A DNA stretch of 64,000 bases from an uncultured Flavobacteriales bacterium. GTDB taxonomy: Bacteria; Bacteroidota; Bacteroidia; Flavobacteriales_D; Crocinitomicaceae. Position 1 is the first letter of the stretch, and each line of letters starts with the position of its first letter. Both the position numbers and the translations under genes were made by a program. This document shows, piece by piece, positions 1 through 64,000 of this stretch. The stretch covers positions 62,001 to 126,000 of the forward strand of contig CAJAVU010000057.1 of the NCBI GenBank assembly GCA_903945495.1, given 5' to 3'. The notes beneath the pieces were generated by a model, which searched no databases, had not been told where the DNA came from, and saw nothing but the letters and a program-made list of their open reading frames with translations.

Positions 1-3000
1 ACGTATTCTTGGAATTATGGAGATGGTGCCACAGGTACAGGTCAAAATGTTTCTCATGCTTATGCAACTGCCGGATCATACCAAGCAAGCTTAACGGCAA
101 CTGATGCGAACGGTTGTCCAACTACAACATCAAGTACTGTAATTGTTCAAGTGGCGACAACACCAACAATTACTACAGCAGTAGCACCCAATCCAATTTG
201 TTTAGGTCAGTCAGCCAATTTAACAGCCAATGTAACAATGACACCTTATGTGCCCAATTGTACGCCACCAGTTTCTGGAACAACCTTCTTACCAGATGGA
301 TCTGGGGTTTCGTACTCAACAGGTATTACTGTGAATTGTTTCAATGCAGGTCAAACGGTTACAGCAGCTTCGAATATTAGTAATATTTGTTTAACCCTTG
401 AGCATTCATATTTGGGAGATTTACAAATTGTGTTGATTTGTCCAAATGGACAACAAATGATTTTAAAATCATATGCAAGTGGTGGGAATGGAACTTATTT
501 AGGAAATCCAATTGATAATACAACAGGTGGGCCAGGTACAGGATCACTATACTGTTTTACACCGGCCGCTTCAACTTTACTTGTGAATGGGGGAACGGTT
601 TCTTCAGGTTCTCCGGCTGGTAACTCAATCGCGGCAGGTAACTATATGCCAGTTGATCCATTTACCAACTTGGTGGGATGTCCATTGAATGGAACTTGGA
701 CAATTCAAGTTACGGATAACCTTTCAGCAGATGATGGGTACATTTTTAACTGGGATGTCAACTTTACAACTCCACCAGCTACTGGTTCTTTTACACCTAC
801 AATCGCATCGCAAGGATGGAATGCTGCAACAGGTTTAACATCTACAGGATTAACAACTGCAACAATAACTCCAACTGCAGCGGGTGCACCATGTTACACG
901 TATACAGTTGTAGATAATTTTGGTTGTACATGGACGCAAAATCAATGTATTACAGTAAATGCCAATGTACCTGTAAATGCAGGACCAGATGTCTCAGGAT
1001 GTCCAGGTTCAACACTTACAATTGGAGGGGCTCCTTCGGGTCCAGTTGGCATGACTTATTCTTGGGTAGAAACTGGTGCAAATGCGAATATCGCGATCAC
1101 GAGTTCAACTACAATTGCAAATCCTACTGTAACGATTAGTGCAGGAGCTACAGGTACTGCTACATATACCGTTACTGGTACATCAGCAGGTTGCGTTACA
1201 ACTGACGTAGTAGTAGTAACAGTTGTACCTCCACCAGTTGTAAATGCCGGAGCGGATCAAACAGTATGTGCGGGTGGTTCAGCAACATTAACTGCTTCTG
1301 GTGCGACAACGTACACCTGGTCTCCAGCAACAGGATTAAGTGCAACAACAGGAGCGACTGTTACGTCAACTCCAGCTGCAACAATTACTTATACAGTAAC
1401 TGGAACAACAGGAGGATGTACAGCAACTGATCAAGTGGTACTTACAGTGAATCCAGTTGCTACGGCAAATGCCAATGTAGACCAAACTGTTTGTGTTGGA
1501 GGTTCAATTACCTTAGCAGGAACAGTGGGCGGTAGTGCAACTACAGGAACGTGGTCAGCACCAACTGGTACATTCTCAAATGCATCAAGTTTAACATCGA
1601 CATATACACCAACAATCACATCGGGAACAGTAACACTTACTTTAACGTCTAATGACCCAGCAGGACCTTGTCCAGCGGTTACAGATATTATGGTTGTTAC
1701 GGTGAATCCAGTTGCAACAGCAAATGCAAATGTTGATCAAGCTGTTTGTGCGGGAGGAACCGTTACGTTGGCTGGTGCAGTTGGCGGTAGTGCAACTTCA
1801 GGAACATGGTCTGCTCCAACAGGAACATTCTCAAATGCATCAAGTTTAACTTCAACATACACACCTTCCATTACAAGTGGAACGGTGACATTAACATTAA
1901 CAACAAATGATCCTGCTGGACCTTGTCTAGCTGTAACGGATCAAATGATTATAACAGTGAATCCTTTGCCAACAGTTAGTGCTGGACCAGATGTAGCAAT
2001 ATGTACTGGAGCTGCAACTACATTAACGGCAACAGGAGCTGCAACGTATACATGGTCACCAGCAACTGCGCTTAGTGGAACAACAACTGCATCAGTTACG
2101 GCGAATCCAACTGCGACAACAACGTATACTGTTACAGGAACATCAGCTGCTGGTTGTATTAATACAGACCAAGTTGTTGTTACTGTGAATCCTTTACCAA
2201 CTGTGAATGCTGGTGCGGACCAAACAATTTGTGTCGGTGCATCGGTAACACTTGCTGGTTCAGGAGCTGCAACTTATACTTGGAACAATGGTGTTACAAA
2301 TGGAGTAGCTTTTGCTCCGGCCGCAACAACAACATATACAGTAACAGGAACTTCAGCTGCAGGATGTGTGAATACAGATCAAGTAGTGGTGACAGTAAAT
2401 CCTTTGCCAGTAGTCGTTGCGAATGACGTGACAGTATGTTTGGGAGGTTCAGTTCCATTAAATGCTTCTGGAGCTTCGACTTATACTTGGTCACCAGGAA
2501 CAAATTTAAGTGCAACAACAGGAGCTTCTGTTGTATCAACACCAACTGCAACAATTACCTATACTGTTTCAGGAACAAGCGCAGCAGGATGTGTTTCAAC
2601 AGATCCAATCACAGTAACGGTGAGCGGTAGTGCTTCAATTAATGCTGGACCAGATGTGGCAATATGCGCAGGTGCTTCAACAACCTTGACAGCAACAGGT
2701 GGTGCAACATATACATGGAACAATGGTTTAGGAGCAGGAAATGGTTTCTCTGTTTCTCCAGCAGCAACAACAACATACACAGTTGTAGGTACTGATGTTA
2801 GTGGATGTACCGGAACGGATGCTGTAACAGTTACAGTTAACCCGCTTCCAACTGTGAATGCAGGATTAGATCAAACAATTTGTGTTGGCGCAACAGTAAC
2901 ATTAAGTGGTTCTGGAGCAGCAACGTATACTTGGAATAACGGTGTAACGAATGGAGTAGCATTTGCTCCAGCAGCTACAACAACATATACAGTTACAGGA

Positions 3001-6000
3001 ACAACAGCAGCAGGATGTATCAATACAGACCAAGTGGTTGTAACGGTAAATCCTTTACCAACAGTAAATGCTGGTGTTGACCAAACAATTTGTGTAGGTG
3101 CTTCAGTAACATTAAATGGATCAGGAGCTTCAACGTATACATGGAATAATGGTGTAACGAACGGAGTAGCTTTTGCTCCAGCAGCGACAACAACATATAC
3201 AGTAACAGGAACATCTGCTGCAGGTTGTATTTCAACAGACCAAGTAGTTGTAACTGTGAATCCTTTACCAACAGTGAATGCTGGAGTTGACCAAACAATT
3301 TGTGTGGGCGCTTCAGTTACGTTGAGTGGTTCAGGTGCTGCAACATATACATGGAACAATGGTGTAACGAATGGAGTAGCTTTTGCTCCTACTGCAACAA
3401 CAACAACAACATACACTGTTACTGGAACAGATGTTAACGGATGTATTAACACAGATCAAGTAGTTGTAACAGTAAATCCTCTTCCAACTGTGAATGCAGG
3501 TCCAGATGTGGCTGTTTGTATCGGTGGATCAGTAACATTGACTGGTTCCGGTGCAGCAACATATTCTTGGTCAGGTGGTATCACAAATGGAGTAGCTTTT
3601 GCACCAAGTGCGACTGCGACATATACTTTAACAGGAACTTCTGCTGCTGGTTGTATCAATACTGATCAAGTTGTAGTAACAGTGAATCCTTTACCATTGG
3701 TAAATGCAGGTCCAGATATTTCAGTTTGTACTTCAACACCAGTAACATTAAATGGTTCGGGTGCTTCGATCTATGTTTGGTCAGGTGGTATTACAAATGG
3801 AGTAGCATTTACGCCAGCAACAACAACATATACTTTAACAGGAACAGATGTGAATGGTTGTGTTAATACAGATGCAGTAACTGTAACTGTATTATCAACA
3901 GCACCAATCAACGCTGGACCTGATGTTGCAATTTGTACAGGAGCTTCAACAACATTGACAGCAACTGGCGGTGTTACATATAATTGGAACAATGGTTTAG
4001 GAATTGGAAATGGTTTTTCAGTTTCTCCAGCGGCTACATCAACATATACTGTTGTTGGAACAGATGCGGCAGGATGTGTTGGAACAGATGCAGTAACAGT
4101 TACTGTAAATCCTTTACCAGTTGTAAATGCTGGATTAGATCAGACAGTTTGTGCTGGAACTTCGGTTACATTAACAGCAACAGGAGCGGCAACGTATTCA
4201 TGGACTGGTGGTGTAACGAATGGAATTGCATTTGTGCCAGCAGCAACAACAACTTATACTGTGACTGGAACGACTGCTGCAGGATGTACTGCAACGGATG
4301 TTGTAACAGTAACAGTTAATCCTCTTCCAATTGTGGATGCAGGTGTTGATCAAGCAGTTTGTGCGGGAACATCAGTGACATTAAATGGGGCAGGTGCTGC
4401 AACTTATACGTGGACAGGTGGTGTTACGAATGGAGTAGCATTTGTACCAGCAGCAACAGTAACATATACAGTAACAGGAACAACAGCTGCAGGATGCACT
4501 GCAACAGACGTTGTAACAGTAACAGTAAATCCATTACCAGTTGTAAATGCTGGTCCAGATCAAACGATTTGTGTTGGAGTTACACCTGTAACATTGACTG
4601 CAACAGGTGCTGCAACTTACACATGGGATAATGGTGTTACGAATGGAGTAGCATTTGCTCCAGCTGCGACAGCAACATATACAGTAACAGGAACTTCAGC
4701 AGCAGGATGTATCTCAACAGATCAAGTAGTGGTTACAGTAAATCCTTTACCAGTAGTAAACGCTGGAGTTGACCAAACAATTTGTATTGGTGCTTCAATT
4801 ACATTATCTGGTTCAGGTGCTGCAACATATACATGGGACAATGGTGTTACGAATGGAGCGACTTTTGCTCCTACAGCAACAACAACATATACGGTAACAG
4901 GAACTTCGGTAGCAGGTTGTATCAATACAGACCAAGTTGTAGTAACTGTGAATCCTCTTCCAGTTGTGAATGCTGGTCCAGACCAAACAATTTGTGTCGG
5001 CGCTTCAGTAACTTTAACAGGAAGTGGAGCAGCAATTTACACTTGGACTGGCGGTGTTTCAAATGGAGTAGCATTTGCACCAGCAGCAACAACAACTTAT
5101 ACAGTAACAGGAACTTCAGCTGCAGGATGTATTTCAACGGATGCAGTAACTGTGACGGTGAATCCACTTCCAATGGTGAATGCTGGACCAGATCAAACAG
5201 TTTGTGATGGAACAGGAATTACGTTGACTGCATCAGGTGCTTCAACATATTCATGGGACAATGGTGTTACAAATGGAGTAGGGTTTACGCCTGCGGTTGG
5301 AACAATTACGTATACAGTAACAGGAACTTCTGCTGCTGGTTGTATTGCTTCCGATCAAGTAATCGTAACAGTTAATCCTAACCCAGTACCAACAATCAAT
5401 GGTCCAACGCAATATTGTGCTACTTTCTCAGCAACATTAGGAACAAATATTCCTTACACAACATATTTATGGTCGACTGGAGCAACAACTTCAACGATCA
5501 ATGCAACAATTGCAAATAACCCAATCACAGTTACCGTAACAAATGGATTTGGTTGTTCTGCAACAACACCAGTGTTTACAGTTACAGAAAATGCACAAAT
5601 CACAGCCAACTTTACGGTAACGGTTTGTCAAGGTCAATCTGCAACTATTCATGGTATTCCTCAAACATTAGCGGGAGTTTATTCTCAAACATTTACAACT
5701 GCATCAGGATGTGATAGTGTTGCGAACGTAACATTAGTGGTGAATCCTTTACCAGCAATTAATGCAGGATTAGATCAAGCAGTTTGTACAGGAATAGCAA
5801 CGGTTTTAACAGCAACAGGTGGTTTGAATTATGCTTGGGACAATGCAGTCACAAATGGTATTCCTTTCACGCAAGCAATTGGAACAACAACGTATACTGT
5901 AACAGGAACAGATATCAATGGATGTGTGAATACAGATCAAGTAAATATTACGGTTAATCCTCTTCCATTAATTAATGCTGGACCAGATCAAGCGATTTGT

Positions 6001-9000
6001 ATTGGTGCAACAGCAACATTGAATGGTTCTGGTGGTTCAACATATACATGGAACAACGGTGTAACGAATGGAGTAGCATTCACACCAGCAGCAACAAATA
6101 CATATACAGTAACAGGAACGGATGTAAACGGATGTATCAACACTGATCAAGTGCTTGTTACAGTGAATCCTCTTCCAGCTGTAAATGCAGGATTAGATCA
6201 AACGATTTGTATCGGTGCTTCTGTAACCTTAACTGGTTCTGGTGCTTCAACTTATACGTGGAACAATGGTGTAACAAATGCAGTTGCTTTTGCTCCGGCA
6301 GCAACAAACACGTACACTGTAACAGGAACAGATGTGAACGGATGTATTAATACGGATCAAGTTCTAGTAACTGTTAATCCTCTTCCTGTAGTGAATGCAG
6401 GACCAGACGTAGCGATTTGTATCGGTGCTTCAGCAACACTTGCAGGTAGTGGCGCTTCAAGTTATACATGGAACAATGGTGTTTCAAATAACGTGGTATT
6501 CTCACCAGCGGCAACTGCAACATACACAGTAACAGGAACAGATGTAAATGGTTGTATTAACACAGATCAAGTTTTAGTCACAGTAAATGCTTTACCAGTT
6601 GTAATTGCAGGAATCGACCAAGCATTGTGTATTGGTGCTTCGGCAACACTTTCAGGTGCTGGTGCTACAACATACTCATGGAATAACGGTGTTACAAATG
6701 GAGTTGCTTTTGCTCCTTCAAATACAAATACATATACAGTAACAGGAACTGATGCAAATGGTTGTATCAATACGGACCAAGTTGTTGTAACAGTAAATTC
6801 ACTTCCAGCGGTGAACGCAGGAGCTGATCAAGTTACATGTATCGGTGGTACAGTGACATTGAGCGGTTCAGGTGCAGCAACATACACATGGAATAACGGA
6901 GTAACGAATGGTGTTTCTTTTGCACCAGCAGCTACAACAACATATACAGTGACTGGAACAGATGTAAACGGATGTATTAACACAGATCAAGTGTTGGTAA
7001 CAGTAAATGCATTGCCAACAGTGAATGCTGGTCCAGACCAAACGGTTTGTATCGGAACAGCTGTAACATTAACAGGAACTGGTGCAGCAACCTATTCTTG
7101 GGACAATGGAATTACGCAAGGTGTAGCATTTACACCAGCTGTAGGAACATTAACATATACAGTATCAGGAACAAGTGGTCCTGGTTGTATTGCAACAGAC
7201 CAAGTGAATGTAACAGTGAACGCTTTACCAATTGTGAATGCAGGTCCTGACCAAGCTTTATGTATTGGTGCAACAGCTACACTTTCTGGTTCTGGAGCAG
7301 CAACCTATACATGGAACAACGGTGTAACAAATGCTACGGCATTCGCACCAGCTTTAACAAATACGTATACAGTGACAGGAACAGATGTGAACGGTTGTAT
7401 CAATACTGACCAAGCAACTGTTACAGTAAATCCACTTCCAGCGGTGAATGCAGGAGTTGATCAAACGATTTGTATCGGCGCTTCAGTGACACTTACTGGT
7501 TCAGGTGCTTCAATTTATTCTTGGAACAACGGTGTGTCAAACGGTGTGTCTTTCGCACCTGCTGCAACAACAACGTATACAGTAACTGGAACAGATGTGA
7601 ACGGATGTATCAACACAGATCAAGTGTTGGTTACTGTAAATACTTTACCAATTGTGAATGCAGGTCCTGACCAAACAGTTTGTGTGGGAACAGCAGTAAC
7701 ATTAACTGGAACAGGTGCTTCAACATATTCATGGGACAATGGTGTGAACAACGGTGTTGCATTTACACCAGGTGTTGGAACGATTACGTACACAGTAACT
7801 GGAACAAGTGGAGCAAGTTGTATTGCTACCGATCAAGTAGTTGTAACAGTGAATGCTTTACCAGTTGTGAACGCAGGAGTTGATCAAGCATTGTGTATCG
7901 GAGCTTCGGCAACACTTTCTGGAGCAGGCGCAACAACATATACATGGAATAATGGTATTACGAATGGAACAGCATTTACTCCAGCTGCGACAAATACATA
8001 CACTGTAACTGGAACAGACGGAAACGGATGTATCAATACAGATCAAGTAGTTGTAACAGTGAATCCGTTACCATCAGTTGACGCTGGCTTGGATCAAGTA
8101 ATTTGTATCGGTAACTCGGTAACTTTATTCGGAACACTTCCTTTATCAGTTGGAGCATCAGTTGTTTCTTGGGACAATGGTATAACAAACGGTGTTGCTT
8201 TTGCTCCAGTAGCGACAACAACATATACTGTAACAGGAACGGATGCGAATGGATGTTTAAATACAGATCAAGTAATCGTAACGGTGAATGCTTTACCAGT
8301 TGTGAATGCAGGACCTGATCAAACAGTTTGTATTGGAACACAAGTAACCTTGAATGGTTCTGGAGCAAATACATATACGTGGGATAATGGTATTACAAAT
8401 GGAGTAGCATTTACTCCGGCTGTAGGAACAACAGTATACACAGTTACAGGTACGAATGGAAACAACTGTACAAATACAGATCAAGTTTCTGTGATTGTGA
8501 ATCCACTTCCAGTAGTAAATGCTGGAGCTGATGTTGCGGTATGTGCTGGAACTTCAGTAACATTGACTGGTTCAGGTGCGGCAACGTATTCATGGGACAA
8601 TGGTATTACGAATGGAAATGCATTTGTGCCTTCAACGACAACAACATATACATTAACAGGAACTTCGGCTGCTGGTTGTGTAAGTACAGACCAAGTAACA
8701 GTGACGGTGAATCCTATTCCAAACGTATTTGCTGGAAATGATATCACATTGTGTGAGAATCAAACATTGACTTTGACAGGTTCTGGTGCAGCAACTTACA
8801 CGTGGAATAACGGAGTAATTGACGGAGGTCAGTTTACACCGGCTATTGGAACAACAACATATACGGTAACTGGAACTACCGTAGCAGGTTGTATCAATAC
8901 AGATCAAGTTGACGTATTGGTGAATCCACTTCCAATTGTGAGTTTCATGCCAGATACAACACAAGGTTGTACGCCAGTAGTTGTTACATTTACAAACACA

Positions 9001-9726
9001 ACGCCGAATGCATCGAACTGTGTGTGGACATTAGGTAATGGTGATGTGATCAACGGATGTGGAACAGTTCAATCGACATTCACACAACCAGGATGTTTTG
9101 ATGTTACTTTGACAACAACATCTACGGATGGTTGTACGAACTCAATGACTTCAACGAATTTAATTTGTGTTGAAGCGTATCCAATTGCTTCATTCAGTAC
9201 GTCTGGAAATGAATTGACTACAATTCAAACAGAAGTTCACTTTACAAATAATTCAATCGGTGCGGTGGCTTACGAATGGAATTTTGGTGACGGTTCAGCT
9301 TCAACAAGCACAGTTGATCCAACGCATACGTATCCAGAAATTGCAGAAAACTATATTGTTGAGTTAGTTGCAACTTCTCCTTTAGGATGTTCGGATACTG
9401 CTTACGCAACAATTCAAGTAGAAGAAGCATTGTTGTTCTATGTACCAAATACATATACACCAGATGATGATAACTACAATGAAATCTTCAAACCAGTATT
9501 TACTTCAGGTTTTGATCCTTACGATTACACATTGTTAATCTTTAACCGTTGGGGTGAAATTATTTTCGAATCACATGATTCAAATGTTGGATGGAACGGA
9601 ACGTATGGAAGCAATGGTGAAATACTAATGGTTCAAGACGGAACATACACATGGAAAATTGAGTTTAAAACACTCGCAACAGATGAACGTAAAATGGTCG
9701 TTGGCCACGTAAACGTAATCCGATAG
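1..9726 (+). CDS. Giant repeat-rich secreted protein, T9SS type B substrate (5' end outside window)
   Basis: The frame is open from base 1, so the GTG at 151 in the ORF track is an internal codon and at least 3241 residues are visible. Residues 1-50 are the end of a PKD domain (WNYGDG). About 100-257 is a proprotein-convertase P-domain (ICLTLEHSYLGD, TWTIQVTDN). About 310-2980 holds roughly 37 Ig-like units of about 70 residues, typified by NPLPxVNAGxDQTICxGxSVTL and TYTVTGTxxxGC. Each unit has two cysteines that could form one disulphide. One or two PKD-like domains follow (YEWNFGDGSA). The last 98 residues are the gliding-motility-type C-terminal signal (VPNTYTPDDDNYNEIF, NRWGEIIF), so export through the type IX system and surface attachment are inferred. 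A long adhesin-like fibre is likely; the ligand is unknown. A strong terminator follows the stop. Confidence 0.93.
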   Translation, partial: TYSWNYGDGATGTGQNVSHAYATAGSYQASLTATDANGCPTTTSSTVIVQVATTPTITTAVAPNPICLGQSANLTANVTMTPYVPNCTPPVSGTTFLPDGSGVSYSTGITVNCFNAGQTVTAASNISNICLTLEHSYLGDLQIVLICPNGQQMILKSYASGGNGTYLGNPIDNTTGGPGTGSLYCFTPAASTLLVNGGTVSSGSPAGNSIAAGNYMPVDPFTNLVGCPLNGTWTIQVTDNLSADDGYIFNWDVNFTTPPATGSFTPTIASQGWNAATGLTSTGLTTATITPTAAGAPCYTYTVVDNFGCTWTQNQCITVNANVPVNAGPDVSGCPGSTLTIGGAPSGPVGMTYSWVETGANANIAITSSTTIANPTVTISAGATGTATYTVTGTSAGCVTTDVVVVTVVPPPVVNAGADQTVCAGGSATLTASGATTYTWSPATGLSATTGATVTSTPAATITYTVTGTTGGCTATDQVVLTVNPVATANANVDQTVCVGGSITLAGTVGGSATTGTWSAPTGTFSNASSLTSTYTPTITSGTVTLTLTSNDPAGPCPAVTDIMVVTVNPVATANANVDQAVCAGGTVTLAGAVGGSATSGTWSAPTGTFSNASSLTSTYTPSITSGTVTLTLTTNDPAGPCLAVTDQMIITVNPLPTVSAGPDVAICTGAATTLTATGAATYTWSPATALSGTTTASVTANPTATTTYTVTGTSAAGCINTDQVVVTVNPLPTVNAGADQTICVGASVTLAGSGAATYTWNNGVTNGVAFAPAATTTYTVTGTSAAGCVNTDQVVVTVNPLPVVVANDVTVCLGGSVPLNASGASTYTWSPGTNLSATTGASVVSTPTATITYTVSGTSAAGCVSTDPITVTVSGSASINAGPDVAICAGASTTLTATGGATYTWNNGLGAGNGFSVSPAATTTYTVVGTDVSGCTGTDAVTVTVNPLPTVNAGLDQTICVGATVTLSGSGAATYTWNNGVTNGVAFAPAATTTYTVTGTTAAGCINTDQVVVTVNPLPTVNAGVDQTICVGASVTLNGSGASTYTWNNGVTNGVAFAPAATTTYTVTGTSAAGCISTDQVVVTVNPLPTVNAGVDQTICVGASVTLSGSGAATYTWNNGVTNGVAFAPTATTTTTYTVTGTDVNGCINTDQVVVTVNPLPTVNAGPDVAVCIGGSVTLTGSGAATYSWSGGITNGVAFAPSATATYTLTGTSAAGCINTDQVVVTVNPLPLVNAGPDISVCTSTPVTLNGSGASIYVWSGGITNGVAFTPATTTYTLTGTDVNGCVNTDAVTVTVLSTAPINAGPDVAICTGASTTLTATGGVTYNWNNGLGIGNGFSVSPAATSTYTVVGTDAAGCVGTDAVTVTVNPLPVVNAGLDQTVCAGTSVTLTATGAATYSWTGGVTNGIAFVPAATTTYTVTGTTAAGCTATDVVTVTVNPLPIVDAGVDQAVCAGTSVTLNGAGAATYTWTGGVTNGVAFVPAATVTYTVTGTTAAGCTATDVVTVTVNPLPVVNAGPDQTICVGVTPVTLTATGAATYTWDNGVTNGVAFAPAATATYTVTGTSAAGCISTDQVVVTVNPLPVVNAGVDQTICIGASITLSGSGAATYTWDNGVTNGATFAPTATTTYTVTGTSVAGCINTDQVVVTVNPLPVVNAGPDQTICVGASVTLTGSGAAIYTWTGGVSNGVAFAPAATTTYTVTGTSAAGCISTDAVTVTVNPLPMVNAGPDQTVCDGTGITLTASGASTYSWDNGVTNGVGFTPAVGTITYTVTGTSAAGCIASDQVIVTVNPNPVPTINGPTQYCATFSATLGTNIPYTTYLWSTGATTSTINATIANNPITVTVTNGFGCSATTPVFTVTENAQITANFTVTVCQGQSATIHGIPQTLAGVYSQTFTTASGCDSVANVTLVVNPLPAINAGLDQAVCTGIATVLTATGGLNYAWDNAVTNGIPFTQAIGTTTYTVTGTDINGCVNTDQVNITVNPLPLINAGPDQAICIGATATLNGSGGSTYTWNNGVTNGVAFTPAATNTYTVTGTDVNGCINTDQVLVTVNPLPAVNAGLDQTICIGASVTLTGSGASTYTWNNGVTNAVAFAPAATNTYTVTGTDVNGCINTDQVLVTVNPLPVVNAGPDVAICIGASATLAGSGASSYTWNNGVSNNVVFSPAATATYTVTGTDVNGCINTDQVLVTVNALPVVIAGIDQALCIGASATLSGAGATTYSWNNGVTNGVAFAPSNTNTYTVTGTDANGCINTDQVVVTVNSLPAVNAGADQVTCIGGTVTLSGSGAATYTWNNGVTNGVSFAPAATTTYTVTGTDVNGCINTDQVLVTVNALPTVNAGPDQTVCIGTAVTLTGTGAATYSWDNGITQGVAFTPAVGTLTYTVSGTSGPGCIATDQVNVTVNALPIVNAGPDQALCIGATATLSGSGAATYTWNNGVTNATAFAPALTNTYTVTGTDVNGCINTDQATVTVNPLPAVNAGVDQTICIGASVTLTGSGASIYSWNNGVSNGVSFAPAATTTYTVTGTDVNGCINTDQVLVTVNTLPIVNAGPDQTVCVGTAVTLTGTGASTYSWDNGVNNGVAFTPGVGTITYTVTGTSGASCIATDQVVVTVNALPVVNAGVDQALCIGASATLSGAGATTYTWNNGITNGTAFTPAATNTYTVTGTDGNGCINTDQVVVTVNPLPSVDAGLDQVICIGNSVTLFGTLPLSVGASVVSWDNGITNGVAFAPVATTTYTVTGTDANGCLNTDQVIVTVNALPVVNAGPDQTVCIGTQVTLNGSGANTYTWDNGITNGVAFTPAVGTTVYTVTGTNGNNCTNTDQVSVIVNPLPVVNAGADVAVCAGTSVTLTGSGAATYSWDNGITNGNAFVPSTTTTYTLTGTSAAGCVSTDQVTVTVNPIPNVFAGNDITLCENQTLTLTGSGAATYTWNNGVIDGGQFTPAIGTTTYTVTGTTVAGCINTDQVDVLVNPLPIVSFMPDTTQGCTPVVVTFTNTTPNASNCVWTLGNGDVINGCGTVQSTFTQPGCFDVTLTTTSTDGCTNSMTSTNLICVEAYPIASFSTSGNELTTIQTEVHFTNNSIGAVAYEWNFGDGSASTSTVDPTHTYPEIAENYIVELVATSPLGCSDTAYATIQVEEALLFYVPNTYTPDDDNYNEIFKPVFTSGFDPYDYTLLIFNRWGEIIFESHDSNVGWNGTYGSNGEILMVQDGTYTWKIEFKTLATDERKMVVGHVNVIR
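6586..8499 (+). repeat. Higher-order triplet repeat inside the giant Ig-like array
   Basis: Nine consecutive Ig-like units fall into three triads with boundaries at 6586, 7219 and 7852. The first two triads are both exactly 633 bp (70+70+71 residues); the third is 648 bp because one unit carries an insertion (FGTLPLSVGA). Position 1 of every triad reads QALCIGAxATL. Position 3 always has the variant AFTPxVGTxxYTV. This points to duplication of a three-unit block rather than of single units. Confidence 0.8.
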
Positions 9727-9735
9727 AAATACAAG

Positions 9736-9766
9736 AAAGTGAGACATTTGTCTCACTTTTTTTTTT
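9736..9766 (+). terminator. Rho-independent terminator after the giant adhesin gene
   Basis: A 9-bp stem AAAGTGAGA/TCTCACTTT with a 6-base loop leads into ten T residues, 9 bases after the stop. It separates the giant gene from its downstream paralogue. Confidence 0.9.
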
Positions 9767-9893
9767 ATAAATAGTTACCTTCGTTTACTCAGAAAAAGAA
9801 GGACTGTTGAAATAATATTGAAGAATATCATTTTTCAAAGCAACCGAACCTTTGATTTGAACGTATTTAGTAGTATAAGTTTTTAAAATCGTT

Positions 9894-12800
9894 ATGACAC
9901 TTAAACATTTTCTCCTTCTTAGTTCTTTCATTTTAAGTTCAATCTTACATGCACAGCTAAACATTCCATTTTCTGCTGCAAGTAACAATCAGACGTTTAA
10001 TACCTGTAATGGATTCATTATTGATTCTGGTGGACAAGGAGGAACGGGATATTCCAATGGGGAAAATGTAACCATAACGATTTGTCCAGATACACCGGGA
10101 GATATCATTTCGATTACCTTTAATACGTTTGCTTTATCGACAACCGATGATAATCCAGCACCAAACATTACCAATGTCGATTACATGAATGTGTACGATG
10201 GAACGTCAACTGCTGCGAATACCTTAGGAACGTATACAGGAAATCAATTACAAGGAGTGGTAATCCAAGCCACAGTGTTGAATCCAACAGGATGTATTAC
10301 TTTGAATTTCACTTCAAATACTGCTGGAACAGGAGTGTTTACAGCAAGTGCGTCGTGTGATACACCATGTAATAACCCATTCGCAGGAGGAATAATTCAA
10401 GGAGGAATTACACCTGACAGTATTCGCGTTTGTGTGGGTGATGTTGTGAATTTTCAAAATTCCGGATCGATTGCGCAGCCAGGATTTAACTTAGTTGATT
10501 ATTCATGGGATTTCATGGATGGAACTACTGCAAATGGACAAAATGTTTCGCACAGTTACTCTGTTCCTGGTCAATATCGCGTAAACTTATTTGTAACCGA
10601 TGACAATGGTTGTTCAAATCCAAATTTAACTGACTTAGTTGTTTTAGTTAGTACAATTCCTGATTTCACCGGTTTCCCTGGAGATACCACGCTCTGTATT
10701 GGACAAGATGTCGTCTTTACTGCTGTTCCCGAATCGTATGAGGTTTTGTGGAATGGTTTCCCTGGTTCACAAACCATTGATGACGGTTGTTTACCAGATA
10801 CCTTGCTCGGTGTTTCTCAAAATGTGAATCTTCTTCAAACAGGTTTTTCAGCTGGAACGACCATCACTAATATATCTCAAATCCAAAGTGTTTGTGTTGA
10901 ATTAGAGCATTCATTCATGGGCGATATTGTTGTGATTCTCGAATGTCCAAATGGACAAAATGTGATCCTACACCAACAAGGTGGAGGTGGAACACAATTG
11001 GGAATTCCAGTACCAACAGATGATGTTGATTGTTCGAATCCTGCAACGTTGGGCACACCCTTCAATTATTGCTTTACGCCAACAGCCACGGAAACATGGG
11101 TAGAATGGGTAACAGCGAATGGAGGAGGAACTTTACCTGCTGGTAGTTACGAACCAATTCAACCGTTAACGAATTTAGTTGGTTGTCCAACGAATGGCGT
11201 TTGGACTTTATCTGTAGTTGATAACTGGGCTGCGGATGACGGCGTTTTGTTTTCCTTTGGCTTAAACTTAGATCCTTCATTGTATCCACCGATTTCACAG
11301 TTCGAACCGCAAATTGGTTGGGGAGCTGATTCTTCTTATTGGAATATGCCAGCACCTTATGCGACTGCTTTATCCACTAATGCAGACGTGATTACAATTG
11401 CGCCAACGGTTGCAGGAACCTATAATTACGTTTACACGGTTATTGATGATTTCGGCTGTACATACGATACTTCAGTAAATGTAACTGTTACTCCAAGTCC
11501 AATTGTTTTTGCAGGAAATGACACAACCTTGTGTGGTGGAAACTCGTTGCAATTGAACGGAACATTAAATGGGGCAGGAGCAGTTTCGACTTGTACCTAT
11601 GATTTGCAATTAGAAGATGATTTTGGTGATGGTTGGAATGGAAATACCTTAACAGTTGTGATCAATGGTGTGAGTACGGATTATACATTAAACACGGGAT
11701 TAATTCAAAACTTCCCAATAACGATTCCTTCCGGAGCAACGGCCACCTTTAATTTCAATGCCAATGGTGCATTTGTCAGCGAATGTTTTTACACGCTCTT
11801 TGATGAAAATGGCGTTGCACAAATTACACAAGGGCCATTTTTGGCGGGACCTGTAACAAATACAATTACGGCAAACTGTGCTGGTGATTGGGAATACACG
11901 TGGTCGCCACCTGCCGGAATTTCTGACGTAACGATTTTGGATCCTTTGTTTGCCTTAACAACCCCAACAACATTAACATTAACGGTGAATCCGATTGGTA
12001 TTCCAGAATGTGCGGTGAGTGATGATATCTCAATTACATTATCTTCGAATCCAAATGCGGGTCAAGATGCAACGATTGATTTTTGTGTTAATGGGAATCC
12101 AACAGACTTATTTCCATTGCTTGGACCAGGAACAGATGCAAACGGAACTTGGACAAATGCAGCAGGAACTGTCATTACAATGCCATACGATCCTACTGTG
12201 AATGCGCCAGGAATTTATACCTATTCGGTAAATAGTTTGGGTTGTATTGACGAATCAGAAGTCACTGTAGGTGTTACAACCTTGAATTTAAGTTCTGTAG
12301 TAACGAATGTAAACTGCAACAGTGCAAACAATGGTTCTGCAGTTATTTCTGGAAATAGTATTGTGAGTTACACCCTAAATGGAGGAGCAACGATTAATGC
12401 TACTTCACCTTTCACTATCTCGAATTTAGCACCTGGAAACTATACAGTTGAAGCCTTTACCTTAGATGGTTGTTCGGATACTGAAACATTCACGATTACA
12501 GAGCCAACGCCTTTGCAAATCACATTTATTACGCAAGATTTTACAGTTTGTCCGGGAGAACAAGTTTCAGTTTCTGCAACAGGAACAGGAGGGAATGGTG
12601 CGTATATTTACACATGGACAGCAAATGGAAATCCAGCAGGAGTAGGTCAAACAATTCAAGTTACACCAACATCCTTAACGACTGACTATTGTGTTGTCTT
12701 ATCAGAAGCATGTGGTTCACCAACGGCTACGGAATGTATGACGATTACAACACCAGCGGAGATTGTTCCAAGTGTGTTACCAGATACTTTAAATGGTTGT

Positions 12801-13562
12801 TATCCTGTACCAGTGAACTTCGTAAATACGACGCAATCAGCTGATATCGCACTAACGGATATTGATTTCGGTGATGGTACCACAGGACAATATGTTGGTA
12901 ATCAATCGTTCTTCCATGAATATACATCACCAGGAATTTATACGGTTACAGTCACACTTACCTCGACAGTAGGTTGTGTTTATGAAACGGTTTACACCAA
13001 TTTAATTGAAGTGTACAATTATCCAGAAGCGAATTTTGGAATTTTACCAAACAATGTTTCTATGTTCGCGCCACAAGTGAATTTATTGAATCAAAGTTCG
13101 AACGATGTTGTTTCGTGGAACTATGACATTGAAGGAGGAACGCCAGCGGTATCAAGTTTACCATCTTTACAAGTGGTATATCCTTTCGGAGTGCCAGGAT
13201 CATATCCAGTTACTTTGACAGTTGAGAACAGTTTCGGATGTATTGATAGCATAACGCATGTTGTACAAGTATTGAACGATGTGATTTTGTATGCGCCGAA
13301 TACCTTTACACCGGATGACGACGAGTTCAACCAATTGTGGAGTGTACACATTTCTGGAATTGATATTTTTGCTTTCAACTTATTCATTTACAACCGTTGG
13401 GGACAAATTGTGTGGGAATCACATGATCCGTCAGTTGGATGGGATGGAACGTATGGTGGAAAAATCGTGCAAGACGGTACGTATACGTGGACGATTGAGT
13501 GCTCGGATGCTAACAACGATGATAAGTATACGTTTGATGGGCATTTGACGATTATCAGGTAG
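9894..13562 (+). CDS. Secreted multidomain protein (CUB-like, PKD, P-domain, SprB-like), T9SS type B substrate
   Basis: 1222 residues. The N-terminus has a Sec signal peptide ending in ...SSILHAQ at about residue 21. A CUB-like domain covers about 25-160 (paired cysteines, YMNVYDGTST). Then come a PKD domain near 165-255 (YSWDFMDGT), a P-domain near 320-460 (VCVELEHSFMGD), one Ig-like unit (VFAGNDTTLCGGN), a SprB-like repeat near 800-880 (NCNSANNGSAVISG, APGNYTVEA), further PKD-like domains, and the type B sorting domain from about 1132 (APNTFTPDDDEFNQLW, NRWGQIVW). The PKD - P-domain - Ig-like - sorting order matches the upstream gene, so the two are tandem paralogues that differ mainly in repeat number. 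A surface or adhesive role is inferred. Confidence 0.9.
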   Translation: MTLKHFLLLSSFILSSILHAQLNIPFSAASNNQTFNTCNGFIIDSGGQGGTGYSNGENVTITICPDTPGDIISITFNTFALSTTDDNPAPNITNVDYMNVYDGTSTAANTLGTYTGNQLQGVVIQATVLNPTGCITLNFTSNTAGTGVFTASASCDTPCNNPFAGGIIQGGITPDSIRVCVGDVVNFQNSGSIAQPGFNLVDYSWDFMDGTTANGQNVSHSYSVPGQYRVNLFVTDDNGCSNPNLTDLVVLVSTIPDFTGFPGDTTLCIGQDVVFTAVPESYEVLWNGFPGSQTIDDGCLPDTLLGVSQNVNLLQTGFSAGTTITNISQIQSVCVELEHSFMGDIVVILECPNGQNVILHQQGGGGTQLGIPVPTDDVDCSNPATLGTPFNYCFTPTATETWVEWVTANGGGTLPAGSYEPIQPLTNLVGCPTNGVWTLSVVDNWAADDGVLFSFGLNLDPSLYPPISQFEPQIGWGADSSYWNMPAPYATALSTNADVITIAPTVAGTYNYVYTVIDDFGCTYDTSVNVTVTPSPIVFAGNDTTLCGGNSLQLNGTLNGAGAVSTCTYDLQLEDDFGDGWNGNTLTVVINGVSTDYTLNTGLIQNFPITIPSGATATFNFNANGAFVSECFYTLFDENGVAQITQGPFLAGPVTNTITANCAGDWEYTWSPPAGISDVTILDPLFALTTPTTLTLTVNPIGIPECAVSDDISITLSSNPNAGQDATIDFCVNGNPTDLFPLLGPGTDANGTWTNAAGTVITMPYDPTVNAPGIYTYSVNSLGCIDESEVTVGVTTLNLSSVVTNVNCNSANNGSAVISGNSIVSYTLNGGATINATSPFTISNLAPGNYTVEAFTLDGCSDTETFTITEPTPLQITFITQDFTVCPGEQVSVSATGTGGNGAYIYTWTANGNPAGVGQTIQVTPTSLTTDYCVVLSEACGSPTATECMTITTPAEIVPSVLPDTLNGCYPVPVNFVNTTQSADIALTDIDFGDGTTGQYVGNQSFFHEYTSPGIYTVTVTLTSTVGCVYETVYTNLIEVYNYPEANFGILPNNVSMFAPQVNLLNQSSNDVVSWNYDIEGGTPAVSSLPSLQVVYPFGVPGSYPVTLTVENSFGCIDSITHVVQVLNDVILYAPNTFTPDDDEFNQLWSVHISGIDIFAFNLFIYNRWGQIVWESHDPSVGWDGTYGGKIVQDGTYTWTIECSDANNDDKYTFDGHLTIIR

Positions 13563-13868
13563 GAGGCGCTTCGCTTAAAAGGGCTTAGGTTGTTTTGGCG
13601 CTTGGCTTTTTTGTTTTTTTACCACAGAGGCACAGAGCGCGCGGAGTTTGCGCTACGCTTATTTTTAGCAACAGATGCACAGATAATTATCAGAAGTTAA
13701 AACCCACTGTATTTATTTGTTAGTCATTACTGATTAAAAGTTACATCGAAACTAGTTTGAATATTTACGATCCATCTGTGAATCTCACTCTCTGGATGCT
13801 TCGCGGTGTGGTTAATTTATTTTCCCTGTAAATACACAGTTGAAGTTGCTTTTTTTATCTTCGTAAAA
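13563..13868. other. Intergenic spacer with ACCACAGAGGCACAGAG repeat
   Basis: 306 bases with no gene I can support. It holds one copy of ACCACAGAGGCACAGAG at 13621-13637, preceded by a T-run. A near-identical copy lies at 22767-22783. A TATCTTCG (one mismatch to TAnnTTTG) at 13856-13863 sits 5 bases before the next ATG. Confidence 0.6.
13621..13637 (+). repeat. Dispersed repeat ACCACAGAGGCACAGAG, copy 1
   Basis: 17 bp that recur at 22767-22783 with one change (ACCACAGAGGCACGGAG). Both copies follow a T-rich stretch in a spacer between + strand genes. Confidence 0.6.
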
Positions 13869-14786
13869 ATGAACCCATTTCTCACCATCTGTCTCCTCAT
13901 CATCCTGTTTGCGTGTCAATCAACTCCTCAGCCTGCTGAAAACGATCGAGTAGTAAACAATGATACGGAAGTTAAAACACCATCCAACAAATCATCCGTA
14001 ACTCAACACGCATCGATTGATGATACATTTTCGTTTTCAGCTAAGAAAGTGATTCCGCAACCACCGGCATCGAAAGTATCAAAACCAGTTAGTTCAGATT
14101 CCTATTACTGTTTTATCAATGGGGATAAAATTCCATTCGAACCACCTTTGGATTTGTTTTATATCGAATTTAACTTCAACAAGGAAATGAAGACCTTGAC
14201 GAGCGATGAACGGGATAAACTGAACATGCAATTTGAAAAGGATTTAAAAGATCTTGGACTTGTCAGACTGAATCCGAGAAGGAATGTGTATCGCATCGTC
14301 AATTCTAACTATACGCGAACTCAATTAGTCAAGAAACTCCTTCAAAAAAAGGAAGTTCATTTCTTGGAAGCGATTTATTCTACTTCTGGAAACGAACGTT
14401 ATTTTTCACCAACTGTAACGATTGAATTTAACGAAGGAATGAACATTGATCAAGCAAAAAAGATCCTAAAAAATCAACAGATCAGAAATTACACACTTTA
14501 TTTCAACGAGCAACATCAACTCATTGCGGACCTTAGCTTCGAGTCAGAAGAAATGTTGTCGTATGAATTTTTAATCGTTGCCAATCGATTTCGGAACTTA
14601 AATCCGTTCACAAAATTATCACAACGAACATTCAGCATGCGCTGCCGGATTGAGAGTTCCAAAGGAATAGTTGCTTTCTATTCACTCCAACACATAATTC
14701 CCTTCTTTATCATAGCTGTATTGTGTATACTTAACTGCCTGAACGATTTTTCCATTATGATCGATGAGTCCATATTTGCCATTTAA
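13869..14786 (+). CDS. Putative lipoprotein with two inhibitor-like half domains
   Basis: The ORF track starts at 13806, but the ATG at 13869 gives a clean lipoprotein signal (LLIILFACQ lipobox) and a -7-like TATCTTCG lies just before it. That leaves 305 residues. Residues 20-80 are low-complexity Ser/Thr/Lys/Pro. About 85-260 seems to hold two similar alpha/beta segments (IEFNFNKEM..., IEFNEGMNI...), each followed by an amphipathic helix, reminiscent of the I9-type propeptides of subtilases. No protease domain is present and the resemblance is only inferred. The last 35 codons overlap the convergent WG-repeat gene by 105 bp, so the C-terminus could be altered by a frameshift near 14660. Confidence 0.65.
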   Translation: MNPFLTICLLIILFACQSTPQPAENDRVVNNDTEVKTPSNKSSVTQHASIDDTFSFSAKKVIPQPPASKVSKPVSSDSYYCFINGDKIPFEPPLDLFYIEFNFNKEMKTLTSDERDKLNMQFEKDLKDLGLVRLNPRRNVYRIVNSNYTRTQLVKKLLQKKEVHFLEAIYSTSGNERYFSPTVTIEFNEGMNIDQAKKILKNQQIRNYTLYFNEQHQLIADLSFESEEMLSYEFLIVANRFRNLNPFTKLSQRTFSMRCRIESSKGIVAFYSLQHIIPFFIIAVLCILNCLNDFSIMIDESIFAI

Positions 14787-16412
14787 TTCAACTAGCGCAA
14801 AATTGTTTCGAAACGCACGTACTTTATCGAATTGAGCGGGTAGAAGTAGTTTTCCTTGTGCATTCACCAAGCCATATTTGTTGTCTTTGAGGAAAAAGGA
14901 TAAACCGTTTTCTTGTTGGACTAATTTGCCAAAGCTATGCTTGTACGTTTGCTTGCTGCGCAGGTCGTAAATAAAATGTTCGTCTTTGTCGTTACCGCAG
15001 TGAATCAGTGAATCGTACCAAGTTACATAGCTGAAGATCGGTTCAAGAATGATGGTTCCCGAATGATCCACCAAGCCTTGTTTTCCATCTTTGGTAACAT
15101 CAATAAAAGGGCGGTGCAGCTGTCCAATTCGATCGTAAACAGTCGGACAAATCACTTCACCAGAACGGTTGATTAATCCCCATTTGTTGTCTTTTCGCAC
15201 TTGAGCGATATCGGTATAAAACTGGCCAATTTCCCAGTAAACAGGCTCCAGCAGTTGTTTCCCCGTTGAATCAATCAAGCCTGAACAGAGCATTTTTCCG
15301 TTGGCCACAGTCACATAGCGTGTGTAGATGATAAAACGGTCGCGTCGGAAGTCGATTGTCTCCGCTTCAAGTGCACATGGAACGAGCGGTTTACCTTGTA
15401 AATTCAAAAAACCTTTACGATTGTTGCGATCTTCCAGCATAAATCCGTGTTCGTTTGGGAGGATAGAATTGTAGATGGCTGGCGTAAGTTCTTCCAATTG
15501 TCGCGAAAGAAGTCCTTGGTAGAGCGTATCGTTCTCATATTGCGAATAAATCATTAAATTCCCATAAGGCGCATCGTAGATATAGTGATAATTGTTGCAA
15601 TTTAGATAGTTTCCGTAATTATCTATAAAAACAACGGAGCCATTTGATAGCAAGGTGTACAATGATTGGCTAATGCGTTTGATTGGAACATCAGAACCGT
15701 CTAATGTCAAGTTAAATGCGCTGTCGTAAATGGCATAGCGTTTTAGCACGTCTTGATCAAATGGTTCAACAGACCGATTATTGATTTTGTACAGAGGAAC
15801 TCTATTGTACATGCGTTCGTAACGTTGTACCAAATACTCGCCTTCCAAGTAATCTATCGAAACGTGATCCATTGGTAGCACAATTTTTCCGAGTGTATCG
15901 AGAATTCCAATCAGATGTATGCCCATTTCAGGCATTTCGGTTCGTTGCGCTGGAACAAACGTTCTATAAATCATATAACCATTTCCGTACAGATCTTTTG
16001 TCGTTTGCTCAAAGCGTTGATATCCTTGATTTCGCGGCATGTTCAAGCGTTGGTGGTGTGAGATTGTTTTACACGAATCAGGTTGAGGCAAGTTCAATCC
16101 AGCTAAGTCTTTAACACCATAATTCGCTACAATTTCACCTTTTCGGTTACGGATGAGGTAGCCATTTGGTCGGTTAAACATCATTGCATCGTGGTAAGAA
16201 GAACCACCACGAGGATGAAGCGCATTTTCCATTGCGCCCTGGTGCAGTGATTGCGTGTAATAATCGACTTCAATGATTTGCACGCTATCGTAGAACGGAA
16301 AATAGTAAATGGGTAAAGAGATTTCATTAAAAATTAATGACTGTTGTCCAAAAGTAAATTCTTGCGAGAAACAACTAAACGACACGAAAAGAAAGCAAAA
16401 AATAGTTTTCAT
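14682..16412 (-). CDS. WG-repeat-containing exported protein
   Basis: 576 residues with a signal peptide (MKTIFCFLFVSFSCFSQ). The second half carries at least five WG-type repeats of the form (K/W)xGLI(N/D)xxGxxxxPxxYDxI: GLIDSTGKQLLEPVY, KWGLINRSGEVICP, KQGLVDHSGTIILEP, KYGLVNAQGKLLLP, KYGLIDHNGKIVQ. Such repeats form beta structures in many Bacteroidota envelope proteins, with no fixed function. The 3' end overlaps the convergent lipoprotein gene by 105 bp. Its start faces the long heptamer array at 16451-16660. Confidence 0.85.
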   Translation of the reverse strand: MKTIFCFLFVSFSCFSQEFTFGQQSLIFNEISLPIYYFPFYDSVQIIEVDYYTQSLHQGAMENALHPRGGSSYHDAMMFNRPNGYLIRNRKGEIVANYGVKDLAGLNLPQPDSCKTISHHQRLNMPRNQGYQRFEQTTKDLYGNGYMIYRTFVPAQRTEMPEMGIHLIGILDTLGKIVLPMDHVSIDYLEGEYLVQRYERMYNRVPLYKINNRSVEPFDQDVLKRYAIYDSAFNLTLDGSDVPIKRISQSLYTLLSNGSVVFIDNYGNYLNCNNYHYIYDAPYGNLMIYSQYENDTLYQGLLSRQLEELTPAIYNSILPNEHGFMLEDRNNRKGFLNLQGKPLVPCALEAETIDFRRDRFIIYTRYVTVANGKMLCSGLIDSTGKQLLEPVYWEIGQFYTDIAQVRKDNKWGLINRSGEVICPTVYDRIGQLHRPFIDVTKDGKQGLVDHSGTIILEPIFSYVTWYDSLIHCGNDKDEHFIYDLRSKQTYKHSFGKLVQQENGLSFFLKDNKYGLVNAQGKLLLPAQFDKVRAFRNNFALVELNGKYGLIDHNGKIVQAVKYTQYSYDKEGNYVLE

Positions 16413-16450
16413 GAGAGGGAATACAGGTGAGACAAAGAATGGTTCATTCT

Positions 16451-16660
16451 AGTGACTAGTGACTAGTGACTTGCGAAAAGTGAATAGAAGAGGGGAGAAA
16501 GGAACGATGAGTGATGAGAGGTAAGTGATGAACGTCGATATACAATTAATCACCAATCACAAATCACCCTGTCTGCGCTGGAGGCTAAGACAGGCAGGAA
16601 ATTCTAAATCACAAATCATAAATCACAAATCACAAATCACGAATCACGAATCACGAATTA
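16451..16660 (+). repeat. Heptanucleotide array A: 30 consecutive 7-bp units
   Basis: Read in steps of 7 from 16451, the phase never slips for 30 units. It starts with AGTGACT three times, passes through degenerate units (AGTGAAT, ATGAGTG, ATGAGAG, ATGAACG), and ends in CAAATCA/TAAATCA/CGAATCA units. A palindromic segment (CCTGTCTGC...GACAGGCAGG) spans about units 17-21 without breaking the phase. It fills the divergent spacer between the WG-repeat gene and the 16703 gene. Confidence 0.85.
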
Positions 16661-16702
16661 TTGAGTATTATTGCAACAGTAACTGATTTTTATAACGAGT
16701 AA

Positions 16703-17293
16703 ATGAACCAACAAGAGAAAATGTTAATCGCAGCAGAGCGCATGCGATTGAAACGTGAGAAAGAGCAGCGAGAAGAAAACGAATTTTATCAACGCATTAC
16801 GACTGGTTGGCAGTGGCTCCTTTTTAAGATTGTTGTTGGTTTGTGTACCACAATGGTTGTCGTTTCAACGATTGAAGTTTTGGTAGATGGTCCAACGAAG
16901 AAGATTAGCGAACAAGCATGTAAAATCGATCGCGATTGGGAATATACCTGGCACAAAGTACTCGACATCGAAGGTTGTATGTTTTCCCCGTACATTGTAG
17001 ATTGGAGCAACCGAAAAGAAAGTAGTCTTAAAATGACGTATTCTCCTATTTTCAGATCGCCGAAGAAGTTAAGTTTCTCAGCTCAATTGAATGAAACTAC
17101 CACAAAAGAAGTCGTAGAAATGAGACAAATGTCGATGTTCAACTGGTTTCCAGCATTTCAACTTTTTCTTTTAATTCCTTTGCTTACCTTCATCTTCAAA
17201 CGCCAAAAGCCGTGGTTCAACTTCGCGCGCATTGCCTCAATGGTAATTATTTTCCCAGGTATGTTGATGGTGATTTTCTTTACGTTGTTGTAG
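16703..17293 (+). CDS. Hypothetical membrane protein
   Basis: 196 residues. The N-terminal 25 residues are a charged helix rich in Arg/Lys/Glu. One membrane segment lies at about 35-55 (LLFKIVVGLCTTMVVVSTI) and two more near the C-terminus (about 145-165 and 172-195). The loop between carries two cysteines (QACKID, IEGCMF) in a region probably outside the cytoplasm. I recognise no family. It is followed after 22 bases by the 17316 gene, so the two are probably cotranscribed. Confidence 0.6.
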   Translation: MNQQEKMLIAAERMRLKREKEQREENEFYQRITTGWQWLLFKIVVGLCTTMVVVSTIEVLVDGPTKKISEQACKIDRDWEYTWHKVLDIEGCMFSPYIVDWSNRKESSLKMTYSPIFRSPKKLSFSAQLNETTTKEVVEMRQMSMFNWFPAFQLFLLIPLLTFIFKRQKPWFNFARIASMVIIFPGMLMVIFFTLL

Positions 17294-17315
17294 GGGCATT
17301 CTATTAAACAATCCA

Positions 17316-18005
17316 ATGAAAACATCTCCCACAGATAAACACATCGCTAAAGTTTCGAACTTCGAAGACCTTGTGAATACGCCCTTTCGCGGTGAAATCA
17401 ATGCGTTGTGTTGGGAACGTAACTTAATGGGTGATTTTACGGAAATCGTTGACAAGCTTGAATGCCTTGAGAATATTACCGTTGTAGACGAAGAAGATTT
17501 GTTGGATTTGGATTTGAGCGAACAAGGAAAGTTGGCGCGTGAGGTGCTAATCAACGATATGAAGTTGTTAACGGAACATGGAGCAGCTCCGGTTTTGAAC
17601 GTCATCAAATGCTATGAGCGCGATGATGATTTTTTCCCAACGGATGTATATTCGTATCACGTTGATCGTTCACCAATTCCAAGTGATACTTTTTTATGCA
17701 CTTACGCGGGCGCTTCAAGCGATTTTGTTGCCAACGAACAAGCCGTTCAAAAAATCTTGATTCCAGAAATTCGTCAAGAACTCCGCAATCGCTTTGATGG
17801 GCGAGAAGAGGATTTTGAAGACTATTTAATTGAGAATTTCTATGATCTTCACTACCAAGCCTTGCACGATGCAGAGCCGCACGTTCTCGGACTCGGACAT
17901 CTTTGGCGCTTGGCCATCGATCATCCCGAACAACAAGTTCCGCCTTGTTTACACCGCGCTCCGAATGAAAATCCAGGTGAGTACCGTTTGTTGTTGATTT
18001 GTTGA
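17316..18005 (+). CDS. Hypothetical protein, DUF1826-like, with a possible HxD...H...R metal/2-oxoacid pattern
   Basis: 229 residues, soluble, no signal peptide. Visible motifs are VYSYHVDRSP in the middle followed by FLCTYAGASSDFV, and near the end CLHRAP and EYRLLL. The order H-x-D, later H, later R is what Fe(II)/2-oxoglutarate dioxygenase-like folds use, and the Tyr/His/Asp block followed by a CTY segment resembles DUF1826 proteins as I recall them. Both assignments are inferred. The stop codon TGA is the first base triplet of the spacer carrying array B. Confidence 0.6.
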   Translation: MKTSPTDKHIAKVSNFEDLVNTPFRGEINALCWERNLMGDFTEIVDKLECLENITVVDEEDLLDLDLSEQGKLAREVLINDMKLLTEHGAAPVLNVIKCYERDDDFFPTDVYSYHVDRSPIPSDTFLCTYAGASSDFVANEQAVQKILIPEIRQELRNRFDGREEDFEDYLIENFYDLHYQALHDAEPHVLGLGHLWRLAIDHPEQQVPPCLHRAPNENPGEYRLLLIC

Positions 18006-18011
18006 TTAATT

Positions 18012-18074
18012 ACAAATTGAAGATTACAAATTGAAGATTGAAGATTGAAGATTGAAGATTGAGAATTGAAAAAT
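18012..18074 (+). repeat. Heptanucleotide array B (ACAAATT/GAAGATT)
   Basis: Nine in-phase 7-bp units: ACAAATT, GAAGATT, ACAAATT, then GAAGATT four times, GAGAATT, GAAAAAT. It begins 6 bases after the TGA stop of the 17316 gene. The same starting words recur at 18951, again right after a stop codon. Confidence 0.85.
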
Positions 18075-18119
18075 GATTACTTTAGGTTCAGATAATTCAT
18101 CACATTATACAAGCAAAAA

Positions 18120-18464
18120 ATGATAAAATTATTGATGTTGTTTTCAATTGTTGGTTGCCTGGTTTCGTGCAAGGTACAAGACGATTTACGAGGAACCTTT
18201 TCTAACGATAACGGACAAGAAATAACAATCGATTGCAATTACTTAATTCATTCAAAGCATTTATCTGGAAGAGATTTTATGCCAAAAAACGGTGATAAAA
18301 TTAAATTAAGTCGAACGTCAATTCAAAATCAAGAAATTACGCTTTCATTTCTGTGGGAAAACATGCAATCAGCCTTTGCCAAGTGGGATCCAAATAAGGA
18401 CGAATTGTCTATTGGAAATGATATTTATAGTCGTAAGAGTTTTATTGAATGCAAAGAAAAATAA
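18120..18464 (+). CDS. Small putative lipoprotein
   Basis: 114 residues. The N-terminus MIKLLMLFSIVGCLVSCK has a lipobox (LVSC) with Cys17 as the likely lipidated residue; lysine two residues on may favour an outer-membrane location in this phylum (inference). The remainder is a short beta-rich domain (RGTFSNDNGQEITI, IKLSRTSIQNQEITLSF) resembling a lipocalin-like or META-like fold only in its alternating pattern. No family recognised. It lies between heptamer arrays B and C. Confidence 0.6.
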   Translation: MIKLLMLFSIVGCLVSCKVQDDLRGTFSNDNGQEITIDCNYLIHSKHLSGRDFMPKNGDKIKLSRTSIQNQEITLSFLWENMQSAFAKWDPNKDELSIGNDIYSRKSFIECKEK

Positions 18465-18467
18465 GAA

Positions 18468-18547
18468 CGAATCACTCCGACTCGGCAGCTAATCAAGAAT
18501 CACGAATCACCCTGTCTGCCGACAGGCAGGAAATCACGAATTATAAA
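18468..18547 (+). repeat. Heptanucleotide array C with embedded palindrome
   Basis: Units CGAATCA, CTCCGAC, TCGGCAG, CTAATCA, AGAATCA, CGAATCA run in phase from 18468, 4 bases after a TAA stop. They are interrupted by CCTGTCTGCCGACAGGCAGG at 18511-18530 and resume as AAATCAC, GAATTAT with a one-base phase shift. Confidence 0.8.
18511..18530 (+). repeat. Palindromic dispersed repeat CCTGTCTGCCGACAGGCAGG
   Basis: A GC-rich near-palindrome (CCTGTC-TGCC-GACAGG core) in an AT-rich spacer. A longer-loop version lies at 16568-16597 (CCTGTCTGC...GACAGGCAGG) and an inverted copy at 33630-33649 (CCTGCCTGTCGGCAGACAG). Half a copy (GAGGCAGGAAATCAC) starts array F at 29452. All four sit inside or at the edge of heptamer arrays, and in three of them GGCAGG is followed by AAATCAC or AAATT. 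Confidence 0.75.
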
Positions 18548-18555
18548 TTGCCAGC

Positions 18556-18948
18556 ATGACACTCGAACAAATCCAAAACGCACACAGCCAAGTAAAATCT
18601 GGCGCTGACTTTCCAGCCTACATTCAAGCAATTAAAGCACTTGGTGTTAGCCATTACGAAGCTTATGTTTCTGATGGACACACAGATTATCACGGAACGA
18701 ACAATGAAAAAGTAACATCGCCAGCGAAATATGATGCGATTCAAATAGCAGAAGAAGTGAACGAAGCGGTTTTCAAGACTGAACTTTTAGCACATCAACA
18801 AGGTAGAACAGATTATTTGACGTTCATTCATATGTGCGCCGAAACGGGAATCGAAAAATGGGAAATCAAATTATCGGAAATGACGTGCACGTATTTTGAT
18901 CGAGCTGGTAATATGGTGTTGGAGGAAACGATTCCTGGGGGGAAATGA
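18556..18948 (+). CDS. DUF1398 family protein
   Basis: 130 residues, soluble. It matches the DUF1398 family (relatives of E. coli YbcV) in length and in the sequence ADFPAYIQAIKALGVSHYE, followed by the AYVSDGHTDYHG segment. The family's biochemical role is unknown. The ATG at 18556 is preceded by array C, so transcription may read through from upstream. Its stop TGA opens the short repeat TGATTACAAATTGAAGATT. Confidence 0.8.
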   Translation: MTLEQIQNAHSQVKSGADFPAYIQAIKALGVSHYEAYVSDGHTDYHGTNNEKVTSPAKYDAIQIAEEVNEAVFKTELLAHQQGRTDYLTFIHMCAETGIEKWEIKLSEMTCTYFDRAGNMVLEETIPGGK

Positions 18949-18950
18949 TT

Positions 18951-18971
18951 ACAAATTGAAGATTCCAAACT
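18951..18971 (+). repeat. Short heptanucleotide array (ACAAATT, GAAGATT, CCAAACT)
   Basis: Three in-phase units in the 27-base gap after the DUF1398 stop. The words and their placement right after a TGA stop repeat the start of array B. Confidence 0.65.
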
Positions 18972-18975
18972 GAGG

Positions 18976-19488
18976 ATGAAAACGATCTCTTCCAAAAAAT
19001 ACAATCTGCTTTTAGCACTAATTCTGCTTTTAATGCTTTTGGGTGCGCATGCAAGTGTGATGCATTGGGACACAAATAAGTATTTCGTAAAGATTGGGTT
19101 GGTTGTTCTTGGATGTGTTTATTTCTTGCGTTTTCTTCACAAACCGGCTAAGAACTTACTTGATTTTACAAAGTTGGGATTGATTGCAGGTTACATTTCA
19201 CTTCGATTTTTAATAGTGTACCACTTGGCAGGTGTAAAAATCAACTTGTGGACAGTTATTCTAATAACATTGGTTTGGATTGGTCTTGAAATTTTCGGAA
19301 AGCTTAGTAAACGTTTTGAACAATTGAATCCAATAATCTACATTGGAATGGTATTCATGATGCTTGAAGTACTTTTCAAAATCAAACATTGGCCACTCTC
19401 ATTTCTTTTTAATTTTGGTGGGTTAACGATGCTAATTGTTGGCTTTTTAGTTGACGATTATCGCCAAAAGAAGTTGAATTTGAACTAA
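18976..19488 (+). CDS. Small multi-pass membrane protein with a GldL-like motif
   Basis: 170 residues with about five hydrophobic segments (9-26, 36-53, 66-84, 91-108, 119-135, 144-158) and a short charged tail. The segment LEVLFKIKHWPLSFL resembles the FKIMHWP motif of GldL-type gliding motility proteins, and HWDTNKYF occurs in the first loop. GldL proper has a longer periplasmic/C-terminal region, so this is at most a distant relative (inference). The next gene starts 16 bases downstream. Confidence 0.6.
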   Translation: MKTISSKKYNLLLALILLLMLLGAHASVMHWDTNKYFVKIGLVVLGCVYFLRFLHKPAKNLLDFTKLGLIAGYISLRFLIVYHLAGVKINLWTVILITLVWIGLEIFGKLSKRFEQLNPIIYIGMVFMMLEVLFKIKHWPLSFLFNFGGLTMLIVGFLVDDYRQKKLNLN

Positions 19489-19504
19489 TTATACAATCAA
19501 AAAA

Positions 19505-20119
19505 ATGAAAACACTCCTCGAAATAAAAAAACCGTCAAGTAAATCGTTTATCGTTTGGGAACATGTTTTGGTTTCAGCAGTGACATTTACAGGCACGTTT
19601 ATCCTTTTGTTTTTTGGACCAATGTTTCTTAATTCAAGATCGAGAAACCATGATTCATCAAATGACCCGGGAATTTCAATTATTGAATATTTATTTAATC
19701 ATCCTGCGGTTTATTTTGGTTTAACGGTATTGGCGGTCATCATTGCGAACGTATACATTTTTATCAAGAATCAGAAAACGAATTACATTGTGAAAATTGA
19801 ACAAGACGAGCAACAAATTCGTTTTGAATTGACCAATTTGTATTTTTCAAAACATCAACTTCAAGTACTTGATCTGAATAATTTTGAGTTTTATTTTGAA
19901 TCAAAAGTTTCTCAAGATGACGACAAACAACAACGAATTATTTTCCGAAATAAAAACGAAAACTCAATGATTGGCGAAATTATTCCTAAGCATTTTATAT
20001 GGAATGAACAGATTCTAACGTTAAAAGCAGCTTTAAGTGAACTTCATGCGTACAAAGGAAAAAGCAGAGAAAGACAAAGCAAAGTACCAGGAATCTCATG
20101 GCTGTTTGGAAGTAAATAA
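19505..20119 (+). CDS. Hypothetical membrane-anchored protein
   Basis: 204 residues. Two membrane segments lie at about 18-42 (VLVSAVTFTGTFILLFFG) and 70-88 (VYFGLTVLAVIIANVYIFI). A soluble C-terminal domain of about 110 residues follows, alternating short beta-like stretches (IRFELTNLYFSKHQLQVLDL, NNFEFYFESKV). This layout resembles PH-like or bPH domains behind a membrane hairpin, but no motif settles it. It ends 12 bases before the convergent protease gene. Confidence 0.55.
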   Translation: MKTLLEIKKPSSKSFIVWEHVLVSAVTFTGTFILLFFGPMFLNSRSRNHDSSNDPGISIIEYLFNHPAVYFGLTVLAVIIANVYIFIKNQKTNYIVKIEQDEQQIRFELTNLYFSKHQLQVLDLNNFEFYFESKVSQDDDKQQRIIFRNKNENSMIGEIIPKHFIWNEQILTLKAALSELHAYKGKSRERQSKVPGISWLFGSK

Positions 20120-20131
20120 AGCTTTTGAATC

Positions 20132-21340
20132 TTACCAATTCACTAAATCGACTTTCGTTAATTCAATTTCCACTTCTTTGTTGTCGATTAAAACGAGCAT
20201 TTTTAGTGTTTTTTGTTCTTCTGGAACGAAGCCATTTTGAATAATTGAACACCATTGGTCGGTAGTAAGGTTTCGGTAATCAACACCATTTGCTTCTAAA
20301 ATTTGAGTCCCCAATTGAATGCCTTTTTTACTTGCCGGTGAATTGATGAATACGTCACTGACAATGAGCTTGTTTTCTGAAATAAATGGACTAAAACCAA
20401 AACTTTCATTGGTATTGTGTACGAAAGGTTTTACAGGAATTAAAATAATTTCATTTACGCTCCAATCGATGATTACGCGGTAGTTTTTTAAAAATTTTGT
20501 TCCAAGAGTGCGTGAACCTTTTTCAAACGTTACGACATTGTTTGTTAGCGTCAAATCACCCAATTTCGTTGTTTCAATTAATGCCGTGAAATTGGTATCT
20601 GAAACGGCAGCACCGTAAAGCCCAGATCCAGAAGAACCGTATGATTTTGCTTCTTTAATCGTAGGATTTTTTTCTTTAATTGATGTGTAAACCACCTTTG
20701 AACTAGCGAAATAACCGTTCGATCCTGTATCAAATGTGACGTTCTTATCTTCAACGCCATTGTACGTGATATTTACGCGTGGAGTGAAGGATAAAGCTGG
20801 TGAAAAAGGTACATGAATAACAGAATCAGGAATTGTAAACGAGCTTCTTGTTTCACTGATTGTAATCACTTTTCGTTCGTAATCAATTTCCCAAACCGCT
20901 TCTTTCATCAAGTTGGCGCCAATTATTCCATCCGCATTTAAACATGCCAATACTTCGGATTTATTGAGATCGGCAACAGCAGCACCCGTTTGCTTGAAAC
21001 AAATGCCATTCAAATACATGTCCGGCATAACAACAAAATCCAATTCTTCTTTTACGCCTTGTGAATCGCCCGCTTTTTGAGAAACGACCGGTGTTAAGTT
21101 TAATTCAGCAGCTACTTCTTTCGAACATAAATTCGGCGCGCCTGTATCCACCAAGAAATCGTAGGTTTTCCCATTGATTGTTACAGTAACGATGATCAAA
21201 CCTAAACGCATTTCAAATGGAATCTCGGTTTTAAACGATGCTTGTTCAACAGAACCTTCTTTCAATAGTTTAAGAAGTTTAATAGAGCTACAACTTGAAA
21301 GAAATATAAGCATAACGCTTGAAAAGAGAAGTTTTTTCAT
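20132..21340 (-). CDS. Retropepsin-like aspartyl protease lipoprotein with PDZ domain
   Basis: 402 residues. The signal ends in a lipobox (LIFLSSCSS), so it is probably lipid-anchored on the outside of a membrane. Two aspartic protease motifs are present, FLVDTGAPN at about 63-70 and VTFDTGSNGYF near 205, so both catalytic aspartates of a two-lobed domain are intact. A PDZ domain follows at about 310-395 (INSPASKKGIQLGTQILEANG). This aspartyl protease-PDZ architecture is common in Bacteroidota; substrates are unknown. The gene is monocistronic and tail-to-tail with the 19505 gene. Confidence 0.85.
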   Translation of the reverse strand: MKKLLFSSVMLIFLSSCSSIKLLKLLKEGSVEQASFKTEIPFEMRLGLIIVTVTINGKTYDFLVDTGAPNLCSKEVAAELNLTPVVSQKAGDSQGVKEELDFVVMPDMYLNGICFKQTGAAVADLNKSEVLACLNADGIIGANLMKEAVWEIDYERKVITISETRSSFTIPDSVIHVPFSPALSFTPRVNITYNGVEDKNVTFDTGSNGYFASSKVVYTSIKEKNPTIKEAKSYGSSGSGLYGAAVSDTNFTALIETTKLGDLTLTNNVVTFEKGSRTLGTKFLKNYRVIIDWSVNEIILIPVKPFVHNTNESFGFSPFISENKLIVSDVFINSPASKKGIQLGTQILEANGVDYRNLTTDQWCSIIQNGFVPEEQKTLKMLVLIDNKEVEIELTKVDLVNW

Positions 21341-21505
21341 GGATTATTTGGTTACAATTAGTTCGTTGAACGATTTCAAACGCTTTTAAAAATAGTAAAA
21401 ACTGGGAGTTAAACTGTTTCTCTGAAGTCATTCATACGTTAAAAAGTTCTTAAACTTTCGTCCTCGCATAGGTTTTCGCCTAACTTCACTTCACAAAATT
21501 GTAAA

Positions 21506-22300
21506 ATGAGTAAACCAGCCAAGTTTCTTTACGCACTGTTCATTTGTTTATCGAGCTTATTGCTTCAAGCACAAGAATCACCCATTAAATGGAAGAACAA
21601 TTCGTTTAATTTGAATGTAGATACAACTGCCTATAACAAGTCAAATGGTAAGGGATTTTCAACGAATTATTATCCTAATTCAACGAATGCCAGTTATACC
21701 TTTACGAATGTTGGTGAACATGTTACCTTTCTCGATACAACAGTTTTTTACAAACAATATATCTCAAAACCTGGGGAATCAAATCAGATTGATTTAAACT
21801 CGACACAGTTGTTTAATTATTATGCTGCTTTCCGAAAACAACGCGATACAACGATGTATGCGTATTTGCCATTTTATTACGAAGGAAAGATTTACCGTGA
21901 AAAACTGACGTTTGAACTAACATTTGGAAAAAGCAAATTGATTAAGTACGACAGTTTATTCATTGACGCAACAGAACGAGTAACGGATTTTTTGCGTTCG
22001 GATACCATTTCAGAATATCCTTCACTTCGTCTAACGTATTATTTTACGATTAAAAACACTACGAAAAAGCCAATTTTATGTACCAAAGATTTTGTAGCTT
22101 GGAATGATGCTCAGGCCTTGAGAAGTAATAATAATTATGTGGAAATTTCACCTGGACAAACGTATAAAATTCCAGTTCAATTGAACATGGATCGAAAGTA
22201 TCGCTTCCAAAGCTCCGGTAGAATTGAAGTGATATCTGAAGGTATTCGTGAAGAATTTCAATGTGAAATACGTTCGAAATATGAAGCAAAGAGAAATTAA
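21506..22300 (+). CDS. Exported protein of unknown function
   Basis: 264 residues with a signal peptide (FLYALFICLSSLLLQAQ). The mature part is beta-rich and has no cysteines in its first half. The stretch SLRLTYYFTIKNTTKKPILCTKDFVAWNDAQ followed by EISPGQTYKIPVQLNMDRKYRF resembles the Ig-like DUF1573 style of Bacteroidota (fourth domain with GQT and a closing strand), but I cannot assign it. The DUF1801 gene begins 14 bases downstream. Confidence 0.65.
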   Translation: MSKPAKFLYALFICLSSLLLQAQESPIKWKNNSFNLNVDTTAYNKSNGKGFSTNYYPNSTNASYTFTNVGEHVTFLDTTVFYKQYISKPGESNQIDLNSTQLFNYYAAFRKQRDTTMYAYLPFYYEGKIYREKLTFELTFGKSKLIKYDSLFIDATERVTDFLRSDTISEYPSLRLTYYFTIKNTTKKPILCTKDFVAWNDAQALRSNNNYVEISPGQTYKIPVQLNMDRKYRFQSSGRIEVISEGIREEFQCEIRSKYEAKRN

Positions 22301-22314
22301 ATTACTTTAGAAGG

Positions 22315-22749
22315 ATGAACATCCAAGAAAACATTCAACGCTACATTGCGAGTCAAGTTGAGCCAAAACGCGCAGATATGCAAGGCTTGCATGAACAAAT
22401 TCTGGCTTTGCTGCCCAACTGTAAATTATGGTTTGAAGATGGCAAGAACGAAGAAGGGAAGGTAATTAGTAATCCGAATATTGGTTATGGCTCATATACG
22501 ATTCATTATGCCAATGGAAGTACTCGTGAATTTTTTCAAGTAGGATTGAGTGCCAATACCACTGGAATTTCAGTTTATTTGATGGGGATTCCAGACAAAA
22601 AATTCTTGATTCATAACTTTAAGGAAACAATCGGAAAAGCAAGTGTTACGGGCTATTGCATTAAATTCAAAAAATGTGCTGATATCAATTTGGATGTTCT
22701 TTCGAAGGCGATAATAGCAGCGGTTGAAATAACGGGTGAAATTGTATAA
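22315..22749 (+). CDS. DUF1801 family protein
   Basis: 144 residues. Recognised as DUF1801 (YdhG-like fold) by IASQVEPKRADMQGLHEQI at the N-terminus, IGYGSYTIHYANGS in the middle, FFQVGLSANTTGISVYLMG, and the final TGYCIKFKKCADINLDVL. The family is soluble and often found near transcriptional or iron-related genes; its role is not established. No catalytic motif is obvious. The upstream gene is 14 bases away, so cotranscription is likely. Confidence 0.8.
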   Translation: MNIQENIQRYIASQVEPKRADMQGLHEQILALLPNCKLWFEDGKNEEGKVISNPNIGYGSYTIHYANGSTREFFQVGLSANTTGISVYLMGIPDKKFLIHNFKETIGKASVTGYCIKFKKCADINLDVLSKAIIAAVEITGEIV

Positions 22750-22766
22750 ATTATTAATTAGTTTTT

Positions 22767-22783
22767 ACCACAGAGGCACGGAG
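22767..22783 (+). repeat. Dispersed repeat ACCACAGAGGCACGGAG, copy 2
   Basis: One mismatch from the copy at 13621-13637, again preceded by TTTTT and lying shortly downstream of a stop codon. Confidence 0.6.
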
Positions 22784-22853
22784 AAAAATGAAAACACAGA
22801 GAGATTATTAATTAACATTTTTAACTAAATTGAGTTTCAATACTTATACATTC

Positions 22854-23690
22854 ATGCGCATACTTATCTTTCTTCTTTTAGCGAATGTCAGTTTTGGTCA
22901 AGTTTCGTCACGGAGAACTTCGCCAATTTTTTCTGAACCGATTGATTCATTAATCGTGGGCGATTGGTATTTGAAAGAAACGATTATTGAATCGAATTAT
23001 CAATACGATTCGATGACGACAATGCACAGGTTAGAAACCAACCAATACACGATTAAAATCACAGCAGATAGTATAGTTATACCGCACAAGGAACGATACT
23101 ACAAGCGATATGAAGGTTACAACTTTGAGATCGATGGCAATGTGATGAAGCTGTATTTCGGGAAAAAGAAAAAACGAAAACAAGTTGATTCACTCACGAT
23201 TGAACTTCTTGATTTTGAAGAAATGGTCTTGTCCAGTGAGGAGTATGTTAAATCGCCTTTGGGATTCGATGTCGTAAAGGTGAATTACCGCTATCAACGT
23301 TCGCCATCCGCAAAATACGATTCGCTTGTTTCTCATCTTATTGGAAATTGGGAATTAGCAAGCAATGAACCTATTCCTTTTAGATGGAAGGATTCCCTGA
23401 CAGAATTTCACTTGTATAAAAACGGTGAGCAGGATAGAACACTTAAACATTATTTATCCCTTTCATTTCAACGAAATACGAATGGAATAGGGATGAATTA
23501 TTCATATTCCCATTCAACACAAGACCTGGTTGTAGCTAGTGGTGTTTATCTTGGAAAAACACCAATGCTTATCGATCGTTTCAATCAATTACTTTATTTT
23601 TCTGGGAAAGAAACATTTGTGTATCAGTACACATTCATCGGTTCAAATGAATTGATCTTGAAGTTTGTGAAAACAATTGAAAGTGAATAG
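22854..23690 (+). CDS. Exported protein of unknown function
   Basis: The ORF track starts at a TTG (22830); the ATG at 22854 directly begins a signal peptide (MRILIFLLLANVSFGQ) and is preferred, giving 278 residues. The mature protein appears to contain two similar halves, each with an IVGDWYLKE / LIGNWELAS start and a later strand-rich part. This looks like a pair of lipocalin-like domains (an NWxL start is typical of that fold), which is inference. No enzymatic motif is seen. Confidence 0.65.
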   Translation: MRILIFLLLANVSFGQVSSRRTSPIFSEPIDSLIVGDWYLKETIIESNYQYDSMTTMHRLETNQYTIKITADSIVIPHKERYYKRYEGYNFEIDGNVMKLYFGKKKKRKQVDSLTIELLDFEEMVLSSEEYVKSPLGFDVVKVNYRYQRSPSAKYDSLVSHLIGNWELASNEPIPFRWKDSLTEFHLYKNGEQDRTLKHYLSLSFQRNTNGIGMNYSYSHSTQDLVVASGVYLGKTPMLIDRFNQLLYFSGKETFVYQYTFIGSNELILKFVKTIESE

Positions 23691-23710
23691 GATTGAGCAA
23701 TTCAATTGAA

Positions 23711-23834
23711 AACCACATAGTGACATAGTGCTAAGAAGTTTAAAGAAACGCATAGCTAAATTTACTTGTAAATGTTCAACTGATGTAATCTTGCGGGAGT
23801 GCGCGTCAAATTCCTATTATGTGCCTATGTGGTT
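23711..23834. repeat. Element with 18-bp imperfect terminal inverted repeats
   Basis: AACCACATAGTGACATAG at 23711-23728 pairs with TTATGTGCCTATGTGGTT at 23817-23834 with 3 mismatches in 18. The 124-bp segment contains no ORF and lies in the 288-base spacer after the 22854 gene. It could be a MITE-like or REP-like unit, or a long hairpin. Confidence 0.6.
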
Positions 23835-23900
23835 AAATCAAAGGTTTTTTTTATCTACATAAATCTCGAATGGTAGTGCACATTTACCCTTCAAAACTGC

Positions 23901-23908
23901 TATCTTTG
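23901..23908 (+). promoter_or_regulatory. -7 promoter element TATCTTTG for the flavin monooxygenase gene
   Basis: A perfect match to the Bacteroidota -7 consensus TAnnTTTG, 70 bases before the GTG start. No TTG at the right distance upstream. It implies a leader of about 60 bases. Confidence 0.5.
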
Positions 23909-23978
23909 ACAGGATTTCGTAGCTTGCTTCACTCAAAGTTTAACTTCCAAGTGAAAAGTTCCGAAGAAAGATTCAGAA

Positions 23979-25427
23979 GTGGAAAATAAAGAACTGACGT
24001 GGACAGTTTGTCTCGATTGTCAAGGAAGCGGAAAAAGAAACGGGAAAATCACCAAAAATGAACGTTACCGTTATCAACTTGAGCGTGATGCGTTTGAAAA
24101 ATCGAATCAGCAAGGTTCCGCGCCTGTTCCTCCAAAAGGGCAATTAGTCACTTGTTCATTTTGCAATGGTTCAGGATTGCGCAGTTCAGAAACAAATCCA
24201 CCAGCAGATTCAACAAAATTCCCGCACATTGCAATTATTGGCGGCGGAATTGGGGGAGTGGCATTAGCAGTTGCTTGCCTTCACCGCGGAATTCCGTTTA
24301 CCTTGTTTGAGCGCGACGCAAGTTTTGCAGATCGATCTCAAGGATATGGACTTACCTTGCAACAAGCGAGTAAAGCCATCGAAGGATTTGGATTGTTTAA
24401 ACTCGATAAAGGTTTGGTTTCCAAGTGGCATGTCGTTCATAATCCGGAAGGAAAAGTAGTTGGAGAATGGGGCGCAAAAAAATGGTTGGATCCAAACGAA
24501 CAAGCCTATTCAAAGAAAACGAATGTTCACATTGCACGTCAATCCTTGCGTTTGGCGATGTTGGAACAATTGCACAATCATCCATCTGTTCAGTGGGGAC
24601 ATCAATTAATTGATTTCAATGAACTTCCTGATAAACGTTTTGAATTGCACTTTCAAGCCGATGGTGAGATGAAGCATGTTACTGCTGATATGGTCGTTGG
24701 TGCCGATGGAATTCGCAGTGTTGTTCGCAAGCAATTAATCGGAGAAGAACGAACACCAATGCGCTATTTAGGTTGTATTGTGATTTTGGGAATTTGTAGC
24801 CTGGAAGCATTGAAACACTTGAATGATCCTTTGTTGAATGCTGAAACTGTTTTTCAAACGGCCAATGGTCACGAACGCATTTATGTGATGCCATTTTCCA
24901 AAGAAGAAGTGATGTGGCAGTTGAGTTTCCCAATCGACGAAGCTGAAGCAAAAGCATTGAGCGAAAAAGGGGTGAAGGCCTTGAAAGAAGAAGCAATTCG
25001 TCGAACGCCTTGGCACAGTCCAATTCCAGAAATGGTTCAAGCTTCTCCAGAAACACTTATTTCTGGTTATCCAGCTTATGATAGAGAAATTTTAACGAGT
25101 ACAAATTTTTCAAACGCAGGTGCAGCAACCTTAATTGGTGACGCGGCACATCCAATGAGTCCGTTCAAAGGCCAAGGAGCCAATCAAGCCTTGCTGGATG
25201 CTTTGATCTTAGCGCGAATGGTTTACAAGGAATGCGTAACATCTGATAAATGGAAAGAAGATGGTTTGCGCACAACTGTATTGGAATCCTTTGAAGAAGC
25301 AATGCTCGAGCGTAGCGCACCAAAAGTACGCGATTCGGCAGCTGCAGCAGAATTTTTGCACACAGATGTCGTTTTGTTGGAAGGCAATGAGACACGCGGT
25401 GGGCGATTTAAGAGAACATTGGAGTAG
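23979..25427 (+). CDS. FAD-dependent monooxygenase with N-terminal DnaJ-type zinc module
   Basis: 482 residues. GTG is the only usable start: an in-frame stop lies upstream at 23952-23954 and the next methionine would remove the zinc module. Residues 11-18 (CLDCQGSG) and 59-66 (CSFCNGSG) are two CxxCxGxG motifs, as in DnaJ cysteine-rich regions. From about 83 comes a p-hydroxybenzoate hydroxylase-type flavoprotein: IIGGGIGG for the FAD dinucleotide fold, VVGADGIRSVVR (DG motif) and GDAAHPMSPFKGQGANQAL (GD motif). It should hydroxylate a small aromatic or similar substrate with NAD(P)H and O2; the substrate is unknown. The zinc-ribbon fusion is unusual and may bind a protein partner or sense redox state. 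Confidence 0.85.
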   Translation: MENKELTWTVCLDCQGSGKRNGKITKNERYRYQLERDAFEKSNQQGSAPVPPKGQLVTCSFCNGSGLRSSETNPPADSTKFPHIAIIGGGIGGVALAVACLHRGIPFTLFERDASFADRSQGYGLTLQQASKAIEGFGLFKLDKGLVSKWHVVHNPEGKVVGEWGAKKWLDPNEQAYSKKTNVHIARQSLRLAMLEQLHNHPSVQWGHQLIDFNELPDKRFELHFQADGEMKHVTADMVVGADGIRSVVRKQLIGEERTPMRYLGCIVILGICSLEALKHLNDPLLNAETVFQTANGHERIYVMPFSKEEVMWQLSFPIDEAEAKALSEKGVKALKEEAIRRTPWHSPIPEMVQASPETLISGYPAYDREILTSTNFSNAGAATLIGDAAHPMSPFKGQGANQALLDALILARMVYKECVTSDKWKEDGLRTTVLESFEEAMLERSAPKVRDSAAAAEFLHTDVVLLEGNETRGGRFKRTLE

Positions 25428-25466
25428 AAGTTAGAGATAGAGGATAGAACTAGTGGATAGAATTTA
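25425..25466 (+). repeat. Heptanucleotide array D (GATAGAG/GATAGAA type)
   Basis: About six 7-bp units starting with the TAG stop of the monooxygenase gene: TAGAAGT, TAGAGAT, AGAGGAT, AGAACTA, GTGGATA, GAATTTA. Degenerate, with TAG recurring every 6-7 bases. Confidence 0.55.
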
Positions 25467-25519
25467 GGCCGTCAATAAGGAAGATGTTTGAGTTGATTCT
25501 TTCTTTGCAATAATTTTCT

Positions 25520-25527
25520 TAGTTTTG
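25520..25527 (+). promoter_or_regulatory. -7 promoter element TAGTTTTG for the TPR gene
   Basis: Perfect TAnnTTTG match, 55 bases upstream of the ATG at 25583. A TTG lies 24 bases upstream (25493-25495), slightly beyond the usual spacer. Confidence 0.5.
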
Positions 25528-25582
25528 AGTAGTGCAAGTGCAGAAAAACCTGCGATTTAATACATGCTAAACAGTTTTAAAA

Positions 25583-26554
25583 ATGAAAAATATCCTTACA
25601 ATCTTTACATTATTCTTGACAGTTGTCAGTTTTGGACAAAGTTCAGAAGAATACTTAAAAAGTGGAATTGCCAAGCACAAACAACAAGATTACAAAGGTG
25701 CGATTAAAGAATACGACAAGGCAATTAAGGAGGATAAAACCAATAAAGATGCTTTTTACAACAAAGGAGCATGTGAACTGGCCTTGAATGATTTTAAAGG
25801 TGCAATGGCCGATTTTAATTCAACTATTGAATTGGATTCAAAATACGTGAGAGCATATTACAGTCGCGCGACAGTGTATGTGAGTCAAGAAAAATATAAA
25901 GAATCATTGCCGGATTTAGATAAAACGATAGAATTGGACCCAGAATTTCCCAATGCATTGACTTTGCGTGGACAAATTAGAGCACAAACAGGAAACAAAG
26001 GAGGAGCATGTGAAGATTTTCAATTGGCGAAGGAAAATGGTGACAAACAGGCCGATAAGTACTTAACACAATTTTGTGGCAATGAACAATTGGCGGGTGA
26101 ATCGTTGATGTTGGATTGGCCAGAAAGTGAAAACTGGAAATTAGGCAGTAGCCAAGATAACGAACAAATGGCGATGTTGGAGTTGATTCATTCCGATGAA
26201 ACATTAGAAAATTGGACAGAATTTGGATGCATGATGTCAATTAAAGGCGCTAAAAATATTCCGATGGACCAAGCAATGAACTTGATGTATGATCAAGCGA
26301 AAAAGCTGTCACCTAAAGCAGTTCTTACGTTTATTGAAAAAGATGAAACCGCTGAATATCCATGGATTATTTTCACAATTGAATCACCAAGTTTTAAGAA
26401 CGACAAAAAACCTGAATCACAATTGTGGTATGTTGTGCAAGGAAAAACGGCACTTTACACAAACTTTCGTGCAGTGAAAGAAGCAACAGTTCCAAAAGAA
26501 TTAAAAGAAAAATGGACTGCTTTCTTTAAAACAGGGAAAATTGTCAATCAGTAA
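25583..26554 (+). CDS. Exported TPR-repeat protein
   Basis: 323 residues. A signal peptide (TIFTLFLTVVSFGQ) is followed by three to four tetratricopeptide repeats over residues 21-160: SGIAKHKQQDYKGAIKEYDKAI, KGACELALNDFKGAMADFNSTI, YVSQEKYKESLPDLDKTI, QTGNKGGACEDFQLAKENG. The C-terminal 155 residues form an unrecognised globular domain. TPRs imply protein-protein contacts in the periplasm. The next gene begins 5 bases downstream, so the pair is an operon. Confidence 0.8.
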   Translation: MKNILTIFTLFLTVVSFGQSSEEYLKSGIAKHKQQDYKGAIKEYDKAIKEDKTNKDAFYNKGACELALNDFKGAMADFNSTIELDSKYVRAYYSRATVYVSQEKYKESLPDLDKTIELDPEFPNALTLRGQIRAQTGNKGGACEDFQLAKENGDKQADKYLTQFCGNEQLAGESLMLDWPESENWKLGSSQDNEQMAMLELIHSDETLENWTEFGCMMSIKGAKNIPMDQAMNLMYDQAKKLSPKAVLTFIEKDETAEYPWIIFTIESPSFKNDKKPESQLWYVVQGKTALYTNFRAVKEATVPKELKEKWTAFFKTGKIVNQ

Positions 26555-26568
26555 ATAAGATGCTACAA

Positions 26569-27177
26569 ATGAGAACAAATTCCATTCATTTATTTTTGCT
26601 CTTGCTGGTAGTTTTTTCGTCTTGTTCGACCAATTCCACGGATGAGTCTGCGAAAAAAGATACAAGAACCCATTTTAAAATTGGAGAGAAGGAATGGTTG
26701 ATTGAATTGCCGAATAATTACGTTTCGTTTGCCAATATACCTGATACCATTGAGCACAACAATATGTGTGGTAAGTACTCAAAAACAACCACAATACAGA
26801 TTTTAAAACTTCGAGAAAAAGATACGCTTTGGAAGGATCCCTTACCAAACAGCTTGTATGTGTTTTTAGTACCACAAGAAGGTATGAAAACAACGAAAAA
26901 AGCGTGTGTAAAAGATATGATAGAAGGCTATGCTGGATTTATTTCAATCAATGGTGATTATCGTTATGAACACAAGGAATCAGAAGTTCAACTAGATGGT
27001 GTTCCATTTTCACTTGTAGAGAATTCTTTAATTGATTCAACGGGAAAGTGGTCTCACGGAGATTTGCAATTCATTGGAATCGTTTCAAAGCATTGGATGC
27101 AAATACAATTGAGTTTCAATTCAACCACCGAGCGCGACAAATTGAAGGCGTTGGTGTTGAAGTCGGAGTTTGAATAG
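26569..27177 (+). CDS. Putative lipoprotein
   Basis: Of two nearby ATGs (26560, 26569), the second leaves a compact lipoprotein signal, MRTNSIHLFLLLLVVFSSC, with an FSSC lipobox; 202 residues. The mature part is an alpha/beta domain of about 180 residues with no catalytic motif. Its layout (FKIGEKEWLIELPNNYV, QLSFNSTTERDKLKALV at the end) is similar to the C-terminal domain of the upstream TPR protein (ENWKLGSSQ..., VPKELKEKWTAFF), suggesting both share a PsbP/MOG1-like fold (inference). Confidence 0.65.
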   Translation: MRTNSIHLFLLLLVVFSSCSTNSTDESAKKDTRTHFKIGEKEWLIELPNNYVSFANIPDTIEHNNMCGKYSKTTTIQILKLREKDTLWKDPLPNSLYVFLVPQEGMKTTKKACVKDMIEGYAGFISINGDYRYEHKESEVQLDGVPFSLVENSLIDSTGKWSHGDLQFIGIVSKHWMQIQLSFNSTTERDKLKALVLKSEFE

Positions 27178-27202
27178 ATATTCGTGCAAAAAAATAAAAT
27201 CT

Positions 27203-27245
27203 ATCCAGCTCCGTAGGAGCGACATCCCAATAACAGTAATCAACA
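27203..27245. repeat. GCTCCGTAGGAGC palindromic intergenic repeat
   Basis: The perfect 5-bp inverted repeat GCTCC-GTA-GGAGC at 27208-27220, followed by GACATCCCAATAACAGTAA. The same kind of element (a short GC palindrome plus a GACATCCC tail) is a common dispersed repeat in Bacteroidota genomes as I recall. Only one copy is in this window. Confidence 0.5.
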
Positions 27246-27289
27246 CAAACGAATCAAAAACCCTAGCGGGGTGGTATCAATAACAACAC

Positions 27290-27736
27290 ATGAGTAAATT
27301 AAAGTCAGTATTCAACGTTCTTGTATGGTTAACATCCATACTGTTGGTCCTGCTAGCTTTTTTCTTATTGTTCATCTTTTTCATGAAAATTGTGTGTTGG
27401 CTAGAAACGGATTATCCGATAAGCCGAGGTTCAATGCTTATTTTAGGTTTGTTAAGTGCGTGCTTGTTAATTCGAAATAAATTGAGTTTTATTCTACTAG
27501 TGTTTGTTGCAATCGGAAGTATAGCTTACCAATTTGCGAATTTTCACTTCAGCGGTTACACTTTTGTTGATTTCACAGCATCATTAAAACCGTGGTACCA
27601 TTCGAATCAAAAAACATTGATGAGTTTACCTCCTTTAACGTATCTTTTTATTCTGTTTTTAGCCGTTTTACCTACCACTTGGAAATTGTATTTTGCAAGA
27701 ACAGAAAAAGTTAACGAATTACTGGATGTATTTTGA
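27290..27736 (+). CDS. Hypothetical membrane protein
   Basis: 148 residues with four hydrophobic segments (about 9-33, 47-60, 65-82 and 115-132). Cysteines occur at LACLL and KIVCW. No conserved motif or family is recognised, and the C-terminus is a short polar tail (ARTEKVNELLDVF). It is flanked upstream by the GCTCCGTAGGAGC repeat and downstream by a heptamer array, so it may be a single-gene transcript. Confidence 0.55.
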   Translation: MSKLKSVFNVLVWLTSILLVLLAFFLLFIFFMKIVCWLETDYPISRGSMLILGLLSACLLIRNKLSFILLVFVAIGSIAYQFANFHFSGYTFVDFTASLKPWYHSNQKTLMSLPPLTYLFILFLAVLPTTWKLYFARTEKVNELLDVF

Positions 27737-27830
27737 TTCTGATGGAAAGAATAGAAAATATGATGTAAAAAAAATCCCTCAATTACAGGATTTTCTAAAT
27801 TCTAATTCTATCTTCTTACGCCGAAGCGGA

Positions 27831-27914
27831 CTCGGCTCTCGGTTCTCGGTTCTCGACTCTCGACTCTCGGTTCTCGACTCTCGACTCTCGGTTCTAGCTT
27901 CTAATTTCTAGCTC
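27831..27914 (-). repeat. Heptanucleotide array E (CTCGGTT/CTCGACT), 12 units
   Basis: CTCGGCT, CTCGGTT x2, CTCGACT x2, CTCGGTT, CTCGACT x2, CTCGGTT, CTAGCTT, CTAATTT, CTAGCTC, in perfect 7-bp phase. On the minus strand it starts inside the last codons of the proline dehydrogenase gene, whose TAG stop is part of a unit, and extends downstream. The ORF at 27693-27911 is an artefact of this repeat. Confidence 0.9.
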
Positions 27915-29070
27915 TACGATTCCGTTCCTTCATAATCAATGACAACTCGCGTCCTGTTTGACCAGCAACCGAAGTGTTTTCATCGGCACGGCGTAGGAGG
28001 TAAGGCATGACTTCTTTGATTGGACCGTAAGGAACATATTTCGCAACATTATAGCCTAAATGCGACACGTTGTATGAAATGTGATCACTCATTCCCAATA
28101 ATTGAGCAAAGTAAATGCGTTTGTCGTCTTTCGAAATGTTGTGTTTTTCCATGACTTGCGCCAAAACTTCCGCACTTTGTTCGTTGTGAGATCCAGCACA
28201 CAAGGCCAAGGTATCAATGTTTTCAACGATTAATTCCAATGCTGCATTGAAATCGTTGTCACATGCCGCTTTATCTGGTTGAATAGGCGAAGCATATCCT
28301 TTTTGAGTTGCACGATCACGTTCTTTTTCCATGTAAGCACCACGCACCAATTTGATTCCGTAGTGAATATTGTTTTTACGCGCCACAGCTATTTCTTGTG
28401 TTAAATACACCAAACGATCGTGACGATACATTTGTAAAGTATTGTATACAATCGCCCGTTTTTTGTTGTATTTCAACATCATGTCCAAGGTAATACGGTC
28501 AATCGTATCTTGAATCCATGTTTCTTCAGCGTCTATAAATACAGGAACATCATTGTCATGCGCTGCTTTACAGATTTTATCGATGCGGTCAATTGTATGT
28601 GTTAATTCCAATTTTTCCAAGTCACTCAATTCTGTTTTCGGGTCATTCGCTTTTTCAAGAATGGCAAAACGTGAAATACCAGTCACTTTGAATACGGCAA
28701 ATGGAATCTTTGGATCTTTTTTCGCAGCGTGAATCGTATCAATGATTTCTTGCACAGTTGCATCGAAATCTTCATCGCTTGTTTTTCCTTCAATCGAATA
28801 ATCAAGGATGGTTCCAACACCATATTTCGCTAACAAATCAATCGTTGGCTTACATTCTGGAATCGTTTCACCACCACAAAATTGCTTGAAGATCGTTTTT
28901 TTGATAATGCCTTTAATTGGCAAACCAACGTTTAAGGCAGTGTTAGTAGACCATTTACCAACTTTAACCATTGTTGGACTACCAATGATTTTAAACAACC
29001 AATAGGCTCTGCTCAAATCAGCATTCGATTTGCTTTTGAATGCTATTTCTGTATTATCGAAAGAAATCAT
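27901..29070 (-). CDS. Proline dehydrogenase family protein
   Basis: 389 residues, soluble. It oxidises proline to pyrroline-5-carboxylate with FAD, the first step of proline catabolism. Family signatures are IKLVRGAYMEKERDRA, QLLGMSDHISYN and the C-terminal YVPYGPIKEVMPYLLRRADEN, where the tandem arginines contact the substrate carboxylate. Length and architecture match stand-alone Bacteroidota PRODH without the P5C dehydrogenase half of PutA. The last codons merge into heptamer array E, so the terminal residues RRARN may be recent. No partner gene for the second step is nearby. Confidence 0.92.
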   Translation of the reverse strand: MISFDNTEIAFKSKSNADLSRAYWLFKIIGSPTMVKVGKWSTNTALNVGLPIKGIIKKTIFKQFCGGETIPECKPTIDLLAKYGVGTILDYSIEGKTSDEDFDATVQEIIDTIHAAKKDPKIPFAVFKVTGISRFAILEKANDPKTELSDLEKLELTHTIDRIDKICKAAHDNDVPVFIDAEETWIQDTIDRITLDMMLKYNKKRAIVYNTLQMYRHDRLVYLTQEIAVARKNNIHYGIKLVRGAYMEKERDRATQKGYASPIQPDKAACDNDFNAALELIVENIDTLALCAGSHNEQSAEVLAQVMEKHNISKDDKRIYFAQLLGMSDHISYNVSHLGYNVAKYVPYGPIKEVMPYLLRRADENTSVAGQTGRELSLIMKERNRRARN

Positions 29071-29122
29071 AGTGTAAAATTAATTTGTTTTGGTAGATAT
29101 GGTGCTTAATTATTCATTTTTT

Positions 29123-29165
29123 CTTTTTTGCTTGATCAAAAAAGAAACAAAAAAATCAAGGCTGT
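29123..29165. repeat. CTTTTTTGCTTGATCAAAAAAG hairpin element
   Basis: A 7-bp perfect stem CTTTTTT/AAAAAAG with loop GCTTGATC at 29123-29144, followed by AAACAAAAAAATCAAGGCTG. I recall this as a common dispersed element in Bacteroidota; only one copy is present here. Confidence 0.5.
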
Positions 29166-29459
29166 GACCTCGAAGAAGAAACGAAGTTAAAACCTTCCTC
29201 GAAAACATACGCATTCTTTCACATGTTCACCCCAAACTCCTCCTTTGTCGTCAAACACGGGGTTCACATTTGCTTCAGAATTGCTTGTTTTCTTTCGGTT
29301 GTTTTCAAGGCCGAATGCTCGAAATGCTACGCATCAATCAAATCATTTAAAAGAAATTAGACGCACATGTCCTGAGATTGCATTTGTAGGAAACTCCGTT
29401 GACTGAGGTTCTCGAAGGCAACATTTTATCTTTATCTGCGCGATATACGTCGAGGCAGG

Positions 29460-29536
29460 AAATCACAAATAACGAATCACAAATCCTGAATCCCGAATCA
29501 CAAATCCCGAATTATAAATCCCGAATTATAAATGCT
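29460..29536 (+). repeat. Heptanucleotide array F, 11 units
   Basis: AAATCAC, AAATAAC, GAATCAC, AAATCCT, GAATCCC, GAATCAC, AAATCCC, GAATTAT, AAATCCC, GAATTAT, AAATGCT: every unit has AAT at positions 2-4. It ends 5 bases before the aroB -7 element. Confidence 0.88.
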
Positions 29537-29540
29537 TTCT

Positions 29541-29548
29541 TATTTTTG
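29541..29548 (+). promoter_or_regulatory. -7 promoter element TATTTTTG for aroB
   Basis: Perfect TAnnTTTG match directly after array F and 22 bases before the ATG at 29570. This supports the shorter AroB start. Confidence 0.6.
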
Positions 29549-29569
29549 TCAAAAATACCACTGCCGAGC

Positions 29570-30649
29570 ATGCATACGTTTAATTCTGCACAATATAGTA
29601 TCGAAGTTGGACCGATTGAGGAATCGTCGTTTAACTCAGTTTTACTGAATAATTACGCCCATTCCAAAATTGTGATCATCGTTGATGAAAACACACACGA
29701 TTCCTGCTTGGAGTATTTGTTGACGACCTTTGATGTCTTGAAAGAAGCGGAAGTAATGTTATTGCCTGCTGGAGAGGAAAACAAGGTGATGGAAGTGTGT
29801 TTTCAAGTTTGGGAAGCGCTTTCAGAATATCAGATTGGACGAAAAGACTTGATTATCAACTTGGGTGGTGGAGTTGTGACGGATATGGGCGGATTTATTG
29901 CGTCTATTTTCAAACGTGGAATCGATTTCATGCACATTCCAACTTCGCTTTTAGCAATGGTAGATGCAGCAATCGGAGGGAAGACAGGAATTGATTTGGG
30001 ACCTTTGAAGAATCAATTGGGTGTTTTTGCGCATCCGAAAATGATTTATGTCGATCCAATTTTCTTGGGATCATTGCCTGCTGAGGAATTTTTGAATGGT
30101 TACGCTGAAATGTTGAAGCATGGTTTGATTTACGACAAAGCTTTGTGGGATAAATTGAAAGTCATGAACGATTTGGCGCAATTGGCAGATGTCGAAACAT
30201 TGATGCAATGTATTGCTGTGAAACAGACGATTGTTGAACAAGATCCACTTGAAAAAGCCATTCGAAAAGTCTTGAATTACGGTCATACAGTTGGACACGC
30301 GATTGAAGGGTATTTTATGGACAAAGATCCTGTTGCTCATGGTCATGCTGTTGCGATTGGAATGTTGGCTGAAGCACATATTGCCTACAAACGAACAACG
30401 TTAGCAAAAGAAGCATTTCATGAAATTGAAACAATTATTTTACAACATTTCCCAATGATTCACTTGGAGGAAGAAGATATCACTGAAATAATTCGTTTAA
30501 CATTGCACGATAAGAAGAATGAACAGAACAAAATCAATTGTACGTTGTTATCAGCTATTGGAGATTCGATGATTGACTGTTTTGTTTCGCCTGAAGAAAT
30601 CAGTGAAGCCTTGAATTACTTAACAATTTACAAGATTAACTTAAACTAA
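29570..30649 (+). CDS. aroB: 3-dehydroquinate synthase
   Basis: The ATG at 29570 gives 359 residues, the usual length; the extension in the ORF track translates repeat DNA. The enzyme converts DAHP to 3-dehydroquinate in the shikimate pathway, using NAD and a divalent metal. Seen motifs are VDENTH near the N-terminus, LGGGVVTDMGGFIAS (NAD-binding), PTSLLAMVDAAIGGKTGID, and the metal-binding YGHTVGHAIE. A DUF1295 gene follows after 6 bases, so the two share a transcript from the -7 element at 29541. Confidence 0.95.
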   Translation: MHTFNSAQYSIEVGPIEESSFNSVLLNNYAHSKIVIIVDENTHDSCLEYLLTTFDVLKEAEVMLLPAGEENKVMEVCFQVWEALSEYQIGRKDLIINLGGGVVTDMGGFIASIFKRGIDFMHIPTSLLAMVDAAIGGKTGIDLGPLKNQLGVFAHPKMIYVDPIFLGSLPAEEFLNGYAEMLKHGLIYDKALWDKLKVMNDLAQLADVETLMQCIAVKQTIVEQDPLEKAIRKVLNYGHTVGHAIEGYFMDKDPVAHGHAVAIGMLAEAHIAYKRTTLAKEAFHEIETIILQHFPMIHLEEEDITEIIRLTLHDKKNEQNKINCTLLSAIGDSMIDCFVSPEEISEALNYLTIYKINLN

Positions 30650-30655
30650 AACACA

Positions 30656-31573
30656 ATGTTGATTACTATTCTATTATTGATTTTTACGGTTATTGTAATG
30701 CCAATTGTTTCGTTTTATTTCGGAACGCCTTTAAATACTTTACAAGTAGAAGTTCTTTGGTCAACAGCGTATATTGTTGCTGGTATTATTGCTTATTGCT
30801 TTGTTGTAGGTGAATTAACAATGAACAATTCGCAAGTGGATAAATTGTGGTCGATTGTACCAATTGTTTACGTTTGGAACATGACGATTTTAGGAGATAT
30901 GAATGAACGAATGGTATTGATGGCAATTCTTGTAAGCATTTGGGGTAGTCGTTTGACCTTCAATTTTGCACGAAGAGGCGCGTATACATGGCGTTTTTGG
31001 GCTGGGGAAGAAGATTATCGTTGGGAAGAGTTGCGCAAGCGTCCTGGATTCAATAACCGCATCGTTTGGATGATTTTCAACTTGTTTTTCATTTGTACCT
31101 ACCAAAATGTATTGATTTTCTTGTTTACCTTGCCAATCTTAACGTCGTTAGGAACAAACACAGCACCTTTGATGTGGGCTGATTATTTGTTAGCGGCCTT
31201 GTATGTAGGATTTGTAGTAATTGAATTCATCGCGGATCAACAACAATACGATTTTCAAACCGAGAAATACCGTCGTATCAACAACAATTTGCCTATGGAT
31301 GAATACGCGCATGGATTTGTTCGCACAGGTTTATGGTCCAAAGTACGTCACCCGAACTACGCTTCTGAGCAATCAATTTGGGTGGTGTTTTATTTGTTTA
31401 GCGTTGTTGCCACAGGTGAGTGGATCAATTGGTCGGTTGCTGGTTGTATCTTGTTAATCATCTTGTTCAAAGGAAGTTCAGACTTTTCAGAAGATTTATC
31501 GGCAAAGAAATATCCGGAGTACAAAGACTATCAAAAACGTGTTCCGAGATTTATTCCGTTTACAAAGTTTTAA
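30656..31573 (+). CDS. DUF1295 membrane protein, steroid 5-alpha-reductase-like
   Basis: 305 residues with six to seven membrane segments. The C-terminal third carries the family signature: RTGLWSKVRHPNYASEQSIWVVFYLFSV followed by LFKGSSDFSEDLSAKKYPEYKDYQKRVPRF. This is the shared C-terminal fold of 3-oxo-5-alpha-steroid 4-dehydrogenases and isoprenylcysteine methyltransferases, which bind a nicotinamide or SAM cofactor. The substrate in bacteria is unknown, probably a lipid. It lies 6 bases after aroB. Confidence 0.85.
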   Translation: MLITILLLIFTVIVMPIVSFYFGTPLNTLQVEVLWSTAYIVAGIIAYCFVVGELTMNNSQVDKLWSIVPIVYVWNMTILGDMNERMVLMAILVSIWGSRLTFNFARRGAYTWRFWAGEEDYRWEELRKRPGFNNRIVWMIFNLFFICTYQNVLIFLFTLPILTSLGTNTAPLMWADYLLAALYVGFVVIEFIADQQQYDFQTEKYRRINNNLPMDEYAHGFVRTGLWSKVRHPNYASEQSIWVVFYLFSVVATGEWINWSVAGCILLIILFKGSSDFSEDLSAKKYPEYKDYQKRVPRFIPFTKF

Positions 31574-31574
31574 A

Positions 31575-31595
31575 TAGAATTTAGAGCTAGAAGGT
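31575..31595 (+). repeat. Short heptamer run (TAGAATT, TAGAGCT, AGAAGGT)
   Basis: Three in-phase units starting 1 base after the TAA stop of the DUF1295 gene. The words match the AGCTAGAA units at the proline dehydrogenase end of array E and array D. Confidence 0.4.
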
Positions 31596-31643
31596 ATAAT
31601 CCAGAATGCACTCAGCTAAAAAGTCGTTCTAGATCAAAAAAGA

Positions 31644-32030
31644 TTATTGATCGTTTTTTAAGCGAATTAACTTCTGTTTGATTTCTTCCAATTTCTGAAC
31701 AAGAGAATCGTTGACTTCGAGAGCCTCAGTCAACTGTTGGTTTGAATTCGTTGATTCCTTTGAATCTGTTACCGTTTGTTTCGATTTAAGCGCTTTTTTC
31801 GCTCCTTCAAGGGTGTAACCGTTCGTTTTAACTAAATGATAAATCTTGTTAAAATTTTCAATGTCCTTTGGAGTGAACATTCGGTTCCCTTTTTTACTTT
31901 TTTTGGGTTGAATTAAATTGAATTCCTTTTCCCAAAACCTTATCAATGAAGTGTTTACGCTAAACATGTCAGCGACTTCACCAATGGTGTAATAGAGCTT
32001 CGTAAGTTGTTTAATATCGATTTGTTCCAA
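31644..32030 (-). CDS. MerR-family transcriptional regulator
   Basis: 128 residues. The MerR helix-turn-helix is at about 12-75: YYTIGEVADMFSVNTSLIRFWEKEF, a wing with KKSKKGNRMFTPKDIE, then the helix YHLVKTNGYTLEGAKKALK. The C-terminal 45 residues are Gln/Ser/Glu-rich and end in a predicted coiled coil (LVQKLEEIKQKLIRLKN). There are no effector-binding cysteines, so it is not a metal sensor of the MerR type. The start is TTG at 32030; no ATG is available upstream in frame. It is divergent from the NlpC/P60 gene with overlapping promoters. Confidence 0.88.
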   Translation of the reverse strand: MEQIDIKQLTKLYYTIGEVADMFSVNTSLIRFWEKEFNLIQPKKSKKGNRMFTPKDIENFNKIYHLVKTNGYTLEGAKKALKSKQTVTDSKESTNSNQQLTEALEVNDSLVQKLEEIKQKLIRLKNDQ

Positions 32031-32039
32031 AACGTTGAA

Positions 32040-32071
32040 TTGAATTAATCCCGAAAATAGTTATATTTTTG
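32040..32071 (+). promoter_or_regulatory. Promoter for the NlpC/P60 gene (TTG-N21-TATTTTTG)
   Basis: TTG at 32040-32042 and a perfect -7 TATTTTTG at 32064-32071. The ATG at 32080 is 8 bases after the -7 element, so the transcript should be leaderless or nearly so. Confidence 0.65.
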
Positions 32072-32080
32072 CAACCGCAA
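32052..32080 (-). promoter_or_regulatory. Promoter for the MerR gene (TTG-N18-TATTTTCG)
   Basis: -7 TATTTTCG (one mismatch) at 32059-32052 and TTG at 32080-32078 on the minus strand, 18 bases apart. It interleaves with the divergent nlpC promoter, so binding at one could occlude the other. Confidence 0.5.
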
Positions 32081-32643
32081 TGCAAGGTTATTCATTCATA
32101 GTAAAATATTTGTTGTTGTTTGTGTGTTTTATTTCTTTAAGCGCCTTCACGCAAACAGCTGGAAACGATACGCTTGTAAAAACCGTAAATGATTCGTTAA
32201 CGGTACAAGACACTGTGAAACCTAAGAATAGCGAGCAAATCGATCAGATTGTTTCTTACGCCAAAAAGTTTCTTGGTACGCCTTATCGTTATGCCGGCAC
32301 AACGCCTTCTGGATTCGATTGTTCAGGATTCATTTCATACGTTTTTGGAAATTTTGGATTTAGTTTGGTTCATTCGAGCTATGGAATGGCAGAATTTGGT
32401 GCAACTGTGAAATTAGCTGATGTTCAAGCGGGCGATCTATTATTTTTCAAAGGAAGTGATGTGCATTCCACACGTGTTGGTCACGTTGCGATGGTTGTCG
32501 AAGTGTCTCCAGATGCCATAAAAATGATTCATTCCTCTACTTCTCGCGGAGTTGTCATCGAAAATTTCAAAACGAGTAAGTACTTCATTGCGCGCTTTAT
32601 CAAGGCGAAACGCTTGGATTACGGAGTTCCAGCTTCGAAATAA
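32080..32643 (+). CDS. NlpC/P60 (C40) cell-wall peptidase
   Basis: 187 residues with a signal peptide (LLLFVCFISLSAFTQ). The NlpC/P60 domain covers about 52-180. The catalytic cysteine is C81 in SGFDCSGFISYVF, the catalytic histidine is H135 in RVGHVAMVV, and a third polar residue is expected near MIHSSTS at about 150. It should cleave peptidoglycan stem peptides in the periplasm, most likely D-gamma-Glu-diaminopimelate bonds. The size matches single-domain members such as Spr/MepS. Confidence 0.92.
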   Translation: MQGYSFIVKYLLLFVCFISLSAFTQTAGNDTLVKTVNDSLTVQDTVKPKNSEQIDQIVSYAKKFLGTPYRYAGTTPSGFDCSGFISYVFGNFGFSLVHSSYGMAEFGATVKLADVQAGDLLFFKGSDVHSTRVGHVAMVVEVSPDAIKMIHSSTSRGVVIENFKTSKYFIARFIKAKRLDYGVPASK

Positions 32644-32646
32644 ATT

Positions 32647-32688
32647 AGTGACTAGAAAATAGTGACCAGTGATTAGTTCGAAGTGATT
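32647..32688 (+). repeat. Heptanucleotide array G (AGTGACT/AGTGATT)
   Basis: AGTGACT, AGAAAAT, AGTGACC, AGTGATT, AGTTCGA, AGTGATT: six units in phase, starting 3 bases after the TAA stop of the NlpC/P60 gene. The unit is the same as the start of array A. Confidence 0.8.
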
Positions 32689-32762
32689 CTAGAATATTTC
32701 GTTATTATTTAAACATTTTCCGTTTTCAAGGTTTTACTATTTTAGCATCAAATTCAAAGATT

Positions 32763-33473
32763 TTGGAAATAGGAGAAGTATCAAGTGTGAATCAACGTCG
32801 TCAGTGGTTGTTTGTGTTTTTAGTGGGATTGTTCATTACAAATGCAATTACGGCCGAATTAATCAGCAATAAGTTGATTGAAATCCCAGCTTTATTTTCT
32901 ATTGGAGAAACGAAATTTGGACCGTTTACAACAATCATTGGTGTAATTCCATGGCCAGTCGTATTCATTTTAACGGATTTGCTCAATGAATTTTACGGTG
33001 AGAAGGTTGTGCGTCGTGTTTCTTGGATTACGGCAATTTTGATTGCGTATTGTTTCATTATCGTTTCTGTTGCATTGGCAATTCCAGCTAAAGAAATCCC
33101 GAATTCTAGTTTAGCCACTGATCATGAATTTCACAAGGTCTTTGGTCAAGCGCAAATGGTAATTGTTGGAAGTATTGCTGCATTTTTGTTCTCTCAATTA
33201 ATGGATGCAACCCTCTTTCATTGGATCAAGCGCAAAACAGGAAATAAATACATTTGGATGCGAAGCACGGGAAGTACGGTCATTTCGCAAATGGTTGATA
33301 CCATTGTTGTACTCTACATTGGATTCGTATTACCTGGAGCCTTAACCTTTGACCAATTCTTGGAAATCGCCCCGACGAATTATTTCTTGAAACTCATCAT
33401 CGCCATTTTGTTGACGCCAATGATTTATTTAGGACATTATTTGGTGAAACGTTATTTGAGAGTTTCTGAGTAG
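32763..33473 (+). CDS. Queuosine-precursor transporter, YhhQ/VUT family
   Basis: 236 residues with six to seven membrane segments. It resembles YhhQ-type transporters that import 7-deazaguanine queuosine precursors: NAITAELISNKLIEIP, FGPFTTIIGVIPWPVVFILTDLLNEFYGEK, and the later SQLMDATLFHWIKRKTG and STVISQMVDTIVV segments. The start is uncertain: the track uses TTG at 32763 and a GTG lies at 32787; no ATG fits. A -7-like TATTTTAG (one mismatch) lies at 32738-32745. No queuosine biosynthesis gene is nearby. Confidence 0.87.
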   Translation: MEIGEVSSVNQRRQWLFVFLVGLFITNAITAELISNKLIEIPALFSIGETKFGPFTTIIGVIPWPVVFILTDLLNEFYGEKVVRRVSWITAILIAYCFIIVSVALAIPAKEIPNSSLATDHEFHKVFGQAQMVIVGSIAAFLFSQLMDATLFHWIKRKTGNKYIWMRSTGSTVISQMVDTIVVLYIGFVLPGALTFDQFLEIAPTNYFLKLIIAILLTPMIYLGHYLVKRYLRVSE

Positions 33474-33489
33474 GGAGAATGGTTCCATA

Positions 33490-33650
33490 ATTCAACTATT
33501 CAAATATTCAAATCATCTCCTACAGGTCAATGAAATCAGGAGTTATAAGTAAGATTGTTAACTTGCAAATTTGTTAATTTGTAAAGATGCAAAGTTGTAA
33601 TGTTGCAAATTTCAAACATTGCAAAATTTCCTGCCTGTCGGCAGACAGAA
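33490..33650 (+). repeat. Heptanucleotide arrays H and I with inverted CCTGTCTGCCGACAGG palindrome
   Basis: H (33490-33517): ATTCAAC, TATTCAA, ATATTCA, AATCATC. I (33561-33630): ACTTGCA, AATTTGT, TAATTTG, TAAAGAT, GCAAAGT, TGTAATG, TTGCAAA, TTTCAAA, CATTGCA, AAATTTC, more degenerate but rich in TTGCAAA words. It is followed in phase by the palindrome CCTGCCTGTCGGCAGACAG at 33630-33649, inverted relative to the copy at 18511. It lies between two convergent genes. Confidence 0.65.
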
Positions 33651-33700
33651 AATATTTGGAATTTACAAAACCGAAGAAAGAACGATACTTGTTGGTTAGT

Positions 33701-33742
33701 CACGAATCACGAATTATGAATTATGAATCATGAATCATCAAG
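33701..33742 (+). repeat. Heptanucleotide array J (CACGAAT/TATGAAT/CATGAAT)
   Basis: CACGAAT x2, TATGAAT x2, CATGAAT, CATCAAG. On the minus strand it begins at the TGA stop of the MFS gene (33738-33740). Confidence 0.85.
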
Positions 33743-34901
33743 TGTTCGACTGTCGAAATTTCAAATGCCAAATCAGATAAACAATTGACACCAAGGCCAT
33801 GAAAGCGCCAGTGATAAACGGCAAAGGAACAGAATTCAGCGTATTGTGATACGTTAAATACGTTGATGCAGAACCGACCATAATTCCAGCTTCTAAGGCA
33901 ATAAACATGGTTCCAGCACCAACTCCACGGCGTTCTGGATGTGAAAGATCTGCTGTCCAAGCGAAAAGAGTAGGACTACTTACGCCGGTTGCGAAGCCAA
34001 AGATGATTGCCGCTGTTATATATGACGTTAAATCTCGGGAGAATCCAATTAGTAACATGCTTGTTAATAGCAATGTAAAACCAATGATTAAGGTTTTTCT
34101 GCGTCCAATTTTATCTGATAATCTAGCTGAAAATAAGCGAACGATAATGGTTGAAACGACGTAATAGCCAAAAAACAAACCTTTATTTTCTGAACCTAAA
34201 TAACCCGACATATCAGGTGTAATAACGAAAATAATTCCAGAGCAAGTGGCTGTTAGAAACATTACAATGGCCGATGGTAAGACTGAGGGTTCTACGACGT
34301 CTTCCCCTTTTATTTTTAATAATTTCGACGAAAATTTAACTCTATTCTCTAGCGTTTCTTGAACATACATCATTAATATTCCGGATAATACAGCTGTGCC
34401 AGCGGCAATCATGAATAAGTTATTGATACCGATTTTTGTAAAAAAGTAGGAACCAAATACTTGGCCAACACCAATTCCGAGCGAGATGAATGTTCCCCAA
34501 ATCCCCATGCCCATTCCACGTCGATCTTCAGGGAGAATATCCGTTACAAGCGCTGTTGCACCTGTAGGTTGGAAGCCAACGCTGAATCCATGAATAAATC
34601 GTAAAACCAGAAAAAACCAAACTGAAAAGGATAAGGGGTAAAGCAAAGAGACTACGAAACAAACCGCCGTACCAAAGAGCATAACTTTTTTTCGGCCAAT
34701 AGTATCGGCTAATTTACCAGAGAAAGGCCGAGAAAGGCCTGCGGAAATCGTGAAAATGGAGATAATTAATCCTTTGTAATCTGCTCCGCCAAGGTCTGTA
34801 ATGAAATCGTTTAATTCTGGAATGACAAGATTAAAACTCGTCATGAATAGGAACATCGAAAAAGACAATACCCAAAAATTCTTGCTATAACTCCTAAACA
34901 T
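33738..34901 (-). CDS. MFS transporter
   Basis: 387 residues from the ATG at 34901; the track's earlier start at 34934 lies upstream of the -7 element and would be untranscribed. It has twelve predicted membrane segments in two halves. Each half carries the loop 2-3 signature: GKLADTIGRKKVMLFG and ARLSDKIGRRKTLIIG. PEDRRGMGMG and HPERRGVGAG are repeated loop motifs. It resembles drug/sugar exporters of the major facilitator family; the substrate is unknown. It is divergent from msrA with 90 bases between the starts. Confidence 0.9.
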   Translation of the reverse strand: MFRSYSKNFWVLSFSMFLFMTSFNLVIPELNDFITDLGGADYKGLIISIFTISAGLSRPFSGKLADTIGRKKVMLFGTAVCFVVSLLYPLSFSVWFFLVLRFIHGFSVGFQPTGATALVTDILPEDRRGMGMGIWGTFISLGIGVGQVFGSYFFTKIGINNLFMIAAGTAVLSGILMMYVQETLENRVKFSSKLLKIKGEDVVEPSVLPSAIVMFLTATCSGIIFVITPDMSGYLGSENKGLFFGYYVVSTIIVRLFSARLSDKIGRRKTLIIGFTLLLTSMLLIGFSRDLTSYITAAIIFGFATGVSSPTLFAWTADLSHPERRGVGAGTMFIALEAGIMVGSASTYLTYHNTLNSVPLPFITGAFMALVSIVYLIWHLKFRQSNT

Positions 34902-34905
34902 GGTG

Positions 34906-34913
34906 CAAAAGTA
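34906..34913 (-). promoter_or_regulatory. -7 promoter element TACTTTTG for the MFS gene, leaderless
   Basis: Perfect TAnnTTTG on the minus strand with its last base 5 bases from the ATG (34901). Transcription would start at or within a few bases of the start codon. Confidence 0.6.
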
Positions 34914-34968
34914 CTTCGAAAGGATGAAAAGCATCTCTTTTTGAACATTTTCTTTCCAAAATTGTCAT

Positions 34969-34976
34969 TAAATTTG
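34969..34976 (+). promoter_or_regulatory. -7 promoter element TAAATTTG for msrA
   Basis: Perfect TAnnTTTG match 16 bases before the ATG at 34992. The TTG used as a start in the ORF track (34941) lies upstream and may instead be the -33 TTG, with a 25-base spacer. Confidence 0.6.
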
Positions 34977-34991
34977 ATAAAACTTGAGAAA

Positions 34992-35522
34992 ATGGTAAAA
35001 GAAGCAACGTTAGGAGCTGGATGTTTTTGGTGTATTGAAGCCTGTTACAAAGACATGAAAGGTGTAATTGATGTTTATCCGGGTTATGCAGGAGGACATG
35101 TGTTAGATCCGACTTATAAACAAGTTTGCGAGGGGACGACTGGACACGCAGAAGTTGCACGGGTTGTTTTTGACGATGAACAGATTTCGTTTGAGGAAAT
35201 TTTAGAAGTTTTTTGGTTTGTGCATGATCCAACTCAATTGAATCGCCAAGGAAATGATATTGGAACGCAATACCGTTCTGAAGTTTTTTATCATGACGAC
35301 ATTCAAAAAGGGATTGCAGAACACTATAAAGCAAAACTTACAGAAGAGAATGTGTGGGATAAACCGATTGTAACGCTGATTACTCCACTGAATAATTTTT
35401 ACAGAGCGGAAGAGTATCACCACAATTATTTCGAATTGAACCCAGGAAATGCTTATTGTCAATCGATTGTGCGACCAAAGGTGGAAAAATTCAAATCAGT
35501 CTTTGCTGAGAAACTTAAATAA
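34992..35522 (+). CDS. msrA: Peptide-methionine (S)-S-oxide reductase
   Basis: The ATG at 34992 (after the -7 element) gives 176 residues, MVKEATLGAGCFWCIEA. GAGCFWC holds the catalytic cysteine C11 and C14. Other MsrA blocks follow: YPGYAGGHVLDPTYKQVCEGTTGHAEV, FWFVHDPTQLNRQGNDIGTQYRS and AEEYHHNYFE. It repairs methionine-S-sulfoxide in proteins with thioredoxin as reductant. No signal peptide, so cytoplasmic. A bidirectional terminator follows. Confidence 0.95.
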   Translation: MVKEATLGAGCFWCIEACYKDMKGVIDVYPGYAGGHVLDPTYKQVCEGTTGHAEVARVVFDDEQISFEEILEVFWFVHDPTQLNRQGNDIGTQYRSEVFYHDDIQKGIAEHYKAKLTEENVWDKPIVTLITPLNNFYRAEEYHHNYFELNPGNAYCQSIVRPKVEKFKSVFAEKLK

Positions 35523-35524
35523 AT

Positions 35525-35560
35525 AAAAAAATCCCGATCATTTCTGAACGGGATTTTTTT
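35525..35560. terminator. Bidirectional terminator between msrA and the LTxxQ-protein gene
   Basis: The stem AAAAAATCCCG/CGGGATTTTTT with loop ATCATTTCTGAA is flanked by an A-run on the left and a T-run on the right. It can therefore end transcription from msrA and from the convergent 35576 gene. Confidence 0.88.
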
Positions 35561-35575
35561 AGTGTTTATTGAATC

Positions 35576-36022
35576 TTAAAGCTCTTCTAATTCTTCTGTT
35601 GCAGGTGCTACAGTTTCTTTTTTCGCTTTTTTATTCTTCTTCATTTCTTCTTTTTTCAACTCTTTTTTCTCTTGCATTTCAGCTTTTTTAGCCAAATACA
35701 ATTTGTATTGCTCTTCAGTAAGAATTGATTTCATGTGAATATCACGCGCATCTTGATTTCCTTTCAATGATTCTTTTTTCAAAGCAGGAGTCATGTTCAC
35801 ATCGTTTCTGATTGCATCATTTTTTTGAGCGATTCCAATGTTTAATTCAAGAACTTTAGCTTTTTGCTCTTCTGTCAAGGTTAATTCTTTCGCCATTTTA
35901 TTTGTATGCATTTCAGCACGTTCGATAGGCGTCTTTTTTGATTTTGCATGGTCTTGTGCTGTTGCCGTTGCTGCTCCTAAAATCAAAGCTGCACCAACTA
36001 ATACTGCATTTAACATTTTCAT
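35576..36022 (-). CDS. Exported Spy/LTxxQ-like protein
   Basis: The ATG at 36022 begins a signal peptide (MKMLNAVLVGAALILGAATATAQ) and is preferred over the track's 36121; 148 residues. Two LTxxQ-type motifs occur, LTLTEEQKAKVLEL and SILTEEQYKLYL, in a helix-rich domain. The C-terminal 45 residues are Lys/Glu-rich (KKELKKEEMKKNKKAKKE) and end in a Glu-rich tail. Spy/CpxP proteins are periplasmic chaperones or stress sensors; that role is inferred by analogy. Confidence 0.8.
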   Translation of the reverse strand: MKMLNAVLVGAALILGAATATAQDHAKSKKTPIERAEMHTNKMAKELTLTEEQKAKVLELNIGIAQKNDAIRNDVNMTPALKKESLKGNQDARDIHMKSILTEEQYKLYLAKKAEMQEKKELKKEEMKKNKKAKKETVAPATEELEEL

Positions 36023-36161
36023 AGTTCTAATTTTTAATTGTTCATTCCGTCTTGGCAAATAATGTGCCTCGATTCTAACTTGTGCGAATTTAAGGTAAAA
36101 AATGGTCATTTTCCTGAGCAATTAACATTTTTAGTGAAAAACAAATGTGTAAATTTCCACT

Positions 36162-36890
36162 ATGAAATGCATGATGCTTTTATTTCTGACCGTTTTTACT
36201 GCTTCTTTGACGAGTTGTTTGTCTCCAAGGTTGCTTGAGAAAAAAGGAAATGTCATTAAACTTGAACGTCAAGGTTTGACAGAAATCCCAGAAAGTGTGT
36301 TCCTTACTGAGAATGTGACAGAATTACATTTGTACGGAAATCGCTTAGATTCATTGCCTGCTCGCATTGGTGAACTCAAAGAATTAAAGAAGTTATATGT
36401 TGGAAAAAACAATTTAAAAACCTTGCCACCAGAAATAGGTCAATTGAAAAAGCTGGAAGTATTGTCGCTTCAGTACAATGAAATTGACAGTTTACCGGAT
36501 GAAATTGGTGATTTGGATAGCTTGAAATGGCTTCAATTGAGTCAGAATGAATTGCATTTTCTTCCTGAAACACTTGGGGATTTAAAGAATTTGGAAAATT
36601 TACAGCTGAATTATAATTGGTTGGATAGTTTGCCTGAATCAATCGGAGGTTGTGAAAAATTAAAGTTTATCTATTTGAATCGTAATAATTTACATGCTTT
36701 ACCTGAAAGTTTAGGTTTAATAAAAGGATTGAAGGAGATCTACTTAATTGGGGCAGGGCAATTGATTCTAATCCCTGAAAATTTTTGTGATTTGCGTCGA
36801 CTTGAACTCCTTGAAATTGACATGCAATGTGTTCTTCCAACTTGTTTACTTGTTCAACAAACGAATCGATTGACCATCATTCAGAAGTAA
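36162..36890 (+). CDS. Leucine-rich-repeat lipoprotein
   Basis: 242 residues. The signal ends in a lipobox (TASLTSCLS). From residue 40 there are about seven 23-residue leucine-rich repeats of the LxxLxLxxNxLxxLPxxIGxLxxL type (VTELHLYGNRLDSLPARIGEL, LKKLYVGKNNLKTLPPEIGQL, LEVLSLQYNEIDSLPDEIGDL). These should form a curved solenoid for protein binding on the cell surface or in the periplasm. A -7-like TAAATTTC lies 4 bases before the ATG. The end is 10 bases from the convergent CPBP gene. Confidence 0.88.
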   Translation: MKCMMLLFLTVFTASLTSCLSPRLLEKKGNVIKLERQGLTEIPESVFLTENVTELHLYGNRLDSLPARIGELKELKKLYVGKNNLKTLPPEIGQLKKLEVLSLQYNEIDSLPDEIGDLDSLKWLQLSQNELHFLPETLGDLKNLENLQLNYNWLDSLPESIGGCEKLKFIYLNRNNLHALPESLGLIKGLKEIYLIGAGQLILIPENFCDLRRLELLEIDMQCVLPTCLLVQQTNRLTIIQK

Positions 36891-36900
36891 GGTTGAATTA

Positions 36901-37455
36901 TTATTCGCGGCTTTCGCTTCGCATTTCTAAAAACAAAACGGCATCGTAGGCAAAATGAGCAGAAATGCTAAACCACAATCCAAAGTGTTCGTAGCCCAAT
37001 GAAATCAAAAGAATGAACGGGAATACAAGTAAGCCGTAATAGTTCATTTCAAGGTTTTTTACGCTGAAATAACCGTGAATCGCAACAAAGATGAAGGAAG
37101 TAAGCCAAACACCTGTAAACGTTTGTAAACCTGCTCTAAAGAGTATTTCCTCACCAACTCCAGCGCACATTGAAAGGAAAAAAACATCGAAATAGTTGAG
37201 TTTTAAATCTTTTACTAGTTTGTCAATTTTTAAAGGCAAACGATCAAAAATAGGTGCTTTTAGAATGATTATGGCAAGAAAAGCATACAAAATTCCAAAT
37301 TCTAAACCATAAGCAATTGGAATGGTTTTAATGTTTTCAAGTTGTAGAAGATCTCTCCAAGAAACATCATAGTAAAAATACATCACCAAAAAGGCAGGCA
37401 ACGGAAAGATTAACAGTGTAATCCAGCCCATTAAATGTATGCGTAGTTTGCTCAA
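36901..37455 (-). CDS. CPBP-family intramembrane metalloprotease
   Basis: 184 residues with about five to six membrane segments. All CPBP (ABI) motifs are present: E102-E103 and R107 in GVGEEILFRAGL, H127 in FVAIHG, and H167 in SAHFAYD. It should be an intramembrane protease of the Rce1/CAAX type, though bacterial substrates are mostly unknown. The start is probably TTG at 37455, as no ATG lies upstream in frame; an ATG at 37431 is the alternative. It diverges from the MscS gene with a 31-base gap holding both promoters. Confidence 0.85.
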   Translation of the reverse strand: MSKLRIHLMGWITLLIFPLPAFLVMYFYYDVSWRDLLQLENIKTIPIAYGLEFGILYAFLAIIILKAPIFDRLPLKIDKLVKDLKLNYFDVFFLSMCAGVGEEILFRAGLQTFTGVWLTSFIFVAIHGYFSVKNLEMNYYGLLVFPFILLISLGYEHFGLWFSISAHFAYDAVLFLEMRSESRE

Positions 37456-37461
37456 TTATGG

Positions 37462-37469
37462 TAATTTTG
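37462..37469 (+). promoter_or_regulatory. -7 promoter element TAATTTTG for the MscS gene
   Basis: Perfect TAnnTTTG match, 17 bases before the ATG. On the other strand TACTTTCG at 37479-37472 (one mismatch) could serve the divergent CPBP gene, so the two promoters overlap. Confidence 0.5.
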
Positions 37470-37486
37470 CACGAAAGTAACAAAAT

Positions 37487-38743
37487 ATGAAAGACGCAAT
37501 CATTCAATGGATTCGTAGTTTTTATGGAACCACGAATTTTAATCATTCAGCATACGATCAACAAGCAATTTATTGGGCAATTGGAATGTTTGCTGTTTTG
37601 GTGGCTTTCTCATTGGCTGTTTGGTATATTTCACGTGTCATTTTGATCAAAGTATTGTATGCGTTGGTGGACCGCTCTAAAAGTAGCTTGGATGACCATT
37701 TGGTAAAGAACAAAGTCTTCCGTTCATTGGCACATTTGGTCCCATTGATGTTCATGGATTATTTCTTATCCATTGTCTTTTATCAGTTCCCTTCGATGCA
37801 TGGTGGACTTTCTAAACTTGTTGCGGTTCTAATTTTGTTTGCTGTTATGATTTCCATCAATCGCGGTTTAAATGCGTTTCGTGATATCATTAAGGAGAAA
37901 GATGTGTATTCGGACAAGCCAATTCAATCGTATTTCCAGGTTGGGAAAATTGTCGTTTCTGGTATCTTCTTGATAATCATGCTTTCAGTTGTTACGAGTA
38001 AGTCTCCAGTGTTCTTTTTAACGTCTTTAGGAGCTGTTTCAGCGATTTTATTGTTGGTGTTCAAGGATACAATACTTGGTTTCGTTGGAAGTATTCAATT
38101 GTCCGTTAACGATATGATTCGCATTGGTGACTGGGTGACAATGGAGAAATTTGGCGCAGATGGAGAAGTGGAAGAAATCAACTTAGCAACTGTGAAAGTG
38201 CGCAACTTCGATAAAACCATTACCACAATTCCAACCTATTCATTCATTTCAGATTCGTTCAGAAACTGGCGTGGAATGCAGGAATCGGAGGGAAGACGCA
38301 TAAAACGTTCGGTGTATATTCAAATCGATTCGATCCATTTTGCCTCAGAAGACTTGATCAAACAATTGGGCAAAATCAAAATCTTGAACAACTTTATTCA
38401 AGAACGCGAAAAAGAAATTCAAGAGTACAACAAGAAGAATGGTTTTGTGGGTGAACAAGCTATAAATGCGCGTAAGCAAACGAATATTGGGTTATTCAGA
38501 CGTTACATTGAGTATTATTTGCAACACAATCCAGAGGTCAATCAAAACATGCAATTGCTTGTACGTCAGTTAGATTCTTCCGATAAAGGTGTTCCAATTG
38601 AAGTGTATTGTTTCACTAAAACCAAAGTCTGGAACGAATTCGAGTTAATTACAGCCGATATTTTTGATCACATCTTCGCCATTGTCCCTTTGTTCGAATT
38701 AACGATTTTCGAAAGTCCAACAGGGAAGGATTTTAGAAATTGA
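37487..38743 (+). CDS. MscS-family mechanosensitive channel (YbdG-like)
   Basis: 418 residues. Four to five N-terminal membrane segments end in the pore helix and the beta domain: LLLVFKDTILGFVGSIQLSVNDMIRIGDWVTM and GEVEEINLATVKVRNFDKTITTIPTYSFI. The continuation SFRNWRGMQESEGRRIKRSVYI is typical of the YbdG/YnaI branch of MscS. It opens with membrane tension to release solutes during osmotic downshock. Its TGA stop directly abuts the stop of the convergent AMP nucleosidase gene. Confidence 0.9.
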   Translation: MKDAIIQWIRSFYGTTNFNHSAYDQQAIYWAIGMFAVLVAFSLAVWYISRVILIKVLYALVDRSKSSLDDHLVKNKVFRSLAHLVPLMFMDYFLSIVFYQFPSMHGGLSKLVAVLILFAVMISINRGLNAFRDIIKEKDVYSDKPIQSYFQVGKIVVSGIFLIIMLSVVTSKSPVFFLTSLGAVSAILLLVFKDTILGFVGSIQLSVNDMIRIGDWVTMEKFGADGEVEEINLATVKVRNFDKTITTIPTYSFISDSFRNWRGMQESEGRRIKRSVYIQIDSIHFASEDLIKQLGKIKILNNFIQEREKEIQEYNKKNGFVGEQAINARKQTNIGLFRRYIEYYLQHNPEVNQNMQLLVRQLDSSDKGVPIEVYCFTKTKVWNEFELITADIFDHIFAIVPLFELTIFESPTGKDFRN

Positions 38744-39514
38744 TTAAAACCTCAAATGCTTCACTGTATTTCGATTGTTGATCAACTGTTTCAATGATTC
38801 AATACCGATTTTTAAGTGATTATCAACGAACTTAGAAGTAACGACGGTGTCGCTTTTTTCTGTTTTCACGCCTTCTGGAACCATCGGTTGATCTGAGACC
38901 AATAATAATGCGCCTGTAGGAATGTTATTCGCGAAACCTACTGTGAAGATGGTTGCTGTTTCCATGTCGATGGCCATTGCACGAACTTTCTGTAAATAGC
39001 CTTTAAACTCTTCGTCGTGCTCCCAAACGCGACGATTGGTGGTGTAAACCGTTCCAGTCCAATAATCTTCGTTAAAATCGCGAATTGTCGTTGAAATCGC
39101 TTTTTGTAGGGCGAAAGCGGGTAGAGCAGGAACTTCTGGTGGAAAATAATCGTTGCTGGTTCCTTCACCGCGAATGGCTGCAATTGGTAAAACTAAATCA
39201 CCAACTTCGTTTTTACGTTTTAATCCGCCACATTTCCCTAAAAACAAGACCGCTTTTGGTTTAATGGCTGAAAGCAAATCCATACAAGTCGCTGCAGAAG
39301 CACTTCCCATTCCAAAGTTGATGATGGAAATTCCATTTGCCGTTGCGCATTGCATTGGACGACCTTTTCCAACGATATCAACACCGTGCATTTCTGCAAA
39401 TTTATCTACGTAATTGTGGAAGTTGCACAACAAAATGTACTCACCGAAATTTTCTAACTCTTCACCTGTGTAACGTGGTAACCAGTTTTCTACTATATCT
39501 TTTTTTGTTTTCAT
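38744..39514 (-). CDS. amn: AMP nucleosidase (short Bacteroidota type)
   Basis: 256 residues of the nucleoside phosphorylase fold. Recognisable blocks are INFGMGSASAATCMDLL, KAVLFLGKCGGLK, EVGDLVLPIAAIRGEGTSNDYFPPEVPAL and the substrate-site AIDMETATIFTVGF. It hydrolyses AMP to adenine and ribose 5-phosphate. It lacks the long N-terminal domain of E. coli Amn, as is usual in this phylum; a related nucleosidase substrate cannot be ruled out. It is the last gene of the serC operon, 9 bases after the DUF1684 gene. Confidence 0.82.
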   Translation of the reverse strand: MKTKKDIVENWLPRYTGEELENFGEYILLCNFHNYVDKFAEMHGVDIVGKGRPMQCATANGISIINFGMGSASAATCMDLLSAIKPKAVLFLGKCGGLKRKNEVGDLVLPIAAIRGEGTSNDYFPPEVPALPAFALQKAISTTIRDFNEDYWTGTVYTTNRRVWEHDEEFKGYLQKVRAMAIDMETATIFTVGFANNIPTGALLLVSDQPMVPEGVKTEKSDTVVTSKFVDNHLKIGIESLKQLINNRNTVKHLRF

Positions 39515-39523
39515 AATCGCATT

Positions 39524-40132
39524 TTAGTGGTCCTGAGCATATCCGACTGGAACTTTTTCTCCAGCGCGAATAGGAACTGTTAAGGTGTTCTCTGCCGGGG
39601 GAATTGGACAAGAGTACCTATGCGAATATACACAATATGGATTATAAACTGTGTTAAAATCAACAATAACTTCAGGATTTGTTGTTTTCTTAAAGTCTAG
39701 ATAACGTCCGCCACCATAGGTTTCATTGCTGTTTGTTGCATCGCGAAAGGGGATGAACAAGTAATCTTTGTATTCTTTTTTGCGACGTAAAGCCATATTT
39801 TGATAAACGAACAACTTACATGCTTTTCCTTCTAATGAAAACTCAATAAATCCGAACTGACGATAAATTGGTTTGCGTGCAGTTGACGTTGGCATTTCGA
39901 ATTTCTTCCCGACTTCTTTTGTGAATTTTGCCTGAATGCGAAAGTTTGAATCAACTTTAAAAAATTGCAATCCTTCAAACGACTTTTGTTCTTCAGCGTC
40001 GAGAATATGTGAGCTTGAATCGATCATTTCACCCATGCGCACAATACGTAATTCAATCAATGAATCTTCATACGATTGAGCGGTATAATAATTTATGTAA
40101 AATAATGATAATAATATAGTTAGGTATCTCAT
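39524..40132 (-). CDS. DUF1684 family exported protein
   Basis: 202 residues with a short signal peptide (LTILLSLFYINYYTAQ). The DUF1684 core lies in the C-terminal half: YGGGRYLDF, DFNTVYNPYCVYSHRYSCPIPP, ENTLTVPIRAGEKV. The family is widespread and secreted in Bacteroidota; the conserved Cys/His/Asn residues look like an active or binding site, but no activity is established to my knowledge. Its ATG overlaps the end of yggS by 4 bases (ATGA), so it is translationally coupled. Confidence 0.85.
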   Translation of the reverse strand: MRYLTILLSLFYINYYTAQSYEDSLIELRIVRMGEMIDSSSHILDAEEQKSFEGLQFFKVDSNFRIQAKFTKEVGKKFEMPTSTARKPIYRQFGFIEFSLEGKACKLFVYQNMALRRKKEYKDYLFIPFRDATNSNETYGGGRYLDFKKTTNPEVIVDFNTVYNPYCVYSHRYSCPIPPAENTLTVPIRAGEKVPVGYAQDH

Positions 40133-40788
40133 CTTGAACCAAAAATTGAACTACCAACACGCACCATTGTACTGCCTTCAAGCAAAGCAATTTTATAATC
40201 ACCACTCATGCCCATGGAAATTTCTTTGAAGGATTCTTGTTCTGCAAAATAGCCACTTTTAAGTCCGTCGAAAAGTGATTTTAAGAAATGAAATTCATCG
40301 TGGATTTTGTTTTGATCTTCCGTTAAAGAAGCCATTCCCATCACACCAACGATTTCAATGTTTTTCATTTCAGCGTATTCTTGCATATTCAATAATTCAA
40401 CTGCTTCGCTTAACGATAATCCGAATTTTGTTTCTTCTTCCGCAATGTGGAATTGCAATAAACACTTGATAACACGGTTATTTTTCTCTCCTTGTTTATT
40501 GATCTCTTGCAATAATTTGATACTGTCAACAGAATGAATTAAATGAACGAAAGGCGCAATGTACTTGACTTTGTTGCTTTGTAAATGCCCAATCATGTGC
40601 CAATGAATGTCTTTCGGTAAAGCTTCATATTTCAGTTCCATTTCCTGAACTTTATTCTCTCCAAAATGACGTTGTCCAGCATTGTACGCTTCTAACAATG
40701 CACTGACTGGTTTCGTTTTAGAAACTGCAATCAAGGTCGCATCTTCTGTAATTGTCGCTAAAACAGCCTTTAATTGATCCTCAATCAT
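40129..40788 (-). CDS. YggS-family pyridoxal-phosphate homeostasis protein
   Basis: 219 residues, an alanine racemase-type TIM barrel only. The PLP lysine is in TLIAVSKTKPVSAL near residue 25. Other family blocks are HFGENKVQEMELK, IHWHMIGHLQSNKVKYI and the phosphate-binding MGMSGDYKIALLEGSTMVRVGSSIFGSR. It binds PLP and buffers B6 and amino-acid metabolism. Its ATG overlaps the stop of the DUF1015 gene by one base (TAATG). Being in an operon with SerC, a PLP enzyme, fits a B6 link. Confidence 0.92.
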   Translation of the reverse strand: MIEDQLKAVLATITEDATLIAVSKTKPVSALLEAYNAGQRHFGENKVQEMELKYEALPKDIHWHMIGHLQSNKVKYIAPFVHLIHSVDSIKLLQEINKQGEKNNRVIKCLLQFHIAEEETKFGLSLSEAVELLNMQEYAEMKNIEIVGVMGMASLTEDQNKIHDEFHFLKSLFDGLKSGYFAEQESFKEISMGMSGDYKIALLEGSTMVRVGSSIFGSR

Positions 40789-42023
40789 TATTCGTTGATA
40801 TTGTAAATTGTTAATCCACTGCGCATTTTAGGTTCAACCCACGTTGATTTTGGGGGCATAATTAATTGAGCATCAGCTACTTTTTTAACTTGATCCATTG
40901 AGGCAGGATACAAAACAAAGCCAACTTTGAATTTTCCTTTGACAATCTTATCTTCAAAGGATTCAATAGTTTCTGCACCACTTATAAATTCGATGTTTTC
41001 ATCCGTTTTAAGATCGTAAATCCCAAGAATTGGTGTAAGGACTGCTTGAGTAAGAATTTCAGCGTCTAAACACCTAACAGGATGGTTTTCATCGATAATG
41101 CTCGGTTTACAATTCAATTCAAACCATTTTCCTTCTAAACACATGGTCATTTGGTGTTCGTGACTTGGTTTAGATGAACCAATTAATGTAGAAATCACAA
41201 ATGAATCTTCTAATTTTTGAAGGAATTCTTCTTTCGTCAAGTTATTCAGGGTTTTAACTAAACGGTTGAATTCTAGTATTTTTAATCTGTTTTCGTCAAT
41301 AAAATAGGCCAAGAAATAATCTTCATTGGGGAATTGAGAAGTTCCTTGGCTTTGACGGTGTTTTTTCAATCCAGCAGACGAAGCAGAACGGTGATGACCA
41401 TCAGCAATATAGGCTGCAGGCAATTTTTCAAAGGCTTTGATCATAGAAGCTGAATCTTGTACTGTTAAAACCCATAACTCATGCTTGATACGATCGGTTG
41501 TTGTGAATTCATATTCCGGTCGAGCAGCCGTATATTTCATCAATAAATCGTCAATTGCTTGTTCGTGAGGATAGGATAGAAGCACTGGTTCTGCGTTGTA
41601 GCCAACGATATCCAAGTAATTCGTAAACATTGCTTCACGCGACGTCAAAGTTGCTTCGTGTTTCTTAATAAAATCGTCTTCGTATTCTTGAACGCTTGCA
41701 CCTGCTACAATTCCAGTGAATTCGTGTCCATCTTTTGTTTGACGATAAACGTACAAATGTGCTTCTTGATCTTTAATCAAAATGCCTTCTTCAATGAATT
41801 CAGCGTATTTTTCACTCACCAAATTGAAACGCTCAACTGAATTGGGTTTCGTTTTCACGGTTGTACCAAATTCTGGATTGATAATGCGCAAGAAAGTGAA
41901 TGGATTGTCTTCCAATTTCGCCTTTAATACATTCTTTTTGTATGAATAATAGGGACGCGTAGCAACAAGATGTACTTTGTCGCGAACTGGTCTCAGCGCT
42001 TTGAAGGGTGCAATTTTAGTCAT
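40788..42023 (-). CDS. DUF1015 family protein linked to serine biosynthesis
   Basis: 411 residues, soluble, full-length DUF1015. The N-terminus has APFKALRPVRDKVHLVATRPYY. The most conserved block is AYIADGHHRSASS with D208-G-H-H-R212. This resembles the DGHHR-type site of ParB/sulfiredoxin-fold free serine kinases such as SerK (family knowledge); homology for DUF1015 is my inference. It sits third in serC-serA-DUF1015, an arrangement I recall as common in Bacteroidota. No serB (phosphoserine phosphatase) is in the window. A role in serine or phosphoserine metabolism is likely. Confidence 0.85.
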   Translation of the reverse strand: MTKIAPFKALRPVRDKVHLVATRPYYSYKKNVLKAKLEDNPFTFLRIINPEFGTTVKTKPNSVERFNLVSEKYAEFIEEGILIKDQEAHLYVYRQTKDGHEFTGIVAGASVQEYEDDFIKKHEATLTSREAMFTNYLDIVGYNAEPVLLSYPHEQAIDDLLMKYTAARPEYEFTTTDRIKHELWVLTVQDSASMIKAFEKLPAAYIADGHHRSASSAGLKKHRQSQGTSQFPNEDYFLAYFIDENRLKILEFNRLVKTLNNLTKEEFLQKLEDSFVISTLIGSSKPSHEHQMTMCLEGKWFELNCKPSIIDENHPVRCLDAEILTQAVLTPILGIYDLKTDENIEFISGAETIESFEDKIVKGKFKVGFVLYPASMDQVKKVADAQLIMPPKSTWVEPKMRSGLTIYNINE

Positions 42024-42038
42024 GGTCTTTACATACGA

Positions 42039-42075
42039 AACCCTGTAGTCGAGGCTATCCTCATGCTACAGGGTT
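42039..42075 (-). other. Intercistronic hairpin between serA and the DUF1015 gene
   Basis: A two-tier inverted repeat: outer arms AACCCTGTAG/CTACAGGGTT (10 bp) and inner arms GAGG/CCTC around CTAT. No T-run follows on the minus strand, so it is not a normal terminator. It could be a processing or stability hairpin, or an attenuator that sets DUF1015 dosage relative to serA. Confidence 0.65.
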
Positions 42076-42085
42076 GAATTAGTTT

Positions 42086-43045
42086 TTAGTTTTTTACAGC
42101 GAACTGCCCGATAATCAAGCTTGCTAGTTCTTCACCGATACGATCTTGTGCTTCCAATGTTGCTGCTCCAATGTGCGGAGTACAAGCAATTGCACTATGA
42201 TTCAATAAGTCTTTACGTGGATTTGGTTCGTTTTCAAATACGTCCAACGCGATAGCTGCAACTTGTCCAGATGATAATGCTTCCAATAAATCATCTTCAT
42301 TGATCACACCACCACGTGCTGCATTTGCAATTCGAACACCTTTTTTCATCATAGCGAACTCTTTTGCTGCGATTACAGCACTTCCGTCAGCTTGTTTAGG
42401 AACGTGAATTGAAATATAGTCTAGTTGACCTAAAACACTGTGTAAATCATTACTTGGTGTAATTGAGATGTTTGCCTCATGACCATTTCCAATTGGAACA
42501 TTGATGTTTACTGGATTTCCAGTGCGATCAACGGCTACAACATTCATTCCGCAACCTAAAGCATATGAAGCTAGACTTTGACCAATTCGACCAAAACCGA
42601 TGATTCCAAGTGTTTTTCCTCTCAATTCAACACCTTTTGCGTATTTTTTCTTTAATGCAGAAAAATCTCCCGTTTCCATGTTTTTGTAAGAATCGTGTAA
42701 GCCTCTTGAAATGGCAAACAAATGTCCCATTACCAATTCTGCCACTGATTGAGAAGAAGAAGCAGGAGTATTAATCACTGTAATTCCTTTTTCACGAGCG
42801 TAAGCAACATCGATATTATCCATACCAACACCGCCACGACCAATTAATTTCAAATTTGGACAAGCGTCAATCACTTCTTTGCGAACTGTTGTTGCACTGC
42901 GAACCAAAATCATTTCGATCCCTTGTTCATTCACTGCATTTGCTAATTCCTCTTGAGCTACTTTATCAGTAATTACTGTAAAACCAGCCTCTTCAAGTAA
43001 TTGTTTTCCTAAGTCGGAAATTCCGTCGTTTGCTAATATTTTCAT
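42086..43045 (-). CDS. serA: D-3-phosphoglycerate dehydrogenase
   Basis: 319 residues, the short form without an ACT regulatory domain, so no serine feedback site is visible. Domain signatures are IGRGGVGMDNIDVAYAREKGI, the NAD site LGIIGFGRIGQSLA, ANAARGGVINEDDLLEAL (catalytic Arg) and the catalytic His in CTPHIGAAT. It oxidises 3-phosphoglycerate to 3-phosphohydroxypyruvate in the cytoplasm, the first step to serine. It follows serC by 29 bases. Confidence 0.95.
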   Translation of the reverse strand: MKILANDGISDLGKQLLEEAGFTVITDKVAQEELANAVNEQGIEMILVRSATTVRKEVIDACPNLKLIGRGGVGMDNIDVAYAREKGITVINTPASSSQSVAELVMGHLFAISRGLHDSYKNMETGDFSALKKKYAKGVELRGKTLGIIGFGRIGQSLASYALGCGMNVVAVDRTGNPVNINVPIGNGHEANISITPSNDLHSVLGQLDYISIHVPKQADGSAVIAAKEFAMMKKGVRIANAARGGVINEDDLLEALSSGQVAAIALDVFENEPNPRKDLLNHSAIACTPHIGAATLEAQDRIGEELASLIIGQFAVKN

Positions 43046-43074
43046 TCCTTAATTATTCGGGATTCTTAATTCAA

Positions 43075-44142
43075 TTAACCGTTTGTACGAGTGAACTCTT
43101 TCAATACGTCAACCAATACTTGTACGCTTTCCAATGGCAACGCGTTGTACATTGATGCACGGTAACCACCAGTTGAACGGTGTCCAGGTAAACCAACGAT
43201 TCCTGCATCTTTCCACAGTTTATCGAATGCTTCTTGATGCGCCTCATTCGTTAATGTAAACGTTACGTTCATGTTTGAGCGATCTTCTTTTGCAACTGTA
43301 GCGTTGAAAAGAGGATTTGCATCTAATTCATTGTATAACAAGTTTCCTTTTGCGATGTTTTTCGCTTCCATTGCTTTCACTCCGCCATTTGCGATTAAAT
43401 TGCGTAAGTTCAACATAGCAACGTAAACAGAGAAAACAGGAGGTGTATTCAACATTGATTCTTTTTCAACTTGTTGTTTCAAGTCCATATAAGTTGGCAT
43501 GAACGGCGATGTTGATTTTCCTAAAATTTCATCTTTCACGATATACAAAGTTGCACCTGCTGGACCAAGATTTTTTTGCGCTCCTGCGTAAATCATATCG
43601 AAGTCAGCAACATTGATTTCTTTTGAGAAAATATCAGAAGACATATCACAAACCAATGGCAAATCTGTTTTTGGGAAATTATGGAATTGTGTTCCGTAGA
43701 TTGTATTGTTAGAAGTGAAGTGAATATAATCCACGTCCGTTGGAACAACAAAATCTTTAGGGATGTATGAGAATTTTTTGTCTTCAGAAGAAGCAAAGAC
43801 ATTCACATCAACTCCAACTTTTTTCGCTTCTTTGATTGCTCCAGAAGCCCAAGTTCCTGTATTGATGTAACCTGCTTTTTTCGTGTCGCGCATCATGTTC
43901 AATGCAGCGATTGTAAATCCAAGTGTTGCACCACCTTGTAAATAAACGACAGAATAACCTGCTGGTACGTTGAGTGCTTTTTTTACTAGATCACACGCCT
44001 CGTCCATAACTGCAACGAAATCTTTGTGACGGTGAGAAACTTCTAGGATAGAAAGACCATTAAAATCTAAGACAGCATCAGCTGCTTGTTTGAAAACTTC
44101 TTGTGGTAAAATACAAGGACCTGCTCCGAAATTGTGTTTCAT
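43075..44142 (-). CDS. serC: Phosphoserine aminotransferase
   Basis: 355 residues, normal length. It is a PLP fold-type I enzyme: FGAGPCILPQEVFKQAAD at the N-terminus, SVVYLQGGATLGF, the PLP lysine in IYAGAQKNLGPAGATL, and the C-terminal VGLPGHRSTGGYRASMYNALP. It makes 3-phosphoserine from 3-phosphohydroxypyruvate and glutamate and probably also acts in pyridoxal synthesis. First gene of the serC-serA-DUF1015-yggS-DUF1684-amn operon. Confidence 0.96.
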   Translation of the reverse strand: MKHNFGAGPCILPQEVFKQAADAVLDFNGLSILEVSHRHKDFVAVMDEACDLVKKALNVPAGYSVVYLQGGATLGFTIAALNMMRDTKKAGYINTGTWASGAIKEAKKVGVDVNVFASSEDKKFSYIPKDFVVPTDVDYIHFTSNNTIYGTQFHNFPKTDLPLVCDMSSDIFSKEINVADFDMIYAGAQKNLGPAGATLYIVKDEILGKSTSPFMPTYMDLKQQVEKESMLNTPPVFSVYVAMLNLRNLIANGGVKAMEAKNIAKGNLLYNELDANPLFNATVAKEDRSNMNVTFTLTNEAHQEAFDKLWKDAGIVGLPGHRSTGGYRASMYNALPLESVQVLVDVLKEFTRTNG

Positions 44143-44244
44143 GTTTGCTATTGTTTATCGTCGTTTAAAATACTTTACAAATGTGAAAAAAATAAAAGAT
44201 TTAATGATAGAAAAGATGCTTCTTTTTTACAAAAAATCGGTTAA

Positions 44245-44272
44245 AAAAAAACCCCGAATTATCGGGGTTTAA
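44245..44272 (-). terminator. Terminator of the THX-like gene
   Basis: Stem AAACCCCGA/TCGGGGTTT with loop ATTA; on the minus strand a run of Ts follows. It lies 4 bases after the THX-like stop and before serC. Confidence 0.88.
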
Positions 44273-44275
44273 AAT

Positions 44276-44524
44276 TTATTCTTCAGACTTCTTAGTCGTT
44301 TTTTTCGCGGTTGTTGCTTTTTTCACTGCTGGTTTTTTCTCAGCGGCTACTTTCGGAGCTGCAGCTTTTTTCGCTACTGTTTTTTTCTCTGCCGGTGCTT
44401 CCGCTTTAACAGTTGCTTTTTTTACAGATGGTTTAACAGTTGCTGTTGTTTTTCTTTTACGTGTGTTCCCGTAAGAACCCATCGCTCTTTTTCCTTTCGC
44501 TGTTTTTTTATCTCCTCTTCCCAT
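44276..44524 (-). CDS. THX-like 30S ribosomal protein with lysine/alanine-rich histone H1-like tail
   Basis: 82 residues. The first 26 (MGRGDKKTAKGKRAMGSYG) match the 30S ribosomal protein Thx family, which is a 25-30 residue basic peptide bound in the 30S head. The remaining 55 residues are built from KKATVKAEAPAEKK-type Lys/Ala/Pro repeats like bacterial histone H1-like proteins, ending in KKSEE. The tail may bind rRNA or DNA. Fusion of the two in one small gene is the notable point. The promoter (TATATTTG) and terminator are both clear, so it is a monocistronic, probably strongly expressed gene. Confidence 0.8.
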   Translation of the reverse strand: MGRGDKKTAKGKRAMGSYGNTRKRKTTATVKPSVKKATVKAEAPAEKKTVAKKAAAPKVAAEKKPAVKKATTAKKTTKKSEE

Positions 44525-44563
44525 AATAGTCTAATTTTTTTAAAAGTAACCTTGATCGTCAGG

Positions 44564-44571
44564 CAAATATA
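44564..44571 (-). promoter_or_regulatory. -7 promoter element TATATTTG for the THX-like gene
   Basis: Perfect TAnnTTTG on the minus strand, 39 bases upstream of the ATG at 44524. It lies over the stop region of trmH. Confidence 0.6.
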
Positions 44572-44572
44572 A

Positions 44573-45259
44573 TTATTCTTTTTTAAATAAACGACGTCTA
44601 ATTTCATCTTCTAGTTCTTGTCCGCCACGCAAGATTTTTCGACACCATTTTAACTTCAATTTTGTTTGCTCTTCAGCGTTTAATTTCCAATCGATTGAAC
44701 TATTTTCCAAACGCTCACGAATAACGTTTAAGGTAATTGCAGCCGAAACTGAAATATTGAAACTTTCAGTAAAACCATACATTGGGATTTTCACGAATTC
44801 ATCGGCAAGTTCCATAATCTCTGGAGAAATTCCTCGTCGTTCAGTACCAAAAACAAAGGCCATTGGACTATCAAGATTCAAATCATTGATTGTAACATCG
44901 TTTGTATGCGGTGTTGTGGCAATAATGCGAAAGCCTTTTTCTTTCAGATTTTTAATACAATCGATTTCTGGTTCTGGTCCTCGGTCGTAATTGTACATAT
45001 CAACCCATCTTCCAGCACCTAAGGCAATATCGCGTTGAACTTTGTATTGATTGTCTTTTTCGATTACATGTAAATTCTGTATGCCAAAGCAATCACACGA
45101 ACGTAAAACTGCAGAAGCATTGTGTTCTTGAAACACATTTTCGAGTGCAACGGTTATATAATTCGTACGGTCAGCCGCTATACGGTCAAACATTTCACGT
45201 TTACTAGGAGTAATAATGTCGTATAATTCCGCTAAAACGGCTAAATCTTCAGAATGCAT
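44573..45259 (-). CDS. trmH: TrmH-family tRNA/rRNA 2'-O-methyltransferase
   Basis: 228 residues. SPOUT-fold motifs are present: motif 1 NVFQEHNASAVLRSCDCFGIQNLHVIE (N and R in place), motif 2 AFVFGTERRGISPEIMELAD and motif 3 IPMYGFTESFNISVSAAI. The pattern is closest to TrmH, which methylates G18 ribose in the tRNA D-loop, though related rRNA methylases share the core. The TACTTTTG promoter element ends 4 bases before the ATG, so the mRNA should be leaderless. Confidence 0.88.
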   Translation of the reverse strand: MHSEDLAVLAELYDIITPSKREMFDRIAADRTNYITVALENVFQEHNASAVLRSCDCFGIQNLHVIEKDNQYKVQRDIALGAGRWVDMYNYDRGPEPEIDCIKNLKEKGFRIIATTPHTNDVTINDLNLDSPMAFVFGTERRGISPEIMELADEFVKIPMYGFTESFNISVSAAITLNVIRERLENSSIDWKLNAEEQTKLKLKWCRKILRGGQELEDEIRRRLFKKE

Positions 45260-45263
45260 GGCG

Positions 45264-45271
45264 CAAAAGTA
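45264..45271 (-). promoter_or_regulatory. -7 promoter element TACTTTTG for trmH, leaderless
   Basis: Perfect -7 match; only GCGC separates it from the region of the ATG (45259). The context TACTTTTGCGCC-ATG closely parallels TACTTTTGCACC-ATG of the MFS gene. Confidence 0.6.
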
Positions 45272-45330
45272 GGAAATATAAAATGCATTTTAATTAGCAA
45301 ATTCAAATAGGTAGTTGAACTATAGAAACA

Positions 45331-45363
45331 AAAAAAAGGAGAACCTTCCGATTCTCCTTTTTA
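45331..45363 (-). terminator. Terminator of the HU gene
   Basis: Stem AAAAGGAGAA/TTCTCCTTTT with an 8-base loop; the minus strand ends in a T-run. It lies 21 bases after the HU stop. Confidence 0.85.
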
Positions 45364-45383
45364 ATTTCTTTACAGAAAGTGGA

Positions 45384-45656
45384 TTAGTTAACTTTTCCAG
45401 AAAGTTCAGCACCAGCTTTGAAACGTACAACGTTTTTAGCAGCGATTTTGATTTCTTTTCCAGTTTGTGGGTTACGTCCAGTTCTTGCAGCACGGCTAGA
45501 AACAGAGAAAGATCCGAATCCTACTAAAGAAATTCTATCTCCTGCTTTCAATGCAGTTGCAGTTGCGTTAACAAATCCGTCCAATGCTTTTTTAGCATCT
45601 GCTTTAGACAATCCAGCCTCAGATGCGATAGCATCGATCAATTCTGCTTTGTTCAT
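45384..45656 (-). CDS. HU-family DNA-binding protein
   Basis: 90 residues, exactly the usual length of HU. MNKAELIDAIASEAGLSKADAKKALDGFV forms the helical base. The beta arm follows (GFGSFSVSSRAARTGRNPQTGKEIKIAAKNVVRFKAGAEL) with the RNPxTG tip that bends DNA. It compacts and bends the nucleoid. It has an excellent promoter and its own terminator, consistent with a highly expressed single gene. Confidence 0.96.
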   Translation of the reverse strand: MNKAELIDAIASEAGLSKADAKKALDGFVNATATALKAGDRISLVGFGSFSVSSRAARTGRNPQTGKEIKIAAKNVVRFKAGAELSGKVN

Positions 45657-45696
45657 AGTTTTGGTTTTTTAGAATGTTTGTAATTAATTATCGAAA

Positions 45697-45726
45697 CAAA
45701 TATATCTGAATATCCAAGCCACACAA
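45697..45726 (-). promoter_or_regulatory. Promoter of the HU gene (TTG-N19-TATATTTG)
   Basis: -7 TATATTTG at 45704-45697 and TTG at 45726-45724 on the minus strand, 19 bases apart: a perfect Bacteroidota consensus promoter. The leader is about 33-37 bases. Confidence 0.75.
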
Positions 45727-45871
45727 GCATTTTGGCAAAAAAAAGTGCTTTTTTGTTGAAAAAAGTGGTGTTTTGTTGATAACCAAGGCAAAAAAGCCCG
45801 TTTTTTGGGGTTATTTCGACCAATAATGTGTTTTTATCGTTGAAGAAAATGGTGAGTTAAAGCCTTAAAGA

Positions 45872-46180
45872 TTAGGTGTTGGAGTGGGATTGTGGGAGGA
45901 AATTGGTCAATACGCTTATATCGTTCAATTTCAAACTTACCATATATTGATTATGGATAAAATGAAAATCAAGCAAATTCGCATCCTTGAGTTTTGAAAT
46001 GTGATCATGAACCGTAACAGGTGAGAGTTTCACAATTGATGCAATTTCCTTTTGCATAATGCATTGATGATTTAATAAGTGTTCAATGATGGTTATTCTT
46101 GCTGGATGAGCAAGTGCTCTCGCAATAGTTGCAAGTTGAATGGTATGTTGGTTAAATTGAGAAGTTTTTGACGCTCCCAT
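45872..46180 (-). CDS. ArsR-family winged-helix regulator
   Basis: 102 residues. It has the ArsR winged-helix pattern: LATIARALAHPARITIIEHLLNH, MQKEIASIVKLSPVTVHDHISKLKDANLLDFHFIHNQYMVSL. The recognition helix is in SPVTVHDHISKL. The metal-binding ELCV(C/G)D motif of ArsR/SmtB sensors is absent; only one cysteine (NHQC) is present, so it probably senses something other than metals. No target gene is evident; the flanks are HU and a repeat-filled spacer. Confidence 0.85.
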   Translation of the reverse strand: MGASKTSQFNQHTIQLATIARALAHPARITIIEHLLNHQCIMQKEIASIVKLSPVTVHDHISKLKDANLLDFHFIHNQYMVSLKLNDISVLTNFLPQSHSNT

Positions 46181-46662
46181 AAAATGTAGGTTTTAATGAA
46201 TACTATTATTAAGTTATGAGGAATTATCATTTAAAACAAAAAATTCTGGCAAAAATATTTTTGGAAATTCGCGAATTAGCAAATTCGCAATATTACGAAT
46301 GGGATATAATGTTTTTAGGAAATTATCTGCTATGCTGGCTATGCCCGTCACAATATTACGAATAGGTTATAAAAATGATTTTGGAAATTGACTAAGTACA
46401 TCCGATAATATTCTTATGAAATTCGCCAATTCGCAATGTTACGAAAGGGATATCTTTAACTTAGGAAATTCTTTAATTGCACTCGGGGCTGACGCCTTGT
46501 TGATAAATTTAAGAACGAGATTAAAGTGATTTGGGAAATTCGCGAATTAGCAAATTCGCAATATTACGAATGGGTTACTGAAAGATATAGGAAATTCACG
46601 AATTATCTGCCGCAGCGGACGGTGCCTAAACCAAATACAATATTATGAATAGATAGAACTTG
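46181..46662. repeat. 482-base spacer filled with direct repeats (array K)
   Basis: Two identical 41-bp copies (GGAAATTCGCGAATTAGCAA...) lie at 46263-46303 and 46534-46574. Degenerate relatives occur at 46421-46450 (ATTCGCCAATTCGCAATGTTACG), 46351-46367 (CAATATTACGAATAGG) and 46590-46655. Within each copy the sequence steps in 7s (AATTCGC, GAATTAG, CAAATTC, GCAATAT, TACGAAT). No ORF is supported. Confidence 0.8.
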
Positions 46663-47622
46663 CTAAACCAACTTCCACTCCTCAATTTTATTCCCAGCCA
46701 AGAACTCCTTGTAATTCATTCGTCGTTTACCTTCAGGTTGCAACTCACTTACCAATAAATAGCAATCGCCACATGGAAATAAAATTCCTTCTTTGGTTTC
46801 TTTTAAGGTTGTCGCATCAGATATGGTAAAATCAGTTTTGATTGCTGAGAAAACTTTGAACGTTTTGGTTTCGTTCTTGGTGCTATTTGTCAAAGTGGTC
46901 CAAGCAGCTGGATAGGGCGAAAGTCCTCTTACAAAATTATGAACGGTGGCAACGGATTGCTTCCAATCGATTTCACATGTCGGTTTAAAAATCTTAGGCG
47001 CACTTTTCAATTCTCCTTCGGCCAATTCTAATTGATCAATTCCAACAGCTGTTCCATCCATGATTTTTTGCACGGTTGACGCGCTAACTTGCGCTCCAAG
47101 TTCCATTAATCGATCGTGCAATTCACCAACAGATTCATTTTCGCCGATGGTTACATAAGATCGCTCAATGACTTTTCCCGTGTCTATTTCCTTTTCGATG
47201 AAGAAGGTTGTTACACCTGTTTGTGCTTCACCATTCATAACTGCCCAGTTAATTGGAGCCGCACCACGATAGTTTGGAAGAATAGAAGCATGTAAGTTAA
47301 TCGTTCCCTTTGGAGGCATTGCCCAAACAACTTCAGGAAGCATGCGGAATGCAACCACAACAAATAAGTCCGCTTTCAGATCCGATAATTCTTGGATGAA
47401 CGCTTCGTCTTTTAAATTCGTCGGTTGAAGGATATTCAATTCTTTTTCAACGGCATATATTTTTACTGCACTTTCATTCATTTGTTGTCCACGTCCTGCT
47501 GGTTTGTCAGGAGCGGTGATAACACCAACCACATTAAATGCTTGTTGAATCAATTCATCTAAAATGCGAACGGCAAAATCTGGCGTTCCCATAAAAACGA
47601 TACGAAAGTCTTGTTTATTCAT
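46663..47622 (-). CDS. fmt: Methionyl-tRNA formyltransferase
   Basis: 319 residues from the ATG at 47622, which overlaps the MATE stop by one base (TAATG); the track's start at 47643 would overlap the MATE gene by 22 bases. Motifs are RIVFMGTPDFAVRIL, VVAFRMLPEVVW, the catalytic-loop NLHASILPNYRGAAPINWA (Asn, His), and a C-terminal OB-like domain. It formylates initiator Met-tRNA with 10-formyl-THF. Confidence 0.95.
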   Translation of the reverse strand: MNKQDFRIVFMGTPDFAVRILDELIQQAFNVVGVITAPDKPAGRGQQMNESAVKIYAVEKELNILQPTNLKDEAFIQELSDLKADLFVVVAFRMLPEVVWAMPPKGTINLHASILPNYRGAAPINWAVMNGEAQTGVTTFFIEKEIDTGKVIERSYVTIGENESVGELHDRLMELGAQVSASTVQKIMDGTAVGIDQLELAEGELKSAPKIFKPTCEIDWKQSVATVHNFVRGLSPYPAAWTTLTNSTKNETKTFKVFSAIKTDFTISDATTLKETKEGILFPCGDCYLLVSELQPEGKRRMNYKEFLAGNKIEEWKLV

Positions 47623-48956
47623 TATACGATTTTTTTCTTCCAATCAAATGTTCTTAAATAAAGGATCGAGAAAAGTCCTAAAGCACAGAAGTAGACGTAC
47701 TCGACAGTCCAAATCCAAAATATATCGAGTTTGAATACTTTGATTAATAAGTAAGCGGCGATAATATAAACGCCAACACAAATAAATTCGATAATAAATG
47801 ATACCATGGTATTTCCACTTCCATTAATGGTTTGAAAGTAAACACTGACTACTCCAAAAATCATGATAGACCCAGCTACGAAACGCATAATCTCAGCACT
47901 TTTATCCAGGTAAGCTTCTGCCGGATTAATAAATTCAATCATCAGCCTAGGATAGAACAATGCTCCATGGAAAACGAGGAAGAGGAAAATAATTGTCAAA
48001 AATTGAATTCTCCGCTGGATTGTTCTCAAAGCGCCATAATCCTTATTGCCTAAGTATTGTGAAATATAGGTTTTGGTTGTACCAGCAAATCCTGAAATAG
48101 GGATGAAAGCTAGGAAGTAAATCGATCGGATATTTTGAGAAACGGTTAATTCGTATTTTCCCATTTGCTCAATCCACGTGAAAAATACGGTCCAAGTTGC
48201 TAAAGCTATAAATCCTTGAAACATCAGTGGACTTCCAATTTTAAACAATTCTTTAAAGGAAGGCCAATTGATGGAGAAGTGAGAAAATAATTCCAATTCT
48301 TTTCGTTCTTTCGAGAAAATGAGGAAGATGATTAAAAACGTCATTCCACAAGCGTCAGCAATGGTATTCGCTATGGCAGCGCCTTCAAGTCCCATGGCTG
48401 GTAATCCCCAGTTTCCAAAAATCAAAAGGTAATCGAGTAAAATATTTGAAGTTGCTGTGATGACTGCCGCGACCAACACAACCCATGTTTTTCCTGTAGC
48501 GAGAAAGAATGCTTGAATGGACAAGGTAATCATCGCAAAGAACAAGGCGAAACTTCGAATTTGGATAAATTGTCCCTGTAATAAGGCTAAGTCTTTGTGT
48601 TTCGAATAGTAATTCAACATATCGGGCATGATAAATTGAATTCCAAGAAACAAGATTAAAGCAATGATAAAGTTGGATAAGATGGAGGATCCGAAAATTC
48701 GTCCAATCGCATCGGTATTTTTTTGACCAATTCTTCGAGCGATTAAAATTTGTGCTCCATCACCCATTCCAGCCAAGGCCATGAAAACCGTAACATAAAT
48801 CAAACCTGCATTTCCAACAGCGTCAAATGAAAGAGATGTTTGATCATAGCGACTAATAAACCATGCATCCGTTATCAAAATAACAGACTGTATGAAACTG
48901 GAAACCATTAACGGAACAGCAACTTTTAATATGGTCTTGTACTTTAAGTCTAACAT
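47622..48956 (-). CDS. MATE-family efflux transporter
   Basis: 444 residues with twelve membrane segments. The two-fold internal repeat and family blocks are visible: MVSSFIQSVILITDAWFISR, MGDGAQILIARRIGQKNTDAIGR in the first half and GFAGTTKTYISQYLGNKDYGALR in the second. It should exchange Na+ or H+ for a cationic substrate, but the substrate is unknown. It is translationally coupled to fmt and lies 44 bases (array L) after the rlmI-like gene. Confidence 0.9.
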   Translation of the reverse strand: MLDLKYKTILKVAVPLMVSSFIQSVILITDAWFISRYDQTSLSFDAVGNAGLIYVTVFMALAGMGDGAQILIARRIGQKNTDAIGRIFGSSILSNFIIALILFLGIQFIMPDMLNYYSKHKDLALLQGQFIQIRSFALFFAMITLSIQAFFLATGKTWVVLVAAVITATSNILLDYLLIFGNWGLPAMGLEGAAIANTIADACGMTFLIIFLIFSKERKELELFSHFSINWPSFKELFKIGSPLMFQGFIALATWTVFFTWIEQMGKYELTVSQNIRSIYFLAFIPISGFAGTTKTYISQYLGNKDYGALRTIQRRIQFLTIIFLFLVFHGALFYPRLMIEFINPAEAYLDKSAEIMRFVAGSIMIFGVVSVYFQTINGSGNTMVSFIIEFICVGVYIIAAYLLIKVFKLDIFWIWTVEYVYFCALGLFSILYLRTFDWKKKIV

Positions 48957-48965
48957 TTATTTCTT

Positions 48966-49000
48966 CTCAGCTCTCGGTTCTCGGTTCTCGGTTCTCAAAA
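48966..49000 (-). repeat. Heptanucleotide array L (CTCGGTT)
   Basis: CTCAGCT, CTCGGTT x3, CTCAAAA in 7-bp phase, directly after the stop of the methyltransferase gene on the minus strand. The unit is the same as in array E, 21 kb away. Confidence 0.85.
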
Positions 49001-50170
49001 TCAATCAACTTGTATCACCAATCCTTTCAAATATTCTCCTTCTGGATGAAATGCATTAATCGGATGATCTGCCGGTTGATGTAATTGTTCAATAATACGT
49101 ACGTTTCTGCCTGCTTCAATCGCTGATGCAATTACTGTATTCGTAAATAAGTATTTGTCTACAACTTGCGAACAAGAGAACGTAAATATCAATCCACCTG
49201 GTTTAATTTGACGAATAGCATGTGCGTTCAAGCGTTTGTAACCTTGAATTGCTTTGTGACGTTTTTCGCGGTGCTTCGCAAAAGCGGGAGGATCCAAAAC
49301 AATAATATCGTAATCTTCTGGTAAATCTTTCATGTAATCCATCGCATCTGCGACAATTGAACCATGCTTGTCTTCAAATTTATTCAAAGCAACATTTTCT
49401 TCAGTCAATTGAATGGCTTTCTTCGAACTATCTAATGAATGAACAAGCGTTGCACCGTTTTTAATGGCTAACAAACTAAATCCACCTGAATAACAAAAGG
49501 TATTCAATACTTTTTTGCCTTGCGCATATTTCCCTAATAGGAAACGATTTTCACGTTGATCAATGAAGAAACCTGTTTTTTGTCCTGTAACCCAATCAAT
49601 GTTCAATTTAACGCCATGTTCTAATGCAATGTGCGGCGTTTCACACGTTCCAAAGATATATTCATCTTTTACATCCGCACGTTGAGGCAAGGTGTCAGAA
49701 GATTTTGAATAAATCGCCTTAAGTTCTTTTCCAAAAGCTTTTTTCAATCCTTCAGCAATTGAAGCGATACTCGTATACATTCCAATACTGTGACATTGAA
49801 CCACCGCTACGCCATTGTAAAAATCAACGACCAAACCAGGAAGCGAATCGCCTTCACCATGTATCAAACGGCAAATGGTATTCGTTTTCGTTAATAGATT
49901 CAATTTTTTACGCAATTCAACTGCATTTCCGATGCGTTCAATGAAAAAGTCTTCATCCAACGGACGATCTTCAAACGATAAAATTCGTACAGCAATTGTT
50001 GCATGCTGATAATGTCCACGCGCCAAAAAACGTCCTTTGTGGTCAGCTACCGTTACAACTTCGCCATCTGTTAAGTCTTCTGTTTCAGTGATAATTGCTC
50101 CAGAAAATACCCACGGGTGACGGCGTAGTATTGAATCAACTTTATGTTTGTGAATTTGTACCGTATTCAA
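49001..50170 (-). CDS. RlmI-like class I rRNA methyltransferase
   Basis: 389 residues. An N-terminal PUA domain (HPWVFSGAIITE...GRFLARGHYQ) is followed by the EEHEE-like middle domain and a Rossmann methyltransferase from about 215: KVLNTFCYSGGFSLLAIKNGA (SAM site) and the catalytic DPPAFAKHREKRHKAIQGYKRL. The architecture is that of RlmI, which makes 5-methylcytidine in 23S rRNA. The start appears to be TTG at 50170, since no ATG lies upstream in frame. Confidence 0.92.
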   Translation of the reverse strand: MNTVQIHKHKVDSILRRHPWVFSGAIITETEDLTDGEVVTVADHKGRFLARGHYQHATIAVRILSFEDRPLDEDFFIERIGNAVELRKKLNLLTKTNTICRLIHGEGDSLPGLVVDFYNGVAVVQCHSIGMYTSIASIAEGLKKAFGKELKAIYSKSSDTLPQRADVKDEYIFGTCETPHIALEHGVKLNIDWVTGQKTGFFIDQRENRFLLGKYAQGKKVLNTFCYSGGFSLLAIKNGATLVHSLDSSKKAIQLTEENVALNKFEDKHGSIVADAMDYMKDLPEDYDIIVLDPPAFAKHREKRHKAIQGYKRLNAHAIRQIKPGGLIFTFSCSQVVDKYLFTNTVIASAIEAGRNVRIIEQLHQPADHPINAFHPEGEYLKGLVIQVD

Positions 50171-50201
50171 AATGAAAATCTTTTTGCAGTTAATATAGCA
50201 A

Positions 50202-50209
50202 CAAAAATA
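50202..50209 (-). promoter_or_regulatory. -7 promoter element TATTTTTG for the rlmI-like gene
   Basis: Perfect TAnnTTTG on the minus strand, 31 bases upstream of the TTG start at 50170. Confidence 0.5.
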
Positions 50210-50240
50210 ACAAAAGGATGTGGATTCTCTCTTGAATACT

Positions 50241-50273
50241 TTGTGTTTCCTCGACTTAAAGTGTGTATTTTTG
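50241..50273 (+). promoter_or_regulatory. Promoter TTG-N22-TATTTTTG for the 50292 operon
   Basis: TTG at 50241-50243 and a perfect -7 TATTTTTG at 50266-50273, 18 bases before the ATG at 50292. It drives the small gene, the ABC ATPase and yihY. Confidence 0.65.
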
Positions 50274-50291
50274 TTCTATAAAACATAAATC

Positions 50292-50720
50292 ATGAAGTGT
50301 ACAATCCATGTTTACCTTTTAAATGAACATTTTTCTCCTGAACACGCTGAGGCGCATCACGATGGAAAAGAATCGGAAAATAACCTGCGTTACGAATGGG
50401 AAGATGAGTTTGAAGTAACTTCAGATGTTCAATCAGTTGAATTGCACGAAAACGCTGCTTTTCCTTTAGAAGGTGAATTGCCTGATGGAAAACCGTTCAA
50501 GGAAGAGGTAACTGCGATGTCACTGTTTGAAATTAAATCTTCGGATGCTCCGTCAACGTTTATTGGTGCATCAATGAGCATTATTGAAAATCATGAATTG
50601 GTAAAAACAGACGAAGGATTTACTATCAACTTGTTCTTGAAAGATTTCGAACCAATGGCGAATCCAATTCCAGGGATTTACATTGCCGCACAAGAATTTC
50701 CAAAAGCTTTGGTGTTTTAA
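50292..50720 (+). CDS. Hypothetical acidic protein
   Basis: 142 residues, acidic, no signal peptide or membrane segment. It alternates beta-like stretches (FEVTSDVQSVELHE, FTINLFLKDFEPM) and contains HFSPEHAEAHHDGKE, a His/Asp/Glu cluster that might bind metal (inference). No family recognised. Its TAA stop overlaps the ATG of the ABC ATPase gene by one base, so the two are coupled and it may work with that ATPase. Confidence 0.65.
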   Translation: MKCTIHVYLLNEHFSPEHAEAHHDGKESENNLRYEWEDEFEVTSDVQSVELHENAAFPLEGELPDGKPFKEEVTAMSLFEIKSSDAPSTFIGASMSIIENHELVKTDEGFTINLFLKDFEPMANPIPGIYIAAQEFPKALVF

Positions 50721-51661
50721 TGCTTGAGGCAAAACATATCGTTTTACAATTTGACCGACCAATTCTGAAAGGAATCAATTTCAGTTTAAAATCAGGACAA
50801 ATCATCGGAATTGTTGGTAAAAGTGGAGCGGGGAAGACCTCGTTCTTGAAAATAATGAGTGGTTTACTCGACCCAACTTCTGGTGACGTTTTTTTTGAAG
50901 ATAAAAAAGTACTTGGTCCAACGGTGAAATTGGTTCCAGGACATCCAGAAATTCAATTGGTGAACCAAGATTTTCATTTAGATACGTATCACACAGTTGA
51001 AGAAAATATCCGCGAACAAATTCTGTATTTACCGAAAAAAGAACGCGATCAATTGGTGAATGAATTGTTGGAGTTGATTGAATTGGATGAGGTGCGAACA
51101 CAACAAGCGCGAACCTTATCTGGTGGTGAACAACAACGATTAGCTATTGCACGAGCTTTAGCCTGTGAACCAAAAGTCTTGTTGCTGGATGAACCTTTTG
51201 TGCATTTGGATGGACGTTTACGCAGTAAGTTGACAAATTATCTTTTAGCCTTAAAAGAAATCCGAGGAACGAGTTTTGTGCTTGTGTCGCATGATGGCGC
51301 TGAAATGTTGAGTTTGGCAGATGTGATTTACACGATGAAAAATGGACAGTTGACGAAAAAAGGGAAACCGTCTGAAGTGTATTATAAATACAAAGTTTTA
51401 GAAGAAGCAAAATTGTTTGGTGCAATCAACAGCATCAAAATCAAGGATAAAAGAATTGCATTTCGTCCGGATGAATATAGTTTGGAACCACTTTCAACTG
51501 ATGAGGTCGTAGATTTAACATTTGTAAATAGTTTGTTTACAGGTCCAGTTTACGAGAATTATTTTTTGACTGAACGAAATGAGAAAGTAGTATTGATCAG
51601 TTTAAATACCTTAAAGGATGTCACAAAAATCGCCATCAAGAAAAAAAGTTCTGCATCTTGA
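50720..51661 (+). CDS. ABC transporter ATP-binding protein (PotA/FbpC-like)
   Basis: 313 residues. Complete nucleotide-binding domain: Walker A GIVGKSGAGKTSFLK, Q-loop around QLVNQDF, signature LSGGEQQRLAIARAL, Walker B KVLLLDEPFVHLD, and H-loop FVLVSHDGAEM. Beyond residue 220 there is a TOBE-like region (IAFRPDEYSL...DLTFVNSLFTGPVYENYFL), as in importer ATPases for polyamines or iron. No permease or binding protein is near, so the partner is unknown. The end overlaps yihY by 44 bases. Confidence 0.9.
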   Translation: MLEAKHIVLQFDRPILKGINFSLKSGQIIGIVGKSGAGKTSFLKIMSGLLDPTSGDVFFEDKKVLGPTVKLVPGHPEIQLVNQDFHLDTYHTVEENIREQILYLPKKERDQLVNELLELIELDEVRTQQARTLSGGEQQRLAIARALACEPKVLLLDEPFVHLDGRLRSKLTNYLLALKEIRGTSFVLVSHDGAEMLSLADVIYTMKNGQLTKKGKPSEVYYKYKVLEEAKLFGAINSIKIKDKRIAFRPDEYSLEPLSTDEVVDLTFVNSLFTGPVYENYFLTERNEKVVLISLNTLKDVTKIAIKKKSSAS

Positions 51662-52565
51662 GTGGAGGGAAATTCCCGGATTAATCAAAGATGCGTTTTT
51701 AGAGTTTTTGGCTGAAAAAGGCTTGTTCCATGGCGCTGCATTGGCTTATTACACGCTGTTCGCAATGGTTCCATTGTTCTATTTGTGCATTGCTTTTTTT
51801 GGAAAAATCATTGGTCAAGAGGTGATGTTGGAAATCATTTCGAATTTGTTGAGAAACCAAATTGGTATTCAGGATGTTGATGGAATTATGGAATTCTTGA
51901 GCGGAATGGATTTCGAAAAAGGAAATTTCATGCTCGAAATTGTCAGTATGGTTGCCTTGTTGGTTGCTAGTTCCGCCTTTTTAGTTGCTCTGAAACAAAG
52001 TATCAATGAATTTTTCGATTTGGAAGTAAATTATTCCACCAAACGAAAGGCCTTTCTGAATAACGTCTTGTTTCGACTAGTTTCAGTCGTATTCGTTGGA
52101 TTAATGACCGTAATTGTCATCGTAATTTATTTTTCTCAGACCATTTTACTTTCCACAACAAGTGAATGGTTCCCGGATAGTGCCTTTTTCCAAACAATCT
52201 TTTCTGGAATCGCAACCCACGGATTGGCGTTATTGTCAAACGTGATCATTTTTACCTTGGTCTTCAAATATGTTCACGACGGCTATGTTAAATGGAAACT
52301 AGCCCTTGGTGGAGCAATCATTACATCTATCTTACTCTATGGCGGACAATTGTTGATCAAATACTATTTATTCAACTACTTTTTCGCAGCAAAAGCTGGA
52401 ATTGCAGGTTCCTTGTTTATTATTCTAGCATGGATTTATTACAGCTCCCAAATCATTTTCTTCGGTGCAAAATTCACCTGTGTTTACGCCAAGAAAGTCG
52501 GAAAGCCAATTTCGTTTAGCGAAGATTTTGTGTTCGTACCGAAGAAGAAAAAGAAGGTGGAGTGA
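51618..52565 (+). CDS. YihY/BrkB-family membrane protein
   Basis: 315 residues with six membrane segments, the YihY (formerly "ribonuclease BN") fold. Signatures are GLFHGAALAYYTLFAMVPLFYL, VASSAFLVALKQSINEFFDL, and AGSLFIILAWIYYSSQIIFFGAKFTCVYAKKVGKPI. Function is unclear; a transport or export role has been proposed. The start at 51618 lies inside the ABC ATPase gene, indicating tight coupling, but whether it is the missing membrane partner is speculative. Confidence 0.9.
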   Translation: MSQKSPSRKKVLHLEWREIPGLIKDAFLEFLAEKGLFHGAALAYYTLFAMVPLFYLCIAFFGKIIGQEVMLEIISNLLRNQIGIQDVDGIMEFLSGMDFEKGNFMLEIVSMVALLVASSAFLVALKQSINEFFDLEVNYSTKRKAFLNNVLFRLVSVVFVGLMTVIVIVIYFSQTILLSTTSEWFPDSAFFQTIFSGIATHGLALLSNVIIFTLVFKYVHDGYVKWKLALGGAIITSILLYGGQLLIKYYLFNYFFAAKAGIAGSLFIILAWIYYSSQIIFFGAKFTCVYAKKVGKPISFSEDFVFVPKKKKKVE

Positions 52566-52650
52566 GATTGATTTGATCAGGAAAATATTTTTCAGCACAA
52601 TTCCTTATTTTTTCGTAATGAATATGTTTGATTAAAAAATTGTCAATAAT

Positions 52651-52683
52651 TTGCTAATTATCTAAGAATTAGTTTTATCTTTG
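52651..52683 (+). promoter_or_regulatory. Promoter TTG-N22-TATCTTTG of the XRE-S24 regulator
   Basis: TTG at 52651-52653 and a perfect -7 TATCTTTG at 52676-52683. The ORF track's TTG start (52681) lies inside the -7 element, so translation must start at the ATG at 52705. Confidence 0.7.
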
Positions 52684-52704
52684 GTTCAATCAAAAGAATC
52701 GAAC

Positions 52705-53508
52705 ATGGAAATTGGCAACAATCTTAAATTACTGAGAAAACGCTTGAAGAAATCGCAGGAAGAAGTCGCACAAGAATTAAATCTTACGCGTTCTTCGTAT
52801 AGCGGATACGAAAATGGTGTTGCTCAACCTAATTTGGAAAGTCTTGTAGCGTTCAGCGAATACTATAAAGTGCCAATCGATGATTTGGTTAAGAAAGATT
52901 TTGAATCGTTTTCAGATTCGGAGTGGGAGCGTATCGATAAAGGTTTGTATGCCGATGTCAAAGGTCAAAAACTCCGTGTTCTTACTTCCCTCGTTGATCA
53001 AAACGAGGAGGAGTTAATCGAAATGATTCCAATGAAAGCAAGTGCTGGTTATACTTCTGGCTATGCTGATCCAGATTACTTGAAAGTCTTACCAACGTTT
53101 CATTTGCCTTTCCTTTCGAAAAATAAAAAATACCGCTCTTTCCCAATTAAAGGTGATTCAATGCCGCCAGTTGTGGAAGGTTCATACGTTGTTGCTGAAT
53201 ACATTCAAAATTGGATGACCATTCGCTCTGGAACGCCATGTATTGTAATCACAAAAGACGAAGGAATTGTGTTTAAAGTAGTTCACAATTTATTGGATAC
53301 TTCTCAGTCGTTTCAGTTGTGTTCGACAAATACATTCTACAAACCGTACATCGTTCACGCAAACAACATCATCGAAATGTGGAAGTTCGTCAACTATATT
53401 TCTCCTGAATTGCCAGAAGTACGCATGGATGACAATGATTTGAGTAAGTCGATTCAAGAATTACAGAAAGAAATCCACGAATTGAAAGTGGCGATCAATC
53501 GTTCGTAA
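52705..53508 (+). CDS. XRE-family regulator with S24 (LexA-like) domain
   Basis: 267 residues from the ATG at 52705. The N-terminal helix-turn-helix covers about 5-65 (RLKKSQEEVAQELNLTRSSYSGYENGVAQPNLESL). A linker and an S24 peptidase fold follow at about 120-225: FPIKGDSMPPVVEGSYVVAE (catalytic Ser in GDSM) and KDEGIVFKVVHN (candidate catalytic Lys). The last 30 residues are a coiled coil (IQELQKEIHELKVAI). Both catalytic residues look intact, so RecA-stimulated self-cleavage is possible. It is free-standing, not beside phage genes. Confidence 0.88.
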   Translation: MEIGNNLKLLRKRLKKSQEEVAQELNLTRSSYSGYENGVAQPNLESLVAFSEYYKVPIDDLVKKDFESFSDSEWERIDKGLYADVKGQKLRVLTSLVDQNEEELIEMIPMKASAGYTSGYADPDYLKVLPTFHLPFLSKNKKYRSFPIKGDSMPPVVEGSYVVAEYIQNWMTIRSGTPCIVITKDEGIVFKVVHNLLDTSQSFQLCSTNTFYKPYIVHANNIIEMWKFVNYISPELPEVRMDDNDLSKSIQELQKEIHELKVAINRS

Positions 53509-53519
53509 TTACCTGGGTG

Positions 53520-55403
53520 TTAGTTGGCGCAATAACTCGAGCCATTGAACTGAACTTTTTCGTCCAAGATCAACTCTTTTAAGGCCAATTTGAGTTGTTC
53601 GTCCTGCGCAAATGTGTAGTGTGAACATTCTTCAAACGTTTTTTCTGTTTTCAGGAAACCGACCAATAACGCTTTTAACTCAGCGATTTGATAGTCTTTT
53701 TTGTTTTTCTTTAAGCAAACATCACATTTACCGCATTCGTTCGATTCTTGTCCGAAATAGCGCAACAATTGCACCGAACGACATTCATCCAACAATATAA
53801 AGTTTAATGCTGCATCCAATTTAGTTTGTGCATTGTCTTTTCGCGTTTGGTACACTTCCGGCGACAAGGATAAATAATCATCGGGTAAACGTTCGTGCGT
53901 TAGCGTTACAGATGGCAATGAACTACTCCACGAAACATCACAAACACCGTATTTTTCCATTTGCTCCAATTGACTTAGCAATTCGGTTTTATTAATGTTC
54001 AAACGTTTCGCAAATTCGGCTTCGTGAATTTCAAAATATTGATCGAAAATTCCTGGATAGGTGCGTGACATCAAGGTCGTAATGCCAACAAATTTTGAAT
54101 GTTTAATCTGAAAATTGTACAATTCACGGTTCCCAACGGAAAATTTCACCTTAGTAGGATGGAAGACGCCTTCCGAAAACACCAAATCGTTGTTCAATTC
54201 CAATATTTTCAAGGAATTATAAGTCTCCAATGGATTCAATTGAAAATTGTCACACAGTTTTTTGATTTCAAAATGATACGTTTCATCTTTTCCAGAGCCA
54301 ATGGCAATTTTCAAATGATTGCAAAGTGCTCGATAAGTTGTTTTCACGCGCTCAATTGGCGGGAATTGTTGGTCGTTTTTCAATTTTAAATTGGCAACAT
54401 CGTTCTCTTCCCAAAAAACAATCGTGCGCGATTCATTTCCATCTCTTCCTGCGCGTCCTGCTTCCTGAAAATACGCTTCCAAGGACGGTGGAAATTCATA
54501 ATGCAACACAAAACGAACGTCTGGTTTGTCGATTCCCATTCCGAAAGCGTTTGTTGCAACCATCACTTTGATTTTGTTTGATAACCAATCCGACAACATC
54601 AAGTCACGATCTTCCTTGGTCATTCCACCGTGATAAATTCCAACACTTACCTTATTCGCATGAAGCAAACGCGCCATTTCCTTCACACTTTTGCGTGTTT
54701 GGCAATAGACAATTCCACATTCGCCAACATGCTTTTGGCAGTATTCCAAAATGTTAGTTAGCTTATTATTCGTTTTGTAAGACTCGTAACTCAGGTTATT
54801 TCGCTCAAACGACGATTCGTGAATTTTTGGCTTATTCAAGCGTAATTGCTTAACAATATCTTCTCGAACACGGTCAGTTGCAGTCGCGGTCAAGGCGATA
54901 ATTGGAATTTCAGGATGTATTTCGCGCAACTTATAGATTTCCTTGAACGAAGGTCTGAAATCATGTCCCCATTCCGAAATACAATGCGCTTCATCGACCA
55001 CAATTAAACCAACATTCATCAATTTAAAGCGCTCAATGAACAATTTACTTTGAATGCGTTCAGGTGAAGTGTACAAAAAATCCAAGCCGCCAAAGCGCGC
55101 ATTGTCAAGTGTAATATCGATTTCACGGTAACTCATTCCACTGATAATCGACTTTGCACGAATACCACGCGCTTGTAAATTAGCTACTTGATCTTGCATC
55201 AAAGCAATCAATGGAGAAATGACCAAGGTTATTCCTTCACGTGCAATTCCAGGTACTTGAAAGCAGATCGATTTTCCGCCTCCAGTTGGCAAAAGTGCCA
55301 TGGTGTCGTAGCCATTTATCGCATCGTCGACAATGTCTTCTTGGAGTGGTCGAAATTGATCGAATCCCCAGTATTTTTTTAGTATGTCGCGACTTTTGTC
55401 CAT
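53520..55403 (-). CDS. recQ: RecQ-family ATP-dependent DNA helicase
   Basis: 627 residues. The helicase core is complete: FRPLQEDIVDDAI, Walker A LPTGGGKSICFQVP, DEAH in VVDEAHCISEWGHDFR, SAT-like LTATAT, motif V TNAFGMGIDKPDVRFVLHYEFP, and QEAGRAGRDG. The RecQ zinc-binding region is CRSVQLLRYFGQ...CGKCDVC. A winged-helix part precedes the C-terminus and no HRDC domain is visible. It unwinds DNA in repair. It is convergent with the S24 regulator, 11 bases away. Confidence 0.93.
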   Translation of the reverse strand: MDKSRDILKKYWGFDQFRPLQEDIVDDAINGYDTMALLPTGGGKSICFQVPGIAREGITLVISPLIALMQDQVANLQARGIRAKSIISGMSYREIDITLDNARFGGLDFLYTSPERIQSKLFIERFKLMNVGLIVVDEAHCISEWGHDFRPSFKEIYKLREIHPEIPIIALTATATDRVREDIVKQLRLNKPKIHESSFERNNLSYESYKTNNKLTNILEYCQKHVGECGIVYCQTRKSVKEMARLLHANKVSVGIYHGGMTKEDRDLMLSDWLSNKIKVMVATNAFGMGIDKPDVRFVLHYEFPPSLEAYFQEAGRAGRDGNESRTIVFWEENDVANLKLKNDQQFPPIERVKTTYRALCNHLKIAIGSGKDETYHFEIKKLCDNFQLNPLETYNSLKILELNNDLVFSEGVFHPTKVKFSVGNRELYNFQIKHSKFVGITTLMSRTYPGIFDQYFEIHEAEFAKRLNINKTELLSQLEQMEKYGVCDVSWSSSLPSVTLTHERLPDDYLSLSPEVYQTRKDNAQTKLDAALNFILLDECRSVQLLRYFGQESNECGKCDVCLKKNKKDYQIAELKALLVGFLKTEKTFEECSHYTFAQDEQLKLALKELILDEKVQFNGSSYCAN

Positions 55404-55420
55404 TGGCTTTTTAACAGGCT

Positions 55421-55428
55421 CAAAAATA
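55421..55428 (-). promoter_or_regulatory. -7 promoter element TATTTTTG for recQ
   Basis: Perfect TAnnTTTG on the minus strand, 17 bases upstream of the ATG at 55403. Confidence 0.55.
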
Positions 55429-55445
55429 AAGAAATTAATTTCTTT
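55428..55445. promoter_or_regulatory. Perfect 18-bp palindrome in the recQ/ilvE divergent region
   Basis: AAAGAAATTAATTTCTTT is its own reverse complement. It directly abuts the recQ -7 element and lies about 20 bases upstream of the ilvE TTG. It could be an operator, though AT-rich DNA produces such palindromes by chance about once per window. Confidence 0.35.
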
Positions 55446-55465
55446 CTGGGCATTTCAAACTATTT

Positions 55466-55495
55466 GAAAGCTCAATGTTTCTAATTATATTCGCA
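55466..55495 (+). promoter_or_regulatory. Promoter of ilvE (TTG-N19-TATATTCG)
   Basis: TTG at 55466-55468 and -7 TATATTCG at 55488-55495 (one mismatch), 17 bases before the ATG. Confidence 0.55.
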
Positions 55496-55511
55496 ACTTG
55501 AAAAACACATT

Positions 55512-56582
55512 ATGTTACAAGACACACTTACAGTGAAGGTTACTAAAACCACTCATTCACGAATTGAAGAAGTAGATTGGAGCAATTTGCCTTTTGGTAA
55601 GATTTTCTCTGATCACATGTTGGTAATGGATTATAAGAATGGAGAATGGCAACAACCTGAAATTATGCCTTTCGGACCAATTCAAATGCATCCTGCAATG
55701 TCGGCTGTTCATTATGGACAATCGATTTTTGAAGGAATGAAAGCTAACAAAACTGAAAAAGGAGATATTTTAATTTTCCGTCCTGATATGAATGCAAATC
55801 GTTTCAAAGAATCATGTGAGCGCATGTGCATGCCAGTGATTCCGGAAGATGTATTTACAGAATTGGTAAGAAAACTAGTTGAGGTTGATGAAAATTGGAT
55901 TCCTGCAAAAGAGGGATATTCCTTGTACATCAGACCGTTCTTGTTTGCTACAGACGAATTTATTGGAATTAAACCTTCTGATACTTACAAATTCATGATT
56001 TTTACGTGCCCTGTTGGTTCATACTACACGGAGCCTGTGAACGTGAAAATTGAAGAGCACTACACACGTGCATCTGTTGGTGGCGTTGGTCGTGCAAAAA
56101 CGGCAGGAAACTACGGTGCAGCATTGTATCCAGCAAAACAAGGTCAATTGAATGGTTTCCACCAATTGGTTTGGACAGATGGAAAAGAGCATAAGTTTAT
56201 TGAGGAATCAGGTACGATGAACATTGTATTTGTAATCAATGACACAATCATTACACCATCTGAAGATGCAGATACAATTCTAAGAGGTGTTACAAAACGT
56301 TCGGTGATTGAAGTTGCTCAGAAATGGGGAATTCCAGTTGAAGAGCGCAAAGTTTCTGTTGAGGAAATTGTTACAGCAATCAAAGAAGGTAAATTACAAG
56401 ATGCATTTGGAGCGGGAACAGCTGCTACAATTGCTCCGATTATAAAAATTGGATTCAGAGATGAAATTCTTGAATTGCCACCTGTTGAAACAAGAGTGAT
56501 TTCAACGAAAATCAAAAATTACTTAGATGACCTAAAAGCAGGAAAAATCGAAGATGAATTCGGTTGGTGCTTGAAAGTATAA
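55512..56582 (+). CDS. ilvE: Branched-chain amino acid aminotransferase
   Basis: 356 residues, PLP fold-type IV, of the longer eukaryote-like BCAT group. Seen blocks are FGPIQMHPAMSAVHYGQSIFEGMKA, YIRPFLFATDEFIGIKPS, the PLP lysine in GVGRAKTAGNYGAALYP, EESGTMNIVFVI, and FGAGTAATIAPI. It transfers the amino group of glutamate to the keto acids of Leu, Ile and Val, and the reverse. It is monocistronic with a strong terminator. Confidence 0.95.
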   Translation: MLQDTLTVKVTKTTHSRIEEVDWSNLPFGKIFSDHMLVMDYKNGEWQQPEIMPFGPIQMHPAMSAVHYGQSIFEGMKANKTEKGDILIFRPDMNANRFKESCERMCMPVIPEDVFTELVRKLVEVDENWIPAKEGYSLYIRPFLFATDEFIGIKPSDTYKFMIFTCPVGSYYTEPVNVKIEEHYTRASVGGVGRAKTAGNYGAALYPAKQGQLNGFHQLVWTDGKEHKFIEESGTMNIVFVINDTIITPSEDADTILRGVTKRSVIEVAQKWGIPVEERKVSVEEIVTAIKEGKLQDAFGAGTAATIAPIIKIGFRDEILELPPVETRVISTKIKNYLDDLKAGKIEDEFGWCLKV

Positions 56583-56584
56583 TT

Positions 56585-56616
56585 GAAAAGTCCCGTTTTT
56601 AGCGGGACTTTTTTTA
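56585..56616 (+). terminator. Terminator of ilvE
   Basis: Stem AAGTCCCG/CGGGACTT (8 bp) with loop TTTTTAG, followed by seven Ts, 5 bases after the stop. Confidence 0.9.
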
Positions 56617-56657
56617 TGGAATAATTCTCAAACTTCATCATAGGTAAAATTCTTTGT

Positions 56658-58040
56658 ATGAAATCGATTCTAACGTTTTTATTTTTTGTGACTTGTGTTG
56701 CTGTGTATGCTCAAGAGGATTCTGTGCTTGTTCGATTTGAAATTGTTGACAAAACTTATAAAGAAGGAATTCAAAATGTGAATGCCACTTTGCAAATCAA
56801 CAATAAAACGATTATTCGCTCTTCGAATTCGAAAGGACGTATTTCGATTTACGTACCGAACAATGCACAACTGAATTATCAGTTAACACATCCACTTTTC
56901 GAGTCGTACAGTGGAACGAAGAAGGTATCATTAAAATCAAGCACTGATACTTCATTTATTTCAGTTGAAATGCTTTCTTACAAAGGTAAAACGTTAAATT
57001 CTGTAACCGTAAAAGCCCCAGGAATTCCTGATACAGTTTTTGAATCGAAACGCTTGAGTGTTGCAGATTTTGAATTGTTGAAGAATGGTCAAATGGTTTT
57101 ATTGGCGTATCCAAAGCAATTGAAAAAGGGTAGTGAACTTCTGTTGTATAATGGAGTTGAAGTGGTAAATACTTTCAGTGTTCCCGGCATTGCAGAGGAA
57201 TTGGTTAGAGATTATCGCGGAAATCCACATGTTTTGTGCAAAGACAATGTGTATGGTTTGTACGTTTCGAATAGCCAAATTGGTATTAGCACTCTAGACA
57301 AAGCGTATTATTTGAAATACTTGGCGCCAATTGTTGATACGAACTACTCAAAAATGTTCTTTTCAAATTTCTCGAAAGATTATCCAGCATTTGACTATTA
57401 CGCCTTCGATCAATTCGATTCGACCTATTCAAAAATCATTGAAATTGAAGATGAATTGATGATGGAATTGTATCGTTCTGAGTATAAATGGGTCGATGTT
57501 CGAACAAAACTGTGGGCGAAGAACAAGGAATATGAAACAGGGATTGATGCGGAAATTTGGGTTGGTGCCAATTACTTCACACAATCGTTGTATTACAAAG
57601 AGTTGTATGCGCCAATGTTTGTAAAAAACGACACTGTATTTGTCTTCGATTATTACAAGGATAAATTATTCAAATTCGATGCTGCCGGAAATCGATTGGA
57701 CAGTGTTGCAATCTACCATCATTATCAGCCTAAAACAACAGGATGGAAAAAGCAATTGATTCAAGATCAAGCGACAGGTGAAGTATACGCCGTTTTCGAC
57801 ATTGCTGGATTCACCTATTTAGGCTTGGTCAATTTGCAAACGGGTGAAATCAAGGAGAAGGTAAAGCTAGAATTTCGTTACATCGATAAAATAGCGATAC
57901 AAGATAATTTTGTGTATTATATCTATCGTCCGTTTGAGTCAACTCAAAAGAAATTCTTGTACAAGGAACGTTTACCGTATGAATTTGGTAAAGCGAAAGT
58001 TCCTTATGGCAAAGAAACTTCGATCGATACAGGTAAATGA
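56658..58040 (+). CDS. Exported protein with N-terminal carboxypeptidase-regulatory-like domain
   Basis: 460 residues with a signal peptide (LTFLFFVTCVAVYAQ). Residues 22-100 look like a CarboxypepD_reg-type beta sandwich (FEIVDKTYKEGIQNVNATLQI, GRISIYVPNNAQ), as often found before outer-membrane proteins in this phylum. The rest has repeated propeller-like strands (ELLLYNGVEVVNTFSVPG, TVFVFDYYKDKLFKFDAAGNRLDS, GFTYLGLVNLQTGEI). No catalytic motif. The last 37 bases overlap the convergent EEP gene. Confidence 0.7.
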   Translation: MKSILTFLFFVTCVAVYAQEDSVLVRFEIVDKTYKEGIQNVNATLQINNKTIIRSSNSKGRISIYVPNNAQLNYQLTHPLFESYSGTKKVSLKSSTDTSFISVEMLSYKGKTLNSVTVKAPGIPDTVFESKRLSVADFELLKNGQMVLLAYPKQLKKGSELLLYNGVEVVNTFSVPGIAEELVRDYRGNPHVLCKDNVYGLYVSNSQIGISTLDKAYYLKYLAPIVDTNYSKMFFSNFSKDYPAFDYYAFDQFDSTYSKIIEIEDELMMELYRSEYKWVDVRTKLWAKNKEYETGIDAEIWVGANYFTQSLYYKELYAPMFVKNDTVFVFDYYKDKLFKFDAAGNRLDSVAIYHHYQPKTTGWKKQLIQDQATGEVYAVFDIAGFTYLGLVNLQTGEIKEKVKLEFRYIDKIAIQDNFVYYIYRPFESTQKKFLYKERLPYEFGKAKVPYGKETSIDTGK

Positions 58041-58975
58041 TCTGAATAACCTCCAAGATATTTACTTCCACCGTATGTTCTGAATGGAACTACTTGACCT
58101 TTGTATTCTTCCAATAGAAAATCAAATGCGTGAATCTCACCTGAATTTGGGATTAGACTAATCGATTTTTTCTGCTTACACTTTTTATTGATCATTCCGT
58201 TTGAAACCATAATGTGGTCCAAAACATCCCATTCTCCTTTGTAATTGTATGTTCCACCGAAATCACCCGATAATGCAGTGATTTGTGGCGTTAACTTTTC
58301 TGCAACTGACTGCGGAGCTTTGTTGGTAGGATAGTCATTCAAATCGCCCATGAAAACGATTTTAGCATTTTTATTTTCGCTTAGCAATGAATCAATGAAC
58401 GTGCGTGCATTTTTTGCTGCTTCCAAACGATTCGGTTCACTTGCTTCTTGTCCACCACTGCGGCTTGGCCAGTGATTCACCATGACAATGATTGTCTCTT
58501 TTTTGTATGAGAATTTCCCCCAAACAATGTCTCTTGTTGCTTTTGATTCTTCTCCTGGTAAAGAAAATCGAATAAAACCTGATTCTTTCAATATCATGGT
58601 TGAGCTGTCATAAATCAATGCAACATCAATTCCACGTGCATCAGCACTTTCGTAGTGAACCAAACCATAGTTGTTCAATTTAACAGAATGTTTCATCACA
58701 TCGCGCACAACAGTTGCATTTTCAATTTCACACATTCCGATGAACAAAGGATTCGAAAAATTGTCAAATACTTTATTGATATGATCTAATTTCTCGTTGT
58801 AACGTGCAGAATTCCAAGCATTTTTTCCAGCTGGTAAAAACTCAGCATCATCATTCGCGCCATCTAATGTATCGAATAAGTTTTCAACGTTGTAAAATGC
58901 GATTTCACGTGTTGATTGAGCCTGAAGACTAGTTGCAATTACAAGTGTAAATGCGAAAATGTTAAGGAATTTCAT
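58004..58975 (-). CDS. Secreted endonuclease/exonuclease/phosphatase-family protein
   Basis: The ATG at 58975 begins the signal peptide (FLNIFAFTLVIATSLQAQ) and is preferred to the TTG at 58981; 323 residues. EEP-fold motifs are IAFYNVENLFDT (metal-binding Asn/Glu), MCEIENATVV, VMVNHWPSRSGG (catalytic His), VFMGDLNDYPT (Asp/Asn) and GYSDHLPVSIE (final His). All catalytic residues appear present, so it is probably an extracellular nuclease or phosphodiesterase. Its 3' end overlaps the 56658 gene by 37 bases. Confidence 0.9.
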   Translation of the reverse strand: MKFLNIFAFTLVIATSLQAQSTREIAFYNVENLFDTLDGANDDAEFLPAGKNAWNSARYNEKLDHINKVFDNFSNPLFIGMCEIENATVVRDVMKHSVKLNNYGLVHYESADARGIDVALIYDSSTMILKESGFIRFSLPGEESKATRDIVWGKFSYKKETIIVMVNHWPSRSGGQEASEPNRLEAAKNARTFIDSLLSENKNAKIVFMGDLNDYPTNKAPQSVAEKLTPQITALSGDFGGTYNYKGEWDVLDHIMVSNGMINKKCKQKKSISLIPNSGEIHAFDFLLEEYKGQVVPFRTYGGSKYLGGYSDHLPVSIEVSLP

Positions 58976-59026
58976 GAACAAAATTTTTGTAAAGATAATG
59001 AAACGAAAGCGCTTGAAGTGGACATC

Positions 59027-59635
59027 TTAATTAATTTTCTGTGAAGAAATAATCCAGCGTCTGGCCAACGGACCTTCGCAAAAAATAAGATCCAAAATAG
59101 ACATGTTCGGTTCAAATTGATTGCTTGGTGAAAAAACTTGTGTGTATGGGCGAATATCCGAGCAATCGTCAAATTCATCGTTTCGAAAATCGAGTGCTTC
59201 TTTCGGAGAAATGTAGTCTGATGAAAATGTCAATTTCTTATCTAGATCAAGCCATTCGAAAATACGTTCCGTAATTGCAGCATTCAATCTTACAAGTGAA
59301 GATTCAGTCTGATAGATTAAATCATGCACTTCTGGTCCATAATAATCAAAAAATGGGGAAGAGGAATAGGCACTTTCAATCGCTTTCCAATGAATTTTAC
59401 GCCAATCTGTTTCAGTACTCAGAACAGCATCGTCCATCGACGTTTTGGAACCATTTTTACGCTCAATCGGAATTGATAGCACTAATGGACCATTTGCACT
59501 CAGAATCGTACAACGAGAACGAACAGTTTGCTTAATAAAATGCTCTTTCGTTTCAATGATTGTGTTTTCAGAGGCAATTAGTTTTCTGAAATAATCAATG
59601 TTCCCGAAATAAGCAACAGGAAATACAGCAGGCAT
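59027..59635 (-). CDS. WbqC-family protein
   Basis: The start at 59635 (ATG overlapping the lepB stop as TAATG) replaces the track's 59665, which lies inside lepB; 202 residues. WbqC features are PAVFPVAYFGNIDYFRKLIASENTIIE, the basic-aromatic KQTVRSRCTILSANGPLVLSIPIE, and DWRKIHWKAIESAYSSSPFFDYY. The family is linked to glycan biosynthesis loci in other bacteria, with unproven activity. Here it belongs to the parB-dapB-lepB cluster. Confidence 0.88.
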   Translation of the reverse strand: MPAVFPVAYFGNIDYFRKLIASENTIIETKEHFIKQTVRSRCTILSANGPLVLSIPIERKNGSKTSMDDAVLSTETDWRKIHWKAIESAYSSSPFFDYYGPEVHDLIYQTESSLVRLNAAITERIFEWLDLDKKLTFSSDYISPKEALDFRNDEFDDCSDIRPYTQVFSPSNQFEPNMSILDLIFCEGPLARRWIISSQKIN

Positions 59636-61515
59636 TAGTGAATCATCTTGAACAAACGATCCCAACGAACACCAATTGATGGATCAGCAGCTTTAGAGAA
59701 CCAAACCATAGAAGCACGTCCAACGATGTGATCTTCTGGTACAAATCCCCAAATACGTGAATCCGCTGAATTGTAACGATTATCTCCCATCAACCAATAG
59801 TAATTCATGCCAAACGTGTATTTGCTTGTTTTCTTACCGTCGATGTAAATTCCATCTTTCTTTTCAGCCAAGGTATGTCCTTCGTACGCAGTGATGATAC
59901 GACGATACCAAGCAATGTTTTTTGCAGAAATAGATATTGTTTGTCCTTTACGCGGGATTTGGAATTTCGTGAAATCTGTAACCGTATTGTTGATGTTTGG
60001 ATCTTTCGGGAAGACGCCAAGATTTGTCAACATTTGCATAGAAGTTGGCGCTACTTTACTTGTGTCCGAATATTGAGGATAACGCACCAAATCAAACTTC
60101 GCATCTGGATTTTTCTTTTTTAACTGAGTCAATTGCGATTTCGTTAAGTTCATGATGTACGTTTCTCCATCACTTAACAATTCATAATCTCCACGCATTT
60201 CTTCCAAGCCAAATCGCTCTTGAAACGCAATTTTTGACATCGGTGAGAAGTTTGTTACCGTGTATTGTAGATTTTGGAATTCAGCTACATGTGCCGGTTT
60301 GTTGTTCACATAAAGAACCGAATTTTTAATTTCAATCCAATCACCAGGTAAGCCAACACAACGTTTAATGTAATTCTCACGTTTATCTACAGGTCGGTAA
60401 ACCAATCCATAATGTTCAATATAATTCAATCCTTTTTCTGGCATTCCACCACGACAATACGTTATTCCTCCTGCCATACCCTTACGAGCTTCTGATTTCC
60501 AAGACTCAATTGAATTGAAAAACTCAGGAGCATATTTTTCAATCATCATTTGAAACGCTAGTTCTCCGTCATTGTTTGCTTCGATTTTCAATGCATTCAA
60601 ATCAGCCGTGCGCGTTTGCTCAAAATTAGATCTCCAATAGAAAAATGCTTCGTCATTTAAAATTTGGTAATAATCATGTCCCATTAATCCGTTTGGCATA
60701 CGTGGATCATAAACAGCTGTATCACCAGAAGGATAGTTGAATACCACTACATCGTAGCGATTGACAGCACTAAAACCAGGTAAACGTGTGTAAGATCCCT
60801 TTTCCAATGTTGTATACGATTTTACATTTACCCATGGAACAGTGTTGTGTACCAATGGAAATGAAAGTGGAGTAACAGGAACTTTTGGTCCATACGCCAA
60901 TTTATTCACGAACAAGAAATCGCCAACTAACAAGGTTTTTTCCATCGAACCAGTAGGAATTTGAAATGGTTCAAACACATACGTACGAATGATACTTGCT
61001 GCAACCAATGCAAAAATGATTGAATCTCCCCATTCTTTTACTTTTGAACGAGAGCCTGGTTTTTCACGAGTAATAGCATTTAGTGCTAAAGCGATTGCAT
61101 GCCCAATGATTGGAAGCGCCAAAAACAAAGCAATGTGATCGCCCCATTTTCTAATTTCAGTATCACGACTATTCGCCCAATTTGTTTCAGGTAAAATATC
61201 AGCATTCGAGTTTGCTATTTTTGCCATAATCAGATACGGAAAGAAAATTCCTTGTAAGGTATCAACAAACGAATAGTATCCAAAACGACGAATATATGAA
61301 GTGTTAACAACTGACCACATAACTAAGTGCACTCCTGGAAAGACCATTAACAAAGACCAAAATGGTTTTTTGCACGAAATTTTGAAGGCAACATAATAGT
61401 TGTAAACTGGAATTAAGGCTTCCCAAGGTTGGTGTCCAGCTTGTTTGAAACTTTTGAACCACATCGCTAAATAAGGATGCACCAATAAAAACAGATATAA
61501 ATAGATAAAAGCCAT
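59635..61515 (-). CDS. lepB: Signal peptidase I, long Bacteroidota form
   Basis: 626 residues, about twice the E. coli length. Residues 1-150 hold four membrane segments of a DUF5684-like module (KQAGHQPWEALIPVYNYYVAFKI). The peptidase has its catalytic serine S190 in FQIPTGSMEKTLLVGDFLFVNK and catalytic lysine K384 in ENYIKRCVGLPGDWIEI, with about 120 residues inserted after YDVVVFNYPSG. Near the end is YYWLMGDNRYNSADSRIWGFVP. It cleaves signal peptides outside the inner membrane. It overlaps dapB by one base (TAATG). Confidence 0.93.
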   Translation of the reverse strand: MAFIYLYLFLLVHPYLAMWFKSFKQAGHQPWEALIPVYNYYVAFKISCKKPFWSLLMVFPGVHLVMWSVVNTSYIRRFGYYSFVDTLQGIFFPYLIMAKIANSNADILPETNWANSRDTEIRKWGDHIALFLALPIIGHAIALALNAITREKPGSRSKVKEWGDSIIFALVAASIIRTYVFEPFQIPTGSMEKTLLVGDFLFVNKLAYGPKVPVTPLSFPLVHNTVPWVNVKSYTTLEKGSYTRLPGFSAVNRYDVVVFNYPSGDTAVYDPRMPNGLMGHDYYQILNDEAFFYWRSNFEQTRTADLNALKIEANNDGELAFQMMIEKYAPEFFNSIESWKSEARKGMAGGITYCRGGMPEKGLNYIEHYGLVYRPVDKRENYIKRCVGLPGDWIEIKNSVLYVNNKPAHVAEFQNLQYTVTNFSPMSKIAFQERFGLEEMRGDYELLSDGETYIMNLTKSQLTQLKKKNPDAKFDLVRYPQYSDTSKVAPTSMQMLTNLGVFPKDPNINNTVTDFTKFQIPRKGQTISISAKNIAWYRRIITAYEGHTLAEKKDGIYIDGKKTSKYTFGMNYYWLMGDNRYNSADSRIWGFVPEDHIVGRASMVWFSKAADPSIGVRWDRLFKMIH

Positions 61516-62243
61516 TAGTTCGATAAATTTAATACGTCATTCATAGTGAAAACACCTTTTTTGTTGAATACAAATTCAGCAGCAATCACGGCTCCAAGAG
61601 CAAAACCAGTTCGGTTGTGCGCTTCATGTGAAATGGTGATGGTATCAACAGGTGAAGTATATTTGATAATATGTGTTCCAGGAACATCTGGTGAACGGAA
61701 AGAAGTAACCCCTAATTGGCCATCAACCGTGTGAGGTGCGTTTTCTTCGCCTAAAACCCAAGATGAATAATCTGTGTTATTCTCCAAAATTCCATTCGCT
61801 AATGTAATAGCGGTTCCACTTGGTGCGTCCAATTTTTGTAAATGATGAATTTCTTCCATGCACGCTTTGTAGTCTGTTTGACCTCTCATCAATTGGGCTA
61901 AACGCTTATTGATTTCAAAGAAAATGTTAACTCCAATTGAAAAATTACTTGCATGTAAGAATGTTCCATTGCTCGTGTTTACCAAATCAGTTATTTCTGA
62001 AAGGTGCTCATGCCACGCTGTCGTTCCAACAACAATAGGACATTTTTGATCAATGCACGTTTTGATATGGTCTACAGCAAGTTCAGGTCGGGTAAATTCT
62101 ATTGCAACATCTGCCAACGACAAATCAACCTCAGAAATAGGGGATTCACTGTTGACAATCGCAACAATCGTATGTCCACGTTCTAAAGCAATTTTCTCGA
62201 TTGCTTTTCCCATTTTTCCGTAACCAATTAATGCAATATTCAT
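61515..62243 (-). CDS. dapB: 4-hydroxy-tetrahydrodipicolinate reductase
   Basis: 242 residues. The NAD(P)H site is ALIGYGKMGKAIEKIAL at the N-terminus. The catalytic His/Lys motif is in EIHHLQKLDAPSGTAITLA, and the C-terminal dimer domain has VTSFRSPDVPGTHIIKY and SHEAHNRTGFALGA. It acts in the diaminopimelate branch of lysine and cell-wall synthesis. It overlaps lepB by one base. Confidence 0.95.
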   Translation of the reverse strand: MNIALIGYGKMGKAIEKIALERGHTIVAIVNSESPISEVDLSLADVAIEFTRPELAVDHIKTCIDQKCPIVVGTTAWHEHLSEITDLVNTSNGTFLHASNFSIGVNIFFEINKRLAQLMRGQTDYKACMEEIHHLQKLDAPSGTAITLANGILENNTDYSSWVLGEENAPHTVDGQLGVTSFRSPDVPGTHIIKYTSPVDTITISHEAHNRTGFALGAVIAAEFVFNKKGVFTMNDVLNLSN

Positions 62244-62295
62244 TTTTTATGTTTGTTAAACAAAATTAGATTTTTAGTGCGCTTTTACAAGTCTT

Positions 62296-62856
62296 TTAAC
62301 GAAAATTAAAACGAAGATTTATTCCAGCGGCATTTTGACCGAAATAAGCGGGTTGAATTGCTAATGACAAATCTTCTGATATATCAAATTTAACAAAATG
62401 CGCTTCAATTCCTGCATCAACCAATTGAATCAAATAAATCGCTCCCAATCCTAAGATATTTAAATCACGTCGATTCAAATATTGGTTGTACAATAAATCA
62501 ATGGCACTTTCATCATATAATTCCCATTGAGGATCAACAGAGATTCCATAATCAATGCGGTATTCATATTCTTTACGCAGTGAAAGTTGCGTTTTTTGAT
62601 TGGAAATTAAAAAATAGGTCATTGTTCCCAAACCAGCATAAATCAAAGGAACTTTCCAAAATGCTTTTTTCTGGCCTTTCGGCATGGCGATATGATTGTA
62701 AACTTGTCCAGCACCTGGAAGAATAGCCGAGTAAATAACTGCTTTCTTAGGCGAATGAACTTTTACAGTATCAAGAGTAGGTTGACTCGATAACGAATCT
62801 TGTGAAAAGGAAAAGTTTCCAATGCACAATAGTATTAAGACAACCAGTGATCGCAT
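62296..62856 (-). CDS. DUF5683 family exported protein
   Basis: 186 residues. A signal peptide (LVVLILLCIGNFSFSQ) is followed by the DUF5683 core: KAVIYSAILPGAGQVYN, KKAFWKVPLIYAGLGTMTYFLI, RRDLNILGLGAIYLIQLVDAGIEAHF, and a short C-terminal beta segment. The role is unknown, but its position between parB and dapB is conserved in Bacteroidota. Its ATG overlaps the parB stop by one base. Confidence 0.88.
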   Translation of the reverse strand: MRSLVVLILLCIGNFSFSQDSLSSQPTLDTVKVHSPKKAVIYSAILPGAGQVYNHIAMPKGQKKAFWKVPLIYAGLGTMTYFLISNQKTQLSLRKEYEYRIDYGISVDPQWELYDESAIDLLYNQYLNRRDLNILGLGAIYLIQLVDAGIEAHFVKFDISEDLSLAIQPAYFGQNAAGINLRFNFR

Positions 62857-63767
62857 TAACGATTTAGAATTTCGATGATTCGATTTAAATCTACTTCAGA
62901 ATTGAAGTTCACAATGATTTTACCATTTCCAGAAGTTGATTTTTTAATTTCAATTTTCGTAGAAAGTTTATCACTTAAATGTTCTTTGAACGTAGATTGT
63001 GAGCTTGTTACACTTGGAGTACGCGTTGTTTTTACATCAACACCAGGAGTTTCAGTGCGCGGTTCAACATATCCTTCACGAATCAACGCTTCTGCATCAC
63101 GAACAGATAAACCATCCAAAACGATTCGGTTAAAAATCGCCATTTGTAAATCTTCGTCTCCAGCAGAAACCAAAGCACGAGCGTGACCCATGGAAATAAC
63201 ACTATCACGAACAGATGCTTGAATATCAGCAGGTAATTTCAATAAACGCAAATGATTCGTAATGCTCGAACGCGACTTTGCAATTTTTTGACTCAATTGA
63301 TCTTGTGTTAAATCACATTCTTCAATTAAGCGAGAATACGAAAGTGCAACCTCGATTGCGTTTAAGTCTTCACGTTGAATGTTTTCAACCAATGCCATTT
63401 CCAGCATCGTTTGATCATTTGCAACACGAATGTATGCAGGAACTTCCGTTAAACCAGCTAATTGAGATGCTCTAAAACGACGTTCACCTGAAATTAATTG
63501 GTATTTATCACGGCCCAATTTGCGAACCGTTAACGGTTGAATGATACCGTGAATTGCAATCGATTGACTCAATTCATCCAAAGCAGCTTGCTCAAAATGC
63601 GTACGTGGGTTGAAAGGATTCGCTTCGATACTTTCGATTGAAAGCATAGAGACAGAACCGACAACACCAGCATTGTCTGATTTAGATGTAATATCTGTTT
63701 CAGAATTTTCTAATAAGGCACTTAAACCTTTACCAAGAGCAGAACGTTTTTTTGTATTAGAGCTCAT
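62856..63767 (-). CDS. parB: ParB chromosome-partitioning protein
   Basis: The ATG at 63767, 11 bases inside parA, is preferred to the TTG at 63779; 303 residues. The start is KKRSALGKGLSALLEN. The ParB CTPase fold has IEANPFNPRTHFEQAALDEL, the CTP-binding GERRFRASQLAGL and the ENIQREDLNAIE box. A helix-turn-helix for parS follows (LTQDQLSQKIAKSRSSITNHLRLLKLP), then a linker and a C-terminal dimer domain. I did not find a parS-like GTTTCACGTGAAAC site in the window. Confidence 0.95.
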   Translation of the reverse strand: MSSNTKKRSALGKGLSALLENSETDITSKSDNAGVVGSVSMLSIESIEANPFNPRTHFEQAALDELSQSIAIHGIIQPLTVRKLGRDKYQLISGERRFRASQLAGLTEVPAYIRVANDQTMLEMALVENIQREDLNAIEVALSYSRLIEECDLTQDQLSQKIAKSRSSITNHLRLLKLPADIQASVRDSVISMGHARALVSAGDEDLQMAIFNRIVLDGLSVRDAEALIREGYVEPRTETPGVDVKTTRTPSVTSSQSTFKEHLSDKLSTKIEIKKSTSGNGKIIVNFNSEVDLNRIIEILNR

Positions 63768-64000
63768 CGTTGAATTCAATTATTTTATCCTCGTTACCGA
63801 TTTTTGTTAGATTGTTTCTTTGCAAAATTTCGCGGGCAAAATTAAGATAATTTATCGAACCTTTGCTTGCTGCATCGTGCATTACAATTGTTTCACCGAA
63901 ACTTGGCGCTTCGCCTAATTTCGTATTACGGTGAATAACTGTATCGAAAACCAACTCTTGGAAATGTGTTTTTACTTCATCAACAACTTGATTTGCAAGG
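63757..64000 (-). CDS. parA: ParA ATPase, C-terminal part (start outside window)
   Basis: The frame stays open to base 64000, so the GTT/TTG start in the track is internal; 80 C-terminal residues are visible. FDTVIHRNTKLGEAPSFGETIVMHDAASKGSINYLNFAREIL is the conserved end of ParA/Soj, preceded by LANQVVDEVKTHF. The Walker motifs lie outside the window. It partners ParB in chromosome segregation and overlaps parB by 11 bases. Confidence 0.93.
   Translation of the reverse strand, partial: LANQVVDEVKTHFQELVFDTVIHRNTKLGEAPSFGETIVMHDAASKGSINYLNFAREILQRNNLTKIGNEDKIIEFNDEL

Follow-up and report, generated by a model that had tools for sequence, protein, structure and literature searches.

The window analyzed here is a stretch of 64,000 nt (G000:C57:62001-126000) in the genome of an uncultured bacterium of the Crocinitomicaceae, whose assembly comprises 3.64 Mb in 114 contigs. 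For one large protein, the closest named hits were to genomes of uncultured Flavobacteriales, Fluviicola and Crocinitomicaceae. The spacers of the window contain arrays of degenerate tandem units, mostly of 7 bp and in two cases of 8 bp. We identified the following features:

16449..16567, + strand: degenerate 7-bp array of CTAGTGA x3, GTGATGA-like units and then AATCACC/AATCACA (lag-7 score 26)
16568..16598, + strand: GC-rich 31-bp hairpin CCTGTCTGC-GCTGGAGGCTA-AGACAGGCAGG, read from the sequence, which interrupts the array
16599..16669, + strand: 7-bp array of AATCACA/AATCACG units (lag-7 score 39)
18008..18076, + strand: 7-bp array of AATTACA/AATTGAA and then GATTGAA units (lag-7 score 34, P<0.002)
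18468..18547, + strand: short AATCACG array, split by the palindrome CCTGTCTGCCGACAGGCAGG at 18511-18530 (lag-7 score 10.1, P<0.002)
27831..27900, + strand: 7-bp array of CTCGGTT/CTCGACT with a 21-bp higher-order repeat (lag-7 score 38, P<0.002; TRF periods 7 and 21)
29460..29533, + strand: 7-bp array of AATCACA/AATCCCG/AATTATA (P<0.002 for the interval 29460-29536)
32644..32691, + strand: weak 7-bp array of ATTAGTGACTAG/AGTGACC (marginal, P=0.034 for 32647-32688)
33479..33517, + strand: 8-bp array of ATTCAAAT (period-8 score 13-14 versus period-7 score 1.8)
33549..33630, + strand: 8-bp array of GTAAGATT/GTTAACTT/GCAAATTT (period-8 score 19-21 versus period-7 score 4.6)
33698..33737, + strand: 7-bp array of AATCACG/AATTATG/AATCATG in a convergent spacer (P<0.002)
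48965..48996, + strand: 7-bp array of TCTCGGT in the spacer 48957-49000 (P<0.002)

The array at 16449..16567 sits between divergent genes. The array at 27831..27900 lies in a convergent spacer and adjoins a proline dehydrogenase-like gene (Pfam PF01619); the stretch at 27.7-29.1 kb had no match among plasmid records. A hairpin closely similar to the 31-bp one at 16568..16598 was found in the spacer at C6:74934 of the same genome. It lies inside an orthologous array and is a present/absent difference between this species and its sister, G008. The array at 18468-18547, which is interrupted by a GC-rich hairpin, is weaker than the other clear ones; copies of the palindrome at 18511-18530 occur near arrays.

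An earlier note on this DNA had listed 14 intervals as arrays with a strict 7-bp period. We compared the best lag-p segment of each interval with 500 first-order-Markov (dinucleotide-based) shuffles, controls which preserve first-order composition only. Seven intervals were clear period-7 arrays and one was marginal. The other six were not 7-bp arrays: three were at chance level for period 7 (18951-18971, P=0.20; 25425-25466, P=0.17; 31575-31595, P=0.24) and three fitted period 8 better, one of them weakly. The weak one was 46263-46574, where period 7 was absent (P=0.92) and most of the sequence consisted of larger dispersed repeats. The interval 16451-16660 had period 7 (P<0.002), but it is not the continuous run of 30 units that had been described. 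It is composed of GTGACTA-type units, a degenerate stretch of GTGATGA and then AATCAC units, which the 31-bp GC-rich hairpin interrupts.

When the spacers of the window were pooled, lags 7, 14 and 21 stood out at z = 5.1, 4.4 and 3.0. We then scored local segments in the spacers of 477 kb out of the 3.64 Mb, assigning one period to each array; spacers were roughly defined as the gaps between simple ORF calls with ATG as the start and a minimum of 90 codons. Period-7 arrays numbered 31 versus 1.07 expected and period-8 arrays 8 versus 0.82, and periods 2-6 and 9-13 were at or near background in these spacers. The period-7 excess was stable across score thresholds from 9 to 20, and period-7 arrays made up 3.8% of the spacer bases. 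Coding regions were examined for raw lag identity, which did not rise at lag 7. Thus, a lag-7 peak above shuffled sequence, as the earlier note had expected, was found across the genome sample, and a mixture of many periods was not, except for the second peak at 8. Tandem direct 7-bp repeats beyond chance are what characterizes prokaryotic heptanucleotide long simple sequence repeats.

The same period was found in other genomes. The sister species had 27 period-7 arrays versus 1.27 expected and 14 period-8 arrays versus 0.85. Period-7 arrays numbered 24 versus 1.12 expected in G021, 12 versus 1.23 in G004 and 9 versus 0.00 in G039, which belongs to another family of the order. Among the sampled genomes, only our species and its sister had the period-8 peak; apart from this second peak, the arrays step by 7 and by none of the other short periods. 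The local-period scan detected no arrays in the small-genome congeners G016, G005 and G025, and no period-7 arrays in 150 kb of E. coli K-12.

The units themselves vary. In our genome the families include AATCACR (with AATTATG and AATCATG), CTAGTCA, TCTCGRY, AATTGAA and others. Triplets of AATCAC are abundant in this genome and in G008, and most congeners have few or none. The TCTCGRY and TCYATGY families recur in several congeners, with dozens of loci over the genus as a whole. The units of G039 (CAATACY, TCCATTA, TACCCAA) are unrelated to ours: only 1.4% of the comparisons between the two genomes reached a unit similarity of at least 6/7. Within our genome, 15% of the pairs of unlinked arrays reached that similarity, compared with 2.4% when units were shuffled. 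Therefore, array sequence seems to be copied or drawn from a repertoire of the lineage, and the view that the sequence is irrelevant did not hold. The period is common to families of the order, and each lineage has words of its own, which are scattered over its loci. We also considered a universal GATT/AATC core. It occurred in 24/53 arrays of our species and G008, in 2/31 of G004 and G021, and in 0/5 of G039. Being rare or absent outside the first pair, it is a feature of the lineage and not a part of the mechanism.

Orthologous spacers were compared between species rather than strains. For our species and G008, 94 spacers were comparable; both species had an array at nine of them and only one species at four. 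For G021 and G004 (77 comparable spacers), the corresponding numbers were seven and four. Arrays thus occupy the same sites more often than by chance (P=3e-9 and 1e-7, respectively). The unit family was the same at 6/9 shared sites of the first pair and at 4/7 of the second, and different at the remaining three in each. Over both pairs, the family was replaced with the 7-bp period kept at 6/16 shared sites, as was to be expected from the earlier proposal that the period is constant and the motif is not. Many array sites of our genome are empty in relatives. In the window, the array at 29460..29533 is also present in the orthologous spacer of G008, and none was found in G004, G021 and G023. That at 32644..32691 is missing from the G008 ortholog, and the spacer holding the array at 33698..33737 measures 0 bp in G004, G021 and G023. 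The start GTAAGATTGTTAACTT of the 8-bp array at 33549..33630 recurs at other loci in G008. At 48957-49000, the orthologous spacer has TCTATGY units in G008, and AGTTATG x8/x6 with TCTCTGC in G004/G021.

Orthologous arrays have gained or lost whole units, as well as blocks of 2, 4 or 6 of them. For example, ACTCATA is present as x11.1 in G004 and x9.1 in G021, and AATTTGT as x11.6 in G021 and x3.6 in G004. The array at G021 C6:65948 is made of TAGTTGA; in the orthologous array of G004, TAGTTGA is interspersed with TGATGAG blocks, a family also dispersed at other loci. Only clean indels of 4-60 bp were counted, because a lenient alignment had been swamped by unalignable spacers. Among the tandem-type indels, which duplicate a neighbor, 6/8 were multiples of 7 (P=2e-4), as were 13/43 of all clean indels (P=0.006); the numbers are small and the 1/7 baseline is rough. 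At the species level, unit number therefore changes in 7-bp steps, as had been anticipated. Whole-unit length change between close relatives is likewise a mark of heptanucleotide long simple sequence repeats.

Each heptamer family might be a selected set of sites to which a protein or an RNA-level regulator binds, as has been suggested for TAACTGA repeats upstream of start codons (MacGregor 2015). The recurrence of AATCACR, TCTCGRY and TCYATGY at many loci and across congeners would fit such a role, and so would the persistence of arrays at their sites (9/13 array spacers shared between our species and G008, P=3e-9). However, arrays were present in 19% of convergent, 11% of codirectional and only 4% of divergent spacers, which bear promoters (convergent versus divergent, P=2e-4). 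In codirectional spacers their positions were skewed to the 3' side of the upstream gene (chi-square P=0.002), and just 3/64 arrays lay in the fifth of the spacer nearest the downstream gene. This bias fits tolerance and speaks against a regulatory role at start codons. In addition, another unit family was found at 6/16 shared sites, many sites are empty in relatives, and no Rfam match was obtained. We consider selected binding sites quite improbable.

Another explanation is that the selected or mobile unit is an inverted-repeat structure of RNA or DNA, for example terminator-like or MITE-like, with the arrays as its arms. Some inverted pairs do fold strongly, namely C76b:14817 of our genome (z=-8.6) and C69:14314 (z=-8.3) and C13:4426 (z=-6.4) of G008. 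GC-rich palindromes lie inside arrays, arrays favor convergent spacers, and G004 carries three repeats of a 130-bp element ending in heptamers, which is also dispersed. As a class, however, spacers with 7-bp arrays did not fold better than the remaining ones (P=0.44), and neighboring arrays were direct in 16 cases versus inverted in 9. In REP and MITE-like palindromic elements the inverted repeat is a property of the class, which here applies to a strongly structured subset only. The explanation is thus rather unlikely. The hairpin with inverted arms had been attractive at our C6:59844 and G008 C69:14314, where both arms change family together, but it was rejected as a general model. The palindrome CCTGCCTGTCGGCAGACAGG was considered as a generator of arrays; it occurs just 5 times in about 1 Mb, 4 of them near arrays, and is treated as an insert into arrays.

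Inside the arrays of our genome, unit identity falls with unit distance (0.75, 0.70, 0.65, 0.59, 0.50), as local duplication predicts. Adjacent units are thus about 0.75 identical, and a few near-perfect arrays exist. Exact 7-bp dimers were strongly enriched inside arrays (98 versus 8.4 expected), but isolated ones were not in excess (19 versus 27.9 expected). Stepping is therefore confined to existing arrays. Copying in 7-bp steps, as the earlier note had suggested, was borne out inside arrays and not for sequence anywhere. The lack of an excess of isolated duplications also counts against repair of staggered breaks, in which a nuclease would leave overhangs of 7-8 nt and fill-in with end-joining would duplicate 7-8 bp. 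Such repair would presumably yield a fixed step with neighbors 7 and 8. However, Ku was found in 0/26 congeners (the Bacillus subtilis control was positive), and we regard this origin as very unlikely. RNA-templated addition of heptamers by a reverse transcriptase or a telomerase-like enzyme would give each lineage its own list of words. Repertoires are indeed lineage-specific, and our genome has one reverse transcriptase-like match. However, no RVT_1 match was found in G021, which is rich in arrays (24 versus 1.12 expected) and 99% complete. Furthermore, several unrelated families coexist in one genome and identity decays along the array, which makes templated addition extremely improbable.

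Stepping confined to arrays, a shared repertoire and the replacement of patches together point to slippage inside arrays combined with sequence transfer between arrays. Probably, then, the spacers of this Crocinitomicaceae-like lineage carry degenerate heptameric and octameric satellites that are selectively tolerated and kept by 7-nt slippage and patch copying. The nascent strand presumably slips during replication or repair within an existing array and re-pairs one or a few units away. Mismatch repair acts on loops no longer than about 3-4 nt, so that those of 7 nt would escape it, which would help arrays to persist. As units are common to unlinked loci, patches are probably copied from array to array, and probably by short-homology template switching or conversion. 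Slippage and transfer could even be a single event, in which the nascent strand uses a short homology to re-pair, either within its own array or in a different one. The arrays would persist through tolerance and not as regulatory sites. Unlinked loci have unit families in common, and orthologous arrays contain patches of a foreign family; we infer patch copying from these patterns and not from a dated event. Slippage alone leaves the lack of an isolated 7-bp excess and the missing periods 5, 6 and 9-13 unexplained, and escape from mismatch repair gives no reason for the missing 5, 6, 9 and 10. Since the small-genome congeners have no arrays, a permissive genomic background, or the loss of some factor, may also account for the pattern. 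We also counted two observations against slippage with patch copying: period 8 is limited to two sampled genomes, and indels are few.

A more far-reaching reading is that bacterial spacers can hold a genome-wide mosaic network of heptamer satellites trading patches, in which the word is replaced and site and phase are kept. The step would be a physical constant of the copying machinery across families, and a change by one base would have led to the 8-bp arrays of the species pair. We consider this reading doubtful. Why bacterial repeat arrays should step by seven bases is a question that has stood since a 2007 survey and can be tested with close relatives. In this genus there are pairs of close species, with nucleotide identities of about 83% and 90%, that share dozens of comparable arrays, and there are array-free congeners as well. 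The length of the slippage step, the persistence of sites and the copying from locus to locus are thus open to direct measurement. That 7-bp steps are limited to arrays already in place restricts the possible mechanisms.

According to that survey (Mrazek, Guo and Shah 2007 PNAS, as cited in PMC4679880 and PMC4692102), no class of long repeats is more common than heptamers in many genomes, and one proposal traces 7-nt slippage to the contact length of the polymerase (Mrazek et al. 2007, credited in PMC4679880). The survey, as cited there, compared long simple repeats with chance in single genomes and does not name the present lineage; our arrays are strongly degenerate and were followed across orthologous spacers. 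The earlier statement that no description existed for Bacteroidota was mistaken, since TAACTGA heptamer repeats were reported from Beggiatoaceae, Cyanobacteria and five Bacteroidetes (MacGregor 2015, PMC4679880). The same paper describes 7-nt indels between close Cyanothece strains and mixed heptamer arrays in Gramella, Aequorivita, Elizabethkingia and Microcystis. Like our arrays, these systems consist of intergenic heptamers with 7-nt indels between close relatives. TAACTGA x3 had 0 copies in our genome and was present in 15/393 sampled Bacteroidota. In the Guaymas Beggiatoaceae, the repeats lie just upstream of start codons (PMC4679880), a side which our arrays avoid.

The Xanthomonas GGGAATC/(GGGANTN)n and Nostoc GGGGA(C/T)T repeats (PMC4692102) resemble ours in their heterogeneous units, many intergenic loci and strong variation in length and sequence between related species. 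Heterogeneous heptamer arrays of this kind have been accepted as repeats for Xanthomonas (PMC4692102), so near-perfect units are not essential to the heptanucleotide class. However, those repeats are G-rich, quadruplex-forming and of one family per genome, whereas ours are AT-richer, comprise several families per genome and show family replacement at orthologous sites. The STRR sequences of filamentous cyanobacteria (Calothrix; PMC4692102) are tandem heptanucleotides too. Confinement to 7 and 8 bp, family replacement at orthologous sites and the lack of an isolated 7-bp excess are undescribed in the literature found (most subscription papers lay outside the search), which is not proof of absence. 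The arrays thus belong to a kind of repeat that is already known, as a new member with an unusual mosaic turnover.

In several places the units of the 7-bp arrays were separated by GC-rich hairpins, namely at 16568-16598 and 18511-18530 of the window and within G000:C6:74934-75234, on another contig of the same genome. A 31-bp GC-rich hairpin was present in this genome and absent from the sister species G008, and no obvious target-site duplication was found for it in the comparison of the two. Arrays were also found paired in inverted orientation, at G000:C6:59844-59934 and in the sister species at G008:C69:14314-14400. The two arms belonged to the same family within each species, but the family differed between the species.

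Three copies of an element of about 130 bp lay at 14800-15230 of L224, in contig C1 of the congener G004. Its ends were heptamers (TAGAACCTAGAGCATAGAC ... GTCTCAGTTCTCGGCTCTCGCTTCTCAGTTCTA), and its core occurred at additional loci in G004, in the closely paired congener G021 and in our genome. The element of about 40 bp (GGAAATTCGCGAATTAGCAAATTCGCAATATTACGAATGGG), variant copies of which were repeated within the single spacer at 46181-46662, is a dispersed repeat separate from the heptamers. The sequences orthologous to 32644-32762 in both G004 and G021 contained a similar motif, CGAATTCGCGAATT.

The spacer at 53509-53519 comprised only 11 bp here, whereas its ortholog in G021 (L115:16512-17009) carried repeats of the CTATGTGC/CACATAGG type, together with a CACTTCGATAAACTCAGTGCATCGCTATGTG stretch that was also repeated. 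A reading frame of 3191 codons (151-9726) contained long repeats in tandem, each about 210 bp in length, and its product is possibly a repetitive surface protein.
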